A stretch of 64,000 nt of DNA from Antedon mediterranea (Eukaryota > Echinodermata > Crinoidea > Comatulida > Antedonidae): positions 3,534,001 to 3,598,000 of the forward strand of contig NC_092679.1 of the NCBI RefSeq assembly GCF_964355755.1. Reading direction: 5' to 3'. Shown one piece after another: positions 1 through 64,000 of the stretch; positions within the stretch are counted from its first letter, which is position 1, and each line of letters starts with the position of its first letter. The notes beneath the pieces were generated by a model. That model saw nothing but the letters and a program-made list of their open reading frames with translations, did not search any database and was not told the DNA's origin. A program made the position numbers and the translations under genes.

Positions 1-539
1 ACATTATTCCCGTTATTATTTTGTTCGTTTTTATGAATTTCTATGTTTATGTTTTCAAATTAAAATGATTATTCGTTGAATATGAATGTATCCTGTTATT
101 CTATTGATTATATATATTTGTTTGTTTAACTAACTTACTGCAGTTTTCTAACCTTTTAATTTCCTTTTTAATCAATTCCGGTTTTTTTTAAATGTATAAT
201 GTTATTTATGTTTTTTATTTATAAGTTCTTTAAGAATATGAGTTACATAATCACATTTTTGTCACTTTTTATACCTACAGTAACACTATATTTACTTTGA
301 TGTCTTTAAAACATAAGTTTGCAATAATTGCGAACCTAAGTCGCAAATTGTTAGTTAGATATTCGTTATAATGTCATCATCTCATTTGTTACACTCTTGT
401 GTGTGTGTGACATATAATAAATAAATAAGGGAAGGTACAGGTAGGCCTACGTCGAGGGGAAATTCATTAAATTGTTTCATCAAAAACAATAACTGATCAT
501 AATTAGGTCGGAAACATTAGAACATAAATAGGTACGGTA
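1..539. other. AT-rich non-coding DNA
   Basis: No open frame with protein-like composition and no recognisable repeat boundary. A short GT run lies near 400-410. The stretch around 320-400 weakly resembles the satellite unit that follows and may be a decayed copy. Confidence 0.5.
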
Positions 540-1440
540 ATGTAACCAAATTTTGCAATAAAGATGAGATATTGCGTTGTTCTCTTATGTTATCAATCTT
601 TTCATAGGTCACGTAACGTAATTGAACGAAAGAGTTGAACATATCACAATAAATAATGGTACCTAATTAATTCAGCATTTTCATCAAGTTTTAACAATCT
701 TTGATGTCGGAAACATTCCCAATAATAGAGACTAATTTTCCAATATGTTAGATATTTTATTCAGCTAGCATTTTTTACCTTGATGATGACGGGAACATTT
801 TAAACATAAATTCGCAATAATGGATCATTATTTTAATTGTGCAATGAAGTCGTGTCATCTTGTTCATGATGTGGGAAAAAAGTTTAGATGGGTGAGCGAA
901 ATTCTAAGCAAGCTTAATACATGATACTATAGTTATTTTGAGGTTGGGAACACAACGTGAATTCGCAAATAATTGAACTTAATTTTGCAATGAAGTCGTC
1001 ATCTCGTTTGTTCATATACGATGTGGGAAAAAAGTTTAAATGGGAATGGGGCGGTGAGCGAAATGCTAAACAAGTATTACTTCGAAGTCGGGAACAACTT
1101 AAATTCTCAATAATGCAATGGAACCATTTTGCAATGAAGTCGTGTCATCTATAGTTTGTTCATACGATGTGGAAAGTTTGGATGGGGTGGACAAAATTAA
1201 ATAATTAGTATACATAACACTATAAATTACGTTGAAGTCGGGAACATTATAACTTGAACTCGGGAATTTTATTTTGCAATGAAGTCGGTCTCCTTGTTTG
1301 TTATACGATGTTGGAAACACGTTTAGAGAGGTGGACGAAATTCTAGGAAGCTAAATACAGTAATAACACTAATTATTTTGAGGTCGGGAATATTAGAATT
1401 TATACTTTAATGGAACCTAATTTTGAAATGGAGATTGCAT
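540..1440. repeat. ~145-bp tandem satellite
   Basis: The phrase GCAATGAAGTC recurs at about 841, 987, 1131 and 1276, with a weaker match near 1422 and degenerate ones near 553 and 698, giving a 144-146 bp period. Each unit also carries a 'GTGGGAAAAAAGTTTA'-like block and a 'GAGGTCGGGAAC'-like block in the same order. The small open frames here are by-products of the repeat. Confidence 0.85.
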
Positions 1441-1570
1441 GCCTTATTTTCATCTCGGTTGTTCGTTCCATCTATTCATACGTCGTACATAATGTGGTAC
1501 ATGCATGCACTTAAGTAGGCCTACTGATGATAGTGGGATGGTAATCAAGATATTATTCATTTATTGACAT

Positions 1571-2151
1571 ACAGTAATTTAATTAGCTATCGATGGAATA
1601 TATTTACACATTTGCAGCCTTCACTATTTATAGAATAAAAATGTTATCAGCAATAAATAAGCCATGGGTAAGTCTTTATGGAATTAATATAAAAGTAATA
1701 TGCTATATAACATTGAATGTGAAACATATAACAATAAAGAAACACGTATAGAAAAATGGATAGCTTTAAGAAATACTATTATACTATATAATTTCTAATT
1801 TGCTACGATTATCAGAAAAGGAATTACTGTGATGACAAGTTACAGGTGGTACTGATCTATTATGTTTTATATTTTGTTTCATCTTGTATTGTATGATCCG
1901 AGTTGTAAAATGAAAACCAACAAATGAAAATGAAAAACTCACAAATTCTTTATGTGTCAAATATTTAAAAACGAGATAGATGATAATGATGATCACTGTC
2001 AAGTGTATATAGAAAAAATATAAGACAATTAATGAAAATAGGAGGTAATACGGAATTCATAAATGTAAAAATGTTATCTGATGAATTATAACGACATTTA
2101 GAATTAACAATGTGTTAAATAATATGATTTTATGTAATGACATTAGATAAT
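1571..2151. repeat. ~590-bp duplicated block, copy 1
   Basis: This block recurs almost unchanged at 2790-3386. Both begin ACAGTAATTTAATTAGC and end at CATTAGATAAT. Copies differ by small indels and scattered substitutions, so the duplication is fairly recent. No coding potential seen. Confidence 0.9.
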
Positions 2152-2643
2152 ATGAATTTGAATAAAAGTTGTGTTTGCGCCACAAAAGAGAGAGATCATT
2201 ATCATCTATCTCGTTTTAAAATATATTACACATACAGAATTTTGTTACAACAAAACCGCTCTAAAAGGGATTGGTTATACAATTGAGGAAACTCATAATT
2301 GAGGGCTTGGTATTTATTTTAAGACTAGGCAAAAACACAGCAATTCTACGAAAAACCAACGATTTTGACCATATTAGGCTTGAAAACAACAATTTCATCA
2401 TTTATTAATATAGGCAGAAAGACAATATTTGCGGCTCGTCTTGACAAACTGAACACATCAATGAATTCAAGATAACAAAACAATGGATACATCTTATTTT
2501 TCTACATTGTTTATAATTTGGTGTCTTAAACTGGGAGATCATCATGTCAACAAAGATACCCATATGACTTCGGTATCTATGAATTATTATATAGCAAATC
2601 GATAAGTTATGTTATTTCATCCTCTCTACATCTTTTTATTTAT

Positions 2644-2776
2644 ATATATCCGTATTTTTATCCTCTCTATATCCGTATTTTTATCCTCTCTATATCCGTA
2701 TTTTTATCCTCTCTATATCCGTATTTTTATCCTCTCTATATCCGTATTTTTATCCTCTCTATAATATCCGTATTTG
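2644..2776. repeat. 23-bp minisatellite
   Basis: About six units containing CCGTATTTTTATCCTC spaced 23 bp apart (CCG at 2650, 2673, 2696, 2719, 2742, then an altered last unit). It lies just before duplicated block copy 2. Confidence 0.9.
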
Positions 2777-2789
2777 TTGCACTCTACGT

Positions 2790-3386
2790 ACAGTAATTTA
2801 ATTAGCTATCGATGGAATAGTAGATTATATTTACACATTTGCAGCCTTCACTATTTATAGAATAAAAATGTTATCAGCATTAAATAAGCCATGGGTAAGT
2901 CTTTATGGAATTAATATAAAAGTAATATGTTATATAACATTGAATGTGAAACATATAACAATAAAGAAACACGTATAGAAAAATGGATAGCTTTAAGAAA
3001 TACTATTATAGGCTACTAATATAATTTCTAATTTGCTACGATTATCAGAAAAGGAATTACTGTGATGACGAGTTACAGGTGGTACTGATATGTTTTATAT
3101 TTTGTTTCATCTTGTATTGTGATCCGGGTTGTAAAATGATGAAAACCAACAAATGAAAAACGAAAAACTCACAAATTCTTTAGCCTATGTGTCAAATATT
3201 TAAAAACGAGATAGATGATAATGATGATCACTGTCAAGTGTATACAGAAAAAATATAAGACAATTAATGAAAATAGGAGGTAATACGGAATTCATAAATG
3301 TAAAAATGTTATCTGATGAATTATAACGACATTTAGAATTAACAATGTGTTAAATAATATGATTTTATGTAATGACATTAGATAAT
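2790..3386. repeat. ~590-bp duplicated block, copy 2
   Basis: Near-identical to 1571-2151. A 23-bp minisatellite precedes it and a 22-bp version of the same minisatellite follows it, so block and minisatellite appear to have been amplified together. Confidence 0.9.
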
Positions 3387-3577
3387 GTATCCGTATTTTT
3401 ATCCTCATATATCCGTATTTTTATCCTCATATATCCGTATTTTTATCCTCATATATCCGTATTTTTATCCTCATATATCCGTATTTTTATCCTCATATAT
3501 CCGTATTTTTATCCTCATATATCCGTATTTTTATCCTCATATATCCGTATTTTTATCCTCATATATCCGTATTTGGT
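3387..3577. repeat. 22-bp minisatellite
   Basis: Nine units with CCGTATTTTTATCCTC at exactly 22-bp spacing (CCG at 3391 through 3567). It differs from the upstream array by one base of period. The long Tyr/Pro/Phe-rich open frames across it arise because the unit has no stop in some frames; they are not genes. Confidence 0.95.
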
Positions 3578-3627
3578 AATACGATCGTTATGTGTGCTTT
3601 TCATTTGCTCTTTTTTTTCAAATTGTT

Positions 3628-3943
3628 AAAGATGTATTGTCCCCCAAAAACATGAACAATTTTGAATAATTCAATCAGAATTTGAATATGTTATTTTGTA
3701 GTTTTGATAAAATTAATCACTTCCATAAAAAAAAAAAACCAAAAAAATAATGTTTTCACTTGTAAAATGACAAAATAAATAGTTAAATCCAACCAAAAAT
3801 CCATTGGCTGGCAGCCAATTTGACCATTTTTGACTTATAATTACATTTCTCGGGTAAATACATTTTTTTTTCGATCCAATTTCCAATTAAATAGAATATT
3901 CAACAAATTAAGAATTATTTTTTCAGAGGGACAATACATCTTT
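3628..3943. mobile_element. MITE family B, full copy
   Basis: Inverted ends AAAGATGTATTGTC (3628) and GACAATACATCTTT (3930-3943). The interior includes a 'GGCTGGCAGCCA'-like palindrome. A second full copy is at 34220-34542 in a PARP intron and a partial one ends at 37242. No transposase is encoded. Confidence 0.8.
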
Positions 3944-4224
3944 ATCCTTCACACTCATTATACCTGGGACGATTTGACAATCCTAAACTTTTCGATTACG
4001 CAAACAAACTACAGTATGAGTTCATTAAATGAAAAATATCTAAAATGGTTTTGATTTCAAAATGATGAATTAAAGCAAGAACTTACTTTGTTTAGATAAT
4101 TCGGATTCTTTAAATGAAAGGCGATTAACGATCTCCGTGCGTGGTTTAAATGTTGCCAGCTAAGTTCAACACAAGAGAGATGTGGCCAGTGTGGCCAGCG
4201 AGCGAAATGAAATTATGCTAGGTG

Positions 4225-4340
4225 GCAGCACAAAATTATGCCAGATTATGCCAGACACAATTAAGGCTAAAAGTGCACCAAAACAGTGAATAAGAGGGCG
4301 GTTTATGTGTATGTTTTATGTACCACAAAGGTGGGAAGCC

Positions 4341-4372
<32 letters not shown>

Positions 4373-4600
4373 CTTCGGGTTTTCAGCCAAATTATGCTAG
4401 ATTGTGTACAAATTATGCCAGATTTTTTCGCAATTATGCCAGATAATATGCTAAATCGTGGTGAATATGTTGTATGTTTGCGTTTTTCAAATTATGCCAG
4501 ATTATGCCAGATTTCCTAAAATTATGCCTAGCATAAATGCCAGATGCCAGATGGGTCAAAATTATGCCAGACGGCATAATTATGCCAGATTTGGCCACTA
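4225..4600. repeat. ATTATGCCAGA short repeats with poly-A tract
   Basis: Many irregularly spaced copies of ATTATGCCAGA, interrupted by a run of about 28 A near 4341-4368. The flanks carry TGTGGCCAG repeats (about 4190 and 4608). Apparent reading frames here reflect the repeat. Confidence 0.75.
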
Positions 4601-5059
4601 TGGATGTGGCCAGCTAGCGACACACCCAGTGTATGGCGTTCACGATTGCGGCTAATGAATATGCATGAGATTGAGCTAACGTTAGAATAGTCCACTGAAC
4701 GAGCAGTGTAGACTGAGCCATAGGAGTGAAAATACATTGAATGATGCGATTTTGTACTCAAATTGTGTGAGAAAAATTTTAGACTCAATTCGTGCAAGAG
4801 AGTGTTTCAATGAACCCCTTCTTAAACAAGCTCAACTGGCAACCATCTGCTTAATTTATAAATTGTGATATTATTATTATGTAAATTAAAAATATTGATG
4901 GTTTTTATGAATATGTATAGATAAGTAAGTAAACATGGCACGTGACGAAACTCAAAATTACCCGAATAACATGAAAATAAAATATAATGTAACCAAGAAA
5001 ATCGAAACTAAATTGCGTGTGTGTGTCTTTGGTTTTTTTTTACTGATAACGATGCCATG

Positions 5060-5700
<641 letters not shown>

Positions 5701-6007
5701 ATTTAATACAAGATTGGTGATAGCAAATGGGCATCAAAAAAATGTAGAGTTAGGGTTACTATTCAAAAACTATAATTACAGAGTTAAATGTTATGTCTTC
5801 TGTCAAGTAAAAACAATAAATATCTTTAACTTAAAAGAGAAATTTCAGTATCAATTAAATTATTATATTTTATTGTTAATAATGCGAAAAATCAATTTCT
5901 CAATCAACTTTCTATGCGTTTCATGTCATTTTAAATATGTAAACATTTCCACGCGCACAATTTTTTTTCAGTTTTCCTATGCCAAAATGTTGACATAGTA
6001 AAAAGTT

Positions 6008-6142
6008 AAGCTCTGTCTACACTATCAAACTTTATGCGACAACACAAATGTGATGTGCCCAGATATGGACATGATGATGTCATATCACTACCACAGCATA
6101 TCACTGCCATATTTGGGCATATCACACATTTTTTGTCAAACT
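6008..6142. mobile_element. MITE family A, 3'-degraded copy
   Basis: Master description of the family: ends AAGCTCTGTCTACACTATC and its inverse, length ~125-190 bp, interior with TGTGATGTGCCCATATATGG, GACATGATGATGTCAT and CATATTTGGGCATATCAC. In this copy the right terminal repeat is lost after the TTTTTTGTCAAACTA segment. Confidence 0.85.
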
Positions 6143-6363
6143 ATAGTTAAAATTTTACTACTGTAAAACCTTGATAAAAAGCCAATAGACTTCTTTTTTT
6201 AGTACTCAGTCTTGGGTCAGCCCCTTTTCAAGATGGTTTTTTCCAAGATGGGCTTCTTTTCAGGATTACTTTTCAAAACTAATGAGGGGACTTCTTTCGA
6301 ATGTACAATAAACTAGAAATGTTGACATATTCAGTAGTAAAATAAAAAACATAACTCTACTAT

Positions 6364-8128
6364 CAGGCCCGTATGCAGCATTTATAATGGGGGGGTGCGA
6401 GCGAAGCGAGCAACAATGGCTGGGGGCCAGGGGGCCGCCAAGGGCCCCCGGTCAGGGTCCAGGGGCCGAAGGCCCTGGAAAAATTTGCGTTATTTGACGT
6501 TCTAAAGACTGATGTAAGACTCTCTGTTGTGGCTTGGGCTAGTTGAACGATGGACACCAGAACTTAACGCTTTCATGATGAGGCCAACTCAGCAGGGGTG
6601 GCGCCAGGATCTTCCCGACGCGGGGGCTACATTCCCCGACGAGGGGGCTATGCGAGCATCACTAGGCTGAGGGCCAGGGGCCGCCAAGGGCCCCCGGTGG
6701 GTCCAGGGGGCGAAGCCCCCGGAAGCAACGCGTTCTAGCGTCATTTGAGGTCTTTTTAATCAGATTTAGGGTAGCCATTTTTTCCATTTTTTATAATGCA
6801 TAAATAAAATACTGCGTGCAAAAAAACGATGCGCGATGACTGTTTCAATCCATATTTTTCAATTTAAAAAATAAAAGTTCAAAGAAAATTTTGAAAAATA
6901 GAGTTGGAGGTCCCGGAAATTGGACTTATTATACTTCAAAACATGAAAAAAAATATATAAGTCCCTATCATGGGTTGTGACTGAGCTAAGAAATGCTTGA
7001 AAAATAGAGATGTTAGGTCCCGGAAAATGTACTTCTTGTTCTTCGAAATATGACCAGCTTTATTGTTGGGGCTGAGCTAAGAAAATGTTTAAAACTAGAG
7101 CTGCAGGTCTTCAAAAAATTGCATTTTATACTTTGGAAACATCAGGCCTAGAGGCTTAAAAAACGCAAGCGTAGACCTTTTTCAGTCGGGGAAAAAAGTT
7201 TATTCCTCCCAGGTGTATGCATGCGTACCATCTGGACTTCCGAGTGGTGAGAAATTCATGACATACAGGATATTGAAAATGTAATAACTATAGCTATAAT
7301 GTTGGCTAAGCGAAAATGGCATGTTTTTTTGTTTAGTAATGGATGAAAAATTTATTTTAGGTGCCCCACGGTACAGAAGGTTACTTGTAAATTAAAAAAT
7401 TGGTGAACAAACGAACAATTAACATAATTCGTTTTTGCTGTAGTGTAGCGTACGTCGACGCAGTACACGACGTAACCGTCGGTAAACTTCGCCTGGAAAA
7501 TAACACATTACACATTTTGGTCCCTGGATGAAACTTGATATCACGCGTCTCGACCCAACGTTGAACGATTCGTACAAAGGGATACCGCCAGACAAGTGCG
7601 TACCTAGCTATTGTTTAGTAGTAAGTTAGATCGCTGGCAATAATGAATGCATATAAAGTGCATAATATCACTCTGACGTACTCTCACGGTCAATGAAACG
7701 TCGCGGTTTTCTAGGCGCTGAAGCTAGCTACGAAGTGAACGCGAACGCTTTTTACTGTATATTATATTCCCCGACAAAAAGTACACGTGTTCCCTGACGT
7801 TAAGTTGTATTTCTCCAGCAAACACTTTACCGCGTACCGCGTACATGAAGCGCTAAGCTATTGCTTGTCGTCACATGATCGACTGCGCATGTTTTATATC
7901 GAGTTTGTAGTCAGTTTAGATTCCGTAATTTAATTACCGGTATTTTTTCATTTTATATTAGCATATTTTTGTTTGTATACCATTGATAATGTAAATTTTG
8001 TATATATATAATGATATTGTCTTTAGTTAAACAAGACAAGAAAAAATACCAACCGAGGAAATAGTGGACCTTTTGGGACTTGGGGGGGTGCGTCTGCACC
8101 CAACGCACCCCCCCTGGATACGGGCCTG
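6364..8128. mobile_element. Non-autonomous DNA transposon, 1,765 bp
   Basis: The left end begins CAGGCCCGTATGCAG and, after a short insertion, GGGGGGGTGCG; the right end is the inverse (CGCACCCCCCCTGGATACGGGCCTG). The element is flanked by ACTAT on both sides (6359-6363 and 8129-8133), a 5-bp target-site duplication. The interior has two related GC-rich palindromic blocks (about 6424-6480 and 6669-6722, with GGCCGCCAAGGGCCCCCGG). No transposase frame is visible, so it would have to be mobilised in trans. Superfamily not assigned. Confidence 0.85.
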
Positions 8129-8577
8129 ACTATGTTGACATTTCTTCAAAAAGGATTTCCACAAGAAAGCCCAGATCTCTTCAATTCGTTGAACTAACGG
8201 CACTCCGAGAGTGCATAATATACTCCTACTGTAAAATTCTAGCTAGCTAGGCCTCTTAATTATTTCCAATTAATTATTTGAAAACAGTAAAAAAATTAAC
8301 AATCTGTATTCAAAGACAAAAAAAATGTTTTCTTGAATATCAATATGCCATTTTGATGTTATAACAGTTGTTCAATTTGACCAAAAATATGAAAATATTG
8401 ACCTTAAAAATTGTAATTTAAACCATTATTTAACCAAGAACTAATATTTTGTCTAATTTAAACCATTTTATATATGATTTTAATATTTTTTAAACTACAT
8501 ACAGTACCATATCAATCTACACTAATATACATTATCGAATTAGAATTATTATTTTACTGGACAAAATCGATTTTAAA

Positions 8578-8697
8578 TTCCCGCCCAAACGGAACAAAAA
8601 GGCTACAATCAATGAAAAGGCGTCGTTAACGCGGACGATTGTGATTGGCCAATTCAAGAAATACCTTCCGACAGTGAGCCATGAGTAGGCTATAAAG
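8578..8697 (+). promoter_or_regulatory. H2A-1 promoter elements
   Basis: E2F-like TTCCCGCCC at 8578-8586, GCGGACG at 8631-8637, a back-to-back CCAAT pair (ATTGGCCAAT, 8644-8653) and a TATAAAG box at 8691-8697, about 70 nt before the ATG. Confidence 0.75.
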
Positions 8698-8761
8698 TCG
8701 CGGTCAAAATTACATTTGGCATTATCTTTCGATTTAGTAAACCGAAATACGCAAGCTATAA

Positions 8762-9142
<381 letters not shown>

Positions 9143-9168
9143 ATCATCGCAGCGAACTCAAAACAAAC

Positions 9169-9184
9169 GGCTCTTTTCAGAGCC
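9169..9184 (+). terminator. Histone 3'-end stem-loop, H2A-1
   Basis: GGCTCTTTTCAGAGCC, 6-bp stem with TTTC loop, 26 nt after the stop. An A/G-rich CAAAAGAAAT follows ~10 nt later as the probable U7 snRNP binding element. Confidence 0.95.
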
Positions 9185-9309
9185 AACAAATGAACAAAAG
9201 AAATTTGATTTGCAACTCTACTCTATGTTGTCTCTGTATTATTGTATATTTTTGTTATTGTATTTAAAAAAAAGTTTTTTTCTATATGCCATAGACCTAT
9301 ATATATAAT

Positions 9310-10220
9310 TATGTTAAATGGAAACAAATACTTAAAATTAAAAGAATAGAAGAATACAGAATAGGCAATCAAAACAAATTAAAACATTTGAACTTCAGCA
9401 GTTAATAAAAACCAAAAACGCATTGACTCCCATTTAATTATAATGTGCAATATTTTCATTTCCTACGAATCATGGAGGTATAAAAAACTTACCTCCATGT
9501 ACCAACTGAGGCATGATACTTGACATGACAAATGCATAGGCCTATAGTATACATTTAAGTGCATGCTTAGTGGTTTAATATTAAAACCATATAAATAAAT
9601 GGTTTACATTAGACAAAATATTAGTATGCTTTTAAATTACATTTTGTTTTCTATTAAATTGTTGGTCAAACTGTCATAGGGCTTCACAAATTACTACAAT
9701 ATATTGATATTCAAGAAAAACATGTAGAACAAATATTTGTTTGCAGGAGGACAGTATGCCTTTCAATACAGATTATTCATTTGTTATTATGGCTGGATAC
9801 TGTTTTCAAATATTAATTGGACATAAGATGCCTAGCTAGTTAGTTAAGTTGAATCATTAGTCTCAAACTAGTTTGACAAAATAAATATGATATGGTAGTG
9901 ATGTTCCCAAATATGGTAGTGATTTGACATCATCATGTACATATATGGGCACATCACATGTTTTTGTCACATTTGATACAGAGCTTTATTCTAGTAAGTA
10001 GGCCTACCGGTACTACATACACTTGCCCTAGAGTCGTACCTGTAATATTAATTGAATTTCTATACTACTTTATTTTTTTTAATCAATGGTGCATCCTGAA
10101 ACAAAATTACAAGAACAACATTTTTCCATAAAAACATGTAAACACAAACTATCTATACCGGTATATATAATGTGTGTTTATAATATATATAATATACATA
10201 ATATATGTATTTGAACAATA
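9310..10220. other. Intergenic H2A-H1, first part
   Basis: AT-rich. It holds a degraded MITE A copy at 9862-9986 and several TAGGCCTA palindromes. No gene seen. Confidence 0.5.
9862..9986. mobile_element. MITE family A, partial copy
   Basis: Starts inside the left half at CAAACTAGTTTGAC and keeps the GATGTTCCCAAATATGG, GACATCATCATG and GGGCACATCACA segments, ending at a worn ACAGAGCTTT terminus. It is the only family A copy inside the histone cluster. Confidence 0.75.
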
Positions 10221-10229
10221 CCCATGAAA

Positions 10230-10296
10230 GCCCCAGTGGTCTAAGTGGTTAGGACATCTGCATATCAAGCAGGCGGTCCGAGTCTCGGTTGGAGCG
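10230..10296 (+). tRNA. tRNA-like sequence, probably tRNA pseudogene or SINE head
   Basis: An acceptor pair (GCCCCAG with TTGGAGC, one mismatch and a G-T), a D-arm, and an anticodon stem CTGC/GCAG around loop ATATCAA (would read ATC, Asp) are visible, with a B-box-like GGTCCGAGTCT and a following T run. The T-stem pairs poorly, so a working tRNA is unlikely. Confidence 0.4.
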
Positions 10297-10550
10297 ACTT
10301 TTTCTCATTCTCATCTTTATCGTTTCAAATTAATTAATTACAAATTTCAGTATATCACCGGGCGGTTTAGAATTAATGTTCATTGCCTGATGTGTTTATA
10401 ATATTATATATATATATATATAAATCCAAAGGCAAATTACTGAAAAAATGACAATGCTGTGGGTATCAGTGGCTGGATCTCAATGGAGATACAAAATAAA
10501 AGCGAAAAGCTAAATCAAAACGAGAAGTAAAACAGCCAGAAAAGTTAGCA

Positions 10551-10585
10551 GAGCTTTCGGGCAACACTAGCCCTTCATCAGTGCA
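10551..10585 (-). repeat. Penelope-type ribozyme-like motif
   Basis: Read on -, CTGATGA is followed by GGGC, a loop, GCCC and then GAAAGC, the order of hammerhead-ribozyme core blocks. There is one extra base between CTGATGA and the stem. A comparable arrangement occurs at 49732-49770. No reverse transcriptase lies beside it. Confidence 0.45.
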
Positions 10586-10639
10586 AGTGAAGGAATTAAC
10601 TATATATATAGGCCTATATATATATATTATAGTTCCATG

Positions 10640-11520
10640 AAAATACTCAGTGTACTGTACGTTCAACCATTCGGACTGTACATTTTAAAATTAAAATTTA
10701 TCCAGTAAAATATAGAAGGGTACCCCCATTTAGTAATAAATTACTGAAAAAAGCCGTGTTGTAATTTGTTCTGCAATGTCGTTCAAAATCCCATTTATTT
10801 ACATTTGGTAAATTATTGGTATTATTAGTTATTTCATTGGTATATATCATGATTTTGTTCTTTTTTAAATTAAAATAAATGAATGTACCCCTGTGCAATC
10901 AGACCAGGAGTTGTAACACATCCTACCTTAGTGATATACAACATGCAAAATAAAATAATACACTCTGACATAATATAATATAATCGGCCTATGCAAAGTA
11001 CTTATTATAAATTATGTTATGTCACATACAACAATTACTTCTCAATAATTTAATATCTATTATGAAAAAATATTTACTGAACTTACAAATGAAAACTAAG
11101 CATAATTGTTCAGAAATCTAGGAAATGTTCTGTATACAGCATACTGAATGCACACATTACCTTTTTTTATTTGTTCATATACTTTGTTCAAGACATCAAC
11201 ATTACTGCCTTAAAACTAAATGTAAAATGCATCTAAATTCATTAAATCCCATATAAATATTAAATTACATATTGTTAAGTTTCTATATTAGATATTTTTT
11301 TGATGTAAAATAAATGCTGTAATTAAAAAAATTAATAATTAGTAAGTATAATGTGTTTTGAAAATATTAACTGACAAGTTTCAATGCTTATATCTATTTA
11401 ATAAAACGGATTAATCTAAATTAAACATCACATATAGAATAAAAATGTTTTGTAGAATACTATACTCCAAATATTTCCATTAAAATATGAAAAATAATGC
11501 TTTAAATGTGTATTTAAACA
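10640..11520. other. Intergenic, no gene seen
   Basis: Very AT-rich, with short AT microsatellites near its start. No coding or repeat structure that I can support. Confidence 0.5.
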
Positions 11521-11563
11521 CAAAAAGAAACACAATTTATGAAATGTTTAATCGAACTCTCTC

Positions 11564-11622
11564 AAACACAAAAGGGCGGTGAGATGACGTTTTCGTCCAC
11601 GTCCGCAATAACGCTAATAAAA
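11564..11622 (+). promoter_or_regulatory. H1 promoter elements
   Basis: The H1-specific box AAACACA (11564-11570) is followed by GGGCGG (11574-11579), the usual pairing in animal H1 promoters. ACGTCCGCA lies at 11599-11607 and an AATAAAAG TATA-like box at about 11616. Confidence 0.75.
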
Positions 11623-11719
11623 GTGGAGTTAAGTCAGTGCGTTGCATCACTCAACTCAACCAACCAACTCAACTTGTTATTCGTACTGTTTAGAAAAGTT
11701 ATTGTATTCTACATTCAAT

Positions 11720-12301
11720 ATGGCTGATCAAGCTAAAACTAAGAAGAAGCCTGCAGCTAAGAAGCCGTCTGCTCACCCAACGTACATCGACATGATTACG
11801 GCTGCAATCGGTGCTTTGAAGGAGAGAAACGGCTCATCTCGTCAGGCTATTGCTAAGTACCTCCTAGCCAACTACAAAGTTGATCCAATAACCATGAAAA
11901 CTCATCTCCGTATGGCTTTGAAACGTGGTGTCGAAAGCAACAAACTTGTTCAACCAAAAGGTACAGGAGCCAGCGGTTCATTCAAACTAAACCAGGCTGC
12001 AGCCAAGGCTGATGCAGCTGCCAAGGCAAAGAAAGAAAAGGCAAAGAAGAAAGCAGCTGCAGACAAGGAAAAAACTGTTGCAAAGAAGGCCAAGAAACCA
12101 GCAGCAAAGAAGACCAAGAAACCAGCTGCAAAGAAAGCTACCAAATCCAAGTCACCCAAGAAGGCTAAGAAGTCTGAAAAGAAGGCATCCTCCAAGCCTA
12201 AGAAGGCAACCAAGTCTCCTAAGAAGCCAAAGACAAAGAAGCCTAAAAAGCCCAAAGCTAAAAAGGCATCGAAGTCACCAAAGAAGGCTGCCAAGAAGTA
12301 A
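11720..12301 (+). CDS. H1: Linker histone H1
   Basis: Linker histone of 193 aa, intronless; binds linker DNA at the nucleosome entry/exit and compacts chromatin. The short N-tail is [20 protein letters not shown]; the winged-helix globular domain runs from about residue 19 to 95 ([20 protein letters not shown], then [20 protein letters not shown]). The C-terminal ~100 residues are almost entirely Lys, Ala and Pro with KSPK and SPKK motifs, the usual CDK-phosphorylated tail. The frame stays open 26 codons upstream, but the Met at 11720 starts the family-like N-tail and fits the promoter spacing. Second gene of the quintet. The long - strand open frame across its tail is a composition shadow. 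Confidence 0.98.
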
Positions 12302-12330
12302 ATTATTACTAAATCAATTCCAAACCAAAA

Positions 12331-12346
12331 GGCTCTTTTCAGAGCC
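12331..12346 (+). terminator. Histone 3'-end stem-loop, H1
   Basis: Same 16-mer as the core histone genes, 29 nt after the stop, followed by CACAAAAGAGATT as the probable U7 site. Confidence 0.95.
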
Positions 12347-12419
12347 ACCATTTGCACAAAAGAGATTAATTTGCATTTGTGGTTTATTTTTGCTTTTATA
12401 TACACACCCAATACATATT

Positions 12420-13320
12420 CATCATTACAATTTCAACATTAAATGATGTATACATCTTAATATAATGCTCTAGTCTCTTAGTAAATAATGTTTACTGATT
12501 TTGTTTGTCGTAAACATTAATGCTCATCAAAATTTGCTGGGTCTTAAAGATTTTTGTTCCCCAATAACATTAATTATTTTTTAATAGGACATTTTGCAGT
12601 TTTATATTTTTTTACTTGTAAAAATACAAAACAAAGCTTTTAATGTATTTTTTAGGTAAAGCAGTCATTTCTTTTCCGATCAATTTTTGGATCAAAGTGA
12701 GTAACTAAACATACAGAAACAGGGGAAAATTTCATTTTAAAATTTTGGGCGCTAGTTCCGTTTCGCACCTGTCATTTATTTCGACTCAAAATGTGTAAAT
12801 AAACTTTATCGTGAGTACCACACCTTAGAATTAGGCCACTCTTCCCTGGTACAACAGTGTGCAATTTCGTACTATTTAGTACAGACTTGATCCAGGTATT
12901 TGTGCATGTCTTTTTATAGTAATTACGTATCCTAATAATAACAAAGAACTGACAAAAGCTACTTGCAGCATAACAATATTCTTACTAGTACAGTGCAGAA
13001 TATCAAGAGTTGAAAATTACAATTTATCTGCACTTAGGTACGTACAGTATAATTAAAACATTATTTATAGATATTCTTAATTTACAAATACAATGAATAA
13101 TATGAATTATCTGAGGGTGTCGTCCCTATTTCATTATCCTCGACTGGATGGACCACCCTCTCATAATAATAATATTGTTTGTAGTACTGTATAAGTTGAA
13201 AGGAAGGGAATTATAATTTTAAGATGTGTTAATTTTTCTTCCATGGTTGAAATGAATATAAAAAAAAAACAGGCTGAACTGATTGGATTCAAGCCAACAA
13301 TAGATACAGTGGTCTTTGTT
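12420..13320. other. Intergenic H1-H4
   Basis: No gene seen. The stretch 12545-12690 may be a strongly decayed MITE B copy (AAAGATTTTTGTTCCCC start and an ACTTGTAAAAATACAAAACAA segment), but no right end can be defined. Confidence 0.4.
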
Positions 13321-13331
13321 CACTTTGTATT

Positions 13332-13533
13332 TTTGGCGGGCGGCGGAAGAAGAAAATTAATTCATGGGTTTTTTTGTCTTTTATTAAAATTTAAGCGCGA
13401 TTGTTCGTTTAAATTTTCCGCCCAATAAAAAAATTCACATGAACACAGTCGGTAGGTAATTGTTGACTAACCGGAAAAGGTCAGTTTGAGAGCGTTGGAT
13501 TTGTTGACTCACGTCCGCATAAAGTGTATATAT
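13332..13533 (+). promoter_or_regulatory. H4 promoter elements
   Basis: E2F-like TTTGGCGGGCGG at 13332, TTTTCCGCCCAAT (E2F-like overlapping CCAAT) at about 13414-13426, ACGTCCGCAT at 13511-13520, and TATATAT at 13527-13533, about 70 nt before the ATG. Confidence 0.7.
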
Positions 13534-13583
13534 TCTTCGGCTGTTTACAGTTTTCTGCACATTTCGATTTTCGAATCGCATAA

Positions 13584-13913
<330 letters not shown>

Positions 13914-13936
13914 GCTATTCTATACACAAACCAAAA

Positions 13937-13952
13937 GGCTCTTTTCAGAGCC
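13937..13952 (+). terminator. Histone 3'-end stem-loop, H4
   Basis: Identical 16-mer, preceded by CAAACCAAAA as in the other members; AACCAAAAGAGATTT downstream is the probable U7 site. Confidence 0.95.
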
Positions 13953-13992
13953 ACAATATGAACCAAAAGAGATTTATTTTGCTTTTCTAAAT

Positions 13993-14385
13993 ATAGCCTA
14001 AATGCATTTTTACGCAATGCCGAAACTGAAGTAGCGAAAGTTAATTTTGGTTTGTAAATGAAGTCTCTAGGCCTAGGCCTATAGCTATAGCCTAGCCTAT
14101 ATAAAGTATTTATATAAAATATAATATTAATAATGAATTTATATTTATTATTAATCATAATATCCAGTAGAAAAAAAAGAAAGGAATGCGAGCTGTTTTT
14201 GGCGACATAAATATATTAAACTATTTTTATAGGCCGCGGCCTGCCTACTCACTCATCACACATACCTAGTAATAGTATGATAATAAAATTCCTATAGCTA
14301 TAGGCCTAGAGACTTCATTTACAAACCAAAATTAACTTTCGCTACTTCAGTTTCGGCATTGCGTAAAAATGCATTTAGGCTATAA
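13993..14385. repeat. Long inverted repeat between H4 and H3
   Basis: A ~80-bp arm (about 13993-14075, with GCATTTTTACGCAATGCCGA and GAAGTAGCGAAAG) recurs in inverse at about 14303-14385. The spacer of ~230 bp is AT-rich, with AGGCCT palindromes and a GGCCGCGGCC site. Possibly a foldback element; no coding content. Confidence 0.85.
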
Positions 14386-14909
14386 TTATTAACAATTGAT
14401 TGTAGGCTTGCTTGCCTAGCTAGGCCAACCCCTATTCAGTGTGTTCCTTAATATGAGTTTTACCAAAGAATATAATACTTAATAGGCCTATTCTTTCGTT
14501 TTACTGTATATTAAATATAATACAACTTCGTGGCGCTAGATAGTATAGTTCCAGGTTATATCTTTATTTATAAAATAGTATAAATACAGTATATTATTAG
14601 GCAGACTGTTTAAACAGGTTATTTTTATATGAAGCATAAGTTATTTCATCGTGTTTGTAGTAGTATACAGGACATCAATCGAGTGTTTTTAAAGAGTTTA
14701 GGAAACTCCATACTCGTTTCTTTTATAGTTAAAGCAAAAATTAATCTAGCCCTACATACAATATTTTCAAACATGAACTCAAAAGATAATATCTAAAATA
14801 CGAAGTTGTTCAAATAATGGGGCAGAATGTGTGTATCTCTCAAGGCAAGATTAAAATACAGCATTTTCTATATTATTAAGCCTTTAATACTATAGGCATA
14901 CTGTTTGTC

Positions 14910-15512
14910 AAAAACATTAAATTGTGGACAATATTTTAATTTATTTACATTTGTAGTAGTACTCGGGCGTGTACACAATTGTTGGTGCCTTCAGCACATT
15001 CCAAAACCTTTTTATTTTAGGAATATGGAATTATTAGGAATATAATTTATATTATTGATATAGGGAATCTATTCTTATATTTGTTTAAATATGTTGTAAA
15101 TGTTTCTTATAAAATAAATAGCCAATGGCAATAATGCCATTAGTTTTCGTGATATAATAATATAATAAATAAGTAAGAGTATTTTTTGTTTTAATGATAC
15201 TGTACGTACAACATTGTCAAAAACAAACAGATCAGTATACAATTCAGTGTGAATATAGTTAAACATTGTGGACAATCTTTTTTAATTTATACATCGTACA
15301 TATTTTGACAAGAGAGAGCACATCCAAAACCCGTTTATTTTAGAAATATGGAATTTTTAGGAATATAATAGGCCTAGCTAGGCCATGGGAATCTTATATT
15401 TTGTTAATATATTATTATGCTGTAATTTTTTCTTATACATAGCCGGCCGTTAGTGTTCGTGATATAAATAAGGGTATTTTTTGTTTTGTTTTAAGGATAC
15501 GTACACTGTCTT
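14910..15512. repeat. Tandem duplication upstream of H3
   Basis: The segment about 14915-15220 recurs at about 15260-15512. Shared landmarks in the same order are TTGTGGACAAT, CTTTTTATTTTAGGAATATGG versus CGTTTATTTTAGAAATATGG, TTCGTGATATAA and ATTTTTTGTTTT. Diverged, with indels. Confidence 0.75.
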
Positions 15513-15585
15513 AAATGGGTTTCTACAGCCTATTATTATTATTATTATACAGTATTGACTGTATAGGCCTAAAATAATTATTGTA

Positions 15586-15797
15586 TTCCCGCCCTTCCCT
15601 CCTTTGTCTCTAATCTGTTTTCTTTTTATTTAAATTCTCAATTTCTTTGTTCTCTTTTTGATGATAAAAACAGGCAGGCCAACGTAATCTTCCTTCTCAT
15701 TGAGAGAGATTAGTATGCGGACGTGTAATAAGCGACACATTTTGCCCAATCACATTACGTTTCCTTAATTAGATTCATGAATTGTCTCCCTTATAAA
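15586..15797 (+). promoter_or_regulatory. H3 promoter elements
   Basis: E2F-like TTCCCGCCC at 15586-15594, ATGCGGACGT at 15715-15724 (inverse of the H1/H4 motif), CCAAT at 15746-15750 and TATAAA at 15792-15797, 63 nt before the ATG. Confidence 0.75.
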
Positions 15798-15850
15798 CCA
15801 ACCTCGATCGAAAATTTAAGCATAATTTCTATTCGACATCCGAATTCTGA

Positions 15851-16270
<420 letters not shown>

Positions 16271-16305
16271 TAATAAGCCGTTCCATTAACATTTTCAAAC
16301 CAAAA

Positions 16306-16321
16306 GGCTCTTTTCAGAGCC
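16306..16321 (+). terminator. Histone 3'-end stem-loop, H3
   Basis: Identical 16-mer; GAGCAAAAGAGAATT downstream is the probable U7 site. Confidence 0.95.
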
Positions 16322-16469
16322 ACTACTTGAGCAAAAGAGAATTAATTAGCAAAATGTCTTCTTTTTTTATATTATACACAGTACTATAAACTAGGATATG
16401 CCTAACTAATGAGTAAAGGCTCATGTTTAGACTCCCATTAACTCTTAAAGTATTGGCCTACCAACCATA

Positions 16470-16830
16470 TTATACACGTGGACGTTTTTCAATTCCCGCC
16501 TAAGGTTGAATAGGCCTACAGTATAAGAAATCACCACAAAGCTTATGGTTATGCTGTATTATGTACTAGGCCTATTTCAACTCCAAAATCACTTTTTTTA
16601 CTGGTTTCCACACATCTAACATATAATTATCTGTATACTACAGACTAGGATAGGCCTATAAATAAATGAAATTCTCTTGCCTATATAGACCCCCACTAAT
16701 CTGGGCAGTATATTTCATTGCTTGTAGGTTTAAGTTATATCCATTATTAAACATTTTACACGTGGAAGTTTTTTCCAATTCCCGCCTAAAGATGAATAGG
16801 CCTGTAAGAAATCAACACAAAGCAAATAAT
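16470..16830. repeat. Duplicated promoter-like segment with TTCCCGCC
   Basis: Two diverged copies of a segment with TACACGTGGA.GTTTTT, AATTCCCGCCTAA, GAATAGGCCT and AAGAAATCA.CACAAAGC (starts near 16472 and 16756). Each carries TTCCCGCC (16493-16500 and 16779-16786). They lie ~1 kb before H2B, too far to be its core promoter. Confidence 0.7.
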
Positions 16831-17633
16831 TATTTTTAGCGTGTTGTAGGGGCCGAGGTCAACCTTGCAGTTGTAACGTCAAATTAAGTGAATTTGCCAA
16901 ATTAGGTTCGCGTTGTCCGTATCACGCAAGGCTAGGTCACCTAATTTTGCAGCACGTTTCTGGCGAGCTAATCGTGTTATTAAATATTGATATTCATTTA
17001 CAAATAAAAAAACACTGAAAATGACTAACACTTAAGTATTTCTAACACAATAATCTTTACTTATTGTATGAAATTAAATATTAAAACGGTACCTAATTTG
17101 GCAGTGGAACCTAATTTGGCGTGACACAGTACATTAAATCGTAACACGTGTTATAACGTAGTTCATACACTTGTATTTTCCTCATGTATACCACCAAACA
17201 AACAAGTATACGCATTTAATATGAATTCATTTCATTTATTGATTTTTTAATCTGGTTTTGAAATTTGAAAAAAAAAAAATGATTTAAAATTAGGATAAAA
17301 CTATTCTACATTTTGGCAAATTATGCCAACATTTTAAATGTTATATTCAACGTTCATTCCCTACACGAACTGAGGCCATAATAGGCGCAGCCAGCTTGAA
17401 ATGATAAATGCATAAGCTTACAATATATACAACCAACAAGTACATGCTTAGTGATTTTTTATTTCTTCATGGAGAAATAAATATTGATTTTACAAAGGAT
17501 TATTTTAAACTGTTATAAGAACAAACCATACAATACTGTACAATCGCCCATTGTTTAAATTTTCACAGCTTTTTCAGTTTAGAATTTAGCCTCCGGCTTA
17601 TACCAATTTTAAAACATGCGCGCTAACCAACAG

Positions 17634-17699
17634 CCAATAGGAAACGTAAACTTAACTATCCTGCCAGGAAGCCCTCATTTGCATATCTAAGGCTATAAG
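17634..17699 (+). promoter_or_regulatory. H2B promoter elements
   Basis: CCAAT at 17634-17638, the octamer ATTTGCAT at 17677-17684 (diagnostic of H2B promoters, bound by Oct1-type POU factors) and TATAAG at 17694-17699, 63 nt before the ATG. Confidence 0.85.
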
Positions 17700-17761
17700 T
17701 ACTGAGCTTGTTCAACAATTCGTCACTTCAATTTTCTCATCGTAGACTAAAATTGTAAAAT

Positions 17762-18130
17762 ATGCCACCAAAGGTTTCAGGAAAAGCTGCTAAGAAAGCC
17801 GGTAAGGCTAAAGCTGTAAGAACTACTGACAAGAAAAGAAAACGTAAGCGAAAGGAAAGCTACAGCATCTACATCTACAAGGTGTTGAAGCAAGTTCACC
17901 CAGACACCGGTATCTCAAGCAGAGCCATGGGAATCATGAACAGTTTCGTCAACGACATCTTCGAACGTATTGCAGGCGAAGCATCTCGTCTTGCTCACTA
18001 CAACAAGAAATCTACCATCACCAGCAGGGAAGTCCAGACTGCTGTCCGTCTTTTGCTTCCAGGTGAATTGGCCAAACATGCCGTCTCTGAAGGTACCAAG
18101 GCTGTCACCAAATACACCAGCTCCAAGTAG
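17762..18130 (+). CDS. H2B: Histone H2B
   Basis: Core histone H2B, 122 aa, intronless; dimerises with H2A. The basic N-tail is [19 protein letters not shown] followed by a KKRKRKRK block; the histone fold includes [20 protein letters not shown] and [19 protein letters not shown]; the C-terminus is [11 protein letters not shown] with the ubiquitination-site lysine of the family. There are no SPKK repeats of the sea urchin sperm H2B type. It lies between H3 and the second H2A, with an octamer-TATA promoter upstream and a stem-loop 29 nt after the stop. Confidence 0.98.
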
Positions 18131-18159
18131 ACACAATTTTGCAGATTCTCAAACCAAAC

Positions 18160-18175
18160 GGCTCTTTTCAGAGCC
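18160..18175 (+). terminator. Histone 3'-end stem-loop, H2B
   Basis: Identical 16-mer; TGTCCAAAAGAGATTT downstream is the probable U7 site. Confidence 0.95.
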
Positions 18176-18299
18176 ACCACATGTCCAAAAGAGATTTAAT
18201 TTGCATTACAGTATATGTGTACGTTTATTATTTGTTCTTATTTCACATAATATAGATTGGAGTATACCACAAACTCTATTTTATTTCTAAATATCGCAT

Positions 18300-19080
18300 A
18301 GGCCTAGGATTTCAGCTATAGCCTATGGGCTTGCTATTTTTATACGATTTTTTTTAAAAGTTTGAATGCTATATAGGGAAAACTGTGTATTCGGAATAGG
18401 GTGGGGGAGGCACTGAGGAATTGTAAACAAAATTAATTTTAAGAAAATACATTAGACCTGCCATTTATACGTACCTACTAAATACTGTAGTATTAATTGG
18501 AACTATGGTGCTCCATATACGATCGAATATGACACAGTATGTACCGTATACCGACAGCGTGGATTTAATACCTTTCTATATTTTATAACATTGATCCAGG
18601 AACAGAATTTCTATGTTTTTTTCTTTAAAAAAATGACAATAAATTATACTTGAATTGGACAACTTTGGATAATTTCGGTTGTGGTTATAATATGTAGAAT
18701 AGTTTAATCAATGACAACATTTTACCTATAGGCTATTATCTTACAAAGAATTAGGGATGTTGCATTGCAGAAATCAACTGAAAAAATTAATAATACACGT
18801 CTTTTGCAACCTATGTAAAGCTTATAAAAAGAGAAAAACCTGTATGTCCGAAAATAATATAGATTATAATATGTGAAATGGACCGGAGGTCATTGTTTAT
18901 TGAATAAATGAAAGAAAGAAGAAAGAAAGATTGTGTTTTATTTATCAGTGAAGTCGTTAGTGGTGCATAATATGAACGTTTTCCCTTAATTACGAAACAA
19001 TAATAAACTAAAATGACACCACTATGAATATTGTAATACAGTACAAAGTATATAACTTAACTTTTTGGACAGTGGTCGAT
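18300..19080. other. Intergenic H2B-H2A
   Basis: AT-rich. A short GAAAGAAAGAAGAAAGAAAG microsatellite lies near 18910. No gene seen. Confidence 0.5.
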
Positions 19081-19126
19081 GAACTGGACAATGGACACAT
19101 TGTAATTTTTGAAATGGGCGTTTTAA

Positions 19127-19345
19127 TTCCCGCCTGAAAAAAACAAAGAAAAAGGTAAAGCAAATACACAACAGTTAGTATTTGATATTCAACAAAGGGG
19201 TATTTCAACACAAAGCTCAAATTCCCGCCCAAAGAACAAAAGCAATACCCTGTATAATGGAGCCAGTTATCGTTGGCGCGAAAAGCTATGATTGGCTAAT
19301 TCAATCCTATCACTCCGAATGGGAGTCTCGGATAGGCTATAAAAA
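19127..19345 (+). promoter_or_regulatory. H2A-2 promoter elements
   Basis: TTCCCGCC at 19127-19134, TTCCCGCCC at 19222-19230, and a close match to the palindromic E2F site, TTGGCGCGAAA, at 19273-19283. Inverse CCAAT (ATTGG) at 19291-19295 and TATAAAAA at 19338-19345. Confidence 0.8.
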
Positions 19346-19392
19346 CCCGGTATAATTAAATTTGGTATCATTTTCTATTTTAGAAAGAATAA

Positions 19393-19785
<393 letters not shown>

Positions 19786-19816
19786 ATCATCAAAACGACC
19801 TTTTCTCAAACCAAAC

Positions 19817-19832
19817 GGCTCTTTTCAGAGCC
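19817..19832 (+). terminator. Histone 3'-end stem-loop, H2A-2
   Basis: Identical 16-mer, preceded by CAAACCAAAC; AAACAAAGGAGATTTG downstream is the probable U7 site. Confidence 0.95.
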
Positions 19833-20308
19833 ACCAAATAAACAAAGGAGATTTGATTTGCGACTCTTGTTTCATTCTGTATTGACACCACAACATAATT
19901 TTCAATGTGTACATAATACAAAAAAAAAATTGGAATACTGTACAGTACTACTACTAGGCCTACATAGTACATTTAATACACAGTCAGTACAGTAATAAGT
20001 CATTAATTCTGATCAACTGCCGATTGGCACCAGAGTTTTTTTTATATGATTATTCCATTATAAAATATGTTTTATGTAGCTACGTTCAAATATAGGAATG
20101 GTAATGAGGGTGCTCTCCTTTCTGTTGACTGTATTTGGTGATTATTGACCACCATGTTAATAACATCGGGTGTTTTACAATGAACATTAATAAATAAGAC
20201 TAGCCAACTACATACATTTTATTTCTTTTTTTTTTATTTCAACGTAACAAGTAACAGAATTGCTAACAAGAAAAACAAACGCTTTAAAACACTATGTACT
20301 GGGTGCTC

Positions 20309-23300
20309 TTAAGGTAACTTTTCAAGTTGCAATTGTATTCGCTGCCTTTCCTTCTCAATCCCTAACACTCTTACTTCAACTTTGACCCCTGGCCCTAATT
20401 CACGTCCCTTTAAGACATGATTTGGCATTCTGCTTGTATGTATCAGACCATGTTTCTGAACGCCAATATCAACAAAACAACCAAAGTGAGTGACGTTTGT
20501 GATTCGTCCGGGATAGACGCACCCACACTTCAGGTCATCCATTGACATTATTCCCACCTTGAAAAGAGGCTTCTCATATTCTGAAATTTGAAACAAACAA
20601 CACAGCACAATTTGTTATAGTATCATTTATAAATCTGTCTACACTATCAAACAAAAAAGTGTGATGTGCCCAAATATGGTAGTGATATGACATCATTGGC
20701 CCACAATTCATACCTGCTCTGATGTCATATCCTAATGGTTGTTTCAGACCGTCAATGATGAGTTGCATTGTGGGTAAACCAACATCTAGGTCTTCAGCAA
20801 GTGTCTGTACATCTGTAAAGGAGAAAATGCAAAATGTATCAGTTACTATTTTAAAAAATGTATTTTTTTAGTATGTAATAATTGTTGTACAGTCAACTCT
20901 CCCAATACCGGACTCTCCGAAAACTATCCCAATACCAGACTTTTCTTAAAGTCCAAACAGTCCCAAATTCATTTTTACCATTAACAACACATTCCAAAAT
21001 AACAGACTTTCCGAAAAACCAGACATATTTGGCCAGCTCAAAGATGTCCAGTATTGGAAGTGTATAATTAAATGCACTGCATTAATTGTACTACAGCAGT
21101 TACTGTAACGCCGACGGTTTGTACTGATGATGAAATTTGGTTGGTTTCTATGGTAACTGGGGAATGGACGAAAGCTCTGTCTACACTATCAAACTTGTGA
21201 CAAAAAAATGTGCTGTGCCCATATATGGATATGATGACATCATGTCATTATCATATTTGGGCATATCATACTTTTTTTTGTGAAATGTGCACAGAGCTTT
21301 CAAAATGTTGAGGCTGAGTTAGGAATTTTTATTTTAAGAATTGGTACCTTTTGTTTTCAATGCTTTGTTGATTTTGTCTCGCATCTGTGCTAACCCGATA
21401 GATTCTACATCTTCACCAACCATATTTAAGAAACTTTTGAACAAAAAACAGATAGAAAGTCAAGTCCATAGTACCTGCACATGTTACAAATTAAATTGAA
21501 AGAGGCTAACAACACTATTTATGTGATAGAAACGTGATTACAATATTTTTTAATTGTTAGACTTACGCAGTTGCTGATGTATAAGATTCTGGGTGGATCC
21601 ATGTTTTATCCAGTGGATTCACTTCCAAAGACTTGTCCTTTTTTTGTTTAGTTTTTTTAGACCCTTTATTCTCCGATAGAGCTTTCTTTGTCTCTTGTGT
21701 GTTGCTGTAGTTAAAGATAACATTTTACATTTACTTTCTTTATAAATTTACTCTATTAACCTCTATATAATTTCTTTGTAGAATACCATTATTAAAATGT
21801 ATTAAGAAGACATTTTAATAATATTGCATGACATTGATGTCATAAATTAAGGTGTTATAGAGGGCGCTATGTGCATATAGTAAATGGCTTTCTCCAAGTG
21901 GCCGTATTCACATTCACACTTAGGCTAGAGGAAACACTCTTAAAATAAAAAAAAAATCTATTATCTAAGTGAATACAATTTGAGTGAAATATTAAAGGAA
22001 AATATCTCACTTAAATGTGATTGGTGAATCCGGCCATTTCTAGCAATTCATTCTATGTAATACAGTATATTCTTACCTTACTGAGTTGATTGGATCACTA
22101 ATTCTGACAAACCCTGCACACTGCTCATATGACTTTTTTCCGAAACCTTTTATTTGAAGAAGTTGCTCTCGGTTAATGAAGCCGCCATTTTGTTCTCGAA
22201 ACTCAATAATCTTTTTTGCTCTTGCTGTTGTCAGTCCTGCTATTCTCCTACAAAACATACAGCAATCTAACTTAATTATAAACTGTATAGATGAATGTAT
22301 GTCATGAGGAAAAATTCACGAATGATCGGAATCAAAACGGTACGAGCGTTCCTGCTCCCAAAAGTCATCCATTCAGAAAAAGCACTGATGAAGAAAGTAA
22401 CTAGTGACTAATAAATTCGTTAGCGTCATAGAGGTGACGTTGGCATTTAAATAATTCTGTGTAACAGAATGTATTCCTCTCTTTAGACTAGAGAGAGGCT
22501 ATTATTGGTTTATCCAGGTACGCTAGGCACGAAATAGATAAATAAATTACAGAAGTTTACTGTTACCGTAACATGGATTCATTGCAAACGTTTAAGTCTA
22601 TTCCAACAAAACTGACACATTCTTCAATCACTCCGTCCAAAGCGGTTTTCATTAATTTCTCAGGCATATCATGCTGTAAATAAATAATAATAAAATTCCA
22701 GTAAAGCTCTGTCTACACTATAAAACTATATTGACAGAAAAAGTGTGATGTGGCCAAATATGGTAGTAAGATGCTCAAATATGGTAGTGGTGACATCATG
22801 TCCATATATGGGCACTTCACTTTTTTTTTATCACATAAAGTTTGATAGTGTAGACAGGGCTTAAGGCACACATACTCTACCCAACAATTCTCAGTTTATT
22901 TAAGTTACTTTTCCAATTGTTCTTTGAGCATATTGTTTTTACCTGATACATTCCAACTCCGATGTTTTTTGGATTGTTCTTTACTAATTCCACCAAAGGA
23001 TCTTGTAACCTTCTAGCTATGGATACTAAAAGAACAACAAAAACATTTAATTAATGCTGACTATGGAAGGACCTCGTTTCACATAGATATTAATGAAGTT
23101 TCAAGTAAAAAATGAATAATCTTGCGTAATTCAATTCAAAGAACATTCACGTCCAAAAGACAAAAGTAACAAAAACAAAATGGCAAGTGATAAAACAAGA
23201 AAATGGACGAAGGCAAATCCCAAAAAGATTACAATCTTGTAATATATAGAAGGAAATCCAAAAGATATTGATATGGCATCTTTAAGTCTGTAGCCAGGGG

Positions 23301-26300
23301 TTCCTCAGGGGTTCTTTAGGGGTTCTTTAAAACCCTACGCCGTAGGGTTTTAAAGAACCCTTTTCCAGAAAGACGGGGCAATGTTAGTAAATAGGTCTAA
23401 CTCATGAAAATTATTTCCATCTAATCTTATACCTAGTCAGCCAGCAGACAAATGAAATTCATCTACTAGACTAAGCCTAAATTTGTTTTAATTTTAGTTC
23501 CACTTCCACTGTCAAAATCCTGGCTACAGGCTTGGACTCTCATAAAATCTCGTCAATCAACACAATGTGTACTACCAACCTGCACTACGAACATTTGGAT
23601 CCAAATCTGGCATCTCTCTCTCAGCTTCCTCAGACACGCTGTAGATCGAGGCTCCGTCCTCGTTTACGATACTGAAACAATAATAAAAGATATTTATTTA
23701 TTTCTTTCAGTGAAACATAAAAAGTGAGCACTGAGGAGAGACAAGAGCTGTCAAAGACAACTATCGCCAAAGGATGTGTCTATCCAAATCTAATGAACCT
23801 TCATATCTATTGAGTATAAACCATTGACTTACTGTATAATAATATTCTGGGTTTATAAAGAACCTAATGTTGTACGTGAAACCTCTAAGCACTGTACATA
23901 TCATTACCCCGATCATATACTCCTAGCTAGCTAGCTAGCTAGTGGCAATCAGAGCAAAGTTGTGTCTTGACCTTACCAGGTCAGTCAGTGCCATGCTGAA
24001 ATTAGGTTAGAGGTCACAACGCCAATTTGTTTGTAATCACAAGTCAAATTTTGTTACCCTTTGTTGTCAATGTGCGACCATGATACAAGGATTCAGTTTC
24101 AACTTACCAGTACATAACATTCAATGGAGAAAACGCATGAGTCGATATTAGTTCGGAGATTGTTTTCTCAGTTTCTCGACACGCTGTGCCATTGCCAATA
24201 GCAACCATATCAGATCTTTAAGAAACAAACAAAATTAAAAACAATAGAAATAATTCTGCGAAATAAGTGAAATACATAGGTTTGTATTTTTAATTTATGA
24301 CACACCATCAAACTTTGTGAAAACAAAATGTGATGTGCCCATATAAGGACATGATGATGTCATATAACTAACATATTTGGGCATATTACACTTTTTTTGT
24401 CAAATTAGTTTGATAGCGTAGACATAGCTTAATATCCTATAAAAGTATTGGGAGAATTTCCAGTTTTTAGAAAATCTAGCATTGAGAAAGTTTTTATGAA
24501 GTAGGCCTACTACTACTACTCACCGAAAATGTGTAACCATTTCTACAAGTTTTTTTCTCTGTTTTGTATCATATTTGTTTAATAAATAGAGGACATCTGT
24601 ATGTAAAATAGAACCTGAAAAAAAAAACACAACATATTATACAGATATTGACTGCTTAGAGGTGAAATATAAGACTTGACATATATCAAAATATATCATT
24701 GTATTGTTGCTGATGTGTATTGTTATAATATATTAAATAAAAATATCGGTTTATGGTTATTTATATCTTTTACCTGTTTCAGAGATTATTGCAACTTTAC
24801 AGCCATTTTTAAAGCCTGGGTCTAATCCAATGATGACCTTTCCTCGAACTGGGGGCGTGAGAAGAAGTCGTTTTAAATTTTTAGAAAAGACATCAATAGA
24901 AGCCTTCTCGGCAGATCTTGTCAACTCTGACCTAGAAGATTAATATGTTGTGAATATAAGCCCAATGTGGGACAAATACAGTACTGTAATAAGCCTTTTT
25001 CTAAACGTATTTCCATAGATATAAAAATGTTAAATTAGTATGGTACAGATAAGCTCGAACAAATGTCTATCACATGCATCAAATAGGCTAATTACCTTGA
25101 TTAACTTTCATGTCATGGGATTTTTATGCAATTTCTCATGTTGGGATCAGCTGAGCCCATGAAATTGAAAAAAATACGAACCTAATCTGTCTGATGATCA
25201 GTGGATGTATTAGACGTTTAAAAGCATCGTCAATCGCTAGTTTGATCAAATCGTGCACATCTGGTCTAGTCTCTCTCCTGATCCAATGTCGTTGGCACCA
25301 TTGTTTAAATGATGGTTCCACATTTGCTGACAGTTCCAGCTTTACTGTCAATTCTTTCAAAGCGTCACCACGATTAAGAGCCAGTATCTGAAGTAAAAAT
25401 GATTCAGCAAGTGAGCTTGGAATTTAAATTTGGAAGTAGAAGAGTATAAATATGGCAATTAAAGATGACATGGAAAGAAATTAGAAAAACAATAACCTAG
25501 TGTATTTAAAGTCTGATTTAGTAGTTAATCTTCAATGTTCATGTTTTTTGGGGAAAATACTACAAAAACAACTTAATCATTGTTTGTTACCTGGTGGGGT
25601 TTGACATCTCGCACAAGCACCTTAAAATTAAAATAGGTTTCAAACTGTCTGTTAGTTTTATTAGTTTCTTTTTCCTCTTTTTTGGATGATTTGGACTTCT
25701 CAGATGTGACCAGCGTTCTACCATTGGATGTTCTGAAAAAGTTATATTGTTGATGCTAATAAATACTTTTAAAAATTCAAATTCAAAAACAAAGTACCAA
25801 ATCAATATATATATTTAAATCATTGTTTAAAGAACATTTATTATCATTTTACAAATAATTTTAAAAATAATACTTGTTGCAGGATTTAGCTTTTTTTATT
25901 ATTTATGTTTAAGTTTTTTAGGCTAGTTAGGGACATAGGGGGACACAACTAATCAAGCTCTTTTGAGTTTTTATGTGTTTCCTTTTCATCTTTTTTATGT
26001 TCTCATATTGTTGTTGTATATTTTCATGATTGAGGATGAATAAAGAATATTTGAATTTGAAATTTAGGTAATAATTTAGCTACATATTTTAGTATACTAT
26101 ATGTTTTTTGTTATGTGAAATTATGAAATGATAGGAGATTTCTTTTACAATTTAGACTGAGTGTGGGAAGATTTGTGGCGAATCCAGGAAAAAGGGGGAG
26201 GGGAAAGCAGGTGGCCTAAAAATGGTAAAATGAAGGGCTGAACTTAAATTGATGTCCTATCTTTTGCATTACAATATTCAAAATTTAGGATCCGCTCCTG

Positions 26301-28026
26301 GATCCAGCAGGTAGAACTAGGGACATCATACTCTCCTTTTTACAGCTAAAATGAAATATAAATTGATTTCTACATTTATATTTTTGACAGTTTACCACAA
26401 TCATGGTTTTGCTCTGAATACAACTTTGTAAAATACTTACAATTGTCTTATATAATCCATGGTGTCTTTATCTTTGGCAATGACATCTGCTAGAATATGT
26501 TGTACACCTTGTTTTACTTTTTCAATTGTACTACAACCTGAAACAATCAAATAACAATCCAATATTGTTCATTAAAACATCCATAGATATGACAGTTAGT
26601 CATTAAGTAAGGACCTCACCCCACCATATTATATAGTTTTCTCAGTGGGTATACTGTATAAGCTATGATGTCGATTATTGGCTTACCTTCGATCGAGTTG
26701 TTTATGAACTCATGAAGATTAAGTTGCGCATTGTTTAGCGCCCTCGTGGCTGCTGGTTCAAGTCCTGCCTTTTTTGCTCTTTCCGCAAATGAACTTTTAC
26801 TTCCAGTTTTGAATGGAGCATACTAACAAGAAAAAAAGAAATTAACTTTAGAAGGCGAGTGAATGTATATTCCGTATGGTGTGTCAATACCCTTATTATT
26901 ATTATATGTATAAACTGCCATGTGCAGCAAAATGATACTTACAATGTGATCTAAATCATCTAACGAACGGGCTTGTAGGATACTTCTCTCAACATCTTTC
27001 GACATTTTACCTTGTTTTTCAATTTGCTTATGAATGCTCTTTGCTTTGGTTTCTACCATTCTAAAAATAAAATTTGTATAAACATATTTTAGCTATGATA
27101 TGTATGCAAATTATGGAAAATTAAATCCAGTGACAACTTCCCAAAAACGAGAAGTTTATTGAAAGTATTTATTTATTTTTCATTTTATTAAATCATGTTT
27201 CATGAGGGTAGCCCATCAACCAAAAGTAATACAAGAATTCAATATATACACAAAGGTTCAACATGCTAATATGTACAAATAAAAAAAAAAAAAAACACCA
27301 AGCAAAATTTAAAAAGAGGCACAGGTCAGAATACTAGTTAAATATAGGTCATGAATCTCTAAGGAGAAGATATTGTTTAAAATTTTTGCGACAAGTGAAT
27401 GCATTGAGCAAAATTTCCTACAGTAGATTGGCGAATAAATTAAGGACGGGAGATTATATAACACTATGCGCATAATACCGTAGTTCATCGAGTAAAAACT
27501 GTACTTCACGTATTTGTTTAACTTCCATGTTGTTCGTTTGCTCTTTTCGATAGCGTGCTATGAAAGGGACCGTGTGATCAGTTTCCAACAATTTGACAGT
27601 GTTCGATACAGCCCAGTATGGTTCATTGACCTGTGACATGATTATTTCATACAACTGATCTCCTAGTTTTAACATGCCATCCTCATCATTGTTTGATGAT
27701 TTCTTCACATCCTTACTAGGGTTATTTTTCTGTACTGTTTTTCTTTCCTTCTTTATTTCACTTTTTATCCTCTTTGTTTCAGAGCATCCTTCAAGTTGTA
27801 AAGAGTCCTCATCTTTTGACCTTTTCACGCCCTTTGACCTCTTCATATCCTGTTTTTCACTTTTTATTTCCTTTTTCTTGATTCCAGACGTTTCTTCATT
27901 ATCATCTTCGTCTAACCCAATCTTGTGCAGTACAACTTTTGGACTAAGTTTTTTTCTTTTCACTTGTTTATTTACAATTGGACTCATGTCCCTTTTTCTC
28001 GGTTCCTCCTTTACTGTCTTAGCCAT
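20309..28026 (-). CDS. SRBD1: S1 RNA-binding domain protein 1 (Tex-like), 17 exons
   Basis: Animal member of the bacterial Tex/yeast Spt6-core family, expected to bind nucleic acid; its cellular role is poorly defined. Exons (coding): 28026-27479, 27060-26943, 26822-26687, 26537-26441, 25732-25591, 25387-25182, 24931-24774, 24614-24524, 24215-24108, 23671-23580, 23025-22943, 22673-22567, 22247-22077, 21704-21567, 21433-21348, 20812-20714, 20580-20309. All use GT-AG, phases close, and the sum is 2,652 nt, an 883-aa protein plus stop. In order: a Lys/Glu/Ser-rich N-tail (~1-130); Tex N-terminal region ([20 protein letters not shown]); [20 protein letters not shown]; a YqgF/RNase H-like domain ([53 protein letters not shown]); a helix-hairpin-helix ([20 protein letters not shown]); and a C-terminal S1 domain ([20 protein letters not shown]) ending QLQLEKLP. 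Slightly shorter than the ~1,000-aa human protein. The first Met fits the family N-tail; a non-coding upstream exon is possible. Downstream it converges on the histone array. Confidence 0.95.
20632..20699. mobile_element. MITE family A, left half only
   Basis: Truncated after the GACATCATTGG segment; its end is 15 nt from the SRBD1 exon-16 donor (GT at 20713-20712). Confidence 0.8.
20891..21062 (+). mobile_element. Tigger/pogo-like non-autonomous element
   Basis: Starts CAGTCAACTCTCCCAATACC and carries repeated CAGACTTTC and CCAGAC phrases, as seen in pogo/Tigger-type termini. A related copy in inverse orientation lies at 44270-44386. Inside an SRBD1 intron. Confidence 0.55.
21171..21300. 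mobile_element. MITE family A, full copy
   Basis: Left terminus intact; the right terminus is worn (GTGCACAGAGCTTT). In the SRBD1 intron between exons 15 and 16. Confidence 0.85.
21899..22036. mobile_element. Short palindromic-ended element
   Basis: The ends TGGCCGTATTCAC and GTGAATCCGGCCA are inverse of each other with one mismatch and enclose ~110 AT-rich bases. Probable MITE of a third family, in an SRBD1 intron. Confidence 0.6.
22703..22862. mobile_element. MITE family A, full copy
   Basis: Both termini present (AAAGCTCTGTCTACACTAT and TTTGATAGTGTAGACAGGGCTT). It carries a duplicated CAAATATGGTAGT segment and ends 80 nt from the SRBD1 exon-11 donor. Confidence 0.9.
23320..23360. repeat. 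Perfect 20-bp-arm hairpin
   Basis: Arm GGGTTCTTTAAAACCCTACG (23320-23339), a single C, then its exact inverse (23341-23360). It is preceded by two further GGGGTTCTTTA-like phrases. In an SRBD1 intron. Confidence 0.95.
24298..24432. mobile_element. MITE family A, full copy
   Basis: Worn left end (CACACCATCAAACTTTG), right end GTTTGATAGCGTAGACATAGCTT. In the SRBD1 intron between exons 8 and 9. Confidence 0.85.
25915..26064 (+). mobile_element. LINE 3' end fragment
   Basis: An AT-rich stretch ending in GATGAATAAAGAATATTTGA, a tail phrase that recurs in inverse at 48754-48785. Probably the 3' untranslated end of a 5'-truncated non-LTR element in an SRBD1 intron. Confidence 0.5.
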
Positions 28027-31000
28027 TGTTTTAGTTTACCTAGTCCTAGAGTAAAAAAAACTGCAAGAAGTTATTAAAAGCATGTGTAATTTTAGTCAAA
28101 AACATTGATTGCTTTCCGTATTTGGTCGTACTTCATTTCAGTCACATAAAATGTATACATGTAGTGTACATGTATATATTTTACATTGTACTATACTGGC
28201 CTAGCAACCTCTCTGTCACTGTGCACATTAGGACCAACTAGGCCCCTCAATCAAACTAGCTAGGCCTAAGCCTTAGGCTACTATAAGGCCCATGCCTACC
28301 TAAGAAATGTATGGTCAAGGTATTGATAAATTAAATTACTACATCAATTATCCAATAATAAATGTTTTTAAATAAATCTCTGTTGTTGTGTATTACGTTT
28401 TTAACTGCTGATTGTACACTTTAGTTTGCAAAGGTTTTATTTTGAAAAAAATTCATGCAACACGACCAAATCATAATTTTAACTACTGCCCTCATACTGA
28501 ACTACTAAAAAAAAAGAAACTTGTACTTCTTAGTACGCGTGCGTGTGTACGGAACGCGCTTCCGATACGCACTTCCGTTTCACCATATACGCACGCACAT
28601 CCGGAATGCACGTCGCGTGTGAAACTTTTATACAATCTGCTGATACATTTCACAACCTAATATTAATAACAACAGTTTCAGAAGAAGAGATACTGACGTT
28701 TCATAAAATAAAAGTTTGTTGTTGTTTATTAATCAGAAATAAAAGGACGAATAAAATTATAAAACAGATACATAATGACCCAAGGTCGTCTAATAAAATA
28801 GAGCTCTGAACCCTTGATATCAAATAAATGACATAGGTGGTAAACTTACGCCCTATGCTGATCTATTCTTAATTACTGGAAACAGAGGGAGGAGGTTCAT
28901 TACACTGAAATACCAAACGATGCTCAAATTGTAGGCCAAATTACGAGCGACGCGGAGGAGCTGATGCTGAGAATCTACTCTCTCTGGTTTAGCGTGCGTG
29001 AACTTCTCATAGCCTACTAAATACATGCCTGATTAGTGCACCAGAGTGGATAAGTTAAATACATTTTGCAGGTAAGAATTCTGTGTAAGATATCATTTTA
29101 ACCATGGATGCTTTTAGTGTTTGTTTTCAATCATTTATATGCTGTATTTATAAGCAAATTCATAAAGGAAATTCTTTGTTTTCTTCTTCCGGAGGAGGTG
29201 TGTGTACTCGATAAATCACCGGCGGGTGAGGTACGATTCGACCAGCATGTGTAAGAAGGATCCTTATGAATGGGTATGGGTGGGTGATATAGACGGTAGA
29301 CTAAGGATGGATAACGTTTTAAGCAGCCTAGGCCAATTACACTGTATTACAGTGTGCATGTATAAAAACCCAATTAAACTTAAAATTCTTAATCTCAAGT
29401 CATTAAATTATATGTTTTTTAACCCCATATACTGTAGTATGAATTTTGTAGGCACAACAATCAAATTGTCTCCTGTCAAACAAAAAATATGCATCTTCAA
29501 TTTTTTTAGCATGTATGGACACCAATTTTGTATTGCATACATTTTGTATTGCATACATTTTGTTTGCATCTAATGCAGTGTGGTGAATTATGATACCGAA
29601 TCGATGCATTTGCATTGTAAAATAAATCATGCTTTGTAATCTTATCAATGAATTGCTACGCTACGCTACTGCGGTTCTTCTTTCCCAGGCATTAAAACCG
29701 GTACTTGCTTTTTGTTCTTCCTGACCTCTGATTGGCTGATGCCTGCGATATTGGTACGATGATCTTTCATTCCAGTGTGTGCATCGTATGCCCTCTGTTG
29801 ATAACGTAACAACCGATACCGTTCACTGTGATAGAGGTTTCTGCAATGTTTGTACCCAGAACAATCTTCTGCATCCCAAAGGCTTAATACTCATACTATT
29901 CCCTACATGCTTTTATGTTTAATTATTTATTATACTCGTAACTTGTAAAAAAAACTACTTTTATATGTAGAAGTAGTAGTTTATATCATAAATACCCATC
30001 TGGATTTTACCAGGCCCTACCGGATGCAAATTATAGTAGGGCCCGGCCCACATCTCATATTGCAGGTAGAGCCTAAAATATTCCACATTTCTTAGAAAAC
30101 TTGCATATTATACATAGTATTACTATTTAATACAGTTTTGCAAAGCAAAATAATATGTATTTAAACAGTTGAATTTCTCATGGTTTAGCTTAATTTTATC
30201 TCTTTACCAAAACACTAGTAAAAGGCTACTTAGGATTTTAACAATTGTTAATGTATAAACAGTATCTGAGGTGGTTTTACCTTGTGATGCGCCTCTGTAA
30301 AATATAAAAAAAAAACCTTTAAAATATGAATTTAAAAAAACTGTACTGTTGCATCATGGAAGAATTATTTAGATACTGTAATCCCTCCATGTGATACTGT
30401 ACTAAGTTTATCCAAATACTGTAGAAGTATTGGTTAATGTTTCCCTGAACCTACTGTACCTACCTCTCATTGGTTGAAGAAAAGACCATAACATGGTTTA
30501 CTTTTTGAAAGTTCATAAATCATACAACCATACCACAGCACTATCATGATTCACTGGTTTGTGGTGAACATTTAAAATCTAGTATTATACAACATCCTGC
30601 CTGCAGTTGGTTAGATGGCTCACCATGCAACTCAATTTGTGTTTGAAAAGGAGTAAATTTATGACAAACTATCATTTTTATTAGCGAAAAATCACACTTT
30701 TATTTTGTTAGCTATTTTTTTTTTCCAATTTGTTAAATATATTTATAAATGTTAGTCATCATAATAAAAATTAGCTAAACTTGCTGGTTCTTGTTCCTAC
30801 AAGTAAGATAATAATATAATAATGCTAATTATGCTATATACAACATTCTTTGTTCACGCTTGAGTAAATCTATTCATGAATATTCATAAGGTATGCTAAG
30901 CCACCAATCATATCATTAGCGTATAGGGAATATGTATTTTTAATATTCATGACATCATAGTATACTCGTTCCTGCACAGACAAGTTTCCTTCATGCATCG

Positions 31001-31078
31001 GTGCACACACACATTGCTATATATATAATTCAGTATTTAGCGATGCGATAGTCATTTTGTAGTTCAAAGCTAAGCACC
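28027..31078. other. Divergent intergenic region SRBD1-PARP
   Basis: No gene I can support. Likely to contain both promoters. Open frames at 28412-28809 and 29202-29648 have no protein-like conservation signal, and one pair overlaps antisense. A CCAAT inverse (ATTGGCTGA) lies near 29732. Confidence 0.5.
28557..28625 (-). promoter_or_regulatory. Possible SRBD1 promoter with ETS-like sites
   Basis: A local CpG-rich patch with CGCTTCCGAT, ACTTCCGTTT and ACATCCGGAAT, i.e. three ETS-type cores in ~50 bp, about 530 bp before the SRBD1 ATG. Suggestive only; no transcript start is visible. Confidence 0.3.
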
Positions 31079-34000
31079 ATGTCTTTGAGACTTAGAAGCA
31101 GGTTTGCTGGTAGAAATCTAAGGGATAGGACTTCATTGGTAAGCATTTTACATTGAATTTTGTGCTTAGTTTGTGACAGCAGCTCAGTACTACTGTATAA
31201 GCATAGAGATATTAATGGTATAAGTAGGTGCTAACATATTCAACAGTAAGATAACACAGTTCGTTGGGGGTTGGGTGTTTGTTTTGTTAAGCCTATATAT
31301 GTAGTAAACAATATATCTAGCATTCTTTAATACAAGAGATAAGTTATGGTTCACGGGTCATCTACACTGTATATATTTCATTTGTAAAGCATAAAATAGT
31401 GGTATTGCGAGTGTGTTGCTTTATAATATGATGTGTTAAAATGTATTTCACCATGAAGTACACATACCGGATACACGCTAGTACTGTACCATTGCAGTTT
31501 AGTGGTGGGTGTCAAAAAGTAATGGGTGGGTGAAAAAAAGCATATTTTCAGGTACACAGAAGTTGTTTGGTTGGTGCTGTGTTGATGTTTGACTGGGTAA
31601 AAGATGGGTATTCCCACCCAACTTCACCCAGCAGCACAATTACCTTATTGTTTTTTAAATACAGACGATGATTAACTGTGTTATGCAAAACCTAATGGCA
31701 ATGATTTATGATCATTTTATTGTTGGTCGCACTCTAAATATTGCTGCCTTAGTTGTTTGTTGATTAAACATAAATTATTGGTTATTTGATTAAACATTTA
31801 TTTTTACAGAAGTTAAAAATGGCTGACGAAGACAGTCAACTTACGCCACCAAAAGTAAGCTTATCAATGACTTATGTTCAACCAATATGAATATTAATTG
31901 ACACTATCAAGGCTGCATACATTTTCTTTTATAGTTTATATTCTAAATTGAATACCACTGCATATAATCCCATGCTCGAGTATAATCCCATGCTCGAGTA
32001 TAATCCTTCTTTAGTAAATCCATTCTTAATGCAATCCGATTATAATCCCACCCCCTATGTTCACCAAATTTAGTACCCAAAGACTATTTTTGTTTATATA
32101 CAGTACTAATATTTAACAATTTGTTGATCTTAATTATATGAGATGAATTTTCCAAAACACATATACTTACTGTAAGTTACTACCTGTACATTACACCACC
32201 TTTAATTTTGTATTCTTTATTGTGTACAGAAACGTGGTGCTGGGAGTCCCGGTCGAAGCCCTGAGCGAAAACGTAAGCGAGTTCAAGCGGAATATTATCA
32301 ATCTGATGTAGTGGATGTTTTCTCCAGGACTTCAGCTGCTAGGACCCCAACTGCTACAAAACAAGTGTTCTTTGACAAGGGAGCCTTCCTTGCTGTCAGA
32401 GGCCCAGAAGGTATATTACTTTTAAAGCTCTATCTACACTGTTAAACTTTATGTGACAAAAAATGTGATGTGCCCATATATGGACATGATGATGTCATCT
32501 CACTATCATATTTGGGCATATCACAAACCATATTTGGGCACATCATAATTTTTTTGTCAAACTAGTTTGATAGTGTAGACAGAGCTTTAGGGATCTGTAA
32601 ATGTAAAATATACCAATAATACATAAATCAGATCTTTCTTTTCCAGTCTACTTTAAGAAATTGCAATACAATATATTTAACAAATGCTGTACTTTAGAAA
32701 CATAACAAGGAAGCTAAATTATAAAAAGCTTTTTAAAGAACATTGTATTTATTGCTTTTCTCACCACACCCCTGATTACATATCACAAGTATGTATATTG
32801 TTTCTTTTCAGAGCCACCATTTTATATTTGCCAGACCAACCAGAATGTATTTACGTCATCCAAAAGTGTAAAGATACGTTGGCTAGAGATAAAGAAGTCG
32901 CCCGACCTCTACATCTTGTCCTACAACGACACCGTTGACCTAGAGAGTGTGCTGACAGAGGTCAAACTTACGAAGAAGGATAAAAACTCGTTTATTATCG
33001 CGACCAAGGAGATTAAACGTGTGGAGAAGATTATTGACCTAGCAATCAAGAAGGAAAATGGAGAACTGAATGAAAAAGATGGTGAGTGAATTCATAAAGA
33101 AGCTTATATTCAAAATTTATTAACATTCACCTTAACAACATTTACAAAAAAGAACATAGATATAATAGTAACAGCAATAATAAAAGCATTCAATGAACAT
33201 GTATGTTGCATAAAGGTCGCTCAGTATCAGGTGGAGACCTGAATAGTCGAGCGCCTTTCAAACGCCGAACATACATACTTCATAACTGGCTTGATGATAT
33301 CGGGATCATTTGCACCCATAATAAATAAAAACTTATATTATATTGTTTGATGTGTATTGGTTAACATGTGTTCACCTCTGTTGTATGTTGGAAATTCAAT
33401 AGACTCATTGCAGCAATGCGACATTGAACATTGATTATATTATCTCATAGTTTTGCTATAATAGTACCCTTGGTGTACTGTAGGCTAGACACCTGAAGCT
33501 ATTAGCTTAATGAGTAGATTTTTGTACTATATTGCATAGTTTTGATTTTATCAAGTAATTCCGAAATGTTTTGAATTTTAGTTGTCTTGAATAAAGATTT
33601 GCTACCAGATGATGATGATGAAGAGGACGAGGATGAGGAAGAAGAAAAGAAGAAACCAGTTAAGAAAAGAAACGCACGAAAGGCACCAGCCAAAAAGAAG
33701 GCGGGAGCAAAGTCCAGGGCTGCATTGAAACCGAAACCAAAAGCCTCCGTTAGCCTTGTATCAGACAGATTGAAAAATAAGGCTAGACAGAGGCTATCAA
33801 CATTAAAACGTATGCTATTGTTTTTATTTATTCTTTAAGCTGCATTGTACTGTCTACCAGTGGTGGTTGAATATTTATTTAATTACAAATTAAAATAAGA
33901 ACAAATATATAAATTATTTAAACTATTTTCACAAATTTCCTCATCCGATAATATTTTAGAAAACAAAACGAAATCAAAAGCCAAACTGACCAAGTCAAAG

Positions 34001-37000
34001 GCAAAGAAACCATTGAAAAAGAAAGTGAAGAAAGTTGTGAAGAAAGTGAAAGAAAAGAAGAAGAAAGAACCAAAAACTAAAAAGCATCCTAACCAGTTAC
34101 TTACACCAAACACAAAAATAGAGGTGGTTATGAAAGATCCTTGCTTTGAAATTAAGTAAGTTGTTTTAAAATTCAAATAAGCCTAATTATCTTGTTAAGT
34201 GGTAATTAATCCCTCTCTTAAAGATGTATTGTCTCCAAAAACTTAAAAAATTAAGATTAATGAAATCAGACTTTGAATGGATTATTTTGTAGTTTTATTA
34301 AAGTTAATCACTTTCATAGAAAAAAAAGACCTTCAAAAATAGTGTTTTCACTTAGAAAACGACAAAATAAATGGTTAATTTCAACCAAAAGCCATTGTCT
34401 GGCAGACAAGAATTTTTGTGCTTTAAATTATTACTATAATTAATTTAAAATAATTATTATTATAAACTATTACGTAACATTAAAATGGCATATACATTTT
34501 TACATGGCATTAAAATATTTTTTAGGGTGACAATATATCTTTAAACCTTTTTTTTTTAATAATTTGAAATTTAAAAAAAAAATGTTAATCTTTATCAAGG
34601 GCTGAGAATGAAATGCCTGAAGTTTCTCACGTGGTCTATGCAAAACGAGCGATTCGAGCAGTTCTCACCAACGACATGGCTCTGCTGCGTCGACTGATTG
34701 ACGAAACCAAAAAGGTGTCGACGCTTTTTTTGGCAAGAAGCGTAAATGTTGAGGATGATGCTATGTCTTACGCAATCATGAATAACAACCATGCAGCAAT
34801 TAAGCTCCTAGGCAAGGAGATCGTAGCAGTTGATAAGGACAGTGCAAGGAGGTGTGACGTTCCAGACAGTATCTTGGAGAGCCAGGGCACTGGAAGGTAA
34901 GCCTGCAATTTGATTGGTTAATTACGCATCACATGTTATTTAAAATTAGCCATACCTAACGAAAAAGTGATATCTAATGGTGATAATTAACATGATCTAA
35001 TGCATGTTCAGCTTTTTGTGAACAATTTAAGAATTTCTGCCACCTGACGTTGGATTATCGCGTTAAAAAATCAACTTCTTGTGCACGCCATCTACATCTG
35101 TTCTAATCCGCGTTCAAAGTTGGAAATATTCTTACAATTCAACTCATAAACATTTATTATTTTTATACTGTTTTATGGCTATCACCAGGAACTATGATAA
35201 ACACATTAAAAATGTCGCTCTAAAACGAAAAATCAGTTTTACGGGTAATTTTTAGACGATAGTTGTATTTTTTATATTTTTAAAATTTTACTGTGACAAT
35301 TTTCGAAATAATATTTATTTTTATAAAAAAAACTTAATACTTTTTTATGATGTAGGTATGACTTTAATACATTTGGACATGCTACAAGATCAATCTCAAT
35401 GAGCAGAGGAAGTAAAGAAGGAAATAATGCCTTCACAAAGGTTAGTTAATACCATATCCAAACTTTGCCTTCTCTATTTTGTTAGGGCTAATTCTTCTCC
35501 CTATGTCCCTCTGTATTTGTCAGATGTAATTTTAAAACATAATTTGATTTAATGTGCACGTTTTTAGATGCGAGTAGTTTAAAAAACCTATTTCTTTTCA
35601 AATTCACTTGTTTGATTTTTGCGTTTTTTTGCGCTATTCTATTGTTAGTCAACTGAAGCTATTGTTAGTTGAAAGGCTGGTTACATAACCATTACACCAC
35701 ATACTCGCATATACATGGTTGTAGTGAAATTAGCCTCAATCACAAACAGCATTAAGACACACACAAATATATATATATATATATTATTTTTTTTTTTACC
35801 GGAGAAACCTTATGTAGGAAAATTTTACAGTAGGCGGAGGTATGCACTCTCGGAGTGGCTTTCTAGTTTGTCAATATCTTTAAGAGGTTTTTTTCTATTT
35901 ATATAGACAAGAAAAATACATTGGCAGCCAAAATCTGAACTGCTGCATGTTTTTTTACAATAAACATACAATAAAATTACAACATTCAAATATAAAAATC
36001 CGTTTTCTTTTACCATTCATCATTAGCGATCATAACATTAATGCTTTCACAAAGGTTAGTTAATACCATATCCAAACTTTGCCTTCTCTATTTTGTTAGG
36101 GCTAAATCTTTGCCTTATCCGTCTGTATTTGTCAGACTCTCTTGCCCTATCTCATTTGTCAATATATTTTAGGATATTTTTTCTGTGTGTGTTTGTCCAT
36201 GTTATTGCACAGTATACAGTAATTTGTATCTTGGTATCTTTATTTCATAGTTCATTTTGTTTGAACTATGAACTATGAAATAAAGATACCATAATACAAA
36301 TAAGTGTATAGACAAGAAAAAATCAGTTTTCTTTTAACATTCATAAATTAGAAATCCTAATCTTGTCATCTCTGTATTTCCTAAACTATCCTCTTTTAGT
36401 ATGCATCCATGTTGTGGATCCAAGCCTTCAAAGGTTTTTAAAATGGAGTTTTAATATCAGAAAAAGTAATCAATGTTTTTATTGCAGGAAAAACATCAAG
36501 TACAAGAATCCTTTGTATTGGGTAGAAAATACACTGAACTAGCCCTGAAATGTGGGGCTAGCAAAGCCACAGTGGACATCTTATGTGCTGTTTTCCCTGA
36601 CTGCCAGGTTAGTAGTACACAAGATTCTAGTAATTTTTGAGTCTTTTGTAAAAGTATATGATGCAACACTAGGATTCAAACAGTTGTTTAAATTTGTTTA
36701 TATTTCATATGCATCCAACAGCGAGTAACTCGCCAATTGTACAGGATGGATAAACTATTTAATAATTTATCGTGCTAATAAAGTCTCATTTGAGGCTTAG
36801 GGAGTGGAGTTGAAAGATTTGTGAGTGACACTAGGTCCGGATTGAACCCCGGACCTTAAGATTGGAAGACAAACACATTAACCACCAAGCTACAGCTCCA
36901 CTACTTTTTGTTGTAAAGAAGCAGTTAAATGTGATTTATGCTGTATTCACAAATAATTTCAACAGTATTTTACTGTTTATTCTCTTTAGTCCGACTTCAA

Positions 37001-40000
37001 CATGTACATAACAAAAGGTGTTCGTGAAGGGAATCGTAAAGTACCAGCTTACTTCATTCAGCAATCTGTAAAAGCTGGCGGCTGTGGATTTAACTTTCTA
37101 CACCATGAGGTAACTCAGGGATTTTGTTGATAATGATTAAAAGTCAGTTTGTCAAAGTAGATAATTATTTGGTGACATTAAAATGGCATATCCAACAGAA
37201 AAATGTGTAAGAATTATATTTTCAGGGGGACAATACATCTTTAATATTAACATATATAAGTTTTAAAACATGCCAGCAATCTCTTAGAAATAGATGGTCA
37301 GTGATTTTTAAAAAAACTGTGCAACAGTCAATTCACAATTTGGTTTCATTTATTTCGGCTATTTTTACATAGTATATTGATAAGACCAGAATATAAATAC
37401 TTATTTCTTTTCAGGTTTTGACTGCCTCTCATCCAGATGAACTAACTAAGTTTAAAGCCGTGTCCGTAAAGAAAAAGCCCTACGACAATGACTGTGTAAG
37501 ATATTAATTTACAAATATTTTAGACTACTACCCACTAACTCCAGAGATGGACTAATTTCTATTCATGTATTATACATATTTTGTATTGTAGAGGCCCTGA
37601 TGAGACAAGCTTTGCTTCTAGTGCGGGCCCAAGTTATTATTGTTATAACTGAATAAATGTGTATGAATGAATGAATGTATTTTTGTCTAGTTAATAGTTC
37701 CCTTTCAATGATTTTAGCACATGAAGTAAAAGTGTTAATTGATTAATTACTTTAATTGAATAAAAGCCTAAAGCCCATTAATGCACATTAGCTGAAGCGG
37801 TAGGGGATTGTTTCCCTGTTTACTGATTATAGTAAGTGTTTATGTGGAGCACAAATCTCTGTCTACACTATCAAACTAGTTTGACCAAAAAAAAAACGGT
37901 GATGTGCCCAAATATGGTAGTGATATTCCCAAATATGGTAGTGATATGACATCATCATGTCCATATATGGGCACATAACTTTTTTTTTTGTTACATGAAG
38001 TTTGATAGTGTAGACAAGCCTTAATTAAATTTTTCATTAACATTTATTTTCTAGGCTACTCCGCTACACTTTGCTGCTGTTAATCCAAACCCCAAAATCC
38101 TAGCAAAACTGCTGGATAGCTTACCCGAGTACAGCCTGCCAGACAAAACAAATAGGAAGCCTATTCATTATGCAGCAGCCTGTGAGGGCTCTGGTCCACT
38201 TGAGCTCCTACTCAACAAGTAAGTATGCCATTTTGGTTTTATATATTTAGGCAAATTGCCAAGGATAATCATAAGCGAATTCATTCACTCTCATTCTTAA
38301 ATGTGGCAATCCCATTAACAAGACAAACATATACACAAGATGCTCTACATTAACAAAGTCTTATTACAAGTGTTTGGGAGTGGAGTTGTAATTTTTCTTT
38401 ATGATATGACAGGACTTGAACCAGGAACCTTGGGTTGGTAGCCAAGTATCATGACCACCAATCCACTCCATGTCCTAGCCATGTGTTGTCGTACATGTGT
38501 TTTCTTGGAGCTTGTGTTTTTTATGACATAAATTTATATCTGTTAATTTTCACTAGATCAGCTAACCCGGAAGAAACTGACAATCAAGGCACAACACCTT
38601 TGATGATTGCAGCACAGACAGGCCGCACGCAAAATATTGAAATTTTAATGCGCAAAATTAAAGCAAGTATGTCAATAAACTTTTTCTATTTCAAATATTT
38701 TCCAATATAATACAAATGACTAAAGTTCTGTCTACACTATCAAACTAGTTGTGTGATGTGCCCAAATTTGGTTGTGATATACCCAAATATAGTAGTGATA
38801 TGACATCATCATGTCCATATATGGGCACATCACAGTTTTTGGTCACATGAAGTTTGATAGTGTAGACAAGGCTATATAAATAATAACTGATTAACTATTA
38901 TACAAATAATGAATGTTTATGAGTGCAATGGTACAAATAATGGCACGAGGTGAATGATGAAAGGTTATATCAACGAGGCAAAGCCGAGTTGATATAACCT
39001 TTCATCATTCACCAAGTGCCATTATTTGTACCATTACACGAATACAAAACATTCATTATTTGTTTTATATAACATATAGACGTTTTTTTTTCGTACACAA
39101 AAATGTTTCAAAAAGTACTATTTAACGATCGTTGAATAGTGCGTACTATTGCACGCCATGTGACCCACATTCGTCCAATCAAATGACAGGAATTTATATA
39201 GGTGTTATATAATATTATCTATTGTATATGTGTATGATTTTAGTTATAAACGTTATATTTTACAGACAATCCTGGTGAGAAATCTGGCCTACACAGGAGA
39301 GGTCCAGCAGGCAAGACACCTTTACACTTTGCAGCACAGAATGGCCATACTGTGAGTTCAATTAAAATTTAATATATTATTGTTCATATAATCCCATGTT
39401 TGAGTACAATATCATCCCCTAATTTAGGCTAAATTTGGACACTTTGGTAAATACCCTTGATTCCAGCTCTGGGCCATTGATTTTAAATACAATCAATCCG
39501 ATTATAATCCCACCCCAAAATTTTTTGCAAAATGATATAGCCCAAGCCCATTTGGAATGTTACTCCATACCAAGTTCCTAATTGTATATTTCATATTTTT
39601 GATAGGATGCTGTAAAAGCATTAATCAAGCATGGTGCGGACATTGAGGCTATTCTTAATGCAGGAAACAACAAAGAAACAGTGTTAATGCAGGCTTGTAA
39701 ATTTGGCCACTTTGGCACAGTGAAAGCACTGGTAGAGTTAAATGCCATCATTGAGAAGAAAGGTAAAAATTATTTAATTTTTTATTATTATCTAAAATAT
39801 AAATCATTCAATTTTAGTATTATTATTCAAAATATTGATATCCAATAACATTCAGAAATATTAAGATACTGTTATTCAATTTATTTACAAAACCATTTTT
39901 TGGATCCCTAAAATTGAAGAAGAAGCACCATTTTAGTACTTCGACCAACCTCACTTTTTTCAAATTATTCAAATTGCCTTCAGAAATGGAGATTAGAATC

Positions 40001-43000
40001 ACATTGAAAAAAAAGATACAAAATAATATGGAAACAATACAATACAATTCAATTCAATTTCTTTATTGCTGCAAATGCCATCAAGGGCTAATATCCACTT
40101 AAACATGAGTGAGTGAGTGGCCGAGCGGTTAAGACAGTGGAACCGCAATTACGTAGCCATAACATCGGCATGGGTTCGAGGCTTACTCACTCCATGGTTC
40201 TGGTGGTAGAACGAGTCTTCTCGGATAAGGACTATAAACCTAGCTCGTGTGCACTTTAAAGAACCTAGTACATCTTTCGAGACGAGTAGGGGGTTACCCC
40301 GGTGTATTAGTACATCACAGCCACTGATCACCAACTGGGCCCTCTGGGAGACCAGTCTTTGACTGAAGAGGTTACCCAGTATAAATATATATTTCAATTC
40401 AATTCAATTCAACATACTACATCATACAAACATAATTATACATATTTACATTTAAAATTTAAACACATAAAAATTCTTAGAAAGTCCTCAGTAAATGTTT
40501 AAAATAGTTACTATGAATGTTATTTTTAAGTGTAAGGTCTCTTTTTTTAGTACAGTTGTAACAGTGTTACAGATACCATGGGAATACAACTAGCTTTCAA
40601 TACTTTAGTTTCTTGTTCACACCTTTATAATATTAAAGTAAAGGGGTCTCTGTAATTTTTTTAGATAAACTGCAGAAAACAGCACTTATGCATGCTGTTA
40701 TAAACGGTCATTACAAGATTGTGTGTTTCTTGTTGAGGAAGGGAGCTTCACCAAACTCAAAGGATTCATCAGGCAACACTCTAGTACATTACGCTGCGGC
40801 CTATGGTTGGTGGTATTGTTTACGTGTTCTATTAAAAGCTGGTGGAAGCGCCAACACACCAAATGATTGGAAGGTTAGTTAGTTTTTTATTTACATTTGT
40901 GTATATTGTTTGTTGTTATTTATTTATACTGGGCGACCTTTTCAGTCTGATCTCCCAGAGGGTCCAGTAATAGATCAGTGGCTGTGATGTACTAGTACAC
41001 CGAGGTAACCCCTACTTGTCTCAAAAGATGTACTAGGTTCTTTAAAGTGCACATTAGCTAGATGTGTACGCTTGACCTATGGTTTATAGTCCTTGTCCAA
41101 GAATACTCAGTCTACCACCAGAACCATTGAGCGAGTGAGCCTCAAACCCTTGCCGATGTTATGGCTATGTAATTTATAGTGCCACTTTCTTAACCGCTCA
41201 GCCAATCACTCACCTAAATAGCTTCATAGGCATTATATATTAATTATGTATAGAGATTGTCCTAATAACAAGAAATTACTTAATCTTTTAATAATTCTAT
41301 TACAGATACCTCCACTTGGTATAGCAATTATGACTGGCAACCGAGGCTGTGCCGATCTTCTCCTTGAACAAGATGAGGTAGACATCAACTTCAAAGACGA
41401 TAACGGATATACGCTGGTCACATACTTGGTCACGGCGCCACTCAGCAGTAACGTAATGGAAGATTTGAAGCACCTTGTTGAAGACTTGAAGGCTAGAGTT
41501 GATCAGACTGATGTCAAAGGTTGGACAGCTGTGAGTAGAATTGAACTTGACTTCTATACTCCCTACAGTGTTATCCTTAGATAATAGTGAAAAGCTTACT
41601 AGCATATTTACTGTTACATAGACACCAAGATCATGTATCGACCTTATTTAGATCTGATTATATGCACATTTTATATAAAATTGGCAGTCATTTTGAAAAA
41701 TGTCCACTATTTCAATACATACAAGGCAAAGAATTAAGTGTCAATAGAGTGATCAGAAGGGATTAATTAGGATATCTGGCTATGTTGACAGCTTCTAACA
41801 TTTTACTCCCCTTACTCAATTTCTTCCCTAGACTAGGAGGCACTTTTAAATTCACGGCAACACTTTGTGATATATATTTTTAACCGTGCTCCTCTTCTCA
41901 GTCAATATTTGTGTATACTACTACTAAAAAAACATACAAGACTTCATATGTAACTAAATACAATTTTTTAAAGCATGGGGTAACGCATTTCTTATTAAAA
42001 TGCCTATTATCATTGTCACCATTTGTTGACATATATTTCTCTATATTTCACTGCAGCTTCATCACCTTACAGAACATGATGTTGTATCTCCTCCTCATGT
42101 AAGTCTACTTTTATTTTACCATTTAAATATTATGTGTATGAATTTATTGTGTATTCTGATACATAATTGAACTTTGACCTTACATTCCAACATGCATTAT
42201 GGAAGACCCATTATACCTATATTAGGAGATGATTCTAAACTTATTTGATTTTGTTAGATATGGTGAAAAAACTGAGTTACTCATCTAAACAAAATTCAGA
42301 TTGTTTTTTTGTTTTGTTTTATATTGATATTGGGTGACCTCTTCAGTCAAAGACTGGTCTCCCAGAGGGCCCAGTTGGTGATCAGTGGCTGTGATGTACT
42401 AATACACGGGGGGTAACCCCCTACTCGTCTCTAAAGATGTACTAGGTTCTTTAAAGTGCACACGAGCTAGTTGTGTACACTGGACCTACGGTTTATAGTC
42501 CTTATCCGAGAAGACTCGTTCTACCACCAGAACCATGGAGTGATCCTCGAACCCCTGCCGATGTTATGGCTACGTAATTACGGTTCCACTGTCTTAACCG
42601 CTCGGCCACTCAACTCACATTTACTCACGTTTACATTTTCTGTTACTAATCTTCGTTCTTTACCATCTCTTGTGTTAAAGGGTCATCTCTATAGAACCCC
42701 TGTGCAGACCAGACAAGCAATCAGTTTGAAACTGGCAGAAATGCTGTTGAAATATGGATGCCCTCTATCGGCGAAAACAGACGATGGCAAAACAGCGGTT
42801 AATCTAGCGATAGAGCAGGAAAAGTGTAACATAGAGTTGATCCAGCTCCTGGTCAAGAAAGGATGCACTATCTCGCTAAGCACTAACAAAGAAAAAGAAA
42901 CAATTCTTCATACGATGGTAGATAAATGTAAACAAAATGACGTATCAAGTTTGATTCAGATTCTAGGCGATCGGGTAAGAAACAACTAATAATGAACGTG

Positions 43001-46000
43001 CATATATATATATGCATACACAGCAGTACAGTTGTTTATGATGCTCCAGTCCCCGGGATATTAGATTGGTTACCCTTAAGCTCTGTCTACTCTATCAAAC
43101 TAGTTTGAGATGTGCCCAAATATGGTAGTGATATGACGTCATCTTGGCCTGGGCACATCACATTTTTTGTCACATAGAGTTTGATAGTGTAGACAGAGCT
43201 TTAGAATAAAGATGTATTTTAAGAGCTTCCTTGAAGGATATAAGAAGACTTGAACTTTAACCTTATATCCCAACATGCATTATTCCAGACCTATCATGTA
43301 ATATATTTTTTTCCAGTTGCAAACAAATTCTGAAGATGCAACAGACGGTGACGGCAGCGAGGACAAAGTAGATGGCGTTGGTGGTGGTATGAGTATACAG
43401 TCCATTGCCAAGCAAGTAGACAAAAACGGACTTACCCCTCTCACCAAATGCGTGTATGATTATTACCAGTTCCGAAATTCACGAATGGAGGTATATATTA
43501 AATTATTTTCAGTATATCACTGGACAGTTTAAAATTTGTTCTTTGTCTTATGGTGTATATATTTATATCTCCTTTCCATTCCGACTTTTAACTCTAAAAC
43601 GTATGGCCTAAGCACCTTTACTTCTGCTGCCTCTCGCTTATGGAATGAACTACCCACCTCTATTAGATCATGTTCTTTTACTATCGCCTTTAAATCTGCC
43701 TTGAAAACTCATCTTTTTCTTTCATATTGAGCTCTCTCATACACCGCGCCTTTGATCACTTACTGCTGGAATTGGCGCATTAAAAATTTGTATTATTATT
43801 ATTCTATACATATTTATTGTGTTTTTTTTTTCATAAATTTTTAAATATTATTGCATACAGTATACAGTAATATATACAGTAGGTTTAGATATCATACAGC
43901 ATTGATTTTAAATAACGTAATACCTCAATACAAGAATGCTGGAACGTTTGCGATATTAATATTGTTAAACTATAAAACTACTTGACATATATTTTCAATA
44001 TTTAAGTGTTTATTCCTGCATTTCACTGGTTTTTTCCTGTTTTGTTGAAGGATGAAACAATAAAATCTTTTTCAAACATGGTTAAGGCGCTAGTCGACAT
44101 TGGCAGCTCAGATGTGAACCAGGCTATACAGCCTCAGGATGTAGTTGATGGGAGAGATGAAACCGATGAACCACTCAAATGTAAGATAAATCTCTCTATT
44201 TTTACCATAATTGCAGCATCAGGCCTAGAACAGGCTGTGCAGAGAAAACAATACATCAAAAACTAATTTTACCAAACCAAAGCCAAATAACAGCCAACTG
44301 GTTTTCCAGAAAGTCTGGTATTCAGAATGTATTTTTTTTGGATTTTGGACCTCAAAGAAAGTTTGGTTTTTGGAGAGTTGACTGTAAAAAGGTCCCATAT
44401 TCAATTCAATTCTAAACATAGGGTAATGAGCTATTAGGAGCTCATTTTACTAAGCCTCGGCATTATGTGGCAGGGTGGCCAGTTCCTTTCCACACTGCAT
44501 TATCCTCCCTAGTATTTTCAACCAGGTACTCATTTACAGCTGAGTACACTGGGAGTTGTCTGGAATTGAACCCAGGTGTCTCTGTATGTCCTAACCAACT
44601 CATACTTGACTACCAAACATTATATGTATCAACATTTTGCAGATAAACAGTCGCCAATTCAGATGTTAGCTGCTTGTAATGAAAGATCTAACAAAGATGG
44701 CGGACAAACATTGATCAACCTGCTGCTGAGTTTTAAACCCGGATTAGATCGCAAAGACGGCAAAGGCAGAACACCATTGATCATTGCCATACTCAATGAT
44801 AATGTAGAAGCAGCCAAGTTGCTTGTAAGAAGTCACCAATGTGTTTTTTAAGCTCTGTCCACACTAGTTTGACAACAAAAAGTGTGATGTGCCCAAAAAG
44901 TGATATGCCCAAATATGGTAGTGATATCATGTCCATGTATAGGCACATCACATTTTTTTGTCCCATAAAGTTTGATAGTGTAGACAGAGCATAAGAAAGA
45001 TCACACAATAAATGTTTTGATATTTTAAGAGGTAAACTAAAAAGAAAAGTTAGTTTGTCTCTAATCAATAAAACACAAATCTGAAGATACATCCAAACAT
45101 ACTATATCTTGGAATTTAACAGATAAGACAGAAAAAGAAAGATGCAACATTATTATTTTACTTATTGGTTTACTTTCTGTATTAATTTATAGATTAAACA
45201 TGGAGCCAATATAAAAATTGCATCGGATGATTTGGAAGATGATGGAAAAGCCACTCCACTCGTATTGGCTGCAAGGTAGGCCAATAAATCATTCTTTTCT
45301 ATATGCCCTTTGACCTATTATCTATGCCTCTTTGACCCTCTATTTATGCCCTTTGACCCCTTATCTCGGGTCAGCAGAAACTGACTGATCTGTGACAATT
45401 TGACCATGTGTCTATGTTCCTTTGACCATCTCTCATTACCACTTTGACCCTCTATCTATGCCTGTTGATCACTTATCTCTGCCCCTTTGACTTTATATCT
45501 ATGGTCAGCAGAAACTGACTGATCTGTGACAATTAGGCCATCTGTCTCGATGGTTCTTTCACCATCTGTCTATGCCTCTCTATGACTATAATTCTTTTCA
45601 CCCCATCCACAGATGCAACCAGCTAGACCTTATGCATACTTTGTTGTCTAAGGGTGCATCAGTCACAGATATCGATGAGAAAAATAAAAAGACTGCTCTT
45701 CATTACGTTGCAAGCTCCTCAAAAAGTAAGTACATAGACTTGTCAAGCAAATTTGTGAGATGCGACGCTGAAAATTAACCCATTAAAATAATATTTGAAA
45801 ATGTTATTTTTTTTAAGCTGCCACTAAGCATAAAAGGTGCGACGCTGAAAATTTACACATTAAAATAATATTTAATTAATGTTATTCTTTTAAGCTGCAA
45901 GTGAAGTAGTTTCAATTGTTAAAGCACTTCTGAAGAAGAAAGCGCAAATAAACGCAATGGACGAACACAAACGAACACCCCTCCATCTTGCCGTGAATGC

Positions 46001-49000
46001 TAACGAAGGAGGGACGAATGCAACGGCGGAGGTAGTTGAGATTTTGTTGGAGAACAACGCCAATGTTTTTGCTAAGGATGCCGATGATTGTTTACCTCTT
46101 CACTATGCATTCTCAAAGATAAACAAGTAAGTCTAGTGAGATTAAATATCTTGTATTCTATCCTTAATAGAATTATGTAAATAATCAATTAATAAAAATA
46201 AACTTTATTTCTCTTATCTCAATAACAGTAACCAATACAGTTTTATGTAGAATAAATTAATAGGGGTGAAATCCCAGAAAGCAAATGCTTGTGAAATCTG
46301 AGAAACTTAATGTGCTTAGGTGCTTTACAAAATTCATTCATATTAAGGTAATGGTAATGTATAGTTTTGTATATATTCAGTGTGCTCAAAGTTAAAGCAT
46401 GTTTTTCTATGTTTAGTCCCAAAATCAGCAATATTTAAATAATTGATGTGTCTCAGTGCATGTTTGTTTAAATCTAATTGTAAATTATTTTATAGACTGA
46501 GTGATCATTCTCAAATGGACCCAATAGAAATGGCTACAACGATCATTGAAAGTATGAAACGAAGTCAAATTAACAGTCAAAATATTCGAGGACAAACGCC
46601 ACTTCACCTCGCTGCTTACCGCGGCGCTTCTATATCGGCGATGTACATTGTTGAGGTAATTTATAATAATAAGGAAATCTTATATTGCGTCTGTTTCCAT
46701 CACAAATTGGATGCTCAAAGCCGAGCTGATGATAAAGATGTTAAGCTTTTTTTTAATGTAACCTATTGCTGAGAGAATACTTTAAAGAAATGAACAGTTT
46801 TTCCTAGACAAAGTAATTTTACGAATGATTGTTAAAATGTTTCTTTTCAGAGGATACAAAATTATGAAGTCCGAGATAAGTTTGGGAACACACCACTGGC
46901 TACAGCAATGATTGGAGGATACGATAGGTAATATAATCTCTTTTTTTTTGATAGTTTCCAATTCAGGACCCTTTTCAATTTAAAGTTATTTTCTGTAGAC
47001 TAAACAAACATATTAGTTTTTCCTTAGTTTTAAGAGATTCTTATTAGACACAAACAAAAGCCTACTATCACTCCAGTCCCAAAATGATATAGAATAAAAT
47101 GTATCTAGGTCAAATTTTTACATTTTAAAATTTTTAGCATGTGTATTATGCTCATACAAAAGGGAGCAAATATCAACATTGATGTCACAGAAGTTACTGA
47201 CGAAATGCTAATCCCCCCAAAGAAAGACAAAGCTGAGAAAACCAAGAAGTACTGGCAGTGGAAACCTACCAAGACACCTCCAGACACGCCCACTACAATG
47301 CCATTCTTCAGGAGTGCCCTTGAGAAGAACTGGCAAGGTGTGTGCTATCTTGTCATGGATAGGTTGGATAAGTTTATGATGTCATATACCCAGGCTGTAC
47401 AGGTAGGTTTAAGATTGTACAATTAGTGGCACTGTGGCTTGGTGGTTTACATGTTTGCTTACCAATCCCAGGGTCCTTGGTTCTAATACTGTCACAGTTC
47501 TAGCACATACATAAAGCTCTGTCTACGCTATCACATTTTATGTGACAAAAAATGTGATGTGCCTATATATGGACATGATGATGTCATACCACTACCATAT
47601 TTGGGCATATCAAATTTTATGTGCCCATTATAGGACATGACATAGACATGATTTCATATTTGGGCATATCACTGCCATATTTGGGTATAGTTTGATAGTG
47701 TAAAAGACTTACAGAGAGTTAAAACCATATACCATATCTATTTTTAACCAATGTAAATAAGTAAAATATATAAATAAATAAAATATATAAATAAATAAAA
47801 ATCAATAATATTTTACATTTTTATTTTAAAGTGTGCATTTGAGGCTTTCAAGTACCAGATGGCATTGACAATGATTCGTAAACAAAAAGAGTCACAGAGG
47901 TTAACAGCCCTTAACAACAAAGGCCAGAACCTACTTCATTTATTATGCTTGAATGCACCGAAAGACGAATCTACAGACTTACAAGTACAGGTATTACCAT
48001 CATTATTTTCTAGTACTACCGGTACCATAGATGCAAAAAATGGTACACTGCCTTGCTATCTTGTTGCACTATTCCTTTTTTCATGAGACCCCTCAAGATG
48101 TATATACCCTTTTGAGGATTTAGAGTGCTATCCCCAATACCATACAAAATAATTGTGGTTTTTGTTCATTTTTATCTGTATTTGTACTTGTATATGGTAT
48201 GTGTATGGTGTCAAAATAAATCAAACCTTGTTTTGCATTAATATTTTTCGTCAGGTTGCTGATATGCTCGGTAAACGTGGCTTAAATTTCTTTCGCAAAG
48301 ACTCGTACTCGTGCACAGCCATCACGTACGCTGCAGCTTCACAGAATAACTCATTAATTGACTTCTTCTTTAGTAAGTATGCCTGTATATATAACACCTA
48401 ATTGAATTCCTGTCATTTGATTGGACGATTGTGGGTCACATTCCATGCAATAATACATACTATTTAATGATCATGTAATAGATTGTTTTGCATCTGCATG
48501 CAATCTAATAACATATATGAGAATTAATACATAATTTCTTTTTTTGCCTGTTGTATGTTATATACAATTTTTATTATATTATATTATTATTTTCTTTTGA
48601 TAGATTCTGATAATGATCAATTTGAGACATCAATCAGTACTCCAGATTCTATTGGTCGATTGCCAATGGCTGCCTTATTCTACAATCCTATATTTGATGA
48701 CAACACACATAATCTTATCAAGTGAGTTCTTCTTTGAAATAATGCATATTCAAAATTCAAATTCTTTATTCATCCCGCGTGGGGCAATATAAAAAGGACT
48801 GAAATAATATTTTTTTTTAAATACATAGTAATAATAAATTTTTAAAAAGCAAATCACAATTCCATATTCATCCTTTTCATAATTCATAATACTATGGACC
48901 ATGAACAGGAATTAATTTGGACTGTTATTTAACAGTCTAATACTAGTGGCAAAAAAAGAATTTAGTTTTCGTTTTGTCCTACACATAACACTCCGGTACA

Positions 49001-52000
49001 AGAGACCATGTGGTAGAAGTTTGAACTCATGAAATGGGGCATATTGAAAATCTTATATTCACACCAACAAACAATTAAAAAACATGTATAACCACAAAAA
49101 AATAATTTTTTGTTTATTTTACAGATTGTTCTTAAAATGTGGAGGTTCATTAAATATTCGTAGTCCAGTACCGTATGTTGAACCAGCACTTGCCAAGTTC
49201 TTGCCTCAACCAAAGAGCCTCAGCGAAGTCTTTCACGGTGCATCCGAGCGTAACATTGATCAGACACCACTCATTCTGTGTATTCGTAATGGTCTCTTCA
49301 AAGCTGTTGACTTCCTACTGAAGAATGGTGCTGATCCTAATTACCCAGACAAAGATATGGTCACACCACTGATGCATGCTGTCAAAAAGGTAATAAGAGT
49401 TTTTTTCTGTTTTTATATTTTGTGTTTATCTACTAAATTGTTCCTGTTTTTCTCTACTAAAATTATTTTGTTTGCCTCACTGTTAACTTTAACAGAAAAA
49501 TGAAATTTATTTTGATAGAATGATGTTGACATTGTGAAGTTATTATTGAACCATTCCTATGTGATTAAAAAGAAGGCTGAAATCATCCGAGGCTTTCAAC
49601 TAAATTATTCTAAATTAAGTTACCTTAACTGGGGAAGAAAGAAAGGAAAGCAGCCTAGGGCGAGAGGTAAACACTGCCTTATTTTCTCTTTTTTTTCAAA
49701 GTCTTGTTGTTGATATATGTCCACCTCACTCCTGAGGACGATCAAAGCATATTGATCGAAACGTCGAGAAACTCAACAGTTCTTTTCAGAACTAATATAC
49801 GTGGTATATCAACAAATATCTTTTTTTCAAATGTAACTTCATAATTGATTCATAATTTCAATCCCAATATTCTTTAAATGTTGTTTATTTAACACTGATG
49901 AATTCAGCTTATATTTTCAATTCAATATATCTCAATTAAAACCGGTAAAGTCCCAGCTGACTGGAAAGTAGCCCATGTTGTACCAATACATAAATCAGGC
50001 CCTGGTGACAATGTTGTAAACTATCGCCCCATCTCCCTGACGTCAGTGGTCGGGAAAATGCTTGAGCGCTTTATTGGAAAGCACATGGTTTCTCATGCTG
50101 ATAAACTTGGCCTTTTGCCTTCCACACAACATGGTTTCTGTAACAAAAGATCGTGTGTAACACAGCTTGCCACAATTTACCACCAATGGGCTAAATGTTT
50201 AGATGTAAACAAACCGCCAAGAGTTGATGCTGTGTTTTTAGATTGGTCCAAGGCTTTTGACAAGGTTTGTCATTCACTTCTCATTAATAAGCTACAAAAA
50301 TATGGCTTTGCCGGTAAGCTCATGAGTTGGTTACAATCTTTTCTGATTAACCGTAGCCAAGCAGTGTTATTCAAAGGTTCACTTTCAGATTGGAAAGATG
50401 TATTATCGGGGGTACCTCAAGGTTCCGTGTTGGGACCTATTCTTTTTAATTTGTATACATGTGAGCTCCCATCAATAGTTAACTCAAATATTGCATTATA
50501 TGCAGATGATACTGTGTTGTTCAGAGTAATAAATAATCAAGATGATTGTTTGAAGCTTCAAGACGATCTAACTGCCATAGCCCTATGGGGCAATGATAAT
50601 TATATGTCTCTAAATAACAGTAAATGTAAGGTTATGTCGATCTCTAGATCGAAAGTAAAACAGTATTTTCATTATGAAATTGATAATAAAGTACTAGAAA
50701 GTGTAACAGAATACAAGTATCTTGGTGTTACCTTGTCTTCAGATTTGAAGTGGAATAAACACATCTCTCTGACTACTGGTAAATGCAATAAACTTGTAGG
50801 ATTTATTAAGAGGTGTGTTAGAACCAATGATCAGACCGTTTTTCCTAAATTATTTAAGTCTATCATTAGGCCTGTAATTGAATACGCTTCACCTGTCTGG
50901 TTTCCATTTCTGCAAAGCACCATCAATCAGATTGAATCTGTTCAGAGACGCTTTACACGATCATGCTTCCCACGTTTTTTTCACATGGATTATGACATGC
51001 GGCCGTCATACGAACAAAGGTTACGGACTCTAAAATTACCCACGATTTATAATAGACTTAAATTCATCCGTGTTAAATTTGTTGTGAAGTGCCTCTGTAC
51101 AGATTTCCTAATTGATGGTGCTTTGCTACCTAAACCTGTTGAACGTAGAAGTGAGAAACTTGTTTTCAGACATGAGAAGTCTCGTACTAATGCTTTTTTT
51201 TATTCTGTTTTTATTTCATTTCCACGGATGTGGGATGAGATTCCGGTATATATAACAGACATGTTTATTTATAATGATTGCAATTTTTATTCTGTTTTAT
51301 ATAAATTCTATGTTACCGGGTTGTTAAATGTTTATCCTTGTTAATGTTATTTTGCCACCAGCACTATCAGGAGAGTCTTTTATAGCGATATTTTTTGCTT
51401 TTTGACAATCCGCCAGGATAGTGTTCTGCGCTTTTTCTCTGCTTGTTGTTGTTCTATGTAATATATGCTTTTTGTATTGTTTTTGTATTATTTTTTCTGG
51501 ATAATAAATGAATATGAATATGAATATGAATTGTTATCATAGGTTTTCAACAAAACGTATTTAGAAATAATTACAATGATAGTGATGATGAGGATGGAAA
51601 TTCATCAGAAGAAGAAATGGATGACGATGATGAGGATAATGATAATGAAGATGAGGAGATGGATGTAGATGATGAAGAAGATGAAGAGGGTAAAGATGAT
51701 GAAGAGGCAGATGAAGATATGGAAAATGGTATCGATGAAGAAAAGAAAGAGAATGGAAAAACAGATGCTAAGAAATCAAAGAAATCAAAGAAGAAGACAG
51801 GTAAGAAAATTCATGTTTGCTAGAAACTTGTAAAGGTTGCACTTTATAAAAATTTACTACCAATATTCAATATTATTCTCCTATAGAAAATATTAAAGCA
51901 TATTACTTTCACATATCACTTTTACTATCACTAACTTACTATTACTTTGTGTTCTCAAATTTACTTTGTATAAAGTACAACATTATGTCAGAATAAGCCA

Positions 52001-55000
52001 AACATCTAACCAATTTATAGAAAGTTATTACACCTATATTAAATATTATTCTCCTATGCTTTATTAAAGAATATTCCGTATTATAGTGTTCTGAAATGTA
52101 CTTTGTATAAAGTACAACATTATGTCAGATTAGGGCAAACCAATTTATGACCAATTTATAGAAAGTTATTAATAATTTAGGTATTTGTATAGCGCCAGAA
52201 TCAACTAAACCGAAGTAAAAATCAAAGGCTCTTATATTGGATGTTAAAAAGATGCGTTTTAAGTTCTTTTTAAAAATAGCAATAGAAGTTGAATGAGTAA
52301 AATGACGAGGGAGAGAATTCCAAAGAGAAGCAGCAGAGAACATAAAAGACCTTTGTCCATAAGATTTGGTGTTAATTATTACATATGTATTGAAGAGTAT
52401 ACTTTTTTCTTATCTGTACAATGATTTTTTTTTAGATTATCTTCTTTATTTGATATGGATATATTATGTAATCATGGTTTTTTGAAATAAAGAAATGAAG
52501 AATTATTGTATTTTATAGAAGATTTTAAAATGACAAGCAATGTTAACTTGAATGCAACCGATTCAAAAGCGCGTAATGTGATCCATCACGTTGTACACTC
52601 AAACGAAGAAGGAACGTACCAGAATGTGCAGATGTTAGAGCTCCTTGTGAGTGTCGGGGCTTCGTTAGACCAGAAAGACGTGAACGGCAAGACGCCTTTG
52701 GACTACGCTATGAACGTCAGATCGACTGAAATGACAGCGGCCATTCAAACGTTAAAGAAGGTGGCCGAGAAAAATAGGGTTAGTGATTCCTTAAATTTTC
52801 AGCAATCAGCTAATACTAAAAGGTATGATGACATCTATCTATGTATAAGTTTTTATATGCCGCCATACAAAGAACAAAACAATATTAGCATTATTAATTA
52901 AAAAGAAAAGTTTTAAGTTGACGTTTAAATAGATGTGCTGATGACATAATTTTTTTTAATTAATCCTTTTGTTTACATTTGTAAGGTCAAGCCTGAGGCT
53001 CTGAAGGTCAAATGGTCAGACAACATCCAATGGCAAGGGGAATCTCCGGACTTCCAGGAAGATTCCAAGAAAATGCTGCAAAAGCTGGAAGAAGAAATCC
53101 GTGGAGATGACCCAGACGACAAACCGTCTGCCCAAGTTGATGACAACTCTGGATTAACTGAGGGCGGGTGAGTTTTTTTTATGTGATATTGAATGTGATG
53201 GAAATGATGATGTCATATCACTTCCATATTTAGGCTTATCACTACCATATTTGAGCACATCAAATAACAGAGGCTGCATCTACAAAAGAAGCTTAGACCA
53301 AACCTTCTGTCTGAAGTTGGTAGAAACTAAACAAGAAGACTACACAGGACATTTTTGCAGTTAACTTGTGTAAATTCGAAAAATATTTTCTACTATTTCT
53401 TGCTTACAAATTACTTTATGCCTTTTTTTAGAGTGGTACTAATAGATCCTGAACTAAACATTCCATATAATGCTGTTATGACCAAGGTCGAAGTTCGCTA
53501 TGGTTTACAAGGAATGAATAATTTTTACAAGCTGCAGGTAATAATCATTTTACAATTTTTACTAATTTTCAGTAATAAATTTGTAATCATTTTTTCTCGC
53601 TACAAAAGCAGAACTGTTTTGTAATAATTTACTCTATAAATATAGATTATTCCTGATATTTAAATTGTTTAATTTTTAGAATTACAATGGAACCCCTATT
53701 GAGGGACATGCATAGTGTCAACTTATTGTGGGTGTCCCCTCAATTGACGTGTCCCATCAATCGATGTGTTCCCTCATTCGATGTGTCCCCTCAATTGAGG
53801 TGTCTCAAATAAGGAGAGCTCCACAATAATAAAAATGTGGAATTACCTTTTTATCTAGGTGATTCATCAAAAGGGAAAAGATGTATATGCGTTATTCACA
53901 CGTTGGGGCATGATTGGACAAAGTGGCCAGTTCCAATGTACACCATTCTCAACAAAGGAAGAAGCAGTCAAAGAGTTCTTGAAAGTATTTAGAAGTAAAA
54001 CTGGAAATAGTTGGAGTAATGTTAAGAAGTAGGTTCACTGATGCAATAACAATAATAACACTCTTTTTTTTTTTTCTAAAAATCAGTTATTATTTAAAAA
54101 AAATATCCTTAAAATAACATTTATAATTTAAACCAAAGCTTGATTATTTATTTTACTCCGTTTTTTTTTTTTTTCAGTTTTGAGAAGCAACCAAAGAAAT
54201 ATCGGTTAGTCAACGCTGATCCCTTGAAATCTAAGAGAGTTTATAAAGGAGAAAAGAATCCATCGTTTAGTAGTAAAATTGTATCAAAGTTACCAAGCCG
54301 TGTTATAGATGTAATGAAGAGTCTGGTAAGATTGTCATCATTGTTTTGATCTCTCTGTCATTTTAGTTTACACAGCTTTTTAATAAACCTCTTTAAATTG
54401 ATGTAACACTCGGTTTCTCTCTTTGTGTTTATTCTATATCTCATTTGTTGATGAAGTTCTGTCTACACTATCAAATTTTATTTGATAAAAAAATGTGATG
54501 TGCCCATATATGGTCACGATAATGTCATTATTACTACCATATTTGGGCACAGACGTTTGATAGTTTAGACAGAGCTTTAGAATTTTAAACCATTTGCAAT
54601 GTTACATGTTCTATGATTTCTACACTCTACAAAAATTGGATCATACTAAGTGTTATGTAGTCTGCTATTTATATTTAAAAACATCAATTTTTTATCAATC
54701 AGACAAATCACAAGATGTATGAAGCCTCCATGAGAGGTATTAACATTGACACCTCTTACTTACCAACCTCTATGATCTCGCGCGATGTACTCATGAAAGC
54801 CAAGAAAATCCTTACAAAAGTAAGCGAAAACTTAAAAGAATGTAACCGTCTACGAGATGAAAATCTGCTACAGGAAATCGAGAAATTCCAAAGCTTGATG
54901 GATGAGGTAGATATATATATATATATTTTATATATTAATATAGGTTGCAGTATGTATTTTTAACCAATTTATTGAGAATTTTTTTATTAAAACATATATC

Positions 55001-58000
55001 CGATACTATAATGCTTAAGTGAAGTTGAGTTTAGCAGTGTCCTCGCTAAATCTAATTCTATAAATTATTTTTATCTCTAGATTAATGATCTCAGCAATGA
55101 ATATTACGAACTCATTCCCCACATTGACTTCTCGTACCAAAATATATCACCACTAACGGACGAAAACACGCTCAAAGAAGCTGTTGAACTGATTACCAAT
55201 CTACTGGACTATGAGGTAGCAAGTAAAGTGATCCTGGGAGCACGCTTCAAACAACAAGGTGTGTACAGATAACATTATATCCTCTGTTAAGCTCTGTTCA
55301 CTTTTCTGTAAAACAAACAAAAATAAATACATGTTTTAACACTATAGCCAATCCCTAATTATGGATAACTCTATTCAGGGGACACTTTCCTGTGAAACAA
55401 ACAAGGGGAAATACATGTTTTGACATTACAGCCAACCTCTATTCAGAGGACACTTTCCTGTGAAACAAACCAGGGGAAATACATGTTTTGACATTACAGC
55501 CAACCTCTATTCAGGGGACACTTTCCTGTGAAACAAACAAGGGGAAATACATGTTTTGACATTACAGCCAACCTCTATTCAGGGGACACTTTCCTGTGAA
55601 ACAAACAAGGGGAAATACATGTTTTGACATTACAGCCAACCTCTATTCAGGGGACACTTTCCTGTGAAACAAACAAGGGGAAATACATGTTTTGACATTA
55701 CAGCCAACCTCTATTCAGGGGACACTTTCCTGTGAAACAAACAAGGGGAAATACATGTTTTGACATTACAGCCAACCTCTATTCAGGGGACACTTTATTG
55801 AGTCCTGAAGATGTCCCCTAGGATTTGCAATATTTAGTTTCTGCAGATACAAGTCATGTATTTTTTTACAGAGGTGAACCCACTTGACTACGTATACCGT
55901 ACACTTGATTGCCAATTGCAACTGTTGAACGAAGAATCCGGAGAAGCACAACGTATTCTAAGATATATACACAATACGCGTAAGTTTTTTTAATCTACTA
56001 AAGCTCTGTTTACACTATCAAACTAGTTTTACAAAAAAAGTGTGATGTGCCAAAATATAGCAGTGATATGATGTCGCCATATATGGGCACATCATATTTT
56101 TTCGTCACATAAAGTTTGATAGTGTAGATAGAGAGCTTAAAATCAATTGCTCAGGTATAATACTCCAACTCCTTATTTAATTCTCTCAATGCCAAACTGT
56201 TCCACATTATCAAATGTGCTGTATCAGCCATTGTCACAAGAAAAAAAAAGTTACTAAAATTCACACTATTTTATATCTACTTTTTAACAGAGGCACATGG
56301 GAACGTATCCATAGAGGGCATATTCCGCTTAAATCGTAGCGGTGAGGAAGAACGTTTATACAACAAAGGCGTTAGTAATCATATGTTACTATGGCACGGA
56401 ACGCAGTCGGCAAATCTTATCAGTATTTTAAAAAAAGGGCTTTTAGTTGCCCCTCCTGAGGCACCATCTACAGGTTATATGTTTGGAAAGGTTTGTATCA
56501 ATATTTATAAGTTTATAGTAATAAATTAAATGCAGCAGTTTCAACAAGAAGATTCTTTGACATTTTTTGGGTACTAAGTCCAGAATGCTTGTAATTATGT
56601 TATGTAGTTCAGCTGTAGCCTATCCTTGGTCCAAGGACCAAAGTTCAATCCTAGACCTAGTGCCAGGTATGACTGTTTCTACTCCACTCCCTAAAGCCTG
56701 TTTTCCTGTCGACGTTTTTCAACACTATCGTCGTTGATCGTTAACAGTTCAACGACGATCGTTTGAAAACGATCAAGTTGAAATGATAACGATAGCGAGT
56801 ACCTTTTCCTGTAAATTGTTAACATTTCAATGTTTACGTAGAGGATCGCCAATTTTTGTTAACGATAGCGTTGAATAACGTCGACAGGAAAACAGGCTTA
56901 AAGGGTCTTTCACACCTGTTCTGGAACTGTGCCGGTTTATAACCATGAAATAGTTAATTCATCCCCTGTAATTTGTTACAGTTACATGCTGTTGGGTGCG
57001 TATGAACTAATTATAATCTTTTACATTTTCAGGGGATCTACTTTGCAGACACATTTACAAAGAGTTCTGGTTATTGTCACTCCCGTGGTGAGGAGGACAG
57101 CAAATGGATGCTTCTCTGCGAGGTTAGCTTCTAAATTCATTTTACTAAATACAGATTTGTTGTAAAATTCTTCTGCGATATTCTTTAGTGTTTACTTCCA
57201 TCCATACTTGTCGGTAGTCTTGTAGATTTGAGAGCTTGTTGAATGAATAAAGAGATTATTATTAATTATATGATTCAACTGGGGCCACAAATAAAGATAA
57301 GTCTGATCTACAACGTGTTGTTATGTATGCATCACGTCTTATTGGAATAGAACGGAGCACTATTGAATTCATTTTCAGGAAGAGAGAAAACACATAGTAT
57401 ATTGCTAGATTCAGGCCATCCCATGCATAATGTATTTGAGATGTTACGTAGCGATAGACGTTACCGGTCCATCACTTCTCATACTAATAGGTTACGCAAC
57501 AGCTTCTATCCAGCTGCCATTCGGGCACTGAATGCTAGTTGGGAAACCGTACGAGATTGATGTGACATTATAGCATTTAATTGGGTTTTTGTTTGTTATT
57601 TATATCTGTATTTTGTTTCTCAGAGCAAACACAATGTCTATGTATATATGTTGTTTTACTGTATATGCAAATGACCATAAAAGGAAATGATGATTTCCAC
57701 TAATGAATATGAATAATAAATGAATTAACTGAGTCATTACACTAATTAAAGTCCTACTGCCATACTCTGTTAAATTTATAATCAAGTACAACATGTTTTT
57801 AATAATAAATGTTAATAAAGGTTTTTTTCCAGAAATTGTTATAATAGTAATCGGTGTTTTCATAATATAGTAATTGTGTTTATTTTATTTACTTAATTGT
57901 TTTTATCTTTGTTATAGGTTGCCTTAGGGAAGTCCTGTACTATCTCTAACTATTACGAGTTTGATGAAACTAAACACACGAAAAATAATGACAGTGTTTG

Positions 58001-58775
58001 TGGTAAAGGAAGGTCATATCCAAATCCCATGGAGACAATTCATCTTCCCCAAGGTAATTTTATTAATATGTAGGCCCTGCAAGGGGTATCTTATCGCAAT
58101 TCATTTTGCCAATCAAGGAGGGAGATTCATTTTGTTGTTTTATTTACTATTACACAATACATTAATTAATTAATTCCTATACAATCACAGAAACTCTGCT
58201 GAGCAAGATTTATGGAAAATAGATTGTGAATGACTTGCATACCATAGTTTTTAATGGGGATGTTTATTTGAGGGAGGCGTTTATGCTGGGGAAGCGTGTA
58301 ACATGGGTGTAACACCCGGTGTAACATGTATAATCAAATAAATATGCCATAGATTTGAAAAAATACAACACAATATTAAGTGATAACATACATTAACATT
58401 TGTATCAAAATGCTTGGTGAATTGTAGATCATGTCAATCAATGAATGCTACACTACAAATAAAATTGTTTTGTAATAACATTTATTGTGTGGTTATTTGA
58501 GGAAATAAATAAAGGTCCTGGGGTGGGGGGAATTTATTCAAAATGATGTTTTATATGGGGGGGGGGGCATTTATTCGAATAAATACGGGGGGCATTTATT
58601 CGAATAAATACTGTATGTTATTTGCTTTATTCTTTTTCACTTCACAGGCGCCAAGATTCCTTTGGGTGAAATGCATGATGAAAGCAATTATTATAATCTG
58701 AATCACAACGAGTTTATTGTTTACGACAGTTCACAGGTGTGTCTCCGCTACCTGGTTCAATTCAAAGATGCATAG
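31079..58775 (+). CDS. Ankyrin-WGR-PARP protein (PME-5-type poly-ADP-ribose polymerase), 46 exons
   Basis: Poly(ADP-ribose) polymerase: transfers ADP-ribose from NAD+ to target proteins, presumably in the nucleus. Coding exons: 31079-31138, 31810-31854, 32230-32410, 32812-33081, 33582-33809, 33960-34155, 34600-34896, 35356-35440, 36488-36607, 36990-37109, 37415-37495, 38055-38218, 38557-38666, 39266-39351, 39606-39762, 40665-40873, 41306-41530, 42057-42098, 42681-42974, 43317-43490, 44051-44180, 44643-44824, 45193-45275, 45613-45725, 45895-46126, 46496-46655, 46851-46927, 47138-47402, 47832-47990, 48255-48372, 48604-48721, 49125-49389, 49519-49666, 51543-51800, 52519-52778, 52986-53167, 53432-53537, 53859-54028, 54178-54325, 54703-54906, 55081-55258, 55872-55979, 56291-56490, 57033-57122, 57918-58053, 58648-58775. 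All are GT-AG, phases close, total 7,362 nt (2,453 aa). Order: basic/acidic N-region, ankyrin repeats (~560-1900), acidic insert (~1732-1817), WGR (~1965-2090), PARP regulatory (~2107-2270), catalytic (~2270-2453). Unlike tankyrase it has no SAM domain. C. elegans PME-5 has this layout and similar length. A second in-frame Met at 31819 is an alternative start. Divergent from SRBD1. Confidence 0.93.
31966..32060. repeat. 'CCGATTATAATCCCACCCC' repeat, copy 1
   Basis: ATAATCCCATGCTCGAGT twice in tandem, then AATCCGATTATAATCCCACC. The same start and end phrases recur at 39390-39518 around a longer middle. Probable short interspersed element, in a PARP intron. Confidence 0.6.
32423..32588. mobile_element. 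MITE family A, full copy
   Basis: Begins 13 nt after the end of PARP exon 3. Both termini present; the CATATTTGGGCA segment is duplicated. Confidence 0.9.
34220..34542. mobile_element. MITE family B, full copy
   Basis: Ends AAAGATGTATTGTC and GACAATATATCTTT; the interior matches 3628-3943 (TTTTGTAGTTTT, TGTTTTCACTT and a CTGGCAGAC palindrome remnant). In the PARP intron 6, ~60 nt before exon 7. Confidence 0.85.
36041..36140 (+). repeat. Duplicate of exon-8 3' end and splice donor
   Basis: The sequence ATGC.TTCACAAAGGTTAGTT and the following ~75 nt repeat 35424-35520, which spans the last codons of exon 8, its donor and intron start. The copy sits 600 bp into the same intron. Confidence 0.9.
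36221..36303. repeat. Inverted repeat (~30-bp arms)
   Basis: GGTATCTTTATTTCATAGTTC (one internal piece of the left arm) is inverted as GAACTATGAAATAAAGATACC in the right arm around a short AT loop. In the PARP intron 8. Confidence 0.85.
36781..36901 (-). mobile_element. tRNA-headed SINE, type 2
   Basis: On - it begins GTGGAGCTGTAGCTTGGTGG and includes the B box GGGGTTCAATCC. Similar decayed heads lie at 38356-38470 (-), 47430-47505 (+) and 56600-56690 (+). Confidence 0.65.
37165..37242. mobile_element. MITE family B, right-end fragment
   Basis: Retains only the right end GGGGGACAATACATCTTT with ~60 bases of interior. In the PARP intron 10. Confidence 0.7.
37855..38022. mobile_element. MITE family A, full copy
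   Basis: Ends TCTGTCTACACTATCAAAC and GTTTGATAGTGTAGACAAGCC. It ends 32 nt before PARP exon 12, so lies in the acceptor region. Confidence 0.9.
38356..38470 (-). mobile_element. tRNA-headed SINE, type 2, decayed
   Basis: On - it shows GGTGGTCATGATACTTGGC as the A-box region and CCTGGTTCAAGTCCTGTC as the B-box region. In the PARP intron 12, ~90 nt before exon 13. Confidence 0.6.
38722..38873. mobile_element. MITE family A, full copy
   Basis: Starts 56 nt after PARP exon 13; the CCCAAAT..GGT segment is duplicated; right end GTTTGATAGTGTAGACAAGG. Confidence 0.9.
38903..39062. repeat. Long foldback hairpin
   Basis: Arms of ~65 bp: GGTACAAATAATGGCAC and GAATGATGAAAGGTTATATC on the left are inverted on the right as GATATAACCTTTCATCATTC and GTGCCATTATTTGTACC. 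A loop of ~11 bp (GAGGCAAAGCC). In the PARP intron 13. Confidence 0.95.
39110..39232 (+). repeat. Shared intronic element, copy 1
   Basis: Contains TGTGACCCACATTCGTCCAA and CAAATGACAGGAATT; the same sequence lies in inverse orientation at 48385-48490. It directly follows the foldback hairpin. Confidence 0.8.
39390..39518. repeat. 'CCGATTATAATCCCACCCC' repeat, copy 2
   Basis: Opens ATAATCCCATGTTTGAGTA and closes CAATCCGATTATAATCCCAC; longer than copy 1 by an internal segment. In the PARP intron 14. Confidence 0.6.
40108..40420 (+). mobile_element. tRNA-headed SINE, type 1, full copy
   Basis: A tRNA Leu/Ser-like head with A box GTGGCCGAGCGGTTAAGAC and B box GGGTTCGAGGC, then a ~200-bp body with GTGCACTTTAAAGAACCTAG and GGTTACCC, and a (CAATT)n tail at the end. 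In the PARP intron 15; the related copies at 40925 and 42322 lie in the opposite orientation. Confidence 0.9.
40925..41213 (-). mobile_element. tRNA-headed SINE, type 1, inverse copy
   Basis: Body phrases CTAGGTTCTTTAAAGTGCAC and GATCAGTGGCTGTGATGTAC lead to the inverted tRNA head ending TTAACCGCTCAGCC. More diverged than the other two copies. In the PARP intron 16. Confidence 0.88.
42322..42618 (-). mobile_element. tRNA-headed SINE, type 1, inverse copy
   Basis: Nearly as well preserved as the copy at 40108. It ends TTAACCGCTCGGCCACTCA and lies ~60 nt before PARP exon 19. An open frame runs from it into exon 19, but that is accidental. Confidence 0.9.
43077..43203. mobile_element. MITE family A, full copy
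   Basis: Compact copy; ends TAAGCTCTGTCTACTCTATC and GATAGTGTAGACAGAGCTTTA. In the PARP intron 19. Confidence 0.9.
43570..43805 (+). mobile_element. LINE 3' fragment (RT C-terminal remnant)
   Basis: Encodes LSTFTSAASRLWNELPTSIR followed by a KSALKTHLF-like end, the conserved C-terminal segment of CR1/L2-type non-LTR reverse transcriptases, then TGGCGCATTAAAAATTTGTA and a (TTA)n tail. 5'-truncated. In the PARP intron 20. Confidence 0.75.
44270..44386 (-). mobile_element. Tigger/pogo-like element, inverse copy
   Basis: On - it reads GTCAACTCTCCAAAAACC, then ACCAGACTTTCTGGAAAACC, matching 20891-21062 in order. In the PARP intron 21. Confidence 0.5.
44850..44992. mobile_element. MITE family A, full copy
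   Basis: Starts 26 nt after PARP exon 22. The left end lacks the ACTATCAAA part (AAGCTCTGTCCACACTAG); the right end is intact. Confidence 0.88.
45300..45560. repeat. Imperfect ~134-bp intronic duplication with CTTTGACC phrases
   Basis: GGTCAGCAGAAACTGACTGA occurs at 45369 and 45503. The whole block is made of degenerate 'CTATGCC.CTTTGACC' phrases. In the PARP intron 23. Confidence 0.75.
45764..45900 (+). repeat. Tandem duplication of the exon-25 acceptor region
   Basis: GCGACGCTGAAAATT through TTTTAAGCTGC appears twice (about 45764-45822 and 45839-45898). The second copy provides the acceptor used here for exon 25; the first carries a decoy AAGCTGCC acceptor. Confidence 0.9.
47513..47706. 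mobile_element. MITE family A, expanded copy
   Basis: Longest copy (~190 bp), with an extra GTGCCCATTATAGGACATGA segment; the right end is worn (GTTTGATAGTGTAAAAG). In the PARP intron 28. Confidence 0.85.
48385..48490 (-). repeat. Shared intronic element, copy 2
   Basis: Inverse of 39110-39232 (AATTCCTGTCATTTGATTGG and GTGGGTCACATTCCATGCAA). It starts about a dozen bases after PARP exon 30. Confidence 0.8.
48754..49060 (-). mobile_element. LINE 3' end fragment
   Basis: On - it ends GATGAATAAAGAATTTGAAT, the same tail as at 25915-26064. The upstream part has no intact frame. In the PARP intron 31. Confidence 0.5.
49732..49770 (+). repeat. Penelope-type ribozyme-like motif
   Basis: CTGAGGA, one extra base, GATC, a loop, GATC, then GAAACGTC: hammerhead-like core blocks in order, with the same one-base offset as at 10551-10585. 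In the PARP intron 33, upstream of an unrelated LINE. Confidence 0.45.
49902..51532 (+). mobile_element. 5'-truncated non-LTR retrotransposon (LINE) in PARP intron 33
   Basis: An open frame from 49902 to the TAA at 51342-51344 encodes the reverse transcriptase (~480 residues) but no endonuclease, so the element is truncated at its 5' end. Seen in order: KTGKVPADWKVAHVVPIHKS and NYRPISLTSVVGKMLE, motif A AVFLDWSKAFDKV, motif B SGVPQGSVLGPILFNLY, motif C LYADDTVLF, and a C-terminal region ending FYVTGLLNVYPC. The best family guess is the jockey/CR1-like group. The frame has no stops or frameshifts, so insertion is recent. A 3' UTR of ~160 nt ends in a GAATAT-type short repeat at 51507-51532, 10 bp before the exon-34 acceptor. 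No upstream ATG is needed; the frame opens by truncation. Confidence 0.9.
52170..52345 (-). mobile_element. LINE 3' fragment (RT C-terminal remnant)
   Basis: On - it encodes MFSAASLWNSLPRHFTHSTS, then IAIFKKNLKRIFL, the conserved end of CR1/L2-type reverse transcriptases. The rest of the element is missing. In the PARP intron 34. Confidence 0.75.
53178..53268. mobile_element. MITE family A, core fragment
   Basis: Only the GATGATGTCATATCACTTCC, ACTACCATATTTGAGCACAT core remains; starts ~11 nt after PARP exon 36. Confidence 0.6.
53432..54325 (+). other. PARP gene: WGR domain, exons 37-39
   Basis: A WGR fold of the type in PARP1/2/3, which contacts DNA: NNFYKLQVIHQKGKDVYALF, then TRWGMIGQSGQF and FSTKEEAVKEFLKVFRSKTG, ending KKYRLV. 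The signature Trp-Gly-Arg reads Trp-Gly-Met here. Confidence 0.88.
53690..53830. repeat. Degenerate 'GTGTCCCCTCAATTGA' minisatellite
   Basis: Four to five imperfect ~20-bp units of GTGTCCC.TCAATTGA, with palindromic CAATTG cores. In the PARP intron 37, ending ~30 nt before exon 38. Confidence 0.75.
54453..54579. mobile_element. MITE family A, full copy
   Basis: Ends AAGTTCTGTCTACACTATC and GATAGTTTAGACAGAGCTTT. In the PARP intron 39. Confidence 0.88.
55330..55800. repeat. 68-bp minisatellite, ~7 copies
   Basis: The phrase CCAACCTCTATTCAGGGGAC recurs every 68 bp (ATTCAG at 55441, 55509, 55577 and on). Units are nearly identical except the first one or two. In the PARP intron 41, ending ~70 nt before exon 42. 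Confidence 0.97.
56000..56139. mobile_element. MITE family A, full copy
   Basis: Starts 21 nt after PARP exon 42. Ends AAAGCTCTGTTTACACTATC and GATAGTGTAGATAGAGAGCTT. Confidence 0.88.
56694..56899. mobile_element. MITE family C
   Basis: Perfect 20-plus-bp inverted ends (left AAGCCTGTTTTCCTGTCGAC; right GTCGACAGGAAAACAGGCTT) around an interior of repeated AACGATCG and AACGATAGCG words. In the PARP intron 43, between the two catalytic-domain exons carrying His and Tyr. Only copy seen in the window. Confidence 0.92.
57270..57720 (+). mobile_element. LINE 3' fragment (RT C-terminal remnant)
   Basis: Encodes HPMHNVFEMLRSDRRYRSIT, then SHTNRLRNSFYPAAIRALN, the C-terminal signature of a non-LTR reverse transcriptase distinct from the CR1-like pieces, followed by ~130 nt and a GAATATGAATAATAAATGAA tail. 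A further tail-like phrase (TTGAATGAATAAAGAGATTA) precedes it at 57238. In the PARP intron 44. Confidence 0.75.
58500..58620. repeat. Short G-rich tandem repeat
   Basis: GGGGGGCATTTATTCGAATAAATAC is present twice (written in full it exceeds the limit only by a few bases; key words are GGGGGG, CATTTATTCG and AATAAATAC), after a G12-type run. Ends ~30 nt before the last PARP exon. Confidence 0.7.
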
Positions 58776-60366
58776 AGGGCGCTTGACAATCCTTTTGAAT
58801 AAGTGTACTAATTGTGTACATGAATATGTCATAATTTTGTGTTTTCAGTAATGGAAAGTAGTACCTTGTGAATGCACCTTTTGTTTTTATGATAAAGTGA
58901 GGGCCATAACAAGATATTAAGTTAGTTTTCACACAAGGTGCAGAGTGATGGAAGTGTGCAAAGACAGGGTGTGTAGGGGAACAGGGATTCAGTATAAAAT
59001 TAACCTCAGTGAGTGTAGGTAATTTAGCTGAGATGGTTGAACCCTAAATCCCTTGTTGAATCAAGTATCAATGTTTATATGATTCGAACCCGAATTTTAA
59101 AAAAAATACAGTTGTAACAAAAATTTAGGGAGGGGAAATATCGGCATTTATAAGCTTTTCACACATTTTTTAAAATCCAAGTGAAAATACAATAATTTCA
59201 ACATTTTAGCCAAAAAATGGTGCATATGTAATTTATTTTAAAACTTGTAAATTTAATAATACAGTTTTATAAATTTACCATTGATAATAAACCTTTTTAA
59301 GAATAAATTTATTTTAAAACTGTTTGCCCTTATTTTTGATTGGGCATACAATGTTGTATAAATTTAATGAATGAATTTGTTAATTGATTAAAAATCAATT
59401 ATTAATATAAAAATAAAATTGATAAATGATTTAAATTGAATAATATAAAAATAGACCAAATACAGTATTTTAAGATAAAAATATGACTGAGTTATGTAAT
59501 AATAGTTTGTACAAATTCTTAATCCTTGTCTTATCAACATTTTTATCGTAATTATTGAAGCTAATATTTTAGCATGCATATAAGTCGTGTCACTCTTAAA
59601 GAAATTTCATTTCCATTCAAGTTTATTTTCTAATTTTACATCCATTCAAAATTGGAATATTCAAAATTAATTTAAAAAATGGTTTTTACTGTAAAAGGCA
59701 TTTTCATTTTATTGCGATTGCTGCATAAAAGTTTTTTGCTAACAATAATATTAGTGTGTGATTAAAATGATGTATTAGAGTGCCATTGCATAAAGTGTAT
59801 GCTGAATTAACCCAATAAAATAATTTTTAATTGTGAATACAATGTATCAAATTTTAGCCACTTTTCAACATTTAAAGTGACATTTTAACATAGCGATTAA
59901 ACGAACACTTACCTTTGATCTCTATTTTATGAGTTGAACGGACGATGGCGAGTGCAGGATTTCATTTTGACCGATCACTGAAATAAAATAGTGGCAATAA
60001 TGGCTATCAGTTAATTTTGCTTAGTGGTTTTTCACAATATGCTCTATAGAATAGTGCATGGCAATAGTATTCTAAGATGCATTAATAGTACTAATGAACC
60101 ATCAGTGAATGGTATATTTTATTGTTTGATAGTAATTCATAATTTTTTTTAATAGTGTTTAGTTTTAAATGATGTAGATTTTAACTTGCATGTATATTTA
60201 TATTTTAGATCGAGCACTGTATATTTTTTAACAATTGTTTTGTGCTATTTTGCAATTGCTGAAGACGCAATGTATTGGGGGTTCATTTCTTTATCACATT
60301 CAAAACATTTGTAATTAAAAATCTCGCATGCATCTTAATTAATGATCCATGGACCAGGTGATGACT
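58776..60366. other. PARP 3' UTR and intergenic DNA
   Basis: Several AATAAA signals follow the stop (for example 59286-59291 and one near 59303); I cannot tell which is used. No gene seen. Confidence 0.5.
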
Positions 60367-60488
60367 AAAGCTCTGTCCACACTATAAACTTTATGTGATA
60401 CAACAATGTAATAAGCCCATATATGGACATGATAATGTCATATCACTACCATTTAGGCATACATTTGTTTTGATGGTGTAAACAGAAC
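60367..60488. mobile_element. MITE family A, degraded copy
   Basis: Left end AAAGCTCTGTCCACACTATA; right end worn to TTTGATGGTGTAAACAGAAC. Intergenic. Confidence 0.8.
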
Positions 60489-61210
60489 ATATTTGCATAG
60501 GGTCATAGGTCATCGCAAACCAACACCACCTTATTTTCAATTTCTCTCTTTCTGTAAAATGCATTTATATAAATATTTTTTTCGGATTCTGTAGATTATT
60601 TCTCTCAATGCTAACAATTCATTAGTTTTTGCTTGATTTATGATGTCAAAATACCTTTTTTAACTAAATTGTAAAAAGTGCACTTCAACCACGATAAAAG
60701 TAGAACAAAACTGTTTTCAAGGCTAGTTTTGTAAATTATAGCAGATAAATAATCAAACTAAGTTATGATTAATATGCTTGGTCAATATGACATTAGTTAT
60801 GTAAATTAAAAAATATTTTGAATTGAAGTCTAGTAGTATTCACATTAATACAAAAGTAAGCCTATGTAATTCATATCATAAAATGATAACATGTATTTAT
60901 AATAATATATAACTAGTATCATAATATACCTAATGATGAAATTTAATAGATTCAGAGAGTTTGAAAATAATTGTAAATATTAATGCAGAATGTAAGACAT
61001 TTTAATTGAATACAATTTTGTAGATTAGCTGATTATTGTGTTTAGTTAACTAGATGCTTATAACCTGTTCACATGGCCTAGCAAAACTGCGGGGTGTACA
61101 CACACAATACTAAGCAAAATGTGCTGTAAACGCTGGCGTTTTACAAGGTCGTGTGAACAGGAAATAGCACACTGTATGTTTATGTACGATTTTCATAGAT
61201 TACCAATGTT

Positions 61211-61355
61211 GAGCTTTGTCTACACTATCAAAGTGTATCTGCCCATATAAGTACATGATGATGTCATATCACTACCATATGTGGGCATACCACTGCCATA
61301 TTTGGGCACATCACATTTTAAAAAAAAACTAGTTTGATAGTGTAGACAGAGCTTA
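61211..61355. mobile_element. MITE family A, full copy
   Basis: Ends GAGCTTTGTCTACACTATC and GTTTGATAGTGTAGACAGAGC; duplicated CCATAT.TGGGCA segment. Intergenic. Confidence 0.88.
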
Positions 61356-61359
61356 AAAG

Positions 61360-62365
61360 AGGCAAATGGAAACAACACTATTGTTGGCTTTTTCCAAGTT
61401 TATGTAAAATAATTTCACCGTCTGATCAACCAAGTTATACAATGATGTATTAATAGCAAGTGTTATCGTAGAATAATCATTTCTTACAAAGAATGTAGAA
61501 ATAATGTGTTTTAATCTATTGTTTTTGGTATTAGATTTAATTTGCATAATTCCATGTGTTAAGATATAGCGGTGTGTTGTATTTAGGCATAGCATTTCAT
61601 TGTTCATGATTTTGCTATTTAGTAGATTCTGGTGAAAAATACATAAAAGTGCTTTGGAAGAAATATATCTTAATTGAATTATCTTTTATTTTGAATGAAT
61701 TCGAATTTGGTGTTTTCGCGGAAGCAGTTACCACAACAATTGGTTTGTAAGCATGCGTAGATATCATTATGCTCTTTCTTCTTGAAGAAAAGTTGTAATA
61801 ATTAATCAGAAAATTTCTGATTTTGATTAAAACTAGTTTATCCATGCTGCGTTTCTTTTGTTTAAAATATGTACAGATTTATCTTTTTTATACCTCCATG
61901 ATTTAACTAAACCAACTTTATGCAAAATCTGATAATACAAACAAGATTGCACAAGTAATTTTCAGAACCTTTAATAAATTTACACTCAATAGGCCTAAAA
62001 TATAGACATACTCATAATTTACCAACTTATCTATATGTACTTGAAATCATTGTTTGGCTTTTTTTGAAATTATATTAATACATATTTGACCAGATTATTA
62101 TCTGTCTAAGTTATAATTTTCATACCTAATTCGGAGTACTAAAACACAATTTTAAGATAATATTATCAATAATTATTTCGGTCCTAATTACAAGATACCC
62201 TTATTTAATTGTATTGGCCCCAATTCGCTAATTAAATACAGTAATTAATCAAATTTAAAGAATTTATAGATTTAAATCAACTCTAGAAAGGTCAGGTCAG
62301 TTATTAAAATTAGTTATATTGTCGAATGACAGATACATGCTATTATGTAATAATTATCATTCCTT
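61360..62365. other. Intergenic or 3' UTR DNA
   Basis: AT-rich. May include the 3' UTR of the - strand gene that follows. No coding signal on either strand. Confidence 0.5.
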
Positions 62366-63986
62366 CTATTTTGAGTAACATCTGTATGGAGATCCATGCA
62401 CTGTTTCCATTAATAAAGAAGGGTTGTGATTCACTGATGGTTCGACTAAATTGACGCTTGTAGAACGCCATACCGTAGATGCATTTTTAGACGTATTTTG
62501 ATTGGTTAAAAGTTGCACTGCGTTGTATGCAGATTGTACGTGGTTTCGATTGTGATTGGCTGAAAGTATCACAGCGTTTCCGTTTGATAAATTACTCGAT
62601 GTCGCCTGATTGGCTGGAGTTTGAAATGCGTTCACCAAACTACACGACACTGGCCTAGTACATTTATATTTAGCATGATTGGTTGGAAGTGTAACTCTGC
62701 ATGTTCTGACACCCACTTTTTCTGAAATTACATTAGTAGGCCTAGTCTGATAATAATGCTGGCGATGATCGCTTATAGCAGGCCTGGCTTGTTGCATATT
62801 TGAAACTAAAGCAGTTGAACTGCCACTAGAAGTACTCGTCTGTCCCGACGACGGGTCACAGTGTAACTCTAGGCGCCTTGGTGTTATTGTCAGTGCACTT
62901 GCACTTTCTAAAAATCTTGGGCGTTTACTCGATGGGTGATGGGTTTGTACCGCCTGTGATCGTTTGCAAGGGGATATATTCAAATTGAATAAATTACTTG
63001 TGGGTAGTGATTGTGACTTATTTGGTGTTGACGTCATAAATTGTTGTGAAGTTTCATTAGACGTCATGAATGTCTGTGTACATTTGTTCGTTCTCTTTGG
63101 TGACTTTACCAATTTCTTTTTGGATTTGCGGCTCTTTCTAAGAGCTAGTAGATATACCGTTGCTTTGCGGCGACGTTGAATAAGCTTCTTAATAATGTTT
63201 GCTCGTTTGTGTTTTTCCATATTAGTAATTACGCTAACCGCTTTCCGTAATAAAATTCTGTCACCTGTTTCAAAGCTAAAGGTGAATTTCTTCTTTACGT
63301 GATCAAGAATGGCATGAGCTAGGAAATTTGCAGTGGCGCGAATTCGTGGATATAGGTCGCCTGCCTCGTCTGCCAGATTCCTACAGATTGTACGACATAT
63401 ACCAACATCTTCAGTAACAGTAAGAAAATTCTGTCGAATTGGATCGTTCACTTCGTCTGGATGCATGTTTAGTAGTATCAGATTTTCATTTGGTAACCCA
63501 TGTTTGTAACAATCACTCCACATAAACGGAGGCTGAAAAGCAAAAAATACAATTAAAATTAATTCCAATCATCTTGGTATAGCCTAGGCCTATATTTTAA
63601 AAAGTTTTATAGGCCTAGGCCCTCCAAAAATTGGAGCAGATTAATATTGTTGATTGTGACTCTACTTACCGTTGTCTTATAGTATTCTTCTACCTCTCGT
63701 GCCACAAGAATCAGTGCCTGTAGCTGGTTCCTGTCGCTGTTGATTTGATTCACATTATAAACTACAAATAATAATCATAAAACAATAAGATTAGTTAGGC
63801 CTAGCTAGAGCCTAGGCTACTAGTAGTATGTACAGGTTTATTAATAACATTTATAAAGTTATGTACTCTTTTTTAATCGTATAATAATATGTCAAACAAA
63901 ACTTATCATTACCATTTTCTTCCATTGCATTGTTGTATTTCAATATTGAAATTTGTATTTTTTGTCTTCGTTTCTTAAATTGCATG
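62366..63986 (-). CDS. Unrecognised protein, last three exons (partial)
   Basis: I do not recognise this gene. Exons read 63986-63913, 63761-63670 and 63532-62366 (stop); GT-AG borders and phases agree, giving ~443 residues in the window. The first exon starts C-ATG right after an acceptor AG, so the Met may be the initiator after a 5' UTR intron or an internal residue. The N-terminal ~190 residues look folded and helical: KYNNAMEENVYNVNQINSDR, ALILVAREVEEYYKTTPPFM, DVGICRTICRNLADEAGDLY. Then a very basic stretch (KKLIQRRRK, RKSRKSKKKLVKSPKRTNK), a likely nuclear signal, and a ~240-residue Ser/Thr/Asn/Gln-rich tail with weak ~20-residue repeats around A/TNH or NQ (TNHAKYK, ANQATSS, ANHNRNH, TNQNTSK, VNHNPS). 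Composition suggests a nuclear protein; function unknown. Confidence 0.75.
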
Positions 63987-64000
63987 CTTAAAAAACAGAA

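What the first reader, a model, noticed from the sequence alone, without database searches (positions are those of the whole stretch)
31079..58775. Large ankyrin-WGR-PARP gene of the PME-5 type in a probable deuterostome
Seen: 46 exons join in frame into ~2,453 residues with ankyrin repeats, WGR, PARP regulatory and catalytic domains and an intact H-Y-E triad. Known: vertebrate tankyrases combine ankyrin repeats with SAM, not WGR; the ankyrin-WGR-PARP order is known from nematode PME-5. Inference: an ancient PARP class kept here and absent from vertebrates, possibly linking DNA-break sensing (WGR) to a large docking surface.
Basis: partly seen in the sequence, partly recalled or inferred. Interest (0 to 1): 0.75.

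Follow-up and report, generated by a model that had tools for sequence, protein, structure and literature searches.

The report
Ankyrin-WGR PARP gene (Clade 1-ank)
This is a large animal gene for a nuclear-type ADP-ribosyltransferase that joins a long protein-docking scaffold to the DNA-repair kind of PARP enzyme; the kind is already described from worms, amoebae and the lancelet, but this copy lacks a key DNA-sensing residue and sits in a genome that also has a true tankyrase.

Summary
My own splice-chain search plus hand correction gives exactly 46 exons at 31079-58775 and 2,453 residues, all introns GT-AG. [quoted passage not shown] H, Y and E are in place. The catalytic domain is not a tankyrase one (tree split 100/97; joining it to tankyrases rejected, p = 0.009) and is nearest to PARP1/PARP2. 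The kind is known: Otto 2005, Citarelli 2010 (Clade 1A) and Perina 2014 ("Clade 1-ank", including C. elegans PME-5 and the lancelet). So this is a new member of a known kind. (1) The genome also carries a genuine tankyrase, PARP1 and HPF1, but no PARP2 or PARP3 was seen. Perina's suggestion that tankyrase and Clade 1-ank replace each other does not fit here. (2) The WGR motif reads W-G-M: the Arg whose mutation abolishes DNA-dependent activity in PARP1, 2 and 3 is Met2018, so break sensing by the WGR is uncertain. (3) The C-terminal Leu-Trp that contacts HPF1 is absent. Expression, taxon and orthology to PME-5 were not testable here.

The parts
31079..58775 (+). 46-exon gene for a 2,453-aa ankyrin-WGR-PRD-PARP protein (coding extent)
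31079..31138 (+). exon 1, start ATG in the context ACCATG; an alternative in-frame ATG lies at 31819 in exon 2
32230..33081 (+). exons 3-4: N-terminal domain (about aa 76-185), beta-rich with a C-terminal helix in a low-confidence model; no Pfam, PDB or own-genome relative
33582..34155 (+). exons 5-6: acidic then strongly basic low-complexity stretch, with NLS-like basic runs; exon 5 is phase-neutral
34600..49666 (+). exons 7-33: long ankyrin solenoid, about 20-25 recognisable repeats; best PDB relatives are generic ankyrin solenoids
51543..51800 (+). exon 34: Asp/Glu-rich low-complexity segment, phase-neutral
52519..53167 (+). exons 35-36: last ankyrin-like repeats and the linker into the WGR
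53432..54325 (+). exons 37-39: WGR domain, aa 1977-2058; motif reads W2016-G2017-M2018
54178..55979 (+). exons 39-42: PARP regulatory (helical) domain, aa 2093-2242
55872..58775 (+). exons 42-46: ART catalytic domain, aa 2256-2451, with H2305, Y2339, Y2350, E2433; ends QFKDA-stop without the Leu-Trp end of PARP1/2

Best explanation
A single-copy, probably nuclear ADP-ribosyltransferase of the Clade 1-ank (PME-5-like) kind. Proposed working: the helical domain holds the ART domain shut; the WGR touches a DNA end or another ligand and releases it; the ankyrin solenoid brings docked partner proteins to the active site to be ADP-ribosylated. Shown here: the domain order, the intact H-Y-E site, a catalytic domain outside the tankyrases, the retained 5'-phosphate-pocket residues (W2016, K2047, Y2065) and the relay Asn1994. 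Inferred: nuclear location, docking by ankyrin repeats, activation by DNA, and independence from HPF1. The loss of the WGR arginine means activation is either weakened or wired differently from PARP1-3.
For: Gene model and domains. Tree and AU test: outside tankyrases, nearest rows PARP2 and PARP1. Of the PARP2 WGR contact residues named in PMC8190142, W151, K183, Y201 and N129 are kept, N127 is Gly as in PARP1, K130 is Asn and R153 is Met. PME-5 is nuclear, chromatin-associated and DNA-damage-inducible (summarised in PMC2964712).
Against: R591A (PARP1), R140A (PARP2) and R103A (PARP3) abolish DNA-dependent activity (PMC4081085), and this position is Met here; all comparison sequences in hand keep Arg. 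No expression data. The tree gives long-branch warnings for the window and PARP3, and PARP1-3 plus the window is not recovered as a clade, though not rejected (p = 0.10).
Confidence: 0.83

Rival explanations
1. Two adjacent genes: an ankyrin-repeat protein (exons 1-33) and a WGR-PARP gene (exons 34 or 35 to 46), joined falsely by the model across the retrotransposon-bearing 1.9-kb intron 33.
For: Intron 33 is the longest (1,876 nt) and holds an RT ORF; exon 34 is low complexity; there are no transcripts.
Against: Ankyrin-like repeat sequence continues in exon 35, two exons before the WGR; phases are compatible across exons 33-34-35; the single-protein ANK-WGR-PRD-PARP order is published from several lineages.
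Confidence: 0.08
2. A derived tankyrase that swapped its SAM domain for WGR-PRD.
For: Ankyrin repeats plus a PARP domain, as in tankyrase.
Against: The catalytic-domain tree separates it from tankyrases (100/97) and the AU test rejects the union (p = 0.009); a genuine tankyrase with SAM is present separately; the ankyrin region matches ankyrin-1/2 best, tankyrase well down the list.
Confidence: 0.03
3. A lineage-specific fusion of an ankyrin gene onto a PARP1 or PARP2 copy in this animal, convergent with PME-5 and not orthologous to it.
For: The catalytic domain is nearest to PARP1/PARP2 (41% identity); PMC4245714 itself argues that ankyrin-PARP combinations arose several times.
Against: No intron position within two alignment columns of one in the PARP1 gene of the same genome; deep divergence; same architecture in worm, amoeba and lancelet (literature).
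Confidence: 0.06

Closest known systems
Clade 1-ank / Clade 1A PARPs (C. elegans PME-5, Dictyostelium ADPRT3/Q54E42, Branchiostoma floridae protein)
   Same: ANK - WGR - PRD - PARP order; catalytic domain of the PARP1 type (PMC1266365, PMC2964712, PMC4245714)
   Different: Sequences could not be compared directly; here the WGR Arg is Met, and a true tankyrase coexists, unlike C. elegans and B. floridae as described in PMC4245714
PARP1 / PARP2 / PARP3
   Same: WGR, helical domain, ART with H-Y-E; 5'-phosphate Tyr as in PARP2/3
   Different: Ankyrin solenoid instead of zinc fingers/BRCT or a short N-terminus; WGM instead of WGR; PARP1 R878 is Leu; no Leu-Trp C-terminus; intron positions differ from PARP1
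Tankyrases (Clade 4)
   Same: Ankyrin repeats plus PARP catalytic domain
   Different: WGR and helical domain in place of SAM; catalytic domain not in the clade

Membership tests
[quoted passage not shown]
   one protein only as a gene model, no transcript
Clade 1-ank (PME-5-like) PARP | Catalytic domain not in the tankyrase clade | tested here: met
   TNKS split 100/97; union with TNKS rejected, p = 0.009
Clade 1-ank (PME-5-like) PARP | Catalytic domain inside Clade 1 (with PARP1-3) | tested here: inconclusive
   nearest rows are PARP2 and PARP1, but a window+PARP1/2/3 clade is neither recovered nor rejected (p = 0.10); long branches
Clade 1-ank (PME-5-like) PARP | Orthology to PME-5 / Dictyostelium ADPRT3 by phylogeny | not testable with these tools
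   no eukaryote proteins of these species in the collections
Clade 1-ank (PME-5-like) PARP | H-Y-E catalytic triad | tested here: met
   H2305, Y2339, E2433
DNA-dependent PARP (PARP1-3) | WGR Trp and Arg required for DNA-dependent activation | tested here: not met
   W2016 kept, Arg is M2018; PMC4081085
DNA-dependent PARP (PARP1-3) | Activation by DNA breaks | not testable with these tools
   needs biochemistry
Tankyrase | SAM domain between ankyrin repeats and PARP domain | tested here: not met
   no SAM; WGR and PRD at that place

The most novel reading that the evidence does not exclude
A Clade 1-ank PARP kept beside a true tankyrase whose WGR no longer relays DNA breaks in the PARP1-3 way: activated by partners on the ankyrin solenoid or by a rewired DNA contact, and working without HPF1, so that ankyrin docking and not HPF1 sets its targets.
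Probability: 0.2. Interest if true: 0.55.

Novelty: new member of a known kind. Interest (0 to 1): 0.33.

Why it matters
PME-5-like PARPs are little studied, and vertebrates lack them. Finding one together with a genuine tankyrase in one genome shows that the two ankyrin PARPs are not simply interchangeable, as had been suggested from species that carry only one. The Met in place of the WGR arginine gives a natural test of whether that residue is indispensable for DNA-dependent PARP activation. No PARP2 or PARP3 was seen in this genome, so this protein may be the only WGR PARP besides PARP1.

Tried and rejected
Viral collection scans with the C-terminal part and with the own PARP1 found no relatives. 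The prokaryote scan gave three Armatimonadota WGR-PRD-PARPs, used in the trees, and one contig titled Verrucomicrobiaceae that looks eukaryotic. Taxon from mitochondrial COX1: no hit. N-terminal domain: no Pfam, no PDB sequence match, no own-genome paralogue; single-sequence model pLDDT 65, fold search without a significant match. Ankyrin region as a tankyrase-type ARC: best matches are generic ankyrin solenoids. Two exons of the automatic chain (49737-49803, 57491-57548) and wrong boundaries of others (for example the start at 42531) were rejected because they broke domains or better splice sites. Papers on echinoderm ankyrin-PARPs: none relevant. A WGR-PRD-PARP tree of 8 rows left the window's place within Clade 1 open.

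Full report
CHECK. A dynamic-programming chain (splice-site scores plus a coding model) started at the ATG at 31079 gave 43 exons ending at 58775. The coding model was trained partly on open stretches of this locus, so it is not a blind test. Reading the sequence, I dropped two spurious exons, corrected boundaries of three others, and added five. All 45 introns are GT-AG; phases are 0:23, 1:13, 2:9; exons have GC 0.416 and introns 0.314. Freedom from stops is built in by the method; the domain matches are the independent evidence.

DOMAINS. Pfam gives ankyrin repeats (Ank_2 E 8e-106, 11 stretches), WGR 1977-2058 (2e-19), PARP_reg 2093-2242 (2.5e-24) and PARP 2256-2451 (1e-50). About 20-25 repeat-like cores are visible. 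The best solved relatives of the C-terminal part are PARP1 (E 5e-73), then PARP2; tankyrase catalytic domains are not in the list. The ankyrin part resembles generic solenoids such as ankyrin-1/2. An N-terminal domain (about 76-185) has no relative in Pfam, PDB sequences or this genome. Its single-sequence model is beta-rich with a long helix, but of low confidence, and a fold search found nothing significant. Basic runs suggest nuclear import (inference).

CLADE. A catalytic-domain tree with human PARP1-4 and TNKS1/2, this genome's PARP1, tankyrase, two PARP4s and macro-type PARPs, and three bacterial PARPs separates tankyrases from the window at 100/97 and rejects a window+tankyrase clade (p = 0.009). 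A window+PARP1/2/3 clade is not rejected (p = 0.10) but not recovered either, and the place within Clade 1 is unresolved; the program warns of long branches. Human PARP3 letters were recalled and confirmed identical to PDB 3c49. None of the ten introns in the C-terminal part lies within two alignment columns of an intron of the same genome's PARP1 gene (PARP1 junctions approximate), so a recent PARP1 copy is unlikely.

RESIDUES. Against PARP1/PARP2: H862, Y896, Y907 and E988 are kept; R878 is Leu. WGR contacts named for PARP2 in PMC8190142: W151, K183, Y201 (5'-phosphate) and N129 are kept, N127 is Gly as in PARP1, K130 is Asn, R153 is Met2018 (codon ATG). PMC4081085 reports that R591A in PARP1, R140A in PARP2 and R103A in PARP3 abolish DNA-dependent activity. 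PARP1 of this genome, human PARP1/2, three bacterial proteins and a eukaryotic PARP1 all keep Arg. HPF1 contacts (PMC8150716): the C-terminal Leu-Trp is absent (the protein ends QFKDA) and the loop holding PARP1 H826 is four residues shorter. HPF1 itself is in the genome.

GENOME SETTING. The gene is single copy. The only other WGR found in the genome is in PARP1, about 0.68 Mb away on the same contig, with zinc-finger exons upstream. Searches with human PARP2 and PARP3 found only these two genes and weak matches to other PARPs; searches are exon by exon, so absence is not proven. A true tankyrase lies on C4: a SAM-like stretch after ankyrin repeats, read by eye, and a catalytic domain matching human tankyrases at E 2e-93. 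PMC4245714 suggested, from C. elegans, B. floridae and Brugia, that tankyrase and Clade 1-ank can replace each other; here both are present.

KNOWN OR NEW. The ANK-WGR-PRD-PARP protein was described in 2005 for C. elegans and Dictyostelium (PMC1266365), named Clade 1A in 2010 (PMC2964712; PME-5 itself left outside the clades there), and reported in the lancelet in 2014 (PMC4245714). The finding is a new member of that kind.

MECHANISM. Most likely an autoinhibited ADP-ribosyltransferase that modifies partners docked on its ankyrin solenoid. The WGR probably still meets DNA or another ligand, but the missing arginine makes PARP1-3-style break relay doubtful. Shown: architecture, active site, separation from tankyrases, residue changes. 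Inferred: location, docking, activation and HPF1 independence.

Noticed in passing
window 8762-19782: Histone cluster, all on the + strand: H2A, H1, H4, H3, H2B, H2A.
   Followed up: partly
window 20312-28035 (-): SRBD1-like gene pieces (S1 RNA-binding and Tex_N domain) on the minus strand.
   Followed up: partly
window 49902-51341: Retrotransposon ORF with a reverse transcriptase domain (RVT_1) inside intron 33.
   Followed up: partly
window, e.g. 37860-38016, 38729-38868, 43084-43195, 56007-56130: A MITE-like element with inverted ends TGTCTACACTATCAAACT: 23 end matches in the window against 0.15 expected.
   Followed up: partly
window 55369-55796: 68-bp minisatellite, 6.3 copies at 98% match, in intron 41.
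   Followed up: no
window 5065-5694: 84-bp tandem unit that reads as C2H2 zinc-finger repeats on the + strand.
   Followed up: no
window 62369-63568 (-): 400-aa open frame without any Pfam match.
   Followed up: no
L048: Contig titled Verrucomicrobiaceae MAG that appears to carry an intron-containing eukaryotic PARP1 with BRCT-like, WGR and PARP pieces: probable mis-binning.
   Followed up: partly
G000:C7:29.97M (L036) and C9:25.97M (L039): Two closely similar PARP4 (vault PARP) genes on different contigs.
   Followed up: no
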